A stretch of 64,000 nt of DNA from Camellia lanceoleosa (lineage: Eukaryota; Streptophyta; Magnoliopsida; Ericales; Theaceae). Each line of letters starts with the position of its first letter. Position 1 is the stretch's first letter. Shown here one piece after another: positions 1 to 64,000 of the stretch. The position numbers were made by a program, and so were the translations under genes. The notes under the pieces are model-generated. The model ran no database searches, had not been told where the DNA came from, and saw only the letters and a program-made list of their open reading frames with translations. The DNA lies in the NCBI GenBank assembly GCA_025200525.1, contig CM045759.1:1736001-1800000 (forward strand), written 5' to 3'.

Positions 1-3
1 CCC

Positions 4-11
4 TATAAATA
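4..11 (+). promoter_or_regulatory. TATA box of the first LTR
   Basis: TATAAATA is followed within about 90 bases by CT-rich sequence, the usual layout at the U3/R boundary of plant LTRs. Confidence 0.6.
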
Positions 12-346
12 GAGGGCCTCTTCTCCCATTTCAAGGGTTGAAAAATCTGATATATAAGATATATATATATATATATATCACTCTCTCTCTCTATATCTCC
101 CTTTCTCTCTACATTTGTGTGGGTTAGAAGGTTCAAAAGGGTCTAGTTCTTGCACCTTTGCACACCAACTCTTGGCCTAACACCTCCATCATCAACCTAA
201 GGATCTTGGAGGCTATTTTCAAAGGCTAAGGGACTATTTTGTTGGACCAAGAAGCTGCTGTCCCCTCTTGGCTACAAGGGTAATCTCTTTTCCCTCTTTA
301 TTCCCCGTTTTTGCACACACTTTTAGCCTATCTTACAAGCATATTT

Positions 347-2938
347 TGTAAGGCCCCTAAAATATGTATTTACTTCTCAGACCCTAATGATGATTTATTT
401 TCTTAAAACCCTCGTTTACTTGAATCAATTCGAATCTTGACAGTTAGAAATTGCTAGTTTTATTTTTATCCAAATAGAAATTCCCTAACCTAATTTAATT
501 CTACCTAGGTTATATGTATTTAACTTCAAGCCCTCATACATTTTTTTTATTTCAAAACTTACCCCAAAATAGTACTTATATCTTGTACCTTGGTATGCCA
601 TCAATCTTGTAAGATATATATATATATACACCTTGTAGAGTGTGCCCTAGGACTAAAATTAATAAAAAAATAGCCCCTTCTAGGAGAAAGTGAGGAAACC
701 ATTTTTCAAAGCACATCATCATGACATTCTAGAAAAAAAAATACAACCTAGTGACCTACCTAGGATGCAAAATCCAAGAATTAGTTTTATTACAACTAGA
801 TGTGGCCTAAACCAATGGAACACACCTCCTAAGTCTCTTTCATTCCTTTAGAATTCAAGCAAAATCCTAACTTTCCATCCAATTCCAACTAAAGGGCTTT
901 TATGTTTTTTTACCCCAATTTGCCTATATATACCACACCCTCCCTAGCTTGCAAACATACACACAACACACTCACTCACACACATTTTGGTTAGAGAGAG
1001 GGAGGAGAGCAAGGAAGAGAAATCTAGAGGAGAAGAAGGAGGAAGAAAAGAGAGTTTCTTGTGCAAAGCTTGGAGGGTAAGCCACCAACACAACCCTCTC
1101 TTCATTTTCTTTTCTAATGCATGTTTTTAAAGATTCTAAATAAAGTTTCAGATCTGTTATTGTCAAGTTCCCATGTTAAAAATACTAAGATTTGAGTATT
1201 GTCTCCATCTCTCTTGTATTTTACCCGTTTTGGCACAAAACCATCTTCTTTTGCACAAATCTCTCAACTTCTCAAGGGTACTCTTTCAAACAAATTTTCT
1301 GAGTTAAACATGTGATAGTTAGCACATTTTCTTCACAAAATAAATGAAACTTTCCCATGGTGGAACACCCTTTTTATAAATTTTCTTGTTTTGGGCATTC
1401 TACCTTAAAACCTGTTTTTGCAGTCAACTTTCAAAAATTTCAGAAAAATGTACAAAAATATTCTGGACCTCTATTTTATGTCAAAACCATCCTTAAGGAG
1501 TTATCTTTCAACTAAAATTGGTTTCATCGAAAAACAGTGAGCGGTTTGCAAGAAAATCAAGTTTTGGTAACAGTCGACAGATCTGGGCAGATTCTGGGCA
1601 GATTCTGGGCAGATTCTGGACAGATTCTAGACAGCACTAGACTATTTTCTAAATAACTTAAAATCGGAAAAAGCAATCCCATTTCTGAAAAATGTTCTAG
1701 AAACTAGATCAAATTCTCTACGAACCATAAGAAAACCGAGTCCAGTGGATGAACCTAAGTAGTCCTTCCATATTAACCTTCCTGTGATGTTAAATCTGGA
1801 AATTTGTTATGTTTGGATGTTTTATGCCCTTGTATTCATGAAAATGTTTAATGGCTTATTATCATATCTTGGCATGATGTTGTATGGGTATGTTATGTTA
1901 TTTATCTTCTTATCTTGAGGAGGAATGCGTATGTGGATTTTATTTTATCGTTTAGTTGGACTAACTTTGACTTAAAACACTTAATTCAACGGGAAACCTA
2001 ATTGGGTGGGTATTGGGTTTTCGAACACTTGAGTAATGAAAAGATGAGAAAATGTGATATATGGTTTGTTGGGATGCATTCCCTATTCGAGGTTAAATCT
2101 TGCGCAAGTGGTTTTCGGGACCCTTGAACGGAGCGGTTGTATTCGGACCCTAGGTGGTTTGGTGTAAGGAGGGATTCGGGCAAGGCCCTATTTTTACTGT
2201 CTCTTTTGAGGCCCTGCGGTTGGTGCTACGCGGTATATAACCGTTGGTAGGCATCCGAGGTTAGTTCTGCAATAAAGCAGCAAAAGAAGGGGCATACCGA
2301 ATAATCCGCGTTCGATTCTTGTGGTCGGGAGGATGGAATCTCTTTGGGGGATTTCTAGTTACTAATATCTGACTCAATTCTTAATGTATTTAATTATCTA
2401 TTGGCGTATCATGCTTTACTACTTGGTGCTATACTTGTGATTGTGTATTGGACTGGAAAAAGGGGTGGGGTATGTGTGTGTGTTTACTGAGCATTCAAAG
2501 CTCACGGCGTATCATGCCAGGTGACGAAGCGGAACTCATAGCTGAAGACGACGAGCCCGAAACCTTCGAGGACTTTTGGCTATCTTAGGAAGAATAGAAA
2601 TTTCATTTTTGATTATTTTGTAAGACTCATGTGAAGTTTCAAACTTCCTTGTTGATGTAATGTATTGGAACAAGCTTTTGAAATTAATGATATTCGCGGT
2701 TGTTATGTACTTTCATTTTAATACTTATACGTATAAACCTTATCGTTACTTATGAGACCTTGTGTCAATACCTCTTAAGATCTGTCAAAAGGGTAGTGCA
2801 CTGCCTAAGAAAGTTGGACTTAGAAGGGAGGCTATTATGACTCCTCCGGCGATCTGGGATCTTACTTGGTTATTGACCATAGGACTCATTAGTGATTTCC
2901 CTTGACTGCAACCAATAGTGTAGAATCGGGGCGTCACA
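347..2938 (+). mobile_element. solo LTR 'I', 2592 bp, TSD TATTT
   Basis: Starts TGTAAGGCCCC and ends GGGGCGTCACA, so it has TG...CA ends. It is flanked by a perfect 5 bp duplication TATTT (342-346 and 2939-2943). The flanks join into continuous sequence of the surrounding TAT-like LTR. A TATATATA box (925-932) followed by CA- and GA-rich sequence gives plus orientation. There is no coding region, primer site or second LTR, so it is the product of LTR-LTR recombination. Near the 3' end (2485-2515) it has the short GAGC...GCTC stem often seen around plant LTR polyadenylation regions. Confidence 0.85.
1579..1637 (+). repeat. 12 bp tandem repeat inside solo LTR I
   Basis: About five imperfect copies of GCAGATTCTGGG run head to tail, the last ones drifting to GGACAGATTCTA. 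It lies downstream of the LTR's TATA box, so it would be in the transcribed part. Confidence 0.85.
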
Positions 2939-5721
2939 TATTTGGGTTTTGTCATAAACTGAAAAAAGTCTTATTTTGAGTTCCTCTTTAAGTTTGTTTA
3001 AGGTCACTTTTGTGTTTGGGGTCGTTTACTCCCTCTTAGGCCTTGTTTGGTCTCATTTTTGTGCATTTTTGGTGAGCTTCGGGACCACCTTGTTTGGGCC
3101 TCCTCACCAATGAAATCTTGAGGGATTTCAGTGGTAAGGATGGTGGTTTGAGGTCCTAAGAAGGAGAGGGCCATCCCCTCTCCTTGTTGTCTTCAAAATG
3201 TGCCATTTTAGCCTCATGTGTGAGCACCATTCTTGAGTTCATGTTGGCCATGTCTTAAGTGTTATTTGTGCTTATTTTGCCATGATATAGCACTGTTTTA
3301 AGTTGGTTTAGACACACCATGCATGCTTAGCATACTTGTCTTGTAATGCCATGAAATTGCCTTAACATGCTTTGTGCTTTGAGCCTTGTTTCTAGCATGA
3401 TTTTGGCTTAGCTTTGTTAAGCTTTTATGCATATTTTAGCCTGATTTAGGTCTGATTTTGGTTGTTTGGGTAATCCATGACTTGCTTTGTATAGTTACCA
3501 TGCAATCTAGCTTGTATGCTTTGAGTGTTGGCTCCTCTACCATGCTCTATTTGCAACATTTCAGTGGTTTGGCACCATTAGTTATGATATTTCAGTCCTT
3601 GCTCCATGCTTGTATGCTTGCATTTGATGCCCCTTTAATGCTTTAAAAGGTTGGTGTTTCATGCCCCATGTTCGGACCTTTGTGTATGCTTCTTTGTATA
3701 GGCCATTTAGATGCCATCTAAGTGTGTTTTGGGCCTTGTCTTGACCTACATTGGGATTGTTTTGAGTCCCCTCGGCCCTTTGGGACTTGCTTCATATAGC
3801 CATGGTTTAAGCCCCTCGGCTTACCTTGAGTTTTGGACATAGTTGCATGCCTTGCTTGCATTGATAAGTTGATTTGGCATCATCCCTCATGTATTTTTCA
3901 GAGTTTAATGTGCTTGCCATTTGTCCATAATAGTCTCTTTTAAATGTTTTTAAAAGTTGCTTCTTTGTGCTTAAGTGTTGGACCATGTGTGCATGCATGT
4001 TTGTATGAACATTCGCCCTCATTTCCATAGCATTTAGCCACTGTTTTGGGATTATTTGAGAGCTGCCCAAATTAGTCTAAGTCTACCTTTTGCATGTTGT
4101 TCAAATGTTGTTACATTACTTCATGCCTTGCATGCTTGTTCGCTTAGGTTGTGTGCCTAATGTACATTACTTGCTTGCATGCCCATATTGCATATTTAGC
4201 TCACATGCTTAGGTTGCATTTGGCATGCATGCCTTGCCTCTTGAATCACCATGATTGAGGTTGGGTTCTTTATGTGTTTGTGTGCATTACATTTGACATT
4301 AAAATGCACAACTTGGCTTCTTGGGCCATCACGTATTGAAATGCGCGATTGGTGGTCCGAGGGTCGAGCACCATACTCCTTTGAGTCTTAAACATGATAT
4401 GGAGTGTGGTTGTGCAAACATTTGCTTTGAAATGCATTGCCATGCCTTGTCTGTCCTCTGCTACTATCAAAACAGGTTTCTATAGGAAGCTTTGGCCGGC
4501 CGACCATCATTAGTGCCGACTGACCAAATATGGATAGCCGAGAGCTAAATGGATGATTGATGACCATCCTGCCATGGCCGGTGATGATTCCACTTGGTCG
4601 GTGGTGTTCCACAGTGTTCAGAGAAGCATCATTGGGATTTGTGCAAGTCTCAGAGGAGCAGAGCAAGGTAAATAGAGGTAGCTTGTGCATGGCGGTGGAT
4701 TTCCGAGCAAACCCGAGCATGCGTGCATTGGACCCTCTTCCCGAGGCCTTTTATTGCTTTCCTTAGCTTAGTTAATTTGTTAATTAATTAAGTGGACTAT
4801 AATATTTAATTAGCTTGTAGATTAATTAAATTGTATTATTCTTTCGGTCCTTCCGAGCGAGGGCAAATTTGTAATAAGTGTGGGTGAGTGTGTGCATGTC
4901 TTCCAACCCTCACTTCTTTCTCCCTTTTACTTACCTGCTTTTGATGGTTAGTATTAGGTCATATTTAAATTAGCATACCTTATGCTATGCATGCGTGCAT
5001 CCATACATTTGTCTTGCATGCACCGGGCTCGGCACATCATACTAAATGCATTGTATTTCAATTCCAAATTGAATACGTGTTAGTTGTCGCATTTCACATG
5101 CCATCCATAGATTAGCCGAGCCTATTCTAGCTGCATTCTGCATGGGTTGCATTAGCTATCTTAACATGAACTAGGATCATGCATATGATTATTAACTAGT
5201 TTCTGTTTTGGCTTGGAGTACTAGGTAAGCTTTTATGCTTTAGCATCTTTGCATGCGTGTGAGTGTTTGCCATGATAGCATGCTTGCCATGAGGCTAATT
5301 ACTTATGTGATATAACTGCCTAAATGCCTGTGGGTGAAGGTTGGATTGTTTGAGTTGGAACAACTTGTTGAAATCCGTGTTTTAGCCTACTTACGGGTAG
5401 CAAATTTCAAACCATCTTTCAAACAAGCGGATATGCAATGCTTTATTCCAAATTAGGCGATCTAGTCTATACTTTTGTGTTGTGCGCATCACATAGTAAA
5501 TCTAGGCTAATAACCGGAATAAGAACGCATGTGTTTTCAAAAATGAGATATCATGGTTAGTAGAGGCCGATCTTCGGATCGGACGAGAGGGGGTGCTCAT
5601 AGCTGACCTTCCCCAATCGTACCCAAGTTTTCAAGTCGAGGCAACTTTGGTGATGACGGACGCGTGGCCTCAAGAAAACGAGTCAGGGTTTCCTAAATTT
5701 CCCCATTAAAAAAATATTTAG

Positions 5722-5733
5722 GTGGCGACTCTG
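5722..5733 (+). other. probable primer-binding site of the TAT-like element
   Basis: TGGCGACTCTG lies at the end of the long non-coding LTR. From memory this resembles the TGGCGACTC-type primer sites of plant Ogre/TAT elements, which use a tRNA other than initiator Met. The following 155 bases are leader, then the element is cut off. The exact LTR end is not clear. Confidence 0.5.
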
Positions 5734-5888
5734 TATCTGGCAAAGCAGTCCATGTTTGGCACTTCTTTACAAAAATCTGTTTTCTCAAAACGATTTGCTG
5801 GATTTGGACTCTTTGGTTCAGATTAAGAACCGTGACAAATTGAGTCCGAACTGTAGCGCTAAAGCCCTCACACGGGGCGCGTCTACAC

Positions 5889-6643
5889 ATAATATAAAAA
5901 TTTATTATGAAACTAGATTTCTAAAATTTCATTTTTTATTTAGAAGTTACCAGATTTGGTTTAATATAGGATTTTTAATGATTTTTTAAGCATACAGTAA
6001 AATATGTGTATAGTTTCAGATTTAATTAAAATTTTGTATAAATTTGTACAAAACTAGAATAATTGTTACAAAAATTTCTGGATGAACTAGACATCATTCC
6101 TAACAACTTTGTAGATAAATCGATCTCAAAAGTTTGAGTATAAAATTGTCTAAAAATTCATACAAGTTTCTGGCTGATTTAAAAATTATATAATCAAATC
6201 AAATAAAATCTTCAATCATCTCTTTAATGGCACAAACTATACATGCAAGCCTACATTCAAAATTATATCAGGATTTTTAAGGCAACTAATATAAAAGTAG
6301 CCTTCAAATATTTGATATGCAAATCACAAAATTTACATACAACTAAAAATAAAATTCTATCTACAATTTTAGTCATTTTATTATATGAACACAAATCTGA
6401 AAATTTCAACAAATAAAAAAAAAAAAAAAGAGAATTGAGAGAGTTTTCTTACCTAGTAGTAGGATTGAAATGGGATGATGAAAAGGTAGGAAAAAAAATT
6501 ATAAATTTCATTGATCTTCTACTCTTCTTCTTCTTACTTAGCTTGCTCATAGATTTTTTTAAAAAAAATTTCCGTTTCTCTTCTTCGATCAGAGAAGAAT
6601 GCAAGCATGTGTGTATATATATATAGGAGTTCATCCTGGCTGA

Positions 6644-6687
<44 letters not shown>

Positions 6688-7116
6688 TCTAATAGGTCCC
6701 ATCATATCTTCCAACTTCAAGATATATAATGAGCCTATTCCCTACTATTACATGCTTGCATACAAGTGTTGGATGATTAATCACCTACACTGCCACCGAA
6801 TTTTTGATTTTTTTTTAATTGTGTATTTGTGTGGGTTTCTTAAAATTAATTAACTAAGGTTTTCAACTAAGGTATTTAGTAAGGATAATTATTATGTTGA
6901 ATTATTGTTAAAATAAATTATAAACAAAATATATTGAATACTAACAAAATTATTATTCTTAATAATGTTTTTGTTAGTGATTGAATTAGATTAATTTAAA
7001 ACTAACTTATACACTGATATATATTTTAGATAGACTCTGGATAAAATTAATTGATTTATTAATTTATTTATTTATTTACTTATTTTCTTCTAAGAATAAT
7101 TAAATATGGGTTCTCA
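5889..7116 (-). repeat. 3' LTR of D, truncated at its left end
   Basis: Matches the right-hand LTR of D from 'AAAATTTATTATGAAACTAG' (about 5895 and 28848) for roughly 1.0 kb. On the minus strand it begins TGAGAACCC at 7116, right after a purine tract. The missing piece is the part corresponding to 27809-28842. A minus-strand TATATATA run lies at about 6613-6626. Confidence 0.8.
6647..6682. repeat. (CT)n microsatellite
   Basis: An uninterrupted CT dinucleotide tract of about 35 bases in the D LTR. The other LTR copy has a shorter, interrupted version near 29506-29531. Confidence 0.95.
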
Positions 7117-7138
7117 TAACTTGCCCCTCTAAAAGAAA
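7117..7138 (-). other. polypurine tract of D
   Basis: On the minus strand AGAGGGGCAAG directly precedes the LTR start TGAGAACCC. It follows the end of the pol frame, as expected for the plus-strand primer of reverse transcription. Confidence 0.65.
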
Positions 7139-7154
7139 ATTTTCATCATCGAAA

Positions 7155-7613
7155 TTAATTTGTACCTTTAGATTTGAAAAGTTGAGGGTAGTTGACAAGT
7201 GTCATATCTTCTCGTTCCCACGTTGACTCCTCCATCCCATGATGTCTCCAGAGAACTTGAACCAATGGTATAGTTTTACCTTGTAAATTCTTCTCGCGAC
7301 GATCTAAAATTTCGACCGGTTTTTCCTCAAATGTCACATCTTCATCAAGATTAATTTCCTCCCTGTTAATGATGTGAGAAGGGTGTGGCTCGTATTTTCG
7401 TAACATAGAGATGTGAAAAACATTATGTACCCCAACTAGTTTAGGTGGTACAGCCAAACGATATGCCATCTCTCCTACTTTATCCAAAATTTCGAAAGGC
7501 CCAATAAAACGAGGTGATAGCCTTCCCTTCATTCCAAAACGAACAACTCCTTGACAAGGTTGTATTTTTAGGAACACATGATCTCCAACTTGAATTGCTA
7601 AAGGTTTTCTCAT
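7155..7613 (-). pseudogene. D pol C terminus: integrase end and chromodomain-like region
   Basis: An open stretch of 152 codons read on the minus strand. It begins with the integrase C-terminal 'VGDHVFLKIQP' type motif (residues about 10-20), then 'GRLSPRFIGPFEIL' (about 30-43) and 'HNVFHISMLRKY' (about 64-75). It ends in a chromodomain-like 'VLWRHHGMEESTWERE' block (about 122-137) before the stop. This order is typical of plant chromoviruses, where the chromodomain steers integration to heterochromatin. The upstream codons are cut by LTR E1 at 7618. The integrase catalytic core that should precede it is not found anywhere in D. Confidence 0.85.
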
Positions 7614-8125
7614 TTGATGTCATGACCTGAACTCGCCCTTATGGATTAAGGTCATAACTAGCCCATAATGAAGGGATTACCTACGGCCTCAAATCTGATC
7701 AAACTTAATCTCAATAGAATAAGGGGCCAAAATGGAAGCAGACTTGAAAATTTTGTCCAACGAGCTGTGCTTACGTGGTAAAACAAACATTCCATAATAA
7801 CTCACATGTATAAATAAAATTAATAGTTTATGTGTCCAAGACCTTTCAAACATACAATCAGCCTAACAAAAAGCTCATGTACATGGTGATTCAACATATT
7901 CATCAAAATAACAAAAGGGAAATCAAAAATAAAAGAAACAACGCAAAGTCTCATGTGTGAGACGTTCGGGTTGACTCCACAAAAACTTGACTCCTCTTAT
8001 GTTTTTCACTGGGGCTGGGTTTGGACATCTCTTTGCTCACCTACACACACATAAATGAGAGTAAGCGATAACCCAGTGAATAATATCAAAATAAAGGAGT
8101 ACATGAATGAAATTTGTAGCAGCCA

Positions 8126-8400
8126 TACCAAACGGCCTTAGCCCTATTCATGATTCTATCCAACACATCAAACGGCCTCAGGCTGAAACGTATCAAACGG
8201 CCTCAGGCCCAATTCGTTCTTATCAAACGGCCTCGGGCCCAATTTGTTTGTATCAAACGGCCTTTGGCCCATTCATTCATATCAAATGGCCTTTGGCTCA
8301 ATCATACATATCAAACGACCTTTGGCCCAATCATTCATGTCAAATGGCCTTAGGCCCAATTCGTTTATGACAAACGGCCTTCGGCCCAATTCATTTTCAT
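8126..8400. repeat. tandem array of about 28-30 bp GGCC-hairpin units
   Basis: About nine head-to-tail units of the form TATCAAACGGCCTTTGGCCC plus about 9 bases. Each unit has GGCC, three bases, GGCC, which can fold as a small hairpin. Open frames across the array (QMAFGP/KRPLAQ-like) follow from the repeat and are not genes. Related arrays occur at 12571-12975 and 61600-61935. Confidence 0.9.
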
Positions 8401-8797
8401 ATTCGTATTCATGTGTGTCACATACCCATTATCAAAATACAAATCTATAAGGCTCATACAGAAGTAACGTTTGGAAAATAACGTACTTGAACATATCTTT
8501 AATAAGATATTACTCACAGTGATCTAATGGATGATTTGCCCTTGCACTTGACCCTATACATTTCATAAACATAATGGGTCATAAGCGATTCAATCCGTTC
8601 TTAATCCATATATCCTTCTTAGGCTTCTTCCTTATCTTTTTAACTCATTTATAATTATCAATGCATGCCTAAGAGTGCTTAGAAGTGAAAGAGAATGGAA
8701 AACAAATCATAAAACACACTTTTAAAATTTCTAAAACAGTGCTCTCCACTTGAACGGACCTCTTTGGTTTGCAAAAGTACTGGTTACCTCATTTTTG

Positions 8798-8930
8798 CGC
8801 TCGAGCATGACTTTGGATGCTCGAGCTGAGAGTCAAAACATGTGACTGGGCACTCGAGCGTAACTCCTCCCGCTCGAGCGGACATCAATGTCTAGAAAAC
8901 TTCAGGGAGTTAACATTTCACGCTCGAGCA
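8798..8930. repeat. CGCTCGAGCG palindrome cluster in E1
   Basis: Five copies start at 8798, 8818, 8851, 8871 and 8921. The first four form two doublets with starts exactly 20 bases apart (10 bp word, 10 bp linker). Variants such as CACTCGAGCG are mostly CpG transition products. Confidence 0.9.
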
Positions 8931-10086
8931 GACATCCTAAATTTTGGAATTTCCAGAATTGCATTTGAAGCTCAAACTTAGTATTCAAAGGTGCAAAGCT
9001 CGTGTTTTTGGTACAAAAACATGGAAAGTCAATGCATGGCATGAGAATATGGGTTGTTTGAGACCAATTGACTAAAACCATGATCTAATTCTCAAATCAT
9101 TTAACATTTTTCTTGGTATGGTTAAAGCACATGCATTCAAACTTCATACAAACTTCATATCTTCATGAATCATTTATGCATGTCAATTATTGACTCCAAT
9201 CCCTTTTCAAATACCACAAATGATGCTCAAAATTATAGAGTTAATTAAAATTATGCATGCATGTATGATTTGGTGTCATGTTCTTCATGTTTCAATAATC
9301 AACTTCTAATTACAACATAAATCCTTAGAATTGAGTTTCATATCATGATAATTCTAACATGCATGTAGTAAAGGACTCTCAAATTAACATGAACTACATG
9401 TTTCATGCTCAAATATGCAAATTCATGGCAATTTCTTACATGCATGTGTACATTGACTTCAATTTCATCAAATTCAACTTAATTCTTGCTCTTGGTCACA
9501 TAACAAGCTAGAATTCATTCAAGAATGAACTTAAACTCATGAAATTGAGTTCATTTACTCACCTAGGAGTTCAAATCTTCCAAATTCTAGCTAGCTCTTA
9601 GAATTAACCTCCTCAATTTCAAGCTCTTAGTTCAAATCCCCAATTTTGTGCTCCCTCTTTTTCTACAATCGGCTCACTCTATCTCTAGAGTGTTTATTTT
9701 AGATTTTTGAGCTCCAAGAAAAATGAATATAAGTGTAATTAGGCCCTTATATAAGCTTGCCTAATCAAATTTGATTAGGGCTAAGTAATGGTGCTTAATT
9801 CAACTAGTTTAAACTAATTAATTCGTTTTGAATCAGTTTTCAATTAAATTTCACCATAGGCTCTAAAAATCAAGTCAATCACAATAATACAGTCAATTTC
9901 AGTTTTTGAAACCTCTACGGTCTTCAATTTTCAAGTTATCACAGTAAGTTGGACAGATTTTCCTACGGTGAACAGATATAGTTTCAAACACATGAATAAT
10001 CACATAATTACCACTAAAAATCATATTGAACATATAATCACAATCATAATTAAGATTAATTAGCATAACATGGGACGGGGTTATCA

Positions 10087-10947
10087 GAACAGACAGGGTT
10101 ATTAGAACGGATTAATTAAGATTAATTGTGGAAGAGTCTACAAAGAGCAATGGGAACAGAATTGAGATTCAGTACTGCATTCCATCCATAAACAGATGGA
10201 CAATCAGAACGGACCATACAGACTTTAGAAGACATGCTCAGAATGTGTGCTTTAGATTTTCAAGGGAGTTGGGAAGATTATCTGCTACTAGCAGAGTTTG
10301 CATACAATAACAGCTAGCTTTGTATGGTAGACGGTGTAGATCACCAATTTGTTGGACAGAAGTCGGGGTAGGGGCCTGAAATTGTGCAAGATACTTCTGA
10401 GAAGATCAAAACTATTTAGCAAAGGCTCAAGATAGCTCAGAGTCGGCAAAATAACTATGCAAATGTTTGAAGAAGACCTCTTGAGTATGAGGTTGGTGAC
10501 CACATGTTTACTTGCGTGACCCCGATGAAAGGCCAAGTAAGATTTGGTAAGAAAGGAAAATTGTCGCCTCATTATATTGGGCCATTTCAGATTCTGGAAA
10601 AACTTGGTCCAGTTGCTTATAGAGTTACCTTGCCATCGGGATTCGAGCAAATCCATAATGTATTTCATGTGTTGATGTTGAGGGGTTATCTTCGGGATCT
10701 GTTGCATGTAATTGATTATCACCAGATAGCTCTTGATGAAAATATGGAATACGCGGAATGGCCGGAACGAAACATTGACCAGCAAGTGAAACAGTTGAGA
10801 AGCAAGTCTATCCAGATGGTGAAAGTGGAATGGAAAGAACACTATGGGATGGATGCTACATGGGAGAAAGAGGATGAAATGCGACTACACTATCCATATT
10901 TGTTTCCCGACGAAGGTAAAATAAGTTTGGAGGACCAAACTTCCTAA
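10087..10947 (+). pseudogene. 'E2' pol C terminus: end of integrase core and chromodomain
   Basis: From about 10150 the plus strand reads the end of a Ty3/gypsy integrase core: an [14 protein letters not shown] motif, broken by TAA where Gln is expected, then '[19 protein letters not shown]'. After frame breaks around 10320-10500, an open stretch (10504-10947) holds 'MKGQVRFGKKGKLSP', 'HNVFHVLMLRGYLRD' and the chromodomain-like 'VKVEWKEHYGMDATWEKE', then stops after 'SLEDQTS'. It matches the same region of B and F. Everything upstream (gag to integrase N terminus) is absent, so this is a 5'-truncated remnant belonging to the plus-oriented LTR that follows. Confidence 0.85.
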
Positions 10948-10959
10948 AGGAAGGAAGAC
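10941..10959 (+). other. polypurine tract before LTR E2
   Basis: AAAGGAAGGAAGAC precedes the LTR start TGTGATAACCC, which fits the plus-strand primer of an element in plus orientation. Confidence 0.65.
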
Positions 10960-11292
10960 TGTGATAACCCTATTCCGTATCATGCTAATTAATCTTAATT
11001 ATGATTGCAATTATGTGTTTAATATGATTTTGAGTGCCAATTGTATGATTATATGTGGTTTTGAATTTCTATCTGTTCACCGTAGGAAAATCTGTCTGAT
11101 TTTCTGCTTTAGAATTTAAATTGAAGGCCTTATCGGCCACAGAAACTGAAATTGACTATGCCATTGTGATTGGCGTAATTTTTAGAGCCTATGATGAAAT
11201 TTAATTAGAAATTGATTTGGATCAAATAATTAGATTCAGAATGATTAATTAAACTCTATTATTTAACCATAATCAATTTGAATAAGAAAGCC

Positions 11293-11300
11293 TATATAAG
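11293..11300 (+). promoter_or_regulatory. TATA box of LTR E2
   Basis: TATATAAG lies 333 bases into the LTR. The equivalent minus-strand box in E1 is at 9746-9753, at the same distance from its LTR start. Confidence 0.7.
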
Positions 11301-12009
11301 GGCCTTATTACACTTAAACTCTTCATTTGGTGAACTCAAAAATCCGGTTATACACTCTAGAGAGAGAGAGGGGCCGGTTCTAGAGAGAGGAAGAGGGAGA
11401 ATTGTGTATCTTGGCTCAAAGTTGTGAATTTGGAAGGTTAACTCCAAGAATTAGCTAGAAATTGGGAGCTTGGAACTCCAAGGTGAGTATTTGAGCATTG
11501 GTTCATAAATTGAGATTGTAATTTTGAGGATTTGAAGCTAGATTGTAAACAAAAGTGTAAATTAAGTTATATATGAAGTTAGATTGTGCATGCTTGCATA
11601 GAATTACCATGAATTGCCATGGATTGTATAATTTAGCTTGTAGTTTGTTAATTATGAAAAATTGAGTATTGAATCACACATACAAGCATGGTTTTGATGA
11701 GTTTTGTGTGTGTAAACATCACTTGAACCATTTGGAATAGAATTGAAGTCAAAAATTTGCAAGCATACTTGATTGATGAAATATAGAATTAATATGAAGT
11801 TGAATACACATGTTTTGGATCTATGGAGAGAATTCAAAATGATTTTGGAAAAGGGACCATGAATTTGAGCAATTGGCCTCATATTGTTGTTATTCTCATG
11901 TTATGCAATATGTTTTCATGTTTTTGTGTCCAAACCATGAGCTTTGAACCTTTAAACTTTGAGTTTGAACTTGGAGAACAATTCTAGAAATTCCATAATT
12001 CGGCATGTC

Positions 12010-12233
12010 CACTCGAGCGGGGTAATGGCCGCTCGAGCGTGAAATGCTAGCTCCCAGCAGTTTTGCAGACAATGTCGTTCGCTCGAGCGAGGAGAACCAT
12101 GCTTGAGTGTCCAAGGCATATGTTTGACCCTCAGCTCGAGTGTCTGAATTAGCACTCGAGCGTGAATATGAGGCAACTAGTACTTTTGCAGACCATGGGG
12201 GTCTGCTCGAGCGAAGGATCCAACGCTCGAGCG
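12010..12233. repeat. CGCTCGAGCG palindrome cluster in E2
   Basis: Eight copies form four doublets with starts 12010/12030, 12080/12100, 12133/12153 and 12204/12224, each exactly 20 bases apart. Linkers differ in sequence (for example GGGTAATGGC and AAGGATCCAA) but are all 10 bases. Confidence 0.9.
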
Positions 12234-12570
12234 GGGAGCCCTATTTCAGAAACTTTGTAAAGATGTTTTGTGTTTCATTTTCCGTTCTCTTTCATTTCTA
12301 AGTACTCTTAGGCATACATTAAACATTGTAAATGAGTTAAAAGAATAAGAAAGAAGCCTAAGAGGGATATATGAATTAAGAACGGATTGAATCGTTTGTG
12401 ACCCATTATGTTCATGAAAATGTGTAAGGTCAAGCACGAGAGCAAATCCACCGGCAGATCACTGTGAGTAATATCTTAGTAAAGATATTTGAAGTATGTT
12501 ATTTGTCCAATTGCTTATTTCCATATCAGTCTTATAAATTTGTTAAACAGAATTGTGGACAAATATTTGT

Positions 12571-12975
12571 TATGCCATATGATTGGGCCAAAGGCTGTCG
12601 AACACCGTTTGACATGAATGATTAAGCCAAAGGCCATTTGACATGAATGATTGGGCCAAAGGCTGTCGGACACCGTTTGATATGGATGATTGGGCCAAAG
12701 GTCGTTTGACATGAATGATTGGGCCAAAGGCCGTTCGGACACCGTTTGATATGAATGGTTGGGCCAAAGGCCGTTTGACATGAATGATTGGGCCAAAGGC
12801 GGTCGGACATCGTCTGACATGAATGATTGGGCCAAAGGCGGTCGGACATCGTTTGTTAAGGAACGAAGTGGGCCAGAGGCCGTTTGACATGTTCGGGCTT
12901 GAATCGCCTAATGTACTAAATAATGCACTAAATAGAACTCTAAATGGGCCCAAGGCCGTTTGATATATGTGAATC
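12571..12975. repeat. tandem array of GGCC-hairpin units in E2
   Basis: Repeated units of the form GATTGGGCCAAAGGCCGTTT plus about 9 bases, some longer because of an inserted CGGACACC. This is the reverse-complement version of the E1 array and lies at the same place in the LTR. Confidence 0.9.
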
Positions 12976-13479
12976 ACATTCACGTACCTTCTTTATTTGA
13001 TATTATTTACTGGGCTTTCGCTCACACTCATCCATGTGTATGTAGGTGAGCCAAGAGATATCCAAACCCAGCCTCAGTGAAGCAAGTGTGAAATAGTCAA
13101 GTTTTGAGGAGTCAGCCCACACGTCTCACGCACGAGACTTGTTTTCGCCTTTTTGTTCTTTTGTATATTTTTGTTATGATGGCGAGAACATTGGATTGCG
13201 GTTGTGTATAAGCTTTTGATTGGCTGACCATGACTTGAATGATCCTGTTGTGTAAAGCTTTATGTTAACTTTCTTTGATATGGGTTATTAACGGATATAT
13301 GTGCAATGTTATAATGTGCCATGTAAGCACGACTCTATGGACAGAATTTTTAAGTTTGCTTCCGTTTTGGCCCCTTAACTCTGTTGATATATGTTTGATT
13401 TGGTCTGAGGTCGTAGGTAATCTCTTGGTTACTGGCTGGTTATGTCCTTAACCTATAGGGGCAGGTTCGGGTCATGACA

Positions 13480-13807
13480 TGTTGGCTACGATCTCTCTTG
13501 TCTTTTGACTTGGTGCATCTGCTACAACATTAGCCTTTTCGGGATGATGAGACAAAGTGAATTGGTAATCTTCATGGTACTCCATCCAGCGTCTCTACCT
13601 TATGCTCAAATCTCTTTTTGTGAACAAGTATTTTAAGTTTTTGTGATCAGTAAATATCTCAAACTTTTCGTCGTAGAGGTAATGTCACCAAGTCTTCAGT
13701 GCATAAACTACAGCTACCAATTCTAGATTGTGGGTAGGGTAATTTTTCTCATGATTTTTCAATTGTCTTTATCCATAAGTCAGTACCTTCTCATTTTGCA
13801 TTAACGC
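13480..13807 (-). pseudogene. D RNase H, C-terminal part
   Basis: The minus strand read from 13807 continues the RNase H domain that breaks off at 23992. It has an 'LMQNEKV' segment, '[22 protein letters not shown]' split by stops, 'EIFTDHKNLKYLFT' with the catalytic Asp region, and an 'ADAPSQK' version of the usual ADALSRK end. At least three in-frame stops mark it as dead. The split point carries the target duplication of LTR C (AACGC at 13803-13807, AACAC at 23992-23996). It ends against LTR E2. Confidence 0.85.
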
Positions 13808-14530
13808 TGTCACGCCCCATTTTTTATTACTTGGATTCCATTACCAAAACCATTATTAAAGATTCAATTTCAAAGATGGCATACAGAAGCTCCTCATATT
13901 TATAAAGAAAACATAAGGAAGAGTTCTCTCAAGCGAATATAAAACGAATGCAACATGAATTTATATCTAAATAAATTGCCCGTAGGCTTACATCATTCAA
14001 ATCAAGAGGAAGGGTTTAACCCTTTACATAAATGGCATTCCGCCTATACATATAGAGGCCCCGTGGCCAACAAATAAGGAAGATTTGTGATCTTGTAGCA
14101 TATCTTGATAATCACCTGAAAAAGATTAACAACATGGGATGAACATATAGTCCAGTAGGGATTTCAACATGATCCTCAACAATAACAACTTACAGATAGC
14201 TATGATCATGAATGCTAGTCTCATACCATATAAATAATGAGACATTTTATAACCAAAGTATACTTACATAAATACTTTTCTCAAAAACATTCAGTTTATT
14301 CAACAGCACCAAGTTTCGCTTTCATTACCCATTTCCCATTTAAACAATTATTACACAACAACCATATTTTCCATTTGTGACAAACACCACATAATATCCG
14401 TTTTATTTCTTTTGAAAGCATGTTCACCCAATCCGACTTTCATCCCATTATTTATACCCAATATATAACAAGGTCCGTCTCCACACGTTCATCACATTTT
14501 TAACCTTAAACTCGAAATTCAACAAGATAC

Positions 14531-15023
14531 CCTTAACAGCAATTCTTAGCATCTCCTTGAATTTGAGTTCAATCTCCAAATCTTGAACCAATTCCTTTAC
14601 TCTCACCCTCTCTCACGTTTTTGGAGCTTAGGGGACTCAAAGATGCATGTAGATGGAAGAAAGGAGTGAGTGGAAGTGCAATGAGACCACTAAGGCTTTA
14701 AACCAAAAGTGTGCTTAATAGGGTTAATTAGTGGGCATTAATTTAATCTAATTTAATCGCTCCAAATCGAATTTCGATTAATCCTACCATAAAATTCTAT
14801 AAATCCTAATTAACACATAAATCAAGTTAATTTCTGGTTCGGACGCCGATAAGGCTTTCAATTCGTAAATCGAAACTAAAACATGAACAGATCTTTCTAC
14901 ACCTAACAGATATAACACCACAATGCAACACACACATGCATTTTAATTCAGAATTTTACCTTAATTACTAATTAGGCATAATTAATCACGGATTAACGTT
15001 AATCATGGGTCGGGGTTATTACA
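14531..15023 (-). repeat. 3' LTR of B, truncated to 493 bp
   Basis: Matches 21801-22294 with about 13 differences by hand count, 12 of them transitions. On the minus strand it starts TGTAATAACCCC after the polypurine tract. The rest of the LTR (the counterpart of 19761-21800) is missing. Confidence 0.9.
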
Positions 15024-15563
15024 GTCTTTCCCTCTTAAAAAAGTTTGGTCCTCCAAACTCGAATTACCTTCATTCTGGAACAATATTGAGTCCAATGGGA
15101 ACAAATCCGGATATCTCTTCATCATGTCTTCTTTTGTTTCCCAAGTTGCATAGGTTCCTCCGTGGTTTTGCCAATTAACTTTTACCAACGGTATTTCTTT
15201 ATTTCTCAATCTTTTGATCTTGCGATTCACAATTTGGATAGGTTTTTCCTTGTAAGTATAGTCATCCTTCAAGAGCACATGTGTTGGTTCAATGACATGG
15301 AACGGATCTCTCAAATACTCTCGAAGCATCGATACATGAAATGCATTGTGAATATGCTCCATTATCGGTGGTAAAGCTACCCGATACGATACTGGATTGA
15401 TCTTTTCAAGGATTTCGTATGGTCCAACATATCTTGGCGCCAATTTACCCTTAACACCAAATCGAGTTTGACCCTTCATCGGGATCACCTTTATGAACAC
15501 ATGGTCCTCAACTTCATATTCCCTATCTCTTCTTCGGACATCAGCATAGCTCTTCTGCCGACT
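15003..15563 (-). pseudogene. B pol C terminus: integrase end and chromodomain
   Basis: Continues the integrase frame past a TAA stop at about 15564, where Gln is expected. It holds 'DHVFIKVIPMKGQTRFG', 'GKLAPRYVGPYEILEK', 'HNAFHVSMLREYLRDPFHV' and the chromodomain-like 'VKVNWQNHGGTYATWE', then the C terminus with 'NSSLEDQTF'. The frame runs on past the usual end through the polypurine tract into the first bases of the 3' LTR. Apart from the stop before it, this piece is open. It should read chromatin marks and direct integration, as in other chromoviruses. Confidence 0.9.
15024..15042 (-). other. polypurine tract of B
   Basis: On the minus strand AAGAGGGAAAGAC directly precedes the LTR start TGTAATAACC. 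Confidence 0.7.
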
Positions 15564-17036
15564 TTATGCAGTTTTCAGACGTTGCTGGATCAGTTTCACT
15601 TTCTCGGTCGTTTCTTGCACAAGTTCCGGTCCCAACAGAGGTCTATCACCTACTTCAGCCCAACATATTGGAGAACGACATTGTCTTCCATACAAAGCTT
15701 CGTAAGGAGCCATTTCAATGCTTGAATGGTAACTATTGTTGTACACAAATTCAGCTAATGGCAAATAGGTCTCCCAACTTCCTTGGAAGTCTAACACACA
15801 CATTCTGAGCATATCCTCTAAAGTTTGATTAGTTCGTTCAGTTTGTCCATCTGTCTGTGGGTGATAGGCACTACTCAACCTTAGTTCTGTCTCCAAAGCC
15901 TGTTGCAAACTCTGCCAAAATCTCGATACAAACTTTGAGTCCCTGTCAGATACAATAGATACCGGTACACCATGCAATCTCACAATTTCGTTCACATACA
16001 AGTTAGCCAACTTATCCGCATTATAAATAGTTTTGACAGGCAGAAAATGGGCAGACTTAGTTAAACGGTCTACAATGACCCAGATAGAGTCCATACCTCG
16101 AGAAGAACGAGGCAATCCCACTACGAAATCCATGGTTATGTGCTCCCATTTCCATTCTGGTATTGGGAGTGGTTGTAGCAAACCAGCGGGTCGTTGATGT
16201 TCAACTTTAACCTGTTGACAATGCAGACACCTAGCCACAAAATCTGTAATACTCTTTTTCATTCCAGGCCACCAAAAATTCTGTTTCAAATTGTGATACA
16301 TTTTCATGTTCCCCGGGTGCACGGCAAACTTACTGCTGTGAGCTTCGGTCATCACACGTTTTCTTAAATCACAACAATCGGGTACACAAAGACGGTTTTG
16401 AAATTTCAGCACGTCATTCTCAAACACAAATCCTAGCCTCGGCTTTGAATTAAATTCCTCTATGATCTTTTTCAAGTATTCATCTTCGCATTGTTTTTGT
16501 TTGATCTCGTCAAGAATTGCAGGTTGAGCGGAAATAGCAGTTAAAATCCCACCTTGTTCTTGCACAACAATCTCAATCTCTTTATGTTCCAGGTCATCTA
16601 GCAGTTCTTTTCGACTGGACAGCAAGCATGACAAATTTGCACTGGATTTTCGGCTCAAGGCATCTGCTACGGTATTAGCTTTCCCTGGGTGATATAAGAT
16701 CTGCAAATCATAATCTTTGATTAACTCTAACCATTGCCTCTGTCTCATGTTTAATTCTTTTTGGGTGAAAAAGTATTTCAAGCTTTTATGATCTGTATAC
16801 ACCTCACAAGTTACCCCATACAAGTAGTGACGCCATATTTTCAAAGCAAACACCACAGCTGCTAATTCAAGATAGTGCGTCGGGTAATTCTTTTCATGAA
16901 GTCGGAGTTGTCGAGAAGCATAGGCAATCACTTTCCCGTTTTGCATTAGCACACATCCCAAACCTTTGTAGGAAGCATCACTGTAAACTTGAAACCCATC
17001 AGTACCATTGGGCAAGGCTAAAATTGCTGCAGTCAC
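15564..17036 (-). pseudogene. B pol: RNase H and integrase, open for 490 codons
   Basis: The longest open stretch in the window. RNase H occupies about residues 15-130, with '[11 protein letters not shown]' (first catalytic Asp), '[11 protein letters not shown]' (Glu), '[11 protein letters not shown]' (Asp) and 'ADALSRK' (last Asp region). Integrase follows: zinc-binding H-H-C-C from '[11 protein letters not shown]' to 'CLHCQQ' (about 232-272), and a core with 'TMDFVVGLP', 'SDRDSKF' and '[13 protein letters not shown]' supplying D, D and E. It ends at a TAA in place of a Gln codon. Upstream the frame is cut from RT by a TAG, also at a Gln position. All catalytic residues look intact, so the loss is recent. 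Confidence 0.93.
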
Positions 17037-17111
17037 TAACCTGGTTTTCAGTTCTTGTAAGGCTGTCTCTCTTTGTTCGTTCCAATCAAATGATACATTT
17101 TTCTGAGTTAA

Positions 17112-17627
17112 CTAGGTCAATGGCATGGCAAGCTTGGAAAAGTCTTTTACAAATCTTCTGTAGTAACCTGCAAGTCCCAGAAAACTTCTAATCTCTGTCA
17201 CATTTGTCGATTTAGGCCAATTCACAATAGCTTCAATTTTTTGAAGGTCAACAGAAACACCATCTTTGTTGATTACATGACCCAAGAATGCTACACTGTC
17301 AAGCCAGAATTCACATTTGGACAATTTAGCATATAATTTCTTTTCTCTCAAAGTCTGTAGGGTAATTTTCAAATGATTCTCATGTTCTTCCCTGCTTTTG
17401 GAATAAATCAGGATATCATCAATAAATACAACAATAAATTCATCCAGAAATGATTTAAACACTCTGTTCATAAGATCCATGAAGGCAGCAGGTCCATTGG
17501 TCACCCCAAACAGCATTACTAAAAATTCATAATGTCCATATCTAGTTCTGAATGCAGTTTTCTCTATGTTTTCAGCCTTAACCTTTAATTGGTGATACCC
17601 AGATCTGAGGTCAATTTTGGAAAATAC
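17112..17627 (-). pseudogene. B pol: RT palm and thumb
   Basis: After a TAA at 17628 (Gln position) the minus strand reads '[13 protein letters not shown]', then an open stretch from 17516 with '[19 protein letters not shown]', the catalytic '[12 protein letters not shown]' (the FIDD form of the YxDD box), '[15 protein letters not shown]' and '[19 protein letters not shown]'. It stops at a TAG at 17112, again where Gln is expected. The active-site aspartates are present. Confidence 0.92.
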
Positions 17628-18200
17628 TTAGGCACCCTGAAGTTGGTCAAACAAGTCATCTATTCGGGGAAGAGGGTATTTGTTCTTGATAGTTACTTTG
17701 TTCAATTCCCAATAGTCTATACATAGCCTCAAAGACCCATATTTCCTTTTGACAAATAGGACCGGAGCACCCAAAGGTGAAGTGCTCAGACGGATGAATT
17801 TCTTATTTAGCAGTTCCTGAAGTTGAGTTTTCAATTCTTTCAGTTCTGAGGTAGACATTCTATAGGGAGTCTTGGAAATAGGTTGTGTTCCTGGAAACAC
17901 CTCAATAGTGAATTCAATTTCTCTATCAACTAAGTCCCCAGGTAAGTCATTCGGAAACACATCGGGAAATTCACAAGCAACAGGGATAGTTTCTACATTA
18001 GTACCGTCCGATGATACAGTCAGTATACAACACAAATAACTCCTACATCCCTTCATAAGTAGTTTTCTGGCTTTCAGAGCTGAAATTAGATACGGGGGAG
18101 GAACTACCCCATTCCCAATAAAAATAAATTCAGGCATACCTGGTGGTCTAAACACAACAGATTTACTTGCACAATCAATGGTAGCACAGTATTTAGTCAA
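17628..18200 (-). pseudogene. B pol: protease-RT linker and RT fingers
   Basis: An open stretch of 190 codons. It begins with '[21 protein letters not shown]' at the end of the protease region. Then come '[12 protein letters not shown]' and the RT start '[20 protein letters not shown]', '[20 protein letters not shown]' and '[20 protein letters not shown]', followed by '[10 protein letters not shown]' and a stop. 'LSTSPLGAP' replaces the usual PSxSPWGAP, so a conserved Trp is lost. The frame start at 18200 lies just after a TAG in a Trp position. Confidence 0.9.
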
Positions 18201-18231
18201 CTAGTCCATCCCCAAAATGCAGTCAAAATGA

Positions 18232-18714
18232 TCAATGTTCAATGTTCAAGGGCAATAAGTCAATGTATAACATCATATCGCCAATCATAATGTCACATGC
18301 TGGATAAACATGAGCACACATCATAGAACTCCCAGACGGCGTAGATACAGATAACACATATGTCATAAGTTTTAATGGTCTAGTCAATTTTCGAGAGAAA
18401 GCATGCGATACAAAGGAATGTGTAGAACCAGAATCTATTAGTACACATGCATTTTGAGAACATGCAGAGAGTGTACCTAACACCACAGTATCGGTGTTTT
18501 GTACGTCACCGGGCACTAAGGCGAACACTCGACCGTGTCTCAGAGGTTTTTTCCCAGTATTGGCCTTTGCATTTGTTTTGGCCGTAAAAGCGAATCCAGC
18601 GGAACTTGCCGTAAGACGGCTAGCATTCTCAGACCTGAGTGGGCAATCCTTTATTACATGACCTGCTTGGCCACATCGGAAACAAGCACCGGATACTCGG
18701 TAGCACACACCCAT
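18232..18714 (-). pseudogene. B gag zinc knuckle and aspartic protease
   Basis: An open stretch of 160 codons. The CCHC knuckle 'CFRCGQAGHVIKDCP' lies at about residues 11-25 and would bind the RNA genome. The protease active site 'VLIDSGSTHSFVS' is at about 90-102. The reading frame fails at 18232 because of an 8 bp tandem duplication (two copies of the TTGAACAT unit at about 18232-18247), which puts a stop right after 'LLPLNIEH'. Protease would cut the polyprotein inside the virus-like particle. Confidence 0.9.
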
Positions 18715-19546
18715 ATGTCTTCTTCCATAATCAGAACAGACCGAGATAGACCCACTACTCTGACTCGAGTTACTTGTAGACCTCGTGTTCTATTTCTTAT
18801 TGATATAAGACCGTCCTCTTCTAAAACCAAGCCCAGACCTTTTCTCTCTCCAATCAATTGTTGTAGCTGCTGGGGCTTTACTTTGTTTCATAGCGGCTAT
18901 GGTGGCTTCCGCCATTAAGGATTTGTCTAAAACTTCCACATAAGTAGGCAATTTTAATACGCCCACCCCATCAAACACCTCTAAATCCAGTCCACCTTCA
19001 AATTTTCGTGCTTTCTTGTAATCAGTATCCACCATATATGGAGCAAACCGTGCCAGTTCGGTGAATTTGGCTTCATACTCTGCTACAGACATTCTTTCCT
19101 ATTTAAGTTCTTGAAACTCAGACATTTTCCGATCCCTGAAACATTGGGGAAAATATTTATCATAGAAGACCGCATTAAACTGTGCCCACATCATATTCCC
19201 ATTGCCACTTCGAATTAGTAACCACCACATTCGGGCTTCATCCTTCAGAGTATAGGTGGCCAGGAGGACTTTCTGGATTTCAGAACAAGGGAACACCTCA
19301 TATAGCTTTTCCATTTCAAGTAACCACGTCTCCGTTTTCAACGGTTCAATTCCACCATAGAATGTCGGCGGTTTCATTTTCATGAATTCTGTGTCAAGTT
19401 GATGATATCATTATTATTTTCTTCAGCTTGTGCTGGCGGAGGTGGAGGGGGCAAAGGTTGTTGTCTTTGCTGTTGTGTCAAAGTTTCATTCGACCCATGC
19501 GAGCCTTTGAAGATTCACTTACATCACTTCCCCTTGGATTCTCCAT
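18715..19546 (-). pseudogene. B gag (capsid region), broken
   Basis: A start ATG at 19546 opens 'MENPRGSDVSES', followed by a Gln/Pro-rich stretch with frame shifts to about 19385. The capsid part then reads 'PPTFYGGIEPLKTETWLLEME' (19370 down), 'FNAVFYDKYFPQCFRDRK', a TAG at 19099, 'MSVAEYEAKFTELARFAPY' and a second TAG near 18792. Both stops replace likely Gln codons. Typical retrotransposon gag, forming the particle that packages element RNA. Confidence 0.85.
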
Positions 19547-19742
19547 GTTGCTATAGAGACATCAAATGATAATAAACATAGGCATAATCTTATTCGTTTC
19601 TTTCAATTCATTTGCTCAAATTGACATACATTAAGTTTCCATATTCATTTGGATTACCATACACTCACACATGCAGATGGAATGCCTCTAATTCTTACTA
19701 GGACATCCTAAGCTCATACGAACTTGTGTGTGCGGTAGAACA

Positions 19743-19757
19743 CGTGCTCTGATACCA
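19743..19757 (-). other. primer-binding site of B (initiator tRNA-Met)
   Basis: On the minus strand TGGTATCAGAGCACG lies three bases downstream of the 5' LTR. TGGTATCAGAGC is complementary to the 3' end of plant initiator tRNA-Met, the usual primer for these elements. Confidence 0.9.
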
Positions 19758-20396
19758 CTCTATCACGACCCAAACCCGCCCTTGTAGGTTTAGCATCATA
19801 ACCGGCCAGTAACCTGCGGATTACCAAAGGCCTCTTGACAGATAAGCATATAAGAAGGGGCTGCGGAAGCAGATGTACAAAACATAAATAGTCCAATGAG
19901 CTGTGTCGATAAACTTGGGACATAAAAGTTCAAAACTTATATATACATAAGTGTGTCGGTCAAAGGATATCATAATTACAAAACATTTACACGAGTGTAA
20001 TATCTAGGACCCAATTGTACAAAACAGACAGAAACTAACATACGCACAAAAACAGCCATAACTAGACTTCAATCGGAACTTCCTCGGGAGGCACAACGGT
20101 TGGCTGACAAAAACAGAAATGAAGGCCGTCAACTGTGGCCCTGATCACGCGCCGACTCATCTACATACATAATATAAACTATAAGCGAAAGCTCAGTGAA
20201 CAATAACAGAGTAAAGGGGTTTCAATGAATGAGTCCGTACAGATTCAGAAATCGTAATTCAGTTTCGTGTCAAATTCATAATTTGGCCAGATCATATACA
20301 GAAATCATGAGGTACGTTTAAGTATACGTGATATATCCCTTAGCATTAACAGAGCAGGTACAGAACATATACAGACACGTGAGGGTTACGAATAAC

Positions 20397-20535
20397 CAGT
20401 TCCATAAAGGAACCTCCGGATCCGGGTAACAAAGAATAAACACGCTAAGCCCCATGACGGAGCCTCCGGTACGGGTAACAGAGTGCAGACAGATTAAGTT
20501 CCGTGATGGAACCTCCGATACCGGGTAACAGCCAA
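20397..20535. repeat. tandem array of about 60 bp CCGG units in the B LTR
   Basis: Three imperfect copies of a unit containing GGAACCTCCGGATCCGGGTA, drifting to CCTCCGGTACGGG and CCTCCGATACCGGG. CCGGATCCGG is a perfect palindrome. It occupies the LTR position that holds the GGCC array in E and G. Confidence 0.85.
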
Positions 20536-20945
20536 CATATATCACATGATGCTAAGGATGTCACGAATATATATCAGAAATTGGACAATCATTAATTGTA
20601 CAGAACATATCATTTCAGAAAACAGATCTTAATTCATCATATAGAAAATAAGTAAAGTTGAACATAGCTTTACTAAATTATTACTCACAGTTGGCCTTGA
20701 GACAGATAGACGGAGCAGATTGGTTAAACGGTACGCGGCACATGACCTATATAACACATAACAGACACATACTTGAACACACACGTTCTAATTGTACATA
20801 ACTTACTTCGTTGGCTCTTAGTGTGTTTCTAACCTTTAATTCTCATTATGGAATCTTAAACATGGCCTAGGGATGCCTAGGATGGAATGAGGATGCAAGA
20901 ATGCATTGGAAAATATTTCATGAAACTTGCTGAAAATAAGGTCCA

Positions 20946-21266
20946 CGCTCGAGCGTAGCTTTCCCCGCTGGAGCGGACATGCAGACAATGAAGCTCCGCT
21001 TGAGTGTGACTTTCCCCGCTCGAACGAACAGTAAACTCTTGAAAAAGTACTGGATGCATGATTTTCACGCTCGACGGGCACTCAACCTACGCTCGAGCGT
21101 GAGACTCAGAACCTCGCTCGAGCGTGGATTCTCTCGCTTGAGCGGACTGTAAAACACAAGAACTTCTGAGTATATGCATTTCACGCTTGAACGTAGACAT
21201 CGTCGCTCGAGCGGAAGTGTATGTACTCAGAGTGTACGCTCAAGCGTGAAGCTCCCCGTTCGAGCG
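20946..21266. repeat. CGCTCGAGCG palindrome cluster in the B LTR
   Basis: Twelve copies in six doublets: 20946/20966, 20997/21017, 21068/21090, 21115/21135, 21184/21204 and 21237/21257. Five doublets are exactly 20 bases apart and one is 22. Variants CGCTTGAGCG, CGCTCAAGCG and CGTTCGAGCG are C-to-T or G-to-A changes. Confidence 0.92.
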
Positions 21267-23620
21267 TGGATCAAAAATCTGGAATTTCCAGATTGATCCT
21301 CAAGCTCAAAACTCAACCCCAAAAGCATTAAACTCGATTTTTCTGGGCCAAAACTTGAGAAAATACATGAAGACCCTTAAAACAACATGAATTAAAGATC
21401 CATTCAAGAAGTCATGGTTTAATGGTTTGCCAATTGTACAAAATTCCAACACAAACTTTATGAATATGTCATTAATACAATATGCAAGAACTTGAATTCA
21501 AACACTCCAAACATAATCAAACTTGGTAATTTAATGGAAAACAAGATGAATGACCGAAATGTAAGTGAGGTTAACACATGCATGAAAGAAACCTTTGAAA
21601 TCATGCTCAATTTGTGAGAAAATGTACATGCATGCATGGTATGATCCATTTCTCCCCAACTCTAGTGCAATTCCTACTTAAATTCACTTAATTCACCAAT
21701 TATCTTGTAGAATCTAAGTTAATTACTCAATTAAGAGTTTAGTCCCTTACCTAGAGGCTTCAATCTACAAAATTAAGGTTGAGGCTCCACAAATCTTCTT
21801 CAATTAACAACAATTCTTAGCATCTCCTTGAATTTGAGCTCAATCTCCAAATCTTGAACCAATTCCTCTACTCTCACCCTCTCTCACGTTTTTGAAGCTT
21901 AGGGGACTCAAAGATGCATGTAGATGGAAGAAAGGAGTGAGTGGAAGTGTAATGAGACCACCAAGGCTTTAAACCAAAAGTGTGCTTAATAGGGTTAATT
22001 AGTGGGCATTAATTTAATCTAATTTAATCGCTCCAAATCGAATTTCGATTAATCCTACCATAAAATTCTATAAATCCTAATTAGCACATAAATCAAGTTA
22101 ATTTCTGGTTCGGACGCCGATAAGGCTTTCAATTTGTAAATCGAAACTAAAACATGAACAGATCTTTTTACACCTAACATATATAACACCGCAATGCAAC
22201 ACACACATGCATTTTAATTCAGAATTTCACCTTAATTACTAATTAGGCATAATTAATCACGGATTAACGTTAATCATGGGTCGGGGTTATTATAGATACA
22301 TCTCTCCACAACGTAATGCCATTTTACCAGACACCAGTTGAAAGGGAATGGTACCTCTGCCAATTCTTCAGGCGCTAGCTAGAAGGTAATGGTACCCCTG
22401 ATTCTCAGCGCATTACGCATTTTTCCAACCATCTCGTTATATAACATTCATAGACAATTCAAGTGTACTACAGACACACAACCCTTTCACATTCACAATG
22501 TCATCCTCCACCGATGACCAAGGAAAAAACCTCTACGCAACATGTATTCAACTTACGCATTAATAACAATAATTCACATGAACCTTTAGATCCAATTACA
22601 ACAATAATGAAATTAAATATTTGTGATTCAATCCCAAGTTAATTTCCGAAACTCACACAATGTTAGCATTTCATTCTTCCATTTCAAAATCAACTATCTT
22701 ATTCTTCCTCATTAATATTCTCCACCCTTTGCCTTAATCCATTAATTTCCCTTCGCAACAAGAAAATATGACCAAAACAATTTTTCCTTTATTTTAAATA
22801 AGGGATTTCCAAAATCATGGCAACAAGGTTATAATTACTCAATTTCTATTTAATGGTAGTGTAACCCAGTAATATTCAAAGTTCAAGGTTAAATCCATTC
22901 TTTTCAAGGTACACATTATCAATTCACAACAATCAACTTGAACAACTCAACACCAAGTAAATGTTGGGAATTCATGAGGCTCAATAAATTTCTAATAATT
23001 CAACAATTCATCTTTTAAACCCCTACATTCATAACATGTTTATTCCACAATTAAAACCCATTTTTATCCCATGAGCATTTTTATAAAAAAAAAAAAAATA
23101 GGGCTTCACCCCCCTCTCTACATAAACAAATTAAACAGCTAACCAAAATTAATCCTACAACAATGATTTTCCCAAAAACTCAACCTCACACAACTCAACT
23201 TAGATCCCCATTCATGATTTTCAAAAGAAATCCATAATAACATGGTTTTTATGCAATATGAACATACCACATGTCTATCTATAGGTGAAGCATTGTAGAA
23301 AATCAAAGAAATCCCTACCTCAAGAGAGAAAAGGAGAAAGAGCTCAAAAATCAACTCTGCCAAAATACGATCTCCACCGGTCAAGACAAAGCCCCCGACA
23401 CGCTTATCATTTTGGTATAAGGGACTAGCACCAAAATCTCAATGGATTTCTTGAGATAAAAGAAGATACAAGATTTTGAGGGTTTGGGTAGAGAGAGATG
23501 AGAGAATAGAGAGAAACATATTGTAGAGAGAGAGTGATATAATCTGAAATAGGAGGAAAAGGAGCAACAGTGCAAAATATAGCTGAAAAGCACGAAAAAC
23601 GAGATTGAGTACGTGCTTGG

Positions 23621-23795
23621 CCGCATGTACGGAGTGGCCTTCCGCACGTGTGACCACTACTGTTGCACGTGCGGTCTCCTACACACCTCCATTCATGTAC
23701 CTGCCTTTTAGGTAGTGTGCACACAGCACAAAACTCTTCTTCTCGCATGTGCGGCTTGACCTTCCGCACGTGAAGCCCCCTCCCCGCACGTGCGG
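23621..23795. repeat. CCGCACGTGCGG palindrome cluster in LTR C
   Basis: Two triplets of a 12 bp palindrome around CACGTG: 23621, 23642, 23663 (21 bases apart) and 23743, 23764, 23784 (21 and 20 apart). On the minus strand it lies about 200-370 bases into the LTR, upstream of a weak TATATC and CT-rich leader, so in U3. CACGTG is the plant G-box core, known to bind bHLH and bZIP factors; binding here is only a possibility. Confidence 0.88.
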
Positions 23796-23991
23796 CTCTG
23801 GCCTTCCAGTTCGGAAAAACTCTGGCTTCTTCCCCGACCTTTCGAAACGAGTGAAAACCCAGACTCGGGACAACCATAACAAAAAAAATTTTAAGAAAGA
23901 AATTTTCAACAACAACTTACCCGGCATCTTAACAACGATAATTTTAACATAACCTCAAGAGTGCAAAGCAAAATACGCCCCGGTTATCACA

Positions 23992-24960
23992 AACACGCTG
24001 CCTAACCCTTCTTTAGAGGCATCATAATAAACTGTGTATCCAATGTCACGTTCAGGTATGATTAGTATAAGAGTGCTTGTTAGTCTCTTCTTGAGTTCTT
24101 GAAATGATTGCTCACAAGTTTCGTTCCATTCAAACTTTACTCCTTTTTGTGTTAGGCGTGTCATCGGCTTGGCTAATTTAGAGAAATCTTGAATGAATCT
24201 CCTATAATAACCTACTAATCTTAAGAAACTATGAACCTCAAATGTATTCTTAGGTTATTTCCATTCCATTACTGTTTCTATTTTAGCAGGATCCACTGAT
24301 ATTCTCGATTCAGACATAACATGACCTAAGAATTTTACTTCCTTCAACCAAAATTCACAGTTGCTAGCTTTAGCATATAATTGGTTCTCTCATAGAATTT
24401 GCAAAACGGCTCTTAGATGTTGTTCGTGATCTTTCTCCGATCGTGAGTATATCAAAATATCATCAATGAATACTACCACAAATTGGTCCAAATATGGTGT
24501 AAAAATTTTGTTCATTAAACTCAAGAATACCCCAGGCGCATTTGTCAAACCAAATGGCATTACCATGAACTCATAGTGGCCATAATGGGTTGGGAACGCA
24601 GTCTTTGGTATATCTTCTTCTTTGACACGATGTTAGTGATATCCAGACCTAAGGTCAATTATGGAAAGCCATTTTGAACATCTTAATTGATCGAACAAGT
24701 CATTAAATCTTGGTAATGGATATCGACTTTTAATAGTGACTCGATTTAGTTATTGGTAATCGATGCATAATCTCCAGGTTCCATGCTTCTTCTTTGCGAA
24801 TAATGCTGGCGTTCCCCATGAAGACGTGCTTGGTCTGATGAACTTTTTATCCAACAATTCTTGCAATTGCTTCTACAGTTCCTGAAGTTCAGTTGGTGCC
24901 ATACGATGTGGTGTCATAGAAGTTGGTGAAGTCCCAGATTGGAGCTTGATCGTAAAATCT
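23992..24960 (-). pseudogene. D pol: RT and start of RNase H
   Basis: The minus strand reads '[19 protein letters not shown]', 'WRLCIDYQ' then a stop, '[12 protein letters not shown]' (catalytic box), '[15 protein letters not shown]', 'GYYRRFIQDFSKLAKPMT', and RNase H 'VYYDASKEGLGSVF' up to the insertion point of LTR C. At least three in-frame stops, several at likely Gln or Trp codons. It continues at 13807. Confidence 0.88.
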
Positions 24961-25179
24961 ACATTCCATTTTAGAGGTAATCCTAATAATTTGTCAGGGA
25001 AAACGTCGGCGTACTCGCACACCGCATGGGGTAATCCTGGATCTTTTCAATTTTTGTCTTCCAAAATTAAGCTTGCAACTATCCAATTCGCGACTTGTGA
25101 CACATTGGAGTTAAAAAATCTTGTCTATCTCTTTTCAATTGAACTTTTGTGCCATTAAGGGAGGATGTCGTCACCAGTT

Positions 25180-25560
25180 TTACGGTAATAGTTGATAATA
25201 GCTCGATGAACTGATAACCAATCCATTCTTATAATGACATCAAAATCAGATATTTCCATAACTCTTAGATCACAGATCAAATATGAATCGAAGATTTCTA
25301 GTTCACAAGATTTACATACTAGATTTACTCAGGTTTGACCACCTAAAGGTGAAGCAACACTCATAGCTATCTCTAATGTTTCTGGCTCCAAACCTAAACT
25401 TGATACACATGCAATGGATATAAAAGAATGAGAAACTCCAGAGTCAAACAATACTTTAACCCAAGAATTCATGAGGATTAGCATACCTTGAATTATTGAC
25501 GGGTTATCAGCATTTTCTTTTTCTTGAAGAGCGTACATCATTCCTATTGCTTGTTGGTTA
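25180..25560 (-). pseudogene. D aspartic protease region
   Basis: An open stretch at 25541-25329 has 'VKVLFDSGVSHSFISIACV', the retropepsin-like active site with D-S-G, preceded by 'GMLILMNSW'. The frame stops after 'SPLGGQT'. The zinc-knuckle region expected upstream (25560-26090) is too decayed to read with confidence. Confidence 0.8.
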
Positions 25561-26095
25561 GTCCCTCATAGTTTCTATTTATCTCTAGCTCCTTGTGGTT
25601 GTGTTCTTGGCCGGCTAGCATTCCTAGAGGCTTGTGGCTGTCCCTTGTTAGTCTAGGTAGTTAAGTGGGTTTAGAACCTTGTCCTGGCTAGCATTTGTTG
25701 TATTGTTGTTCCCCTCATTGATCCATAAAATATTCCCCATCTTGAGGACACTCACTTCGACGATGCCTCTATTGACCACATCTGAAACACTTTCCTTTCT
25801 ACTTATTTATGGAGTTTCCTCCTTGCTGGTTTCCCCAATTTTGCCTTTATTGCTACTGTAACCCTCCAACATAAAGTGCTGGTGCAAAATGGTTTTTGGT
25901 GTTTCGAATTGAACCTCCTCCTCGTGATTGGTTATTGTTCCTTGATCGCTGATTTTGAATGCATTCAGAATCCGCTAATTAACATTCTACAATTAAAGCT
26001 CGATCCACCTTTTGAGTATAGGTGGAAAATTGTACTATGATCAATCTTTCTCTAATATCTATGTCCAAACCCCATTCAAATCTTCTAACCTTATC

Positions 26096-26623
26096 CTATT
26101 CATTTGCTACTATTGCTGAAACATACCTTGAGAGAGCCTCAAAACGGTTTGCATGTTGAGTAACTGACATTTTTCCTTGTTTTAGTTGGAGGAACTCTTG
26201 AACCATTTCTTGTCTTAGTGAGTTAGGAAAATATTTTTCTATAAATAGGTCTTCAAATTGCCTCCAAGTCAATGTCTCCATTTGTCAGGTACTTCTGATC
26301 ATTTTCTACCAATGATCTGCGTTCCCTTCCATTTGAAACACCCTCATGGTCACCATATCTTGCTCATTTTGGATGTCAGAAGTGTCTAGTAACTTCTTAA
26401 TTTGTCTTAACCAAGATTTAACTTCAAAGGGGTTAGATCCACAAGGGAATTTGTGGGGATGTAGTTTTTCAAACTTTGCTATCATTTCAGATTTGCTTTG
26501 ATCTTGATTTCGAGGTGGTATATTGCCTACTCTATCGGTAATTACGCATATAATCTGAGCGACATCGCCAGCAGACACTTTATCACCATTACCGTTGTTA
26601 TTATTTCTTGTTCGTCCAGCCAT
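26096..26623 (-). pseudogene. D gag (capsid region), broken
   Basis: An ATG at 26623 opens 'MAGRTRNNNNGNGDK'. Upstream codons come from a (TCA)n/(TA)n low-complexity run and are unlikely to be used. 'FEKLHPHKFPCGSNPFEVKS' and 'RVFQMEGNADHW' follow, then two stops near 26290-26305. The second half is 'WRQFEDLFIEKYFPNSLRQE' and 'FLQLKQGKMSVTQHANRFEAL'. This is the classic gag pattern of plant chromoviruses. Downstream of 26096 it is unreadable. Confidence 0.85.
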
Positions 26624-27790
26624 TTGGCATGATGGAATTTTTGGTAATTTGTGACTTATGTATTTATCATCATCGTCATCATCATCATCATTATATTTAT
26701 ATATATATATATATATATGCAAAGACAATAATTAAAGATTACACAAAAGAAAACTTCTTTCATTAGATGGAACAAGTCACAAAACAACAAAATAAAAATA
26801 AAAATAAAAATAAGATACTACAGGCTAATACAAGACAAAAGGTAGCCCCTACAAGTCAAGGTTAATACAGATATTAGTTAGAGTTACTTATTCTAACAAC
26901 TTTAAACTAGGCAATTTTGACATTGTAAGCTTACAAAACAATTAGTTAGCCTAGTCTGTAACTCCTTTAAGACCTCTAACCTAGAAATTAAATAGCTATG
27001 GATAGTCCCTCCACACAAGGACTTCCTACTCCCACGTGGCTTGGACAAGCCCCATGAATTGCCACAAGACCCTCACAAAAACAATACTTTCATGCACAAA
27101 ATATCCTAACAGTTGCTCCGGTTCCTCCTGATAAATTCTCTAATCTTCTAAATCCACCGATCCATCTGTCTTCACAATTCGGTTTGGGTCGGGCATGACA
27201 TACTAAAGGCTCCAAATATCAAAAAGGTTGCATGTTCTATCGGTAAAGCCATCAGGGAAAAGGCCTAACTGATACAACCAAGGATTTCTTGCCTCAAAAT
27301 TTGGACAAGTTCGATGTAAGTACCTACCCAACTTTCGGATTTCCAAGCACAGCTTCCTAATGGATAGATTCTAACATACACATATGAGCCAATTTGCAGC
27401 CCATTTTGAACATCTCAATTTTCAAATACAGCCCCTACATCTCTAATACTTTCGTTAGTATTACCCTCTAGGCGTTTCTCCTCGGTATCAAACTCAATCA
27501 CAACACCTCCATTGGGTCGTACATAGGCGCATTTTGTTCGGGTTCAGACTTAGGCTCATAGTCTTCTATTGGTGACTCCACTTTTTCACTAGAGTCAGAC
27601 TCTATTTCATAATTTCCACTGAGTCTTCCTCACGAGAGTTAATATCTGATGATTCTGGCATTCTACAATTAAAAAGGTTCTAACTTAGTTATTTCACGAA
27701 AAATTACAAGGCAACGTAAGGGTTTCTTAAACGTAATATATATATATATATATATATAATTGCTACCCATGGCCCAAAGGTTCGAATCTA
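26624..27790 (-). other. leader of D, non-coding
   Basis: Lies between the primer site and gag. It holds a (TCA)n run at about 26664-26691, (TA)n at 26698-26717 and (TA)n at 27738-27758. I see no frame related to a known protein. The length of about 1.2 kb is normal for these elements. Confidence 0.6.
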
Positions 27791-27803
27791 AGCTTTGATA
27801 CCA
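27791..27803 (-). other. primer-binding site of D (initiator tRNA-Met)
   Basis: On the minus strand TGGTATCAAAGCT, one transition from the standard TGGTATCAGAGC, lies five bases downstream of the LTR end. Confidence 0.85.
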
Positions 27804-27808
27804 ATTTA

Positions 27809-29820
27809 TGACGCCCAAATTTATTTATTTATTTTTTTGGAACATCATAGAAGTTAAATAACAAAGAAACTTATTAAATAAAAATTTAACATCTTAATAA
27901 GAATACTTCAATAATTTAGGTGACACTCAAAATCTCATCAAGAGATTTTCTTACCAACTATTACGCTATGATCATGGTTAATTTGAAAACCCCCATTTGG
28001 TCAAATATTCAACTACTACCAGGGATGCCCCACCCAAAGTTATATACCAAGCCATGGCGTCCGTGGTCTGCCCTAAGGGAACAGTCTACCAGCGGTACGT
28101 AACCTCCTTGTGTGCTACCCGCACATCCACCCTTATCCCAAAATCGAATACCGATAAGGGTTCAAATAAGTCTCGTGCCATCGTAGAGTTTTGTGATATA
28201 ATTATGTAAAAATTCTCAAAAACCAAGGCTCACCCTGAACTACCAGTATTACACGTCAATCGTTAATTTTGCACATGCCGTTAATCATTTTAGTTAGTTT
28301 TTATATTAATCATAAATAATTACAAATTTTCATCACCATAAGTGTTATACCATTTCATTAAAATTCCCAACATAAAATATTACACATATGTTATTCAATA
28401 ATCAGTCAATGTACAAAATTATAATAAACAATTAAATTAAATCATGGTATGAAATGATAATTTTAGATACTTAAAAGTGAACGACATCCACACACATACA
28501 TGGACTACTAATCTCCAGAATTTAATTAATTAGACCAGTACAATATTTATTTTTAATCCTAATAAATAATTGAAGTAGTAATCTTGGTTCCTTCTCAATC
28601 TGCCTAGAAAATTTCACAACATACTTTTTGTAGTTAAAATTATAAATAAATTATTTATACAATTCTAAAATTCATGGAATTACATGGAATATTCAACAAA
28701 CATGTTATGGTCATTTTCCAAAAAGATATTCCAAAAAATAAGGTATAAATAATTCCGTAAAATTTCAAGAAATTCCATGACACCGATTCGTCACATTTTC
28801 TTAAAATAATTCCACACTTAAATTTATAAACAATTCCATAATCTAAAAATTTATTATGAAACTAGACTTCTCAAATTTCATTTTTTTTTATTTAGAAATT
28901 ACCAGATTTGATTTAATATAGGATTTTTAATGATTTTTCAAATATGCAGTAAAATCTATCTATAGTTTCAGATTTAATTAAAATTTTGTATAAATTCGTA
29001 CAAAACTAAAATAATTGTTGCAAAAATGAACTAGACATCATTCTTAACAACTTTGTGGAATAAATCATCTCAAAAGTTTGAGTATAAAATTGTCTAAAAA
29101 TTCGTACAAGTTTTTAACAGATTTAAGAGTCATATAATCAAACCAAATAAAATCTTAAATCATCTCTTTAATGGCATAAACTACAAATATTTGATATAAA
29201 AATCAAATATTTAATGGCACAATCTTAAATCATCTCGTAAATCATCCTAAATATATGAACACAAATCAGAAAATTTCAACAAATATAAAAAATAAGAGGG
29301 TTGAGAGGGTTTTCTTACCTAGTAATAGGATTGAAATGGGGTGATGAAATGGTAGGAAAAAAATTATAAACTTCCTTGATCTTCTACTCTTCTTCTTCTT
29401 ACTTAGCTTGCTCACAGGATTTTTTTTTTTTCTTTTCTCTTCTCCGATCAGAGAAGAACGCAAGCACGTGTGTGTATATATATAGGTGTTCATCCTGACT
29501 GAGGCTCTCTCTCTCTCCACCTCTCTCTCTTTTCTAATCATTCTAATATGTCCCATCAGATCTTCCAATTCCAAGATATATAATGAGCCTATTCCCTACT
29601 ATTACATGTATGCATACAAGTGTTAGGTGATTAATCACCCACACTGCCACTGAATTTTTGATTTTTTTTTTTTAAATTGTGTATTTGTGTGGGTTTCTTA
29701 AAATTAATTGACTAGGGTTTTTGACTAAGGTATTTAGCAAAGATAATTATTATGTTGAATTATTGTTAAATTAAATTATAAATAAAAAATATTGAATACT
29801 CACAAAATTATTATCTTTAT
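27809..29820 (-). repeat. 5' LTR of D, right end unclear
   Basis: On the plus strand it begins TGACGCCC next to the primer site. It matches the left LTR from about 28843 to 29820, then the similarity stops. The left copy has about 155 more bases (to 7116), so this copy has lost its first part on the minus strand or been replaced there. It includes a TATATATA run (29475-29484), an interrupted CT tract and a T-rich run at 29421. Confidence 0.75.
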
Positions 29821-30822
29821 CGGTAGGCCTTGAAATTAATTTTTATAAGTTATTTATCAATTTTTATATGTTTATTTATGGGAAGAAATTTTAAATTATC
29901 TATAAGTAAAGATTATTTTAAAAATTAATTATTTGACTTTTATCTTTATCTGTGGACTATAAAATTAATTTTCATAAATTATTTATCAGTTTTTATATGT
30001 TTATCTATATAGAGGAATTTTGAAATTCAAATATTTATCCATAAGCAATGAAATTAATTTTCATTTTAATTAATCAAACAAATAGAAAATGGAGGAAAAT
30101 AGAAAGCATGAAAGACAATAAAGAGGGCTGCCAAGTTGGAAAGAGAAAGTTTTAAAATTACGAGAATTTAGCAATAAATATTTAAAGAATTTTGAAAAAA
30201 CAATTATATTTGGTTATATATATACACTAGCTTAGAATCCGTGCTATGCACATACAAATAACAAAATGTCTTAAATAATACTAAACTTGTTAAAAATTAA
30301 CTAAATATTATGATATTAATTTCGATAAGTATTCAAATAATAGATTTGAATGATTTCACTATATTTATATAAATATTCAAGACTAATTCATTTTTTGAAA
30401 TACACTCAATCGAATAAACTCAATTGAAAATGAAGAGTAAGTGAAATGCTATAAACAAAAGATAAAGATAAAAATAAAAATAAAAAAGTTTAAATTTGAA
30501 GATGAATATAGAAAGAGAAAATTAGACAAATCTTCGAAAAAGGATAAATTCAACTGAAAATCAAAAGCGAGAGTGGATTCTATAAATATAAGATAAAGAA
30601 AAAAAAATTGAGTTTAAATTTGAGGATGAACTGTAAGAATATAGAAAGAGAAAATTAAATAAATTCTAGAAAAATGAAGTAGAGGGAAATTCAGTAAACA
30701 TCAAATAAAGATTAAAAAAAAAGAAATCAAGTTCAAATTTAAAAATTCAAAATAAAATAAGATAAACATTAAAAAAAAATCTGAATATAACTCCAATAAT
30801 AGAAGAACATATGAGGGTAATA
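29821..30822. other. AT-rich stretch with imperfect tandem repeats, no gene seen
   Basis: 29821-30060 holds two or three loose copies of a phrase with 'TTATCTTTATC' and 'TTTTTATATGTTTAT'. 30470-30760 holds about three diverged copies of a roughly 120 bp unit with 'ATAGAAAGAGAAAATTA'. No coding potential was recognised on either strand. Confidence 0.6.
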
Positions 30823-31059
30823 GTTTATGTAGTGGCCCGAATTTTAATATTTATCGGATTGGTGTAAAGAGGTACACGTCACCTTAAAACTTGTGTGGTT
30901 GTCAGACTCTTGGTATTGATGGGTTGGAAAATGAACATTAAATATTATAATTGAGGACCCTTGGGTGATGTTTGGAACCTTGATTGAAACCTTAACAAAG
31001 TATTTAGGCAAGATTAGATCAAAAGCCCCAAATTTGAGTTTTTGTTTTTGTTTTTGTTT

Positions 31060-31215
31060 TTGACCAGCCTTCACTATTTTGCCCTTTTTTCTTTCCATAC
31101 TTTGAATTTGGATGTGAGGCCAGAACTATTGGAAAGCTTGTTTTCGGGGCTTCGATTTGGACACAAGAACGACCTAAGATGGAGTTCGAACAAGAGAGTT
31201 ATATCTGTTTGAATT
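31060..31215 (+). repeat. U3 block shared with other LTR families
   Basis: Contains TTGGAAAGCTTG and CTTCGATTTGGACACAAG, then AGAGAGTTAT. The same ordered words occur on the minus strand at 37258-37425 and, more diverged and twice, at 52376-52700. In all three places a palindrome cluster follows. Confidence 0.8.
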
Positions 31216-31241
31216 CTTAGTGCCTTTGCTGGTTTTCTATA

Positions 31242-31388
31242 GGGTCGACACCAGTCTGGGAAGGGTCGACCCTCTTATGTTGTGGAATTTTTGTGTTGGT
31301 TGCTGGAAAATAGGGTTGACCCCCCTTGCTTGTGCCAGATTGTCTTTTCTACCTAAAGGGTCAACCCCATTGCCCAAAGGGTCGACTC
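31242..31388. repeat. GGGTCGACCC palindrome cluster in S1
   Basis: Five copies start at 31242, 31263, 31313, 31358 and 31379. The first two and last two are 21 bases apart. The variants GGGTTGACCC and GGGTCAACCC are the two CpG transition products. It lies 110-255 bases upstream of the TATA box. Confidence 0.88.
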
Positions 31389-31496
31389 CTGCGTTTTTTT
31401 TTTTTTTTTTTTTAGATTTTGGGGTTCAAATGGGCCTTACCTTTGGGGGGTTTTGGGCCTATTATTTTATTGACCTTAGGGCTACTTCTCTACTAC

Positions 31497-31504
31497 TATA
31501 AATA
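31497..31504 (+). promoter_or_regulatory. TATA box of S1
   Basis: TATAAATA followed by GACCCC, then CT-rich sequence at about 31530-31590. Confidence 0.75.
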
Positions 31505-31781
31505 GACCCCAAGCATGGTTTCATTTCACTTTTCTCCTCCTTCCTCTCTCTCAAACTGTGAGCCTCTCTCATCTCTCTCTTTATACCCAACTTTTTCCTA
31601 CTTTGATTGCTAGATCTACACATCTAGAAGCATCATCTCACCTAGGTCCCTTGAAGAAGGTTGTAGAGCACGCCAAGGGCTTTCAATCCATCCACGCGGA
31701 TCATGTTTTCATTGAAGTCGAAACTTCGGGTTTCTCTCTCTCCTTGCTTAAGGTAGGGATTTTCCTTGCTCTTTTTAATAT

Positions 31782-32222
31782 TGACGCAGCGGAATACACG
31801 GGGACTAGATATCGTTCTAGTAGACGAAAGGGACTCTTGAATCCACGAGAAAAATAGAACCTTGAATCCACAAGGAAGAGAAATATTATTGAATGAATGA
31901 ATAAAAGTTATACAAAAGTTGTCTTTGCCATGAGGCTTACATAACTATTTATAATAAACAAAACCTAATACTTGTAGGAAAAGTAATTCTAAAATAAATT
32001 AGGAAACTTAAATCAATACAAATTAGAAAACCTAAGAGAATAGGAAACTAGAATTCGAAACTATTTAAAAATCCTAGTCAAAATCTAATTCCAAAATAAT
32101 AAAATTAAGAAACCTAATAATCCTAAAATATTTATACTAAATTACAAGAATCCTAATAATATATCAAAACTAAAAACATAAAAATTCTTAAAATCTTTTC
32201 CTGAAAATCTTGTCCTACATCA
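31782..32222 (-). mobile_element. Copia-like solo LTR 'S2', 441 bp, TSD AATAT
   Basis: On the plus strand it runs TGACGCAG...CTACATCA, with imperfect inverted ends. It is flanked by a perfect 5 bp duplication AATAT (31777-31781 and 32223-32227). On the minus strand it starts TGATGTAGG, is AT-rich, has TATAAATA (31953-31946) and ends GCTGCGTCA, the layout of a short Copia-type LTR. Copia rather than gypsy is inferred from size alone. Removing it restores a smooth S1 sequence, so it inserted after S1. Confidence 0.85.
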
Positions 32223-33014
32223 AATATTGTCTTGTCGATAGATGGGTGATACTTTTTATTGCATAAAACCCTCATTTTGAGGAAATTTTTAGAAACAGCA
32301 TGTGAAGGGAGCTAGGGTTTTTGATTTATGAAATTTGAATTGATGATTTAAGTGGAATACATGATGTTTGGGTCATGAGAATGTGGTTTTGTGTTAAATA
32401 GCAAAAAGCCCTAATTTATGTTTAACCCTAGTTATGGAATCTATGTTGGGAATAAAGAAAGCTTCAATTGACATTTGATTTATGGAATTGAGCTCATGTT
32501 TTGTAGAAGATGAGAATAAATTATGATGAATAATTGTTAGAAAATAACTATTGTAAAGAAAGGTTATTTTGAAGAAATTAAGATGAGTAATTAAATTAAT
32601 TAATTGGGGATAACTTATGATGATTATTGTGTTATGAAATTGAGTATGAAGATTTGATAACTTTGTGGAAAAGTTAAAAGACCTTTGAAATATAAGAATT
32701 GAGAATGCTTCTAAAAATGCGCCAAAAGCTCTTAGTGGATGTGTTATTGGATGAATTTTGTGATAAAAATAATGAATGTTATTATTGGTTTTGTTGGGAT
32801 TATAACAACGAATGACTTGATGAATACTAGAGAATGGTGGAAAATAATGAGTACATGTTCTTGAGCTAATAAGTAATGGAAATGATGAATAAATGTGTTG
32901 GCTTTGCCCACAATTCATAATGAGCAATGACTTAAGAAATTGATGTATTGTAATGTTGCCTTGGGGTCCGTTTCCCGCCGTATTTGAACCGGCAAAGTGT
33001 GGTGCTTAATAAAG

Positions 33015-33195
33015 ATTCCGCATTCCTTCCGGAGTAGCACTCGATAAAGCGTGTGGGTTGATGAAATGTGTAAATGTTCTGCGTTCCTTCCGGCTTGTGA
33101 CCGGTAAAGCGTGAGGTTCCGTTTTCCTTCCGGCTTGTGACCGGTAAAGCGTGAGGTTCCACATTCCTTCTGGCTTGTGATCGGGAAAGCGTGTG
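33015..33195. repeat. tandem array of about 43 bp CCGG units in S1
   Basis: Four units containing TTCCTTCCGGCTTGTGACCG and GTAAAGCGTG; the first and last are more diverged. CCGG appears on both sides of TTGTGA. It lies downstream of the TATA box, as do the arrays in B, E and G. Confidence 0.88.
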
Positions 33196-33988
33196 GTATG
33201 ATGTTAAGGCTTGGTAATGGAGCCGGTGTCCAATTTGGACTGTGTGGAATAATTATAATAAGATTTGTACATGGGTTTGAGATAATGGAAAGTGAGTAAT
33301 CTTGATTGGGCAAAAATCGAATATATGAAAGTGTATAGGTTCTTTTATGTGGATTATAACGGGTTATAATGTGTTATGACATGTAGGAGTATGACTCGTC
33401 GCTATGTTTATAATTCTAGATAAAGTTAGCAAGGAATTCTTGAAAATACTCTTTTTTTTTAAACATATATTTGACTGATATAGAAACAAATGAAAGGGTT
33501 TTCTTTGAAAAGTTTTCATGAATTTCCTTTATGAGAATGGTGTTACCTATACGTATTGTAATTTTAGTATATTAAAGAGCACAAAGAATTTATGTTTATA
33601 TCACTCTTTAGCACTTCATGATCTCATGTATTTAAGGACTATATTGTTTAGAATCAGGGAAGATTTCTATTGGATTTCGTGTTCATCCCAATTATTTTAA
33701 CCATTTTTCAGGAACAAAGTTTGGAACGCCGGATTGAGGATTGAAGAGTTTATTTTCTATTATTTGGTCATAGTATAAATGAGAGGTGCTTGTTGTAAAT
33801 GAGATATTCATGTGTATTTCAATGTGAATTTTGTACATGTATTATTGTTGTATTATTCGAAAGAGAACAATGTTGTTGTTACCCCATGTAATGGGTGTTT
33901 GTAATAATAACTATAATTAATTAAATGGACTTGTATTAAAGATTTTGGTTATAATCTCGAGTAATAAAACTTGGGGCGTGACAGTTTA

Positions 33989-35109
33989 AAAATTGGATAA
34001 GAGTGAAATATCACCTATAATTTTTTATAATTAGTTAAAAAAAATTATAAATAAGAACTGAGGTGTAGTAAGTTAAAAATTAGATAAGAGTTAAATGGCA
34101 ACTATAATTTTTTTTTTTAATTTAAATTTTGTGTAGTTAAAAAATAAGCATTTATGATATATTTTTATACAAATTTTAACTCTATTTTGTGTTTACTACT
34201 AATAATTTTTAGCAATTTTTGTATTCTAAAGCTACTAAAAAAACTCAAGGGATCACCTTTTTTATTTCTTAATTTTGTTCAGTGTCAATAACCTATAAAT
34301 TTCAACAATTTTTGGATTCTGAAACTACTAAATAAAAAAAATAGCATCACCTTTCTTTTTAAAATCTTAGTTAGTTTAATTTTAATTTTGTTTTGTGTCA
34401 ATAACCTATAAATTTTAACAATTTTTGTATTCTGAAACTACTACATAAAAAAAAAAAAATCACTTTTCTTTTTTAAATATTAGTTAGTTTTATTTTTATT
34501 TTATGTTAAAAGTCAGTAAAGTGGCACTGGTAGTACTATGCACGATTATAAATAAATAATCAAAAATTAATTTTAAAATTAAATAATAATATAAATTTTA
34601 TCTAAAATATGTAGTAAAAATGATTTATAATTAATTAAATTTTATTCATTTTTATCAGAGTTACACAAAAATGACTTGTATATTTATGCCAACATGACCT
34701 TCACCTAATCATTAAAAATTGTCTTGGTCTCTGCCCAACTTATGAATCACGACCTATTTATTTATTAAATTGGTAAATAAATATCTATAAGCTATTTTAT
34801 TTTTGAAATAAGAAATATGTACATATTTTATGTATATCTATTAAAAATTTTGAACTTAGGTGAAAAATTATATATTTATGTTAACACTATGAAATAAATA
34901 GTTACATATATTCATATATTAAAAAATTATCTATGATAAAGCCGCCCTAAATTATGTATCATATTTTAGCTTTAATCATAGTAAAAATATTTGATAATAA
35001 TATATTTAAACATTATGTATAAATTATATCATAATTGATCAATTTGTGACCGTTATGAGCTAATTTGAGAGTTCTAATATTGGATTAAACATGCAATGGG
35101 TCAATTTTT
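33989..35109. other. AT-rich stretch with repeated phrases, no gene seen
   Basis: About three diverged tandem copies of a roughly 115 bp unit lie at 34170-34510, recognisable by 'CAATTTTTGTATTCT' and 'AACCTATAAATTT'. Two copies of 'AAAAATTAGATAAGAGT' type sequence flank 34060. The rest to 35109 shows nothing recognisable. Confidence 0.6.
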
Positions 35110-35375
35110 GGGCCCTATTTGATGATCCAAATCATTCACATTTTGGGATTCGTCAAGTACATTATCCCTGCAAAAAATTAAGTTGATCAAATAACGGAAA
35201 TCACGTGTTTGAATTAATTTTGTATGAACTGTTTATTTTCTCACCATCTATTTTTTTTCATACAAAACTGATACAAAGACACGGTTACCGTTATTTGATC
35301 AACTTGATTTTTTACTGAGATGATGTACTCGATGAATCCTAAAATATGAATGATTTAGATTATCAAAATCGAGCC
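35110..35375. mobile_element. foldback or MITE-like element, about 266 bp
   Basis: The two halves are long inverted repeats of each other. GGGCCCTATTTGATGATCC at the left pairs with GATTATCAAAATCGAGCCC at the right, and 'AAGTTGATCAAATAACGG' pairs with 'CCGTTATTTGATCAACTTG'. A spacer of about 50 bases lies in the centre (near 35218-35265). No clear target duplication was found. No coding region. Confidence 0.75.
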
Positions 35376-35534
35376 CACAAGGCCCAATAACACCTCTCCA
35401 ATCCGATGGAGGATTGGCGAGAACCCAAACCATGTTAAAGAATCAATAATGTTTAAGTTAAAGTTAAAGAATTAATTATTTTCCATATGTATATGTATGA
35501 ATGTATCAAAATCATGCATTAATGCAACCTTAGG

Positions 35535-37573
35535 TGTAACGCCTCTAAATTAATTAAATTAAAACATTTCTCATAACCTGATTAATCCGAAATCTTTCCA
35601 AACTAAACAATAACATTAATCTCAAAAGTCCTCTTTTTCCATTGAATTACATATCAGAAATTACAATTTTCATATTCTTGTCTTAGTAATCATACCATTT
35701 ACAAAGTTAAAGAAACTAAAGAATAAAAATAATAATGCCTTAATGGCGTACAAACATCAAGGTAAGGCCTTGTTACAACAAAATAAGCATGCGGTCCCAA
35801 ACACATATGCTCGAAGATTCCACATAACACATGAGCTTTCGTGTCCTAACAAAACAAAAAAGTCCACCTCCTTCTCATAGGGGTGATTGCACATCATCAA
35901 TTCCTGAAATTGTTAGATAGGAATGAGTTTCATACTCAGTAGAATTACTTTTAATAAAGTATCTAATTATTTGAAAATTCATATGGCATTATCACAACCA
36001 AAACATTTTCTTGTTCAAATCATGTTAGGAGTTTAAGCAACAAAACTTAGATATTATAATTTTCATGAAAATCACATTTCAATACTGGAGGGTAAATACA
36101 CCATGAAGTCCCTAAAGAGAGTTCCAATACATACATATACAAGTTTGTAAAGAAACTATCCCCACATTTACCGACTACAATATTGCAAGACGTAGGCACC
36201 CAAAATTATCTGTTTTTCTACTTTTGTCGACTATTATACGGCAGGACCAGTGGACATCCAAAAATATTTTTCCACATTCGTCCAGCGATATGTGTATACA
36301 GGGCAATTCACACCTTCACTCCCCGTGTAGGTACCAACAACACAACTCTTTTAAAAAACCGACTCCCTACCTGGACTCACATGCTATTTACCACCCCCTT
36401 AAACAATCTTTCCAAGATTTTCACAAATTTCAAGAATTTATACATCTATAAGAACAAAGGTAAATATCACCATTCAAATAATTGAACTATTATGGAGACA
36501 TAATCTTCATATTTCCAAAGAAAAATCTCAAAAGTTTTTAATTTCACGAGTCTCAAATCAAAATACATCTCAATCTCATAATTCAATCATAAATTTAAAG
36601 AATTGAAAGTTAATTCCATTTGAGCATGTCATTGTTCAATTTCAAGAATTGGGATTTTCATTAAATTTGGGGCTTTTGCCCCTCCATCATATTAAATGCT
36701 ATTTCTCAACTAAAATCTCCATAATTCATAGCCATTAATATAAATTTTAAGAAAATGTAGAGAAAATTTCATTTTTGAAACAAAACCCAATTTTTGTAAA
36801 CTCAAACATCAATCACAAAACCAATGTCACAATAATACCAATAAACATCCTCAAAATAAAGAGATACAAAATTAAAAGTAATCGCACCTCCAAGATGAAA
36901 GGAAAAAAGCTAGATCAAGAGGATTCTTTCAAGAATCCAAAAATCCAATTGGCCAAAATGTTGATCTTCGCTTGTTCTTCACCTTTGATGCAAGATCCAT
37001 GGTGGATTGTTGGTAAAAAATGGATGAAATCAAGGTTTGAAGGTCAAGGGTTTCGGTATGGAGGAGAGGAGAGAAAAGAGGAAGAAAGAATAAAGATTTT
37101 GGACCAAAAACTCATTTTAAAGTACTTGATATCAAACAGATCGCTCGAGCAGTCAAAGCTTGGCTCGAGCGGTGAAAAGAAGCTCCTAAAATTTCTAGCC
37201 CAAATCGCTTGAGCGGTCAAAAGTTCGCTCGAGCGGACTTGCTTCTAGCACAGATACTCAAATTTCAAATATGCATAACTCTCTCGTTCAGACTCCATTT
37301 TAGGTTGTTCTTGTGTCCAAATCGAAGCCCTGGAAACAAGCTTTCCAATGGATCTAGCCTCATATCCAAATTCAAAATGTGAAAAGAAAAAATGGCAAAA
37401 GAGTGAAGACTATTCATGGGACAATTATTCAAATTAATATTTTTTGGTCCAATCTTACTTTACCATCATGATACCACCTCAATCAATATTCCAAAATGAA
37501 CCAACGAGACTTCAAGTACAATAAATAGAGTGTCAAGAGCGAACCCACTAGTCTAATAAGTATAGGTGTTACA
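35535..37573 (-). repeat. 3' LTR of the LARD element, 2039 bp
   Basis: Plus-strand ends are TGTAACGCC and AGGTGTTACA, so TG...CA. It contains the shared U3 block (37258-37425), the palindrome cluster (37142-37235) and one copy of a segment that is duplicated in the other LTR. An antisense open stretch (36775-37212) runs through the palindromes and is not regarded as a gene. Confidence 0.9.
37142..37235. repeat. CGCTCGAGCG palindrome cluster, LARD left LTR
   Basis: Two doublets, 37142/37162 and 37206/37226, both exactly 20 bases apart. The linkers are GTCAAAGCTT and GTCAAAAGTT. It lies about 340-430 bases into the LTR on the minus strand, just downstream of the shared U3 block. Confidence 0.92.
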
Positions 37574-37721
37574 ATCTCCCCACCTTAAGAAATTTTGTCC
37601 TCGAAATTAAATAGTTCAAGATCTAAAGTAGATAAATCCAAATGAAACATGGATTGAACTAATACCCCCACCAAGTAACCACGAATGACTTCTACTCAAC
37701 AAGAAGTTCCTAGATGATCCG

Positions 37722-37742
37722 CCCCCCTCCCCCCCTTCCCCC
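37722..37742 (-). other. G-run, possible G-quadruplex or extra polypurine tract
   Basis: On the minus strand three long G runs (5, 7 and 6) are separated by AA and A, about 150 bases upstream of the 3' LTR. The runs are long enough to supply four G-triplets. It could fold as a quadruplex in the RNA or act as a second polypurine tract; both are inference. Confidence 0.6.
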
Positions 37743-40700
37743 AACGCAAAAGATTTCGCGTGATGAACAAGAAACAAGCCCTACGAAAGAAGATAAGGCA
37801 ACCTAATGATATAAGGGGGAGAACAGTTCCTAATGAAATTACAATCACCATTCTAGAATCTAGTTCAAAATCTAAGGTTAACTCTCATATTTTCAAGTTC
37901 CAAATTAATATTCAAACCCACCCCATATGATACGAATAACAACACTCAAGTGGTGAGCCTTTCCTTTAACTCATGCACAAGGATTATCAAGGCCCACTTA
38001 ACCCAAATAAACGACTCCCATTACGTTCGGGTCCCCATTTAACAAGATTAAACAAAATGGTCACGAGTACCTCTAACAAGCCACAAGAACTTATCGATTC
38101 CACGAAACTAAAGGTTAAAGGTAAAGGTCTCACTAACATACCCTATAGTACTCCTGCCTCAAACAAATCAAACTCAAGGGGATAACACTTGGTTATCTAA
38201 CAACCTAAAATTTTAGAAAGATAAACTCTCACATCATATTCACACCCCCAAGAAACAATTACCGGTCGCTCGGCAACCAAATTTTTAACGATTATCTCAC
38301 ACTACTACACAAGTCCTCAGTCCCTTTTGATGAGAAGAAAATATTCAAATAAGCGTTCCATTCACCAATCATGACCTTCGACAAACACAACCCAATAAAA
38401 CCAAAGTACCACGAATTACAGTCTTATAACACAACTAGTATTCTATGCCCACACATTTATTCAATTGCGTTTTTGAAATACTTAAGAACCAAAGACACCA
38501 GAAAATAATATTTCCAGACTTGAAATTAAAAAAATATTATTCTTGGTAGAAAACTTTATATACATATATATATATATATATATTAGATGTGTACAAGTGA
38601 TTTGTAAAAGTGAAAAGTTTGAAAAATAAATATATTTATTTATCTATTTACTTTGAAGTAATTATGGGTTATACACATCATAAAACTCTATACGCTCCTT
38701 TTTATGACTATTTCTCCTTCACTCACGAGTTCATCCATAATGATAAATTCTCAATTTTGGCAAAAACAAGGTTGTGCTCAATGGGAGAACTCCGTTCTCA
38801 ACTATTTTCTCAAACATATTTCAACCGGTGACTTTCAAACACCACCCAAGCAATGATCCCATCACTATAGTGATGCCACAATCCATTTATAATTATTCAA
38901 GCAATAACCACACATAACAACCACTATAATAAGGTTAAATAAAACAAACGAATAGACTAAACATCACAAGTTTGGGAAGTCACATCCCATTTATGACCAC
39001 TACTACAATCCATCAATTACTCATTATTCATTTTAGGTTTGCATCACAATTTTCACAATTAATCCCATTTTGAGGATCATACACAATCCACTAGAAACTA
39101 TTACCAAGCAATTGTCACGACTTGTCACTCCCTTGAGTGACACACACACACTCACCAAACAATCAATTTCCATTCACATACCTCATTTTTAAAATTTAGA
39201 TAAGTTCTGAGGTGATTCCCGATCAACCTATCCTAATGCTATGACAATAATTAACACACTACCTAAGGAAACCTTCCATACTTTCATCATCTACCTATGC
39301 TCGCACAACATACTACATTTCTTGAAATCAAAGCCATGACACTAATTTTGAAGATGTAACACGACTTTACACCACACTAAGATTATGCTGTCCCACAAAA
39401 TCAAACCTGAATTCAATACCTTTTGATAACATGAACTTACTAAATGACAAATATTCACATCGTTAATAAATAAATTAATCTCATATTGCAATAAAATCTC
39501 TCAAAACAAAATTCATTATACATCTCTCACCAAGATAATACTACTCCTCTAATACAAAATCCTAACAAAATCATATTTTCAGTACTTCAATCCAATCACT
39601 ACTAAAGCTGCTCCATCCTTGAAAAATAATTTAACTCAGGAAGTCATTCACCATAGCTTACCAAATGAACATAAAATCTAAGTCTCCTAACTGCTCAGGG
39701 TACAAAACAATAACACCAACTACCACATTAAACCCACCACAAAAGCCTACACAACTCAAGACACAAGGTTATACCCACAAATGCTCATAGTGGTAGTTAT
39801 TTTGATATCTCCTCCGAAGTCTCTAATTAGTTCACTTGTACTCAAACTCTAAAGTTACTACCACAAGCTATAATGCCACTTATTCACCCGAAGAGATTTT
39901 CTCTATCAATAACAATCATTCCAAAACAATCTCCAATCACGTAACAAAAGTACTTCGTACCAATTTATTTCCTGACGAGGAGTCTGCCGAATAACTTCTT
40001 ATAAGATGATACCATCACAAAACAGCATGGAATAAAATTTAAATAATGAATCACCTTCTATTAGGCAAAACTAAATATCTTTTAATTAGGAAAATCACTT
40101 ACCACTCAAGGTCAAATACATGCAAATTAAACCCAATAATAATATTAGATCAACATACCAACAACAGAAATTCTCACCACTCTTATAACAAAATGAAGGA
40201 TCAATATAAAGGGTTCACAACTCTTATACCAAAGATACAAACAACTAAAGGACAAGGGATACAAAATAAATCTACATTTTAGTTATCTGAACCGCACCAT
40301 CACAACACACATCAAACTTAACCCAACACAATCATGTGTACTCTCAATTTACATAATTTTTGACATATAGCTAAGGGTAACTACAAAAACTAACATTAAT
40401 CTCTCACGGTGGATCAAGCATAAATTTCTATAAAAATACTCAAATCACAGTCATGTCAACCATCTCAAGGTACCTAATCATAATCTTCATAAAATCACAA
40501 CAATCTCACAGGATCATTTCAAAAATTTCTCTAAGGAAATTTGTTTGCTAATACCATTCCCAAGACACCAATCACATCATATCCCTAAACATTCGTAAAT
40601 TGCACTTGAGTACATCAATGACCAACTCTGAGAGAATTGACTCCACTAAACTTGAAAACATTCAAAACTTGGTTACACATCCCAAAATGTCTACTCACAA

Positions 40701-41729
40701 GCCACCATTTTCAATACTAGAAATTCCACCAAATGGCGCAATCCCAATTAATCTATTCCAAAATTCTTTACCTAATTCATTCACTTATGATTTACAACAA
40801 AATTCTGAATAAAACAAACTCTCTAAGAAACACGTCCCTTACTACACTACAATTTGTAACATGTCAAGACTACGCTCATTCCCCATATACGTACCAAAAT
40901 ATTTGGCGTAAGGCCAAACATTAACCTCACAAGTGATCAATCAAGCAAGTAAATCAACCTTACTATAAGTAACTTCGGCTATTCCAAGAAAATTTGCACT
41001 TTAAAATATTTCCTTTTACGACACTCTGATCATCATATAGGTCTTAACCAATCCATACTACTATAACAAGTTTAATTTCTAACTTACTCTAGTTCCAAGG
41101 TTCTTCATCTAGCCCACTTCCACAGTTTGATATAAGACTTTAGAAGTAGTCACTCCTGACAAACCATTTACTATGCATCATAGTCTTTACCATTTAAAGA
41201 TTACACTTACACCCATAATTCTACAAAATCATTTAGCTTATGATTCAACACCAATTCTAAAACCACTTGACCCATCTATCCATCCCCATTAGTCTATCCT
41301 ATAATTTTTCCTAGAGAGAGACATTTTCAAGGTAGAGACAAGATTAACTCACAGTTTAATACTCCACACAAGTTCCCATATGTTGCACGCGAGTTAAACA
41401 TACACCTATACATATATCTATACCACATAAGGCAAACCAAGTAAGCACATAGTCACATAGAGCTCATACGAGCTACTCTCCTAAGATACTGACTAGTCCC
41501 TAACGCTCATGGACCTCCAAGTGGAAAAAGTATTGATCAGGTGCCTTTCCAAAAAAATTTCAATGAATGCAATGGATGCTAATCATATCCTAGAAGCTTA
41601 ACCCCATACCCATATAGCCATAAAAACACACACAAAGCATGCAAAGCACATAAGCGCTCCATCCTAGCCTACTAAACCTATCGTGACCAATGTCACTTCT
41701 CACGAGCCCAAGGTGTTTAAACTTGGTTA

Positions 41730-41741
41730 GCTCTGATACCA
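41730..41741 (-). other. primer-binding site of the LARD element (initiator tRNA-Met)
   Basis: On the minus strand TGGTATCAGAGC lies three bases after the end of the right LTR. It is a perfect match to the standard plant site. Confidence 0.92.
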
Positions 41742-42216
41742 ATTTGTAATGCATCCAAATTAATTAAATTAAAACATTTCTCATAACTTGATTAATTCGA
41801 AATCTTTCCAAACCAAACAATAACATTAATCTCAAAAGTCCTCTTTTCCATTGAATTACATATCAAATATTACAATTTTCATATTCATGTCTTAGTAATA
41901 ATAACATTTACATAGTTCAAGAAACTAAAGAATAAAAATAATAATGCCTTAATGGCGTACAAAAATCAAGGCAAGGCCTTGTTACAATGAAATGGACATG
42001 CAGTCCCAAACGAAACAAAGAAGTCCACTCCTCTCATGGGGGTGATTGCACATCATCAGTTCTTGAAATTGTTAGATAGGAAGAGCTAGATGCCTGATAG
42101 AAATACTTTTAACAAAGTATCTAATTATTTGAAAATTCATATGGCATTATCACAATCTAAACATTTTCTTGTTCAACTCATGTTAGGAGTTTAAGCAACA
42201 AACTTAGATATTATAA

Positions 42217-42510
42217 TTTTCATAAAAAATCACATTTCAACACCGGAGGGTAAATACACCATGAAGTCCTTAAAAAGAGTCCTAATACATACATATACAA
42301 GTTTGTAAAGAAACTATCCCCACATTTACCAACTACAATACTGCAAGACGTGGGCAACCAAAATTTTCATGAAAATCACATTTCAACACCGGGGGGTAAA
42401 TACACACCATGAAGTCCCTAAAGAGAGTCCTAATACATACATATACAAGTTTGTAAAGAAACTATCCCCACATTTACCAACTATACGACAGGATGTGGGC
42501 ACCCAAAATT
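42217..42510. repeat. tandem duplication of about 146 bp in the LARD right LTR
   Basis: The segment with 'CACATTTCAACACCGG' and 'AAACTATCCCCACATTTACC' occurs twice in a row here but once in the left LTR (36060-36215). Confidence 0.85.
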
Positions 42511-43429
42511 ATCCATTTTTTCACTTTTGCTGAATATTATATAGCAGGACCAGTGGACACCCAAAAATATTTTCCCACATTCATCCGGCAATATGCGCAG
42601 GCACGGCAATTGAGCACCTTGACTCCCCATGCGAATACTAACAATACATAACTTTTCAAAAATTGACTCCCTACCCGGACTCCCATGCTATTTACCACCC
42701 TCTTAAACAATCTTTCCAAGAATTTATACATCCATGAAAATAAAAGTAAATATCACCATTCAAATAATTGAACTATTATGGAGACATAATCTTCATATTT
42801 CCAAAGAAAAATCTCAAAAGTTTTCAATTTCATGAGTTTCAAATCAAAATACATCTCAATCTCATAATTCAATCATAAATTTAAAGAATTGAAAGTTAAT
42901 TCAATTTGAGCATATCATTGTTCAATTTCAAGAATTAGGGTTTTCAGTAAATTTGGGGCTTTTGCCCTTCCATCATATTAAATGCTATCTCTTAACTAAA
43001 ATCTCCATAATCCATAGCAATTAATATAAATTTTAAGAAAATGTAGAGAAAATTTCATTTTTGAAACAAAACCCAATTTTTGTAAACTCAAACATCAATC
43101 ACAAAACCAATGTCACAATAATACCAATAAACATCCTCAAAGTTAAAAGATACAAAGTTGAAAGTAATCTTATATCCAAGATGAAAGGAGTGAAGCTAGA
43201 TCAAGAGGATTCTTTTGAAAATCCAAAAATCCAATCGGTCAAAATGTTGATATTCATTTGTTATTCACCTTTGATGCAAGATCCATGGTGGATTGTTGGT
43301 GAAAAATGGATGAAATCAAGGTTTGGAGGTCAAGGGTTTCGGGTATGGAGGAGAGGGAGAGAAGAGATGAAGAAAGAATAAAAATTTTGGGCCAAAAACT
43401 CATTTTAAAGTACCTGATATCGAACAGAT

Positions 43430-43528
43430 CGCTCGAGCAGTCAAAGCTTGGCTCGAGCGGTGAAAGAAGCTCCCAAAATCTTTGAAATTCGCACAGACCA
43501 CTTGAGCGGTCAAAAGTTCGCTTGTGTG
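43430..43528. repeat. CGCTCGAGCG palindrome cluster, LARD right LTR
   Basis: Doublets 43430/43450 and 43499/43519, each 20 bases apart. The second has decayed to CACTTGAGCG and CGCTTGTGTG, yet the 10-base linker GTCAAAAGTT is unchanged. Confidence 0.88.
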
Positions 43529-43975
43529 GACTTGCTTCCAACACAAATACTCAAATTTCAAGCGGGCATAACTCTCACGTCTGGGGTCGTTCTTGTGTCC
43601 AAATCGAAACCCCGAAAAACAAGATTTCCAACGGTTCTAGCTCATATCCAAATTCAAAGTGTGAAAAAAGAAAAGGGCAAAAGTGTGAAGACTACTCATG
43701 GGACAATTATCTGAATCAATACTTTTGGTCCAATCTTACTTTACCATCATTATGGTAACATAATTTAAGGGTTTAATATAAAACTCCAAGAATTTAATTT
43801 TGAACTAATTAAAATACAACACATAATGACATTTAATATTTTCGTTATTAAAAAAATTAAAAATTAAACAAAAATTTGAGCTGAGAGTTTGAACGTTAAA
43901 GAAACCCTATTAACATCTACTGTGTATGAGAATAATGAATTTTGATATGTACATTGAGTAGTAATGGCAATGGTG

Positions 43976-44015
<40 letters not shown>

Positions 44016-44050
44016 ACATGTTACGAAATTATATATATATATATATATAA
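43976..44050. repeat. A39 homopolymer followed by (AT)n
   Basis: 39 uninterrupted A bases (43976-44014), then a short unique piece and about 20 bases of AT dinucleotides. It could be a retroposon tail, but no LINE or SINE body was recognised upstream. Confidence 0.9.
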
Positions 44051-44090
44051 ATTATTTTATGCTTTATGGTGAAGAATTTAAAATATTTTA

Positions 44091-44436
44091 GGGTAAATTA
44101 CAAATACACCTCCTGAGGTTTGCTTAAAATACGAATTGCCTCCTGTGGTTTAGAAAATTACAAATACCTCCATGTCATAATTTTTTATTTAACAGAATTA
44201 ATTAAAAATGTAAAATTTCTAACTGTTCACCTATACAATAATAAAATTATCTAAATTATTAATTGAAATAAAATTTTAACATTATTAAAAACTGTTAATT
44301 AATTTGATGATTTATTAATAAAAAGACCTATTTGTTATGAAATTAGAAACCTTAGAGGGCATACTGTAATTTCTAGAATCACAGGGGATAATTTATAATT
44401 TAAGTAAATCTCAAGGGGTTTGTTTGTAATTTACCC
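44091..44436. mobile_element. Mutator-type MITE, 346 bp, 9 bp TSD AATATTTTA
   Basis: Terminal inverted repeats start GGGTAAATTACAAA on both strands and extend imperfectly for about 60 bases, with 'CTCCTGAGGTTT' at the left and its counterpart 'CCCCTTGAGATTT' at the right. A perfect 9 bp duplication AATATTTTA flanks it (44082-44090 and 44437-44445). The 9 bp duplication is diagnostic of Mutator-like transposases. No coding capacity. Confidence 0.92.
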
Positions 44437-44445
44437 AATATTTTA

Positions 44446-45260
44446 ATGAAAAATATTTTATGACGAAATATTTTTGAGCGTGTGATTTATTAATTATTTT
44501 TTCTTAATTAAAAATTCCTTCTTTATTTGATGGTAAGGAATGAATGATTTTAGAAATAAAAAATACAATCTTTGTTTAAAAAAAATTCTTAGTGTGTGAT
44601 TTATTAATTATTTTTTTTAAAAGAAAAAATTAAGAAATTTGGATTGAGTACTTAGAGCTCTTTTAGAGCTTCTCACTAAAAGCTCCATTTTACTTATATA
44701 ATATATAGATGTTGTACTATTTTATTGAGTGAGATTTTGAATTCAACTCTTAAATTTGGCCATTTTGCTTATATAATTTATAGATGTTGTACTATTTTGT
44801 TGGGTGAGATTTCAGATTTAACTCTTAATTTTGACTTTATGGTGATTGACTTTCTACCTATTGTTGAACTAGTCATCCGTTTAATGTGATACTTTTTCAT
44901 ATTTATAATTACATGTGATAACCATAAATCCAATTATATAGTTCAATTATCATATATAAATTTATTATTGATTAATGTTATTACTTGTCAATGATGACAC
45001 AGAATTACTCTTCTATTAATGAATGATCTCTATTATATCATCCAATAATTATAAATAAAAAATTACGTCAATAATTGTAATGATATTTTTTTAATTTAAA
45101 ATAATAATATATTTGACATAACTATTTTACAAGAAGATAATATAATGGAGAAATTGTATGTAATGTAGAAAATTTGGATCCGTGAAGGAAAATGTGAGGA
45201 ATTTTCGTAGTTAGTAGATTAGTTTAAGAGGGTGAAAAATAAAAAGAAATAAACTAATTA
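44446..45260. other. AT-rich stretch with a 75 bp tandem duplication
   Basis: 44690-44840 contains two copies of a segment with 'TAGATGTTGTACTATTTT', spaced about 76 bases. The rest shows no recognisable feature. Confidence 0.65.
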
Positions 45261-45529
45261 AGGGTTATTTACACGAACACTCCATAAATTATTGAAAGTA
45301 TCACTATGATCTCCTAAATGATAAAAAAATGCAAATGGATTTCCTATATTATAAAAACATATAAATTGAACCCTCCTAAAGAAAGTGGTCAAAATGAAAC
45401 ACACCAATAGTTTAGGAAGAAAAGTAATATTTATCAGTAGTTTAAGAGATCTATTTGTATGGTCTTATAGTTTAGAGGGTCAAAGTGATATTTTTAAAAA
45501 ATTTAAGGCCTTTCTGTGTAAATAATCCT
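45261..45529. mobile_element. MITE, about 269 bp, terminal inverted repeats AGGGTTATTTACAC
   Basis: AGGGTTATTTACAC at the left matches AGGATTATTTACAC read inward from the right. The next 60 bases of each side also pair loosely (for example 'TATCACTATGATCTCCTAAA' against 'TATCACTTTGACCCTCTAAA'). AAACTAA lies on both outer sides (45251-45257 and 45530-45536) but not flush at both ends, so the duplication is uncertain. Confidence 0.7.
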
Positions 45530-45536
45530 AAACTAA

Positions 45537-46689
45537 AACCAAACATGCAAATAAATCATTTACAGCTCCCAAAGGCCCAAGAAAACACAAAGACTAACCC
45601 AAACACGCACACAAGCCCAATGGGCAAACACTAAATACAGATTGAAAGAGAATACACAAAAATAAACCCATGACATTATCTCCAACCGAAGATTTGACTA
45701 GCAAAACCTAAAGATACAAATTCAAAAGTAAAAATGACGACATTCTCAAAACTTGTCTTAAAATAATAATAATAAATCAAGTGGCCCAGTGCCATATCAA
45801 AAATCTTGGCCAAACTTACCGCAAGTTACAATGTACTCTTACTTATTAGATCGTGTTTTAACATGTACATATCTCAAGATTTCTACATAATCTAATGATA
45901 GAGAATGCATCGAGTCAGAAATAGAAGAATTCAAAAGCAGAGAAGACAGTATGGTAGCATGGCAGCTTGCAAAATCCAAATGAATCACTATTAAGCCCGA
46001 GGTTTTAAAATATTTTAAAAACAATTCAAATGTGACTAGTGATAATCCAAAACATATATGCGTGCATAAAAAATATCAGGATATTCAAGTGGATACCCAC
46101 AAATATATGGTGCCACTCCTGGTTTGATCTAATAATCATACCTTTTCAGGTTTTATTTCTAATGGATCAACATACATTTTTTACTATTTATTCTCAGTTC
46201 GTTAAAAACCCTCTTCTAAAATAATCCATGTTTGGCACTCACTTCATAAATTATATGATGTCAATGAAAGGCCTACCATATTTAACTACACCTTGGTGTC
46301 AACTTGCTTTTGTTTTTATACTTCTGTATTTTGCATTCCATTTGTTTACTCTTCCGTTCCAATAATGTCGGCTTAGACAATCTTAACAAATTATACACCA
46401 ATCATGACCGCGCATAAAGTTCATGCTGTGGGTGTACCTCGAATTTCACTCGAATTGTGCTTAAAACCAATTGGCAACCCGCATGACCCAACAACATTTG
46501 TTCTGAATTGGCATTAGTATTTTGTGTGTTTCGACCTGGTTTGGTAGTATTCATATCATTCATTGCACATATGTTGTTAGGTTTTTGTAATTGACAATCC
46601 CATTTGACAAAATTTCTTTTTAGTTATAATTTTGTTCGCTCTTTTATTTCAGTAAGGCTGTGAGTGTTTAAATGCGAATCCAATCTGAA
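45537..46689. other. unassigned sequence, no gene seen
   Basis: No frame over about 60 codons resembles a known protein, and no LTR or inverted-repeat structure was found. Confidence 0.5.
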
Positions 46690-47335
46690 TTGTGCATATG
46701 TATATGAGTTTGTACTAACATTCCGTATCTTGAACATTCATTGTTTGCCACTTATTGAATATGTACGAGGATCGAGCTGCTTGGTCAGCTCGCAGGGGTC
46801 TAGGGGGTAGCACCCAAGTGGAGACAAGGAGCAGCGCCCCTATAGCCAAAGTTGTTTGATCGCTCGAGTGGTCATTTGTGCGCTTAGCGATGATGTGGTT
46901 CATCCAGTATCTCTACCTGTGCTCTGAACTTCTGAGAAAGATGTTTCACTGCTTGAGCGGTGGATATTGCGCTCGAGTGTTGGCTTATATGTTTTGCACC
47001 GCCTTTAGTTGCACTACTCGAGCGGTAAAGTGGTGGCTCAAGCAATCTTCACGACTATGTTTAGTATAAAGTGCACCATTTATTATTTTTAGGATTGAAC
47101 CTATCTAGATTCTCAGAGAGGAGTAAAAAAAGTATTCTATATTGGAAGATTGTTTATATGAGTTTCCTTGATGTATAAAAAGTGATCGATTGATCAATGA
47201 ATTACATAGTGTCAAACATCAAGGGTTGTTTTCATTCTTTCATTCACATAAAGAGAAAGGTATTCTTCAGTAAATTCAGGAGAACTTGAGCCTGAATTTT
47301 TGTTAGATTCCAAAGTGGCTCATTGTCATAGATTC
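46690..47335 (+). mobile_element. LTR-like fragment with palindrome doublets
   Basis: A GC-rich phrase 'GGGGTCTAGGGGGTAGC' (about 46796) is followed by six CGCTCGAGCG-type words (46861-47044), then a TATAAAAAG-like box (about 47174) and 'TCAATGAATTACA', resembling the promoter half of an LTR in plus orientation. It is not alignable by eye to the Tekay or LARD LTRs apart from the palindromes. No ends or duplication were found. Confidence 0.5.
46861..47044. repeat. CGCTCGAGCG palindrome cluster
   Basis: Three doublets, 46861/46881, 46950/46970 and 47015/47035, all 20 bases apart. The second word of the first doublet has lost one base (CGCTTAGCG). Confidence 0.88.
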
Positions 47336-47384
47336 GACATCGGCGTTGTCGATTCAACATTAGAAAAATTAGTTCCATGGTGAA

Positions 47385-47655
47385 GAACGTGGTGGAAGAG
47401 ACACATTTGGTTTGATTCAATTTGGGTTTGAATTAGCTAGGTAATTGAGGGTACTCATATGTGATTTTTTTTTTTGTCTTCTTAGTGGAGTATTTTGTGG
47501 TTTTGGTCTGTGATTTTTTTATTATAATTAGAGGTGCTCCAATTGTAATTTTTTTCACGTTAAATAGTTGTGGCAGTTTATTGTTGATTGTTTGATTGAG
47601 ATTGATATTCACAGTTTAAAATTAAAATATAATTATGAATCAATATCTCAAAGTT
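47385..47655 (+). repeat. 0.27 kb repeat, first copy
   Basis: Shares ordered sequence with 50352-50642, for example 'GCTAGGTAATTGAGGGTAC', 'TTTGTCTTCTTA', 'TTTTTTTCACGTTAAAT' and 'AATCAATATCTC', at roughly 80 percent by eye and in the same orientation. Confidence 0.8.
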
Positions 47656-47778
47656 TTTTAGATTTTTCATATGTAAATTTGAATAGGTATTTGTATTTGT
47701 ATTTTGAGTCATTATATTTTCTACATTTATTGTGATATTTCTCTACTATTAATGGAAGTAGACGGTTCATTTAGCCTC

Positions 47779-48013
47779 CGTTTGGAAAGTGGGTTAACTT
47801 TTTGGCTTTTTGACTTTTTTGACTATTTTAACTTAGGCTAAAAAGTTTGGTTTGGGAAGGGCTTTTTGGCTTTTTAACTTTTTTGACTTTTTTTATGAGA
47901 GAAGAGTGTAATGATTATGGGTTAAATGTAATGTTTTGTTTGTTGTGACTAAAATAACTTATTTTATCTTTTGTGACTATTTTAATCATAAACCAATTTG
48001 TCAAACAACACTT
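47779..48013. mobile_element. possible hAT-type MITE
   Basis: A T-rich segment begins CTCCGTTTGGAAAGT and ends ATTTGTCAAACAACAC, weakly inverted ends of the kind seen in plant hAT MITEs. No convincing duplication was found. Confidence 0.35.
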
Positions 48014-50351
48014 ATTATAATATAAATACTTGCGAGCAAAGTTTCAACCAACCATTGCTGTTGTTGTTGTAATGGTAATAATAGCGGTGATGGGATTGTG
48101 GGGGTGTAACGGGTGTAAAAAAAAGATTGTTTTTGTTTTTGTTTTTTTTTTTCTTCTGTTTTTACATAATTTATAAAAATTCACTATACATATATTTTTA
48201 TTTTAGAATCATGTTTTTTTGGAGTTTAAATGATTTTTAAAAGGTTTAGTATAATTTTTTAAACATTATTCAATAGTATATGTATTAAAATTTTGAAGAG
48301 AGTTTTGATTACTGTAACATTTTTATTTTGTAATATTTTTTATATTTTGTAACATTATTCAATAATATTGGTACTTCATTTCTAGTCCCTCACTCTGCCC
48401 TTGTGAGAAGGTACAAGGCAAAAAAAAAAAAAAGAGTATGAAGCTGAAAGTTTACTGTGAATATCATACATGTTACTTCAAATTATTCATATCTTCAAAT
48501 TAACATAATCACACAACATCCAACTTACAAGTTACAATTACATATAAAAATTATATTCAAATCTAAATATTTAATGTCGACCAAATAAATAAAAAATAGT
48601 TAAAATTGAAAGAAAAAAATATATAGAAGATCCTACTATTGTTGCATAACGGTAGAAAAGGTAGTAATGATATTATAACAACTTATATATGATGGCAGTG
48701 GTTGTTATTCTGTAAATTTAATACATTGTTATAGTGACTGTAACAAGTAACGGTGACGACATGTACAATTACCTAGTGGCATGACTTGAGGGTTGCAATT
48801 AGTGGCATGACTTGAGGGTTGCAATGAGGGGTGGATGCAACTAGGGACAATACAGTACGGTCCCTCCCTTAATAAATATACATTAGGAACTTCATGAATG
48901 AATATTTTAGTTTTCACGCTTTATTGTCAGAAACTTTGTGATTAGTGATGAATGTTTAAGTTTTGTAATATTTTGTTGTTGTTTATCATGGACCGAAAAA
49001 TGAAATTCATTTGTTGTTGTACTCCTTTACTTATCTATAACTTGCCTTTTTTAAGAGTTCGAAATCCCCATCCAAGCTTATCCAATTTGGATTTGACTTC
49101 ATTTCTAACCCCATAACAAAAATTTTATTTGGATGAAAAAATATTCAAGATTGTGATTAATGTGTACCCTTGTGTGAAATTTCTCACTTGCGACTCATTT
49201 TGAAAGTCTTTCCTAAAAGTTGGCATTATAGGAATATCTGTCAATAAATAAGTTGGAACATGGTCAACTGAAAGGCCACCAAACATTTCAATTTTAGTTG
49301 GTAAATTTCTAAACTTTCAAATAAGTGGTGATTGGTTTGACTTACGTAACACCAAATTTTTACATAGTTAATTTTTATTTATTTATTTTTTTGAACTACA
49401 TTTATAGTTAATTTTGGGTTGCTTCATTTATCGGCAAATTGAGATTGAAATACAAAAACAGATAGAGATATTTGTAAACAAGCCAGCCGGAACACTCCGC
49501 CACTCACTTTGATATTGTTTGGTTTGATTTTTAAAACATGATTTCACTCAAAAATTTGAAAATTCTGTTTGGTTAATTAGATTTAAAAATACAATTTAAA
49601 ACTCAATTTTTTCCTCCTTTCTCTTTCTCTTTCTCTTTCTCTTTTCTCCTCTCTCATCTCTCAATCTTTCACATTTTACAATCAAATTTTTTCTCATGAC
49701 TATCTATTCAATTAAAAAAAAAAAAATTTGCAAATCATCCAAAAATTATTTTCAAGACTCTTTTCAACAATTTATCTTTCAAAATATAACTCAAAACTTA
49801 GAATTCATTAAAAAAATTAAATCAAAGCTTTCTCAATTTTTGCTTTGTCATGAAGGTTAACCAACCTTTGTAATCATTTCAACTTGAATAATTTTACAGT
49901 AGTAACACATCTCCTAAAACTAGAGCTCTAAATAGAGTTCCATAAACTAAGCAATGAAGAAAAAAAATATAAAAAATCAAAAAAAAAAAAACAAGACAAA
50001 AAAATCACTATCATTATGGGACTCATACATTAAAATTCCTTTAGAACTCTATATTAGAATTCTCAAATATTATGGGACTCATACATTAAAATTCCTTTAT
50101 TTATAATTGATTAAAAAAAAAAATGTATCTGCCCGAACCAGAGCCTAATTTTTGCCTGAAATTTTTCCCAAGCCCATGCCCAAGTTTAACTCAAAAATTT
50201 TTTTTTTTGTTAGACTCGGGTTGTTCAAATTTAAACACAAAAAAAATATTTTTAGTTATCCTAAACTAATGTGTTGCATTTTTTAAAACAAAAAAGAAAA
50301 AAATATCTAAATAATGAAAAAATTAGTTTGAGTTGGGCAAGATAATTCTAA
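48014..50351. other. AT-rich sequence, no gene seen
   Basis: Contains a GTT/GTA-rich run (48055-48090), an imperfect duplicate 'GTGGCATGACTTGAGGGTTG' (48775 and 48801), A- and T-runs, a CTTT-rich tract (49618-49645) and a repeated phrase 'TATGGGACTCATACATTAAA' (50016 and 50071). A 'TGTTTGGTTTGATTTTTAAA' phrase near 49507 resembles MITE termini, but no partner end was found. Confidence 0.55.
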
Positions 50352-50642
50352 GATGAAAACAATAGTAGAAGAGGCACATCAGAGTCGGTTCAATTCTGGC
50401 ATAAATTTGCTAGGTAATTGAGGGTACACTTGTGTAATTTTTTTTTTTTTTGTCTTCTTAATGGATAATTTTGTAGCTTTGGTCCATAATTTTTTTTTTT
50501 TTTTTATCACAATTGAAAACGCTCCAATTGTGATTTTTTTCACGTTAAATCGTTGTGTCGATTTGCCTTTAATTGTTTGATTATGACTGTTATTCATTGT
50601 TTAAAATTGAAACACAATCACAAATCAATATCTCGAAAATTT
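50352..50642 (+). repeat. 0.27 kb repeat, second copy
   Basis: Second copy of 47385-47655, with longer T runs. It ends just where TAT-like LTR sequence begins. Confidence 0.8.
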
Positions 50643-51394
50643 TAATTTTTTCAATAACTTATAAAATATTTGTGTACCCAAATTAGGTTGAGCTAAGTGG
50701 AAGTGGATTTGAAGTTTGGATTGAGCTACATCTTGGAGTTAGCTTGGTTTTGGGCTAAACAGAGGCTAGGTCGGTCAAAGATAGTTGACTGGACTAGTAA
50801 ATGATCACATATTCTTGGACCTCTACTTCCTAGTGGCGGTCAACATTTTGACCGAGCTACGAGGAAAGGAGGTCAAATGGAACTGAGGAGGAAACTTTGA
50901 CCGAGCTAGGAGGAGAGATGCACAATGTCAGCATGGTGGTGCGCTATGTAAACATTGTGTGGTAATGTGTGTTGCACAGCTAAGATAGTGGCGGACAAAG
51001 TAAAAGTAGTCTGGTTGCACGGCAGAAAGCTGAGCAAAGAGTTGTGTATCTCACTCGTTTGTAGTGAGAAGGGTGTTAAATGATAAACATTATCCTTTAG
51101 GAATGTGATTCCTACGAGAACTCTACAAAGGAGAGTGAGAATCCTACTTGGATTGTGCCATGCGGAATCTACAAAAGCATATGCCAAACCCTAATCTCAG
51201 TTGCAATTATTACTCCTGAATTCACAGAGTTTTTGCTTCCTTAGTCTACTTGCTGACTTAAACATTGGAGGGGTTTCTAGCACACACCTGCTGGCTAACT
51301 TACGTTTGTAATTTTAGGTGTTACAAAAATATTTGGAGGAGTGCAATTTTGATCAATAAGATTATACGAGTGAAGATTATTTCGTGCTCGTACA

Positions 51395-51414
51395 ATTGGT
51401 GTTGTTTATAAGAA
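51395..51414 (+). other. decayed primer-binding site of L
   Basis: ATTGGTGTTGTTTATAAG differs mostly by transitions from the TTGGCGCCGTTTGTGGG-type sequence that I recall downstream of TAT/Athila LTRs. It lies between the LTR end and gag. Confidence 0.5.
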
Positions 51415-51479
51415 GTCTCAGAGAACTTACCTTTTGATCAAGTTTTCCTTCAGTAAGTTCTAATGCAACACAACGAAGA

Positions 51480-52366
51480 TCTGCCTCAATCCGCCATTGA
51501 TGGCCAGACACTAGAAGCAAACAGGAGGCGTAATGACTTGCCTCTTGCTCTGCCCATGGCAAACTTAGACCCTCAACGACAGAATCCTCATAAGGGCGCG
51601 TAAGAAAAGCGGGGTTTGAGCACTCGCCACTCCCTAAGCCCAGATGGACAAAGGTGACCAACAAACACCCAGGTTCTGGAGGATCGTGTGAGGGAGCATG
51701 ACAAGTTGATAAGGAAGATAACGGCAAACATGGAGACTTTGAAGCCCCAAGTGATAGGTATAAGCGTGGTAGGCATGGAGATGGTGAACGCGATCTTGTT
51801 GTTTTGAAGATCAAGATGGACACGCCACACCCATACATTCTGAGAGTAGAAGCCTCAAGACTGGCGACATCTATTCAAGGACTTCTAGAACTCGTTACTC
51901 CAGGTCTGAGAAAACGAGATTTGAAAGATCATATATGAAGGGAAGCAGTTATCAGCCCTCGCACACTCATCTAACATCTTCGTGATACACTAAGTTGCCT
52001 AGATTGGAAGATCTGCGGACTATTTTGGAAGAAAGGGCATGAAAAAGAGAAGTGGCCCAGGTTCTGGACCCCCAAAGGGTATCCGCTTTGCAGCGATTGG
52101 CTCATAGGACGCATGGTAGCATCGAGGTTGCAATGCCAATACCACACCTTGATTATGAGCCAACAGATAGATCACTAGCAAGATTGTAGAGTTTGCCGTT
52201 TGTTTCAACTATAGAGAACGCACATTTACCTTTAGGCTTTAACCAGCCAAAGTTCACGACTTACAATGAGAAGTCAGATCCTTACATGCACCTTAGCCAG
52301 TTTCAACAAGTAATGGCTATACACATGTGAAATGATGCCTTGATGTGCATCTTGTTTCCGTCAAGC
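51480..52366 (+). pseudogene. L gag remnant
   Basis: No long frame survives, but from about 52200 the plus strand reads 'TIENAHLPLGFNQPKF', 'YNEKSDPYMHLSQFQQVM' and, after a stop, 'NDALMCILFPSSL'. This is the conserved capsid start of TAT/Athila-type gag (pattern: P-x-GF...P...Y-x-G-x-x-DP-x-x-H...C-x-x-FP). Upstream charged sequence fits the gag N-terminal part. It breaks off at 52366, where LTR sequence starts. Confidence 0.7.
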
Positions 52367-52722
52367 CTTAAATCAGGCCTATCCTTTTGTACACTTGGAT
52401 TTTAGCTATGAGGCCACCACCATTGGAAAGTGGACTTCTGGGCTTCATTTTATACTCAAGAATCTCTTAAAGCTGAGTCCAGATGAGAAAGATATGATTG
52501 GTCGAAGTTGGGCATCAATCCGATTAGGACCGAAACTGAGCAGTCTTCACTAAAATAAGGATATCTTTTTTCACACTTGGAATTTTGATATGAGTCTTCC
52601 ATCATTGGAAAGAAGACTTCCGGGGCTTCAATTTAGACTCAAGAATGACCTGCAAAAGAGTCCGAATGAAGGAGATATGCTTAATTGAAGTTGGGGCCAG
52701 AAACTAGTTTTTGCTATCCAGC

Positions 52723-52815
52723 CACTAGTGAGGCTTGACGGCCATGTGTCGTCCAAGGGTGACTCTTGTCGTCCACCAAGGGTGGCCATCGGCCACCACC
52801 GGTGGCCGATCGGCC
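52723..52815. repeat. GGCC/CCGG palindrome cluster in the TAT-family LTR
   Basis: Words include CACTAGTG (52723), CCACCAAGGGTGG (52773), CCACCGGTGG (52796) and GGCCGATCGGCC (52804-52815). CCACCAAGGGTGG and CCACCACCGGTGG start 20 bases apart. The cluster lies about 110-200 bases upstream of the TATA box. Confidence 0.75.
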
Positions 52816-54412
52816 ATGGGTGCAAAAATCAGATATTTTGTGCAGATCTTTAACTCTAGCTATTTCACACTGCTCTAACTGTCTCTAATTTAGATATTTT
52901 CGACTTGAGCTCTTGTATTTCTATATATAGAGGTCATTCTCTATTGTTTTCAAGGTTAGAAATTTTGTAAGCCTCTCTCTCTACAATCCTCTCTGTCTAC
53001 AATTCTCTCTCTCCAGATTTCTCTCTCTCTGTTGCCCTTTTGTGCCTACAAGTAGAGATACACTTCTAGTTTGCCTATCAATCCTTAACCAAAGTTACTT
53101 ATCTTTGGGCTGAGGTTACTTGGGACCCTCTTTGAGCTCTAGAAGGTGGTCTTGGTTTGATTTGGTGTCTCATTTGTGCCTATTTTGTGCTTTGGCTCCA
53201 AGAGGTATATTACTTACTTTGCTAGCTTGTTTTGCACACTTGCTTTGCCATCTTTTTCTACTGTTTTGAGGCTGGTTTTGACATGTAAAAAGTTCTATTT
53301 TTGAGGCATTAAAGTGTTGGCTTGAGTCCGTTTTGAGTTAGGGGGTTATCTACCATTTTGCTTCTTAGCTTGCTAAGCTTTTTGTGCTATTATTCATTAC
53401 TTTCAAATCAAATTTTTTGGGCCTCTTAACCACTAAATCTTAGAGGTTTTTCAGTGGTAAAAATCAACTTTTGAAGTCCAAAATTGGACAGATAGCCTTC
53501 CCTCCTTGTGTCTTGCTTGCATGCCTAGTTAGCCTTACATGTTAGCATGTTTTTCTAGCTTAACTTAGCTTAAGTCCAACAAGTTTTAGGCTCTGTTTTA
53601 GCCTGTTTTGGCTTTGTTTTGGGCTGGTTAATTCAGTTGAGGCTTGTATTGCATAGTTGTAGTGTTATTTCCTTCATTAGCTTGATGTTTTAATGCTTTA
53701 ATCATCATTCTTTTGAGTTGAAAGCATGTTTTAGTGCTGTTTTATACTCCATTTCAGCACTGAAATCTCTGCAATCTCCCTCCATTCTTCACTCTTTTGT
53801 TTGCTTTGAAAGTGGTTTCAAACCACTTGTTTGCCTAAGTATGAAGTTGAGGTGTTGCACCTAATGGTTTAATCCCTTAGGGGGTTCATTACCAACAGTG
53901 TAATGCCTCTTTCATGTCCAAAGTAACTTGTGGTTTGTGCCATCTTTCCATTAGAGGATACTCACTTTTGGACATAATCGATTAAAGAATGAATCGGTAA
54001 TGTAAAATGAGTAAACAAAATTGAACAAGTAAAAGATGCAAGATAAGCATCTTACGTGTTGCATTGCATGTGTTCGAATCAGACGTCAATTCGAACACAA
54101 GGAAAATGGAACATTTCATACTCAAAAGTGATGAAATGTGCCACTTTCCTTGGTCACCATCACCCTTGATCATGCATAATAGGGTGGTGGTCTTTTTGAG
54201 TCTTGTTTTGCACTCATTTAACTTGTACAAACTTGGTTCTTTGGCCATCATGCATGAAAATTGCTTGATTGGTGGTTAGAGAGCCAAGACTTATACTCCT
54301 TTGAGCTTGGTTGATGATAATGAGGGTAGCAGTATAGATAACCCTTGAAAATACACTGTTTTGCCTCTATTTGCTCTCTATTGCAGCAAAAAAGAAAGTT
54401 TAGGGCAGCAGT

Positions 54413-54465
54413 GGCCGACCAGCCCTCAACATTAGCCGACAGCCACCATTGGTAGCCGACCGGCC
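54413..54465. repeat. GCCGAC repeat, 20-21 bp register
   Basis: GCCGAC starts at 54414, 54435 and 54455, spaced 21 and 20 bases. A related but less regular set (GCCGAC at 4499 and 4515, GCCGAG at 4537) is in the other copy of this LTR family. Confidence 0.8.
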
Positions 54466-55044
54466 ATCAATGAAAAGTTGCTCAGTGTGATGGAAAAGGG
54501 GAGTAGAAGTGTTCTGGAAGTTGGTAGCTTCTTTGATGTTCAAGTGCGCAAACAGAGTTCTATGGCAGTGAGCCAGTGGCATTTTCGGGTGGAAACCAAC
54601 CGAGCATGCATATGTCCGTCTCCCCCGAGGCCATTTAGTTACTTTGCTTAGTTGATTAGGGATAGCTAATTTATGCAAGTGTTGTAACTATTTATTTAGC
54701 TTAGATAGTTAATTATTTAATCGCTTTAGTTAGCTTAGAATAGCTACTTAATTCAAGTGTTGCAATTAATTAGTTAGTGTCACTAGTTATTCGTTTTGGT
54801 TTGTAATAAGTAGTTAACTTAATTAGCGTAGCTAGTTAGTTAGCTCATTCATTCGGACCCTCCTTCGCGAGGGCGTAATCTTGTAATAAGTGTGCATGCA
54901 TGCGTGTATGTATGTCTTCCAACCCCACATCTTTCTTCCTTTTATTTAATCGCTTTTGATGGTTAGATTAGGGTTATGTTCTAATTAGCATATCGCATGC
55001 TTGCATCCATTCATTTGTCTTGCATGCACCGAGGCTCGGTGCAT

Positions 55045-55416
55045 CGTTCAAGATGGCTAAGTATTAGAAACTGGTCAGAACGAAGATCAAGAAGTTTGAA
55101 GTGGTCAGGATGGAACAAATCGACCGAGATGAAAATAGCAAGGCAAATAAGTTAGCCGGCTTCGCATCAATATCAGACACTTCTATTTCAAACCCTTTAT
55201 TAATCAACTTCCTCCTAAGGTCAAGTATTGAAGAACCTGAAACGGCAGAGATATTGTGCGCCGAGTTAGGTCCTTATTGGATGGACCCCATCATTACTTT
55301 CTTGAAAGACCGGATTCTACTAGACGACAAGGAGGAGAACAAAATTCGGGCGAAGTCACAACGTTTTTAGCTTTTTCCATCTCTAGCGTTGTATAAAAAG
55401 TCTTTCTCTGGGCCTA
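55045..55416 (+). pseudogene. L pol: end of RNase H and start of integrase
   Basis: An open stretch at 55101-55370 reads 'RMEQIDRDENSKANKLAGFAS', the end of RNase H, where the usual Asp in ENxxADALA is Asn. Then comes 'PYWMDPIITFLKDRILLDD', the linker and integrase-start motif typical of TAT/Athila elements. After a stop, 'LYKKSFSGP' follows, and the frame is cut at 55416 by LTR H. Everything upstream in pol is missing. A single TAG near 55068 interrupts the first part. Confidence 0.8.
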
Positions 55417-56318
55417 TGACAACCCCATCACGTATTATGCTTAAAAGCTTAGTGTAAATTTGAATGCTAATTATGTGTTTTATATGATTTTTGGACTCAT
55501 ATCTGTTAGCTGTAGGAATATATGTTGTGATTTCTGTGATAATCTGAAATTAAAGGCCATAATAGCGTTACAACCAGAAATTGATTAATTTATTGTGAAT
55601 TGCATAATTTTTAGAGCCTACTAAGAAATTTGATTAAAATTTGATTCAGAACAAATTAATTAGATTAAATCAATTAAATTAAGTCTTAGATTAATTAACT
55701 TAAGCTTTAATTAATTAGCTTGAGCCTTGATTAGTTAATTAAGCTAATTAGGCCTATAAATATATGATGAATGTGATTAGGCTCATATCTTACACTGAAA
55801 ATTCTGAAATTATATTCTAAAGAGAGAGTGAGAGCAATTTAGAGAGAGAGAAAGAGAGAGAAGGCTTAAACTTGGAGATTTGGGCTAGGAGACTTGTGAA
55901 TTGTGAAGTAAAGCTCAAGATTCTTGCTAAATTTAGCTTCATTAAAGACCTTAGGTATGTATTTGAACCGTAATTTGTGAATTTAAGTCATCAATATGTG
56001 TATTCATGAAGATTATGAATTTAGATACAAGAAATGAGCTAAAGATGATGAATTTAGAGTCAATTCATACATGCATGCATAAATTAGTAGAGTTTCATAC
56101 TTTTGAGCATGGTTTATGTCATCCAAGTTTGAATTGAAGATCATATTATACATGCATCCATGAATTATGTTGTTTTGGAACTCAATTGCATGTTTTTAAA
56201 GCTTTAGGAAGGGATTTGAAGTCAATTTGGCCTTGCATGGTGAATTCATATAGTTTTGGGCCTTGGATTTGTAAATTAGTTTTATATCTATGCTTATGGT
56301 GGTATATTTGAAGATAAG
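55417..56318 (+). mobile_element. LTR 'H', first 902 bases, cut by element F
   Basis: Starts TGACAACCCC in plus orientation and resembles the start of E2 (TGTGATAACCC, then 'ATTATGC'). It has TATAAATA at 55755-55762 and a GA-rich leader at 55820-55862. Similarity ends at 56318, exactly where the minus-oriented LTR of F begins. The remainder would lie beyond F, outside the window. The left target duplication would be GCCTA (55412-55416). Confidence 0.75.
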
Positions 56319-57978
56319 TGTCACGACCCAAACCCGGCCCTATGGGTTTAGCACCGTAACTGGCCAGTAATCTGTGATTACCAAAGGCCTGCTTAACAAT
56401 CATACAATATAAACAGAGTTCAGGGCCTGGCGGAAGCCAAAACAATAAATGAATAGTGTCCAATGAGCTGTGATAATCTGTATGCCAAAAATATTTTTCA
56501 TGCATTCAAACAGTTCGGTCTAACGACCATTACAGTCAGTTAGTACAGGGATCCAATCCCTTGACAACAGTACAATACATAAATTTCCTCGGTGTGGTTC
56601 TATGTCCAAATCCTCATTAAGATGCCTTAAACTAGGCCTAAGAATGCTTAGGATGGGATGAGGATGCAAAATTACACTTGGAAGGCATTTTTCAAAAGTT
56701 GCTGGAAATAGGCACCTCGCTCGAGCGAGCCTTCCTTCGCTCGAGCGAGCTTCCAAAATCAAAGGCTTCGCTCGAGCGAACAATCCTTCGCTCGAGCGGA
56801 AAAATACTGGTTGCTCGATTTTTACGCGCGATACCACGCTCGATGCTCGCTCGAGCAAGCTTGCAAAATCAAAGGGCTCGCTCGGCGAGAATCCTTATTT
56901 CGGCGAGGAAGCAAAATCTGGAATTTCAGTTGTCTCCCAAGTTCAAACCAAGCATTCAACCATCCAAAACTCAACCTCCTGGGCCCAAAATCTGGGAAAA
57001 CACTTCAAACTCAATGTACTTCAAGTTTTAAAAGCCAATTTGTACATGCAAGGCCCAAGAGTTGATCAATCAAAGCCATTTTCAAACCCAAATTCAAGAA
57101 CACTTTGAAAACATGAAATGCATGATCTTCAAACCAATTTTCAGCTTTAAATCTTGCTCTAGAGAGCTCGATAGTTTAAAAACAAACTGAAAACATGGAT
57201 TCTTACATAAATATGGGCATGCATGTGACCATTAACCATGAAATCAACCCAAAATGCCTCAATATAAACATGTAACATTCAAGCTTCAATTCAACATTTT
57301 TTGGACCAAATCATGCCTCAACTCTACAATGTAACTATCTCATGCAAGAACTAGCTTAGAGACAACATTAAGAAGGTAAAATCCTTACCTAAGTCTTCAA
57401 TCACAAGTGTAAAGGCTCAATCAAGCAAGAACTCTTCTTATCTTCTTAATTTCCAAGCAAGATCAAGCAAAATGAGATGAAATCTCCCTCAATACTCTCC
57501 TTCTCACTCTAATTCTCTCCTTGGTCGGTTGGGGCTAAGGGAAATGGCTGCTCAAGATGTTTGTTAAGTGTGGTAAGGCTCTAGAAGAATAGTATTAAGC
57601 AAAGCCCACCCAATGGCATAATTGTAATTAAGGCAACTCTTTAATTTGCTCAATTTAATCTAATTTAATCATTCCTAATCAATTTTCAGATAATTATACC
57701 ATAAAATCACAAATATTCTACTGATTATAAAACACTAAACGGTTCTCCGTTCGGCCGCCGATAAGGCCTTCAATTAGCAGTTTAAACATAAAGTACAAAC
57801 AGATAAATCATATAAGTCAACAGATACAATATGCAATATAACAGACAACTTATTCAATTTAAGTTTTGCTTTCAATCGATCTATTCAATACTTCAATTAG
57901 TTCGATAATCAATCATTATCAGTTCAGTTTAGCGATAATCAGTATATAATTCGGCAATCAATAGCGAGGGTCGTTACA
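56319..57978 (-). repeat. 3' LTR of F, 1660 bp
   Basis: Plus-strand ends are TGTCACGACCC and GGGTCGTTACA, so TG...CA. It is shorter than the LTRs of B, E and G: the tandem array between the two conserved boxes is absent. It holds the palindrome cluster and 'CGGTTCTCCGTTCGGCCGCC' near 57738, shared with G. Confidence 0.9.
56718..56915. repeat. CGCTCGAGCG palindrome cluster in the F LTR
   Basis: Doublets 56718/56738 and 56769/56789, each 20 bases apart with perfect words. More decayed copies follow: GCTCGAGCA at about 56847, CGCTCGGCG at about 56880 and TTCGGCG at about 56909. The shortened form lacks the central A. Confidence 0.88.
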
Positions 57979-57998
57979 GTCTTCCCTCCTTATAATGA
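57979..57998 (-). other. polypurine tract of F
   Basis: On the minus strand AAGGAGGGAAGAC precedes the LTR start TGTAACGACCC. Confidence 0.65.
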
Positions 57999-58000
57999 GT

Positions 58001-58468
58001 TTAGTCCTCTAAACTCGAGTTACCTTCATTCTGAAAGAAAGCAGGATCCAATGGAAACAAATTAGGATATCTCCTCATCATATCATCTTCCCTTTCCCAA
58101 GTGGCATACACGCCACCATGATTCTGCCAGTCAACTTTCACTAACGGAATTTCTTTGTTCCTCAGTTTCTTGATCCGTCTGTTTACAATCTGTATAGGCC
58201 GTTCCTCGTAAGTGTAGTCATCACTCAACACTATCCGAGTAGGCTCAATCACATGAAACGGATCTCGAAGATAGTCTCTCAACATCGAAATGTGGAAGAC
58301 ATTATGCATATGCTCCATTTCAGGAGGAAGCGCAACTTGATACGCCACCGGATTGATTTTCTCAATAATTTCATATGGTCCGACATACCTCGGCGCTAAC
58401 TTGCCTTTGACTCCAAAACGAGTCTGGCCTTTCATTGGTGTCACTTTCACAAAAACGTGATCACCCAC
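58001..58468 (-). pseudogene. F pol C terminus: integrase end and chromodomain
   Basis: An open stretch of 155 codons: 'GDHVFVKVTPMKGQTRFG', 'GKLAPRYVGPYEIIEK', 'HNVFHISMLRDYLRDPFHV' and chromodomain-like 'VKVDWQNHGGVYATWERE', ending after 'NSSLED'. It is very close to the same part of B. It is intact in itself but lies downstream of broken integrase. Confidence 0.9.
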
Positions 58469-59317
58469 TTCATATTCTCTATCCCGTCTTCTGACATCCG
58501 CATAACTTTTCTGTCTACTTTGTGCAGTTTTCAGTCTCTATTTGTATCAATTTCACTTTCTCGATCGTTTCATATACAATCTCGGGCCCAACAGCGGCCC
58601 ATCTCCAACTCTTGGCCCGGATTGGAGATCTACACTTTCTGCCATACAAGGCCTCGAAAGCGCCATACCAATACTCGAATGGTAGGCTGTTGTTGTGGCG
58701 AATTGACCAATGGCAAATGACTTTCCCAATTTCCACGGAAATCAAGGACACACATTCTCAATAGATCCTCCAAAGTCTGAATGGTCCTTTCGGCCATCTG
58801 TCTACGAGGATGATAGGCACTACTACCTCAATTCGATTGCAATCACGGTCTGTAGGCTCTGCCGAAACCTCGATGTAAACTTGAATCCTGTCGAAACAAT
58901 AGATCTGAGCACTCCATGCGATCTCACAATCTCATCAATATAGATAATGACCAATTTATGCGCATTATAAATTGTCTTGGGTAGGAAATGTCTTGATTTA
59001 GTCGTCTATCAACAATAACCCAAATTGAATCCATACCTTTCCTGGAGCGAGGCAATCCAACGATAAAATCCATCGTGATATGCTCCCATTTCCACTCGGG
59101 TATGGATAAGGGTTGCAGTAAGCCCGCGGGTCGATGATGTTCCGCTTTGACTTGTTGGCAATGAAGACATTTGGATACAAAATCGGCAATTTCTTTCTTC
59201 ATTCCCGGCCACCAGAAATTCTGTTTCAGATCTTGGTACATTTTCGTATTCCCCGGGTGAATAGACAATTTGGAATTGTGGCCTTCTTGCAGAATTCTTC
59301 CTTCGATTCAACTGTCA
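58469..59317 (-). pseudogene. F integrase, broken
   Basis: Pieces in different frames: zinc-binding region with '[20 protein letters not shown]' and '[18 protein letters not shown]' (59268-59130), core with 'TMDFIVGLPRS' (first Asp), and later 'EALYGRKCRSPI' (near 58650). Several one- or two-base losses shift the frame at about 59010, 58870, 58800 and 58620. The region that should hold the second Asp and the Glu (about 58960-58780) is scrambled. Not functional. Confidence 0.85.
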
Positions 59318-60052
59318 TTACAGTCTTTCTTGAAATTTCAATACATTATTCTCAAATTTGTAACCCGGTCTCGGTTTAGACTTTCTTTCTTCGATGATCT
59401 TTTTCAGAAAATCATCCAGTTGTTGTTTCTCTTTGACCTCCTCAATCAAGGCTGGTTGGGCAGAAATAGCAGCTATGGTTCCACCTTGCTCTCTCAAAAC
59501 AATCTCAATTTCAGATCTTTCAAGATCATAAAGCAGTTCTTTCTGCCCGGTGAGCAAACAAGCTAAGTTAGCAATTGACTTTCGGCTCAATGCATCGGCA
59601 ACGGTATTGGCTTTTCCCGGATGATACAAAATTTGCAAATCATAATCTTTAATCAATTCCAGCCATCTGCGCTGTCTCATATTCAATTCTTTCTGAGTGA
59701 AGAAATATTTCAAACTCTTGTGGTCAGTATATACTTCACATGTTGCCCCATACAAATAGTGACGCCAAATTTTTAAGGCAAATACCACTGCAGCAAGTTC
59801 CAAATCATGTGTTGGGTAGTTCTTTTCATGTGGTCTCAACTGTCGGGAGGCATAAGCAATAACTCTCCCATTCTGCATCAAAACACATCCCAAACCTTTA
59901 TGAGAAGCATCACTAAATACAGTGTAACCATCCGTACCTGAAGGTAAGGTCAGAATCGGTGCAGTCACAAGTCGGGTTTTCAATTCTTGAAATGCCGATT
60001 CCCTTTGGTCAGTCCAGTCAAATGATGTCCCCTTCTGAGTCAATTGAGTCAA
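59318..60052 (-). pseudogene. F pol: RT end and RNase H, open for 244 codons
   Basis: Begins '[16 protein letters not shown]' at the RT end. RNase H has '[11 protein letters not shown]', '[14 protein letters not shown]', '[12 protein letters not shown]' and 'ADALSRK', so all four acidic positions are present. It then runs into the linker before integrase and is cut by a frameshift near 59318. It is very similar to the RNase H of B. Confidence 0.9.
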
Positions 60053-61027
60053 TGGTAAGGCAATTTTCGAGAAATCTTTGACAAACCTTCTGTAATATCC
60101 GGTAATCCCAAAAGCTTGGACTTGATCACATTTGTTGGTCTAGGCGATTCACTCTGGCTTCAATTTTCTGCGGATCAACAGAAATCCCATCTTTACTAAC
60201 AACATGTCCCAAAACATAACATGGTCAAGCCAAAATTCACATTTAGGCAGTTTAGCATCTGGTTTACATTCTCTTAAGGTTTGCGGGGCAAGTCTCGAGA
60301 TGATGTTCATGTTCTTCTCTACTTTTAGAATAAATCGGTATGTCATCAATGAACACCACAATAAAATCGTCAAGGTATGGTTTGAAAATTACATTCATAA
60401 GGTCCATAAATGCATTTGGGGCATTAAATGACTCCAAATGGCATAACTAAAAATTCATAATGGCCATACCTCGTTCTAGCGGTTTTAGCAATATCTTAGA
60501 TTTTACCTTGATTGGTGATACTGATCGAGATCAATCTTGGAAAACACTTGTGCACCTATGGCGATCAAATAAATCATCAATCTGTGATAGGATACTTATT
60601 CTTTACAGTTACCTTGTTCAATTCACGATAATCAATGCACAATCTCAATGAGCCATCTTTCTTCTTTACAAATAAAACCGGTGCACCCCACGGTGAAGTA
60701 CTGGGCCTGATAAACTTCTTGTCTAACAGTTCTTGTAGTTGCACCTTCAATTCCTTCAGTTCAGTTGGAGCCATTCTATAAGGAGCCTTGGACACTGGCT
60801 GTGTTCCCGGAATCACATCGACGATAAATTCAATCTCCCTGTCAATCAAATCCCCTGGCAGATCATCTGGAAATACATCTGGGAATTCTCTGACTATAGG
60901 AATACAATTCACATCAGTGTTAACACTATCAGTAGACACAGTCAATATAGAACAGAAATACCCTTTACACCCCTTTCTAATCAGTTTCAAGGCTTTCACA
61001 GAAGAAATCAAGTACGGGGGAGGTACC
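60053..61027 (-). pseudogene. F pol: RT, broken
   Basis: The first part (61011-60577) is open: '[20 protein letters not shown]', '[15 protein letters not shown]' and '[20 protein letters not shown]'. After 60577 there are several small indels. The catalytic box region near 60350 reads with frame shifts and a changed 'DDIPIYS'-like end. 'CEFWLD' survives at about 60230. The 5' end of this piece (61027) is one side of the solo LTR G insertion. Confidence 0.88.
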
Positions 61028-61599
61028 TGTCATGACCCGAACCCGCCCCTATGGGTTAAGGCCATAACCGGCCAGTAATCATGAGATTACCTACGGCCTC
61101 AAACCAAATAGGACAAAACTCATCAGAGTAAAAGGGGCCAAACGGAAGCAAATTAAAAACTTTGTCCATAGAGCCGTGCTTATATGCACATCAAACATTC
61201 CAGACATACATATGTTAATAACTCACATGTAAAGCATAGCAACATAAATTTACGCAGAGCGGGATCATTCAAAATTGAGTCAACCAAACAAACTATACAT
61301 AGGCGTACTCAAAACTTCGACATGACAACATAGAAACGAGCGACATAAAGCGAAGGCAAGTCTCGTCGTGAGGCCATAGTGACTCTCCAAAATTCTTGTT
61401 GTTCCACAGACTTCATCGAGGTGGGTTTGGACTTCCCTTAGCTCACCTACAAACACATGAATGAGCGAAAGCCCGATGAATAATATCAAATAAAGAACAT
61501 ATTTTGGAACAATGTGTATCAAGCGGCCTTGGGCCCAATTTGCATTTCTAACTAATACATACATACATAGACATATGTAAATTAAATGCGAGGTTCCAA

Positions 61600-62040
61600 A
61601 CACATCATACGGCCTCGGGCCCAATTCATTCATGTCCATCGGCCTTTGGCCCAATTATTCATTTCCATCGGCCTTCGGCCCAATTATTCATTTCCATCGG
61701 CCTTCGGCCCAATTATTCATTTCCATCAGCCTTCGGCCCAATTATTCATTTCCATTGGCCTTCGGCCCAATTATTCATTTCCATCAGCCTTCGGCCCAAT
61801 TATTCATTTCCATTGGCCTTCGGCCCAATTATTCATTTCCATCGGCCTTCGGCCCAATTATTCATTTCCATTGGCCTTCGGCCCAATTACACTTTCGTGT
61901 CAAAACGGCTCTTAGGCCCACATTTATATCAAACGGCCTTCGGCTCATATTTTATCAATCTGGCTCATAGGCCTTCCATTTCAAACTGGCACATAGGCCT
62001 TTCATATCAAACTGGCACATAGGCCTTTCATATCAAACTG
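61600..62040. repeat. GGCC-hairpin tandem array in G
   Basis: About nine nearly identical 28-29 bp units with TCGGCCTTCGGCCCAATTAT, followed by diverged units and three copies of a unit with 'AAACTGGCACATAGGCC' (from about 61983). Long open frames across it (FGPIIHF-type) follow from the repeat and are not genes. Confidence 0.93.
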
Positions 62041-62355
62041 TCCACCATTCAAATGAATGAACTTTACAAAACTTACATAAGAGTAAGCAAATGGGACAAT
62101 AACATAATTTAGATATTACTCACAGTGATCGGCTTGCAGATTTGCCCTGGAGCTTGACCCTATACATCACATAACATATACGGGTCACAATTTAACTCAA
62201 TCCGTTCTTTAATTCACATATTCCTCTTTAGGCTTATTCTTGTCCCATTAACTCATTTACAATGCTTAACATATGCCTAAGAGTGTTTACAGGTGAAAGA
62301 GAACGGAAAACAGAACACAGAATGCATTAACAGAATTTCAGCAAAACAGGGTCCC

Positions 62356-62561
62356 CGCTCGAGCGCACACTTTCCCTTTCGGCGGAGACGAAAGCAGTAC
62401 CGCTCGGCGTGAGTTCTTCCGCTCGGCGATGCGCAATATCTTGGATGCTCGAAAACCCCGCTCGAGCGCGAATATCTCCGCTCGAGCGCACAGTACAAAA
62501 TATGCAACAAATGCTGGAAGCTTGATTTCTCCGCTCGAGCGCGAATTCCTCCGCTCGAGCG
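62356..62561. repeat. CGCTCGAGCG palindrome cluster in G
   Basis: Doublets 62459/62479 and 62532/62552 are perfect words exactly 20 bases apart. A word at 62356 has a decayed partner at 62376. A pair at 62401/62420 uses the 9 bp form CGCTCGGCG. Confidence 0.92.
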
Positions 62562-63720
62562 GACATCAGAAATCTGGAAAACCCAGAATTGTGCTCTGAG
62601 TTTGAAACTCAAGTTTGGAACACCAAAATCGATCCTCTTGGGCCCTTTTTCTGGAAAACTTATGAAAACACATAATATTACTTGGTACAAAGCTCAATTT
62701 GTAAAATCAAAGCCCAAGGGAAGTTTAATCAAGCTCATTTCCAAACCAATTTTCAAGAATCCTTTCAAAACATGAAATGCATGATCTTTAAACCAATTTT
62801 CAGCTTTAAATCTTGCTCTACAGAGCTCAATACTTTGAAAACAAACTGAAAACATGAATTCTTACATAAATCGAAAGCATGTGAGATTTCCATGAAATCA
62901 AACCTCCAACTCAACAATATAAACATGCATGAACTTAATCACCTTCAAAGCTTTAATTACAAGCTCAATAGAGCTAAATCTCTCAAAACATGAGGAATTC
63001 ATGGACTTGAATATAACCATGAGCATGCATGTAACAATTAGCCATGAAACAACTTTAAATTCCTCAATATGCACATGCATGCAAGATTAGAGCTACAATT
63101 CAACATTATTAGCCATATCTTGGCTCTAATCTTTAATAACCTTCTAATTCATGCAAGAGTCAACAAATATGCACAATCAAGGGGATGGATTCCTACCTTA
63201 AGTCTTGAATTAGAGATGTAGGAGCTCAAACGTGCAATTATTCTTCCAAATCTTCAAGTCTCCAAGCAAAACAAGAAGAAAATATAATCCCCTCACGTCC
63301 TCTCTCTCTAATTTCGGTGGTGAGCTCCAATGAGCTGATGAAATAATTCCCTAAGTGTGAACAAGGCTCAACATATGAATAAACAAGGGCCCACTCACAA
63401 TGGCAATGTGGTAAATAAGTCAATCTTGGTAATTAACCCGTTTTAATCTAATTTAATCATTTCTAATCAATTTTCAGATAAATATACCATTAAATCACAA
63501 ATGCTCTACTGATTGCAAATCACCAAACGGTTCTCCGTTCGTGGCCAAATAAGGCCTTCAATTTAATTCCCGAAGCAGGTAGTTAAACAGATATTCCTAC
63601 GGTCAACAGATAAAAACTCAAAATCACACACATTCACATAATGACACATAAAATCATGCTAAACACACAATCATACTTAAATTAAGGACCAATTAGCATA
63701 ATACGGAATAGGGGTGTCAC

Positions 63721-63935
63721 AGTACCACTCCAATTCCACTAAATACAAATTCAGGCAAGCCAGGTGGACGGAAAACAACTTGTTTTGTCACACAATCAAT
63801 GGTAGCATGATATTTTTGTAGCCAATCCATCCCCAATATTACATCAAAATGATCGATATTCAATGGCAATAAATCAATAAACAGATGCACATCCCCAACA
63901 ATAATCTCCTGGCGAGTACATATATCGCGTGTCAT
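63721..63935 (-). pseudogene. F protease, C-terminal part
   Basis: Open on the minus strand: 'VGDVHLFIDLLPLNIDHFD', 'VILGMDWLQKYHATIDC' and 'VVFRPPGLPEFVF', matching the end of the protease region of B. The DSG active site would lie just beyond 64000. It continues in RT at 61027 across solo LTR G. Confidence 0.88.
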
Positions 63936-64000
63936 GGATCCCGATAGGCGATCTTCTGACTAACAAGTAATTCATGGGTTCTAAGGGTCTATTCAATTTC

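What the first reader, a model, noticed from the sequence alone, without database searches (positions are those of the whole stretch)
8798..62561. CGCTCGAGCG palindrome doublets at a fixed 20 bp spacing in many LTRs
I count 22 doublets of the form CGCTCGAGCG, 10 bases, CGCTCGAGCG with starts exactly 20 bases apart, in E1, E2, B, F, G, both LARD LTRs and an LTR-like fragment at 46861. Linker sequences vary but stay 10 bases, even where the words have decayed. Most variants are CpG transition products (CTTGAG, CTCAAG, CACTCGAG), so the ancestral word had three CpGs. The spacing is two helical turns, so both words face the same side. A 20-base period is not a codon multiple, so this is not a coding repeat. 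It looks like an arrayed protein-binding site, perhaps comparable in principle to the motif arrays bound by VANC anti-silencing proteins of VANDAL transposons; that analogy is inference.
Basis: partly seen in the sequence, partly recalled or inferred. Interest (0 to 1): 0.88.

Follow-up and report, generated by a model that had tools for sequence, protein, structure and literature searches.

The report
Paired palindromes in retrotransposon LTR promoters
A plant genome holds tens of thousands of pairs of one 10-letter palindrome set exactly 20 letters apart; those examined lie mostly in the control region of one group of jumping genes, in one branch right beside the transcription start signal, and look like docking sites for a protein not yet identified.

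Summary
The window holds 21 CGCTCGAGCG doublets by my rule. The 3.0-Gb plant genome (Camellia, inferred) holds 62,164 exact doublets with a 10-bp linker, against 1,510 for gaps 0-9 combined; reversed-word control 0. Where checked, arrays lie in LTRs of Ty3/gypsy chromoviruses (Tekay/Del-like by recall) and mostly form CpG islands. In one sublineage a TATA box follows the last word, at 9-10 bp in 91 of 100 listed places (628 sites, control 1); in the other no TATA box was found. In ten aligned arrays non-CpG word letters (0.91) are better conserved than linkers (0.59) or flanks (0.67). A hairpin is not supported: compensatory pairs 432, non-compensatory 453 and 521. Linker centres are AA/TT in 108 of 166, oppositely oriented in the two sublineages. 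Best reading: promoter-proximal arrays of dimeric sites for an unidentified host protein. The closest published case is not VANC but the palindromic motifs before the TATA box of Sireviruses (PMC2829016). New variant of a known kind. No binding or expression data.

The parts
8798..8930 (-). E1 LTR word array (5 words, 2 doublets)
12010..12233 (+). E2 LTR word array (7 words, 4 doublets)
20946..21266 (-). G element 5' LTR word array (12 words, 5 doublets), preceded by CTGGAAATTCCAGATTTT on the LTR strand
19760..22294 (-). 5' LTR of element G (inner end approximate); followed by a TGGTATCAGAGC primer-binding site at about 19757 (-)
15006..18789 (-). G element frames: zinc knuckle, protease, RT, RNase H, integrase, chromodomain-like end, in several open pieces
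37142..37235 (.).
43430..43528 (.). Array in the second of these repeats (2 doublets, one decayed)
46861..47044 (.). Decayed array in the LTR-like fragment (2 doublets)
56718..56857 (-). F element 3' LTR array (5 words, 2 exact doublets)
57998..61027 (-). F element pol remnants, split from their upstream part by a nested solo LTR
61028..63721 (-). Solo LTR nested in F's RT gene; target duplication GTACC on both sides (61023-61027, 63722-63726)
62356..62561 (-). Word array of the solo LTR (5 exact words, 2 exact doublets)

Best explanation
The doublets are the upstream activating region of the LTR promoter of Tekay/Del-like Ty3/gypsy chromoviruses. Each palindrome is probably bound by one protein dimer; two dimers sit 20 bp (about two helical turns) apart on one face of the DNA and bind cooperatively across a linker with an A/T step at its middle. 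Several doublets form a roughly 130-320 bp CpG-rich array next to the core promoter and recruit a host transcription factor. Shown by sequence: the words, the exact pairing, conservation of non-CpG word letters above the surroundings, position in LTRs where checked, position mostly 9-10 bp before a TATA box in sublineage B, the CpG-island property. Inferred: that a protein binds, that it is host-encoded, that it activates transcription, and that methylation of the CpGs modulates it.
For: Spacing: 62,164 exact doublets at gap 10 against 1,510 for gaps 0-9 together. In 32 type-B arrays chosen by word+TATA and not by doublet (20 of them the two LTRs of 10 elements), adjacent spacing is 20 in 136 cases, 21 in 1, 19 in none, while most other spacings scatter over 25-52. 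Conservation: in 10 aligned type-A arrays, seeding doublets masked, mean pairwise identity is 0.908 at non-CpG word letters, 0.742 at CpG word letters, 0.587 in linkers, 0.629 in spacers, 0.667 outside; non-CpG word letters against outside p = 2e-9, CpG word letters against outside p = 0.05. Promoter position: word-N{5,25}-TATATAAA at 628 sites, control 1; 91 of the 100 listed have gap 9 or 10, four more gap 11; twelve neighbouring pairs of places lie 6.9-7.6 kb apart in the same orientation, as LTR pairs would. In 10 B arrays collected before that search, 7 have a TATA-like box within 40 bp after the last word, against 483 of 9,960 background windows (the expression was chosen after looking). 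A CAGATTTTGG-like block (at most 3 mismatches) lies within 40 bp before the first word in 31 of 32 B arrays and similar blocks precede many A arrays. A 200-bp CpG-island window is found in 32 of 32 B pieces (the best one overlaps the array in 30) and in 14 of 15 A arrays tested, against 5 of 24 flanks. Linker centre AA/TT in 108 of 166 distinct linkers.
Against: Type-A arrays, including the E, F, G and solo-LTR arrays of the window, show no TATA box in the 40 bp after the last word (0 of 23; for one, L004, that call read the wrong stretch, and one search shows none there either); their promoter is unlocated. No binding, expression, methylation or start-site data. Aligning a tandem array can place words on words, which inflates word identity. 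Within 10 LTR pairs the non-CpG word letters differ at 11 of 417 sites against 166 of 3,927 outside, a modest difference that the word definition (at most 2 mismatches) also favours. The orientation control (TTTATATA after the word) did not complete. A conserved site could also bind a repressor.
Confidence: 0.6

Rival explanations
1. Anti-silencing or CpG-island protection: the arrays are bound by a factor that keeps the LTR unmethylated (as Sp1 sites do in some animal cases, or VANC in VANDALs) rather than by a classic activator.
For: Arrays form CpG islands; [quoted passage not shown] Cruz et al. suggest escape from silencing for Del CpG islands and mention Sp1 sites (passages of PMC4029996).
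Against: CpGs in the words decay: 56 of 623 word CpG letters differ between LTR pairs, against 166 of 3,927 non-CpG letters outside, and 120 of 172 word changes are CpG transitions, so inherited copies are not fully protected. But word CpG letters differ less than CpG letters outside (34 of 180), a comparison biased by how the two classes were defined. No VANC-like frame was identified, in a limited search.
Confidence: 0.2
2. RNA or single-strand hairpin: two copies of a palindrome 10 nt apart form a 10-bp stem with a 10-nt loop, which is what selection keeps.
For: Any perfect doublet can fold this way; the 3' LTR copy would be in the genomic RNA. In 235 distinct doublets 10 compensatory changes against a shuffled mean of 6.3, not significant (98 of 1000 as high).
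Against: Compensatory pairs are not in excess genome-wide: T5..A6 432 against T5..T5 453 and A6..A6 521 (the mirror class A6..T5 was not counted). 2 of 181 mutated doublets remain fully complementary. Loop sequences differ between sublineages.
Confidence: 0.05
3. Neutral tandem duplication: a 20-bp or larger unit was duplicated in an ancestor and the words are simply what is left.
For: Spacers within sublineage A share a recognisable common plan.
Against: Non-CpG word letters are the best conserved part while linkers of fixed length diverge to 0.587 identity; sublineages A and B share words and spacing although the rest does not align at E 1e-4 with words masked.
Confidence: 0.08
4. Nucleosome positioning or insulator array with no specific activator.
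For: A/T step midway between GC-rich words.
Against: Nucleosome signals do not need an exact 10-letter word; phasing beyond the pair was not shown independently of ancestry.
Confidence: 0.07

Closest known systems
Sirevirus (Ty1/copia) palindromic repeated motifs (RM boxes), Bousios et al. 2010, PMC2829016 (passages read)
   Same: High-copy palindromes in plant LTRs, forming CpG islands shortly upstream of a conserved TATA box, flanks diverged
   Different: Here Ty3/gypsy chromovirus, core CTCGAG and not CGG-CCG, strict 20-bp doublets, constrained linker centre; no such pairing rule appears in the passages read
Plastic 5' CpG islands of Del LTRs, Cruz et al. 2014, PMC4029996 (abstract and passages)
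   Same: Same retrotransposon lineage (Tekay/Del, by resemblance); CpG-rich, variable LTR region
   Different: They report no LTR CpG island in Del of the eudicots they studied, and a search of the text for 'palindrom' found nothing; here a presumed eudicot has an island built of palindromes
VANC target motifs of VANDAL transposons, PMC5735166 (passages), PMC10398659 (outline and abstract)
   Different: DNA transposon (recalled), non-palindromic motif, element-encoded binder, no fixed pairing in the passages
ONSEN heat-response element bound by HSFA2, PMC3907296 (passages)
   Same: LTR site with dyad symmetry that recruits a host factor
   Different: nTTCnnGAAn element, known factor, no large array in the passages

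Membership tests
Tekay/Del-like Ty3/gypsy chromovirus (the carrier) | PR-RT-RH-IN order with chromodomain-type integrase end | tested here: met
   In G: RVP_2, RVT_1, RNase H, Integrase_H2C2, rve (E 1e-5, below its cut-off), SH3_Tf2-1, Chromo (E 4e-4, below its cut-off), in this order
Tekay/Del-like Ty3/gypsy chromovirus (the carrier) | Placement with labelled Tekay/Del reference elements | not tested
   No labelled reference used; the lineage name is recalled. Listed named relatives are mostly plant gypsy-type pols; highest identity among the 120 listed is Camellia sinensis, 72%
Sirevirus RM boxes | Carrier is a Ty1/copia Sirevirus | tested here: not met
   Gypsy-type domain order
Sirevirus RM boxes | Palindrome with CGG-CCG core | tested here: not met
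   The palindrome is CGCTCGAGCG; one of their RMs (Tnd-1) also lacks the core
Sirevirus RM boxes | Boxes form a CpG island | tested here: met
   32 of 32 B pieces (best window overlaps the array in 30), 14 of 15 A arrays tested; flanks 5 of 24
Sirevirus RM boxes | TATA box shortly downstream | tested here: inconclusive
   Met in type B (7 of 10; 628 sites); 0 of 23 type-A arrays
VANC-type anti-silencing target | Element encodes the sequence-specific binder | tested here: inconclusive
   10 of 24 listed window ORFs scanned; none matched a binder, 4 matched nothing; shorter or spliced genes not excluded
VANC-type anti-silencing target | Binding causes loss of methylation | not testable with these tools
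   Needs methylation data
RNA hairpin element | Compensatory changes between the two arms in excess | tested here: not met
   432 against 453 and 521; 10 against 6.3 shuffled, 98 of 1000 as high

The most novel reading that the evidence does not exclude
The 30-bp unit (palindrome, 10-bp linker with a central oriented A-step, palindrome) is one composite site for an undescribed tetrameric plant DNA-binding protein, and two long-separated chromovirus sublineages in one host have converged on it, or passed it between their LTRs, as a host-specific promoter key. In support: the sublineage-B element L020 groups with Vitis and Malus relatives (100/99) apart from the sublineage-A elements (one element, a broken 207-residue piece), published Del LTRs of eudicots including Vitis lack a CpG island (PMC4029996, passages), and the linker core is kept in opposite orientation in A and B. 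Common ancestry with loss elsewhere is not excluded.
Probability: 0.25. Interest if true: 0.82.

Novelty: new variant of a known kind. Interest (0 to 1): 0.62.

Why it matters
It gives a precise, testable cis-element (word, spacing, linker rule, distance to TATA) for an abundant class of repeats in this genome, with some 62,000 exact natural copies for measuring binding and methylation. It suggests that palindromic boxes before an LTR TATA box are not confined to Sireviruses and may have evolved more than once in plants. Finding the binder would show how these repeats are switched on.

Tried and rejected
Hairpin reading: not supported. Helical phasing between doublets: strong in all arrays but lost with one array per family, so not claimed. 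Exact doublets in viral contigs: two records in GC-rich DNA, taken as unrelated. Looking for the array in other plants: no relative in viral contigs; one plant-like fragment in a bacterial assembly that ends within the LTR, with no exact word visible in the parts printed. Word in print: 420 papers hold CGCTCGAGCG; the 20 listed titles concern unrelated laboratory work (probably primers with an XhoI site; papers not opened). A first linker count had hand-slicing errors and was replaced. Further papers of which I saw passages only, with nothing on such arrays in them: PMC6911290, PMC12786077, PMC12016029, PMC11656987. Ten literature searches were answered; "not found in the papers read" rests on these alone.
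Full report
What is there. It is G000:C2:1736001-1800000 of a 2,999,249,670-base genome. Contig lengths seen run from C1 (226 Mb) to C15 (133 Mb), with C16 only 2.5 Mb (C10-C12 not looked at). Fifteen chromosome-sized contigs, 3.0 Gb and a Camellia sinensis protein as the hit of highest identity among 120 listed (72%) make me infer a Camellia species. Element G encodes zinc knuckle, protease, RT, RNase H, integrase and a chromodomain-like end and has a TGGTATCAGAGC primer-binding site. I call the group Tekay/Del-like from recall.

More than chance. Exact doublets with gap 10 number 62,164; gaps 0-9 together 1,510; gaps 11-40 together 52,756, about two thirds of the listed ones at gaps 20-22 or 40; reversed controls 0, 0 and 1. 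In the window, 20 arbitrary 10-kb pieces and L025, adjacent words lie 20 apart in 42 cases, 19 or 21 apart in 2 each. Seven of the 20 pieces carry an array of at least 3 words; five of these tie to a chromovirus LTR, pol or primer-binding site (L011, L015, L018, L020, L023), two do not (L009, L012). Pieces with other gypsy-like pol (25-35% identity to G: L010, L016, L017, L021) hold no word with at most 1 mismatch.

Anatomy. In type-A LTRs the array starts about 1.0-1.2 kb from the LTR start, follows a CTGGAAATTCCAGATTTTGG-like block, and is followed by a CCTGTTTTCAGNAAATTTTG-like block without a TATA box. In type B, for instance L020, a polypurine-like stretch about 240 bp after the integrase end marks the LTR start (placed by eye; my start expression did not match), the array begins some 190 bp later, and TATATC follows the last decayed word. 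Genome-wide, 628 words are followed after 5-25 bp by TATATAAA (300 and 328 on the two strands, control 1), 91 of 100 listed at gap 9 or 10; a pyrimidine-rich stretch comes next in those displayed. The 32 arrays fetched for these sites have 3-12 words, and 31 have a CAGATTTTGG-like block (at most 3 mismatches) before the first word.

Linker. Among 166 distinct linkers the central dinucleotide is AA/TT in 108, AG/CT in 22, AT in 15, TA in 1. On the LTR strand, 22 type-A arrays read RRGRAAKTCA (centre AA 38, AG 10, AT 9, TT 2 of 68 doublets) and type B RGSRTTTYKW (TT 41, GT 11, AA 0 of 59 distinct linkers): the same RAA core in opposite orientation. This agrees with a symmetrical pair of bound dimers that tolerates either orientation, though one old inversion would give the same picture.

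Conservation. In ten aligned type-A arrays, non-CpG letters of the word are identical in 0.908 of pairs, CpG letters in 0.742, linkers 0.587, spacers 0.629, outside 0.667; CpG word letters do not clearly exceed the outside (p = 0.05). Between the two LTRs of ten type-B elements differences are 166/3,927 (outside, non-CpG), 34/180 (outside, CpG), 56/623 (word CpG) and 11/417 (word non-CpG). So words decay after insertion, CpGs fastest, while between lineages the non-CpG letters are kept. The word and CpG definitions bias these counts.

Descent. With words masked, 37 arrays of at least 4 words fall into 5 clusters (24, 10, 1, 1, 1). An RNase H tree of 20 rows (three from this genome, and 17 of the 19 named plant proteins chosen from the 120 listed) places the type-B element L020 with Vitis and Malus (100/99) and the type-A elements G and F with Camellia (96/96). 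This rests on one broken 207-residue type-B piece. Together with the report that Del LTRs of the eudicots studied, Vitis among them, lack CpG islands (PMC4029996, passages), it leaves open either loss elsewhere or gain in this host by convergence or LTR exchange. No other plant genome could be searched here.

Mechanism. The best reading is a promoter-proximal array of dimeric sites for a host activator. Not shown: binding, the factor, the effect on transcription, the start site in type A. The hairpin reading fails its test. A protective or anti-silencing role remains the main rival.

Known relatives. Sirevirus palindromic RM boxes (PMC2829016, passages) are the closest match in design: palindromes, CpG island, TATA box just downstream. 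Two defining features, the Ty1/copia carrier and the CGG-CCG core, are not met, so this is not a member; it works like them. VANC targets match only in being arrayed short motifs.

Novelty. New variant of a known kind: a different superfamily, a different word, and a strict 20-bp pairing with a constrained linker centre, on a scale of tens of thousands of copies.

Noticed in passing
window 61610-61889, 8191-8395, 12579-12849: Tandem repeats of about 29-68 bp with a GGCC-NNN-GGCC part (GGCCTTCGGCC, GGCCAAAGGCC) in the LTR portion downstream of the array.
   Followed up: no
window LTRs E1, E2, G 5' LTR and the solo LTR, about 230-280 bp downstream of the array: Conserved CTGTGAGTAA, like a 5' splice site, in four of five LTRs; possibly a leader intron.
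   Followed up: no
L054 (BMWJ01000031.1): A contig titled Streptomyces clavifer reads as a plant-type gypsy pol and LTR fragment, apparently contamination.
   Followed up: partly
L018: 13 copies of AACGCGTC in one arbitrary genome piece, with a 38-bp repeat spacing.
   Followed up: no
window 14533-15024 and 21804-22295: The two LTRs of element G are 97.4% identical over 492 bp, so it is a young insertion, yet only 4 of its 12 words are exact.
   Followed up: partly
type-A arrays, e.g. L037, L042, L045: Half-words (GTCGAGCG and the like) at 11-bp spacing recur inside the arrays.
   Followed up: no
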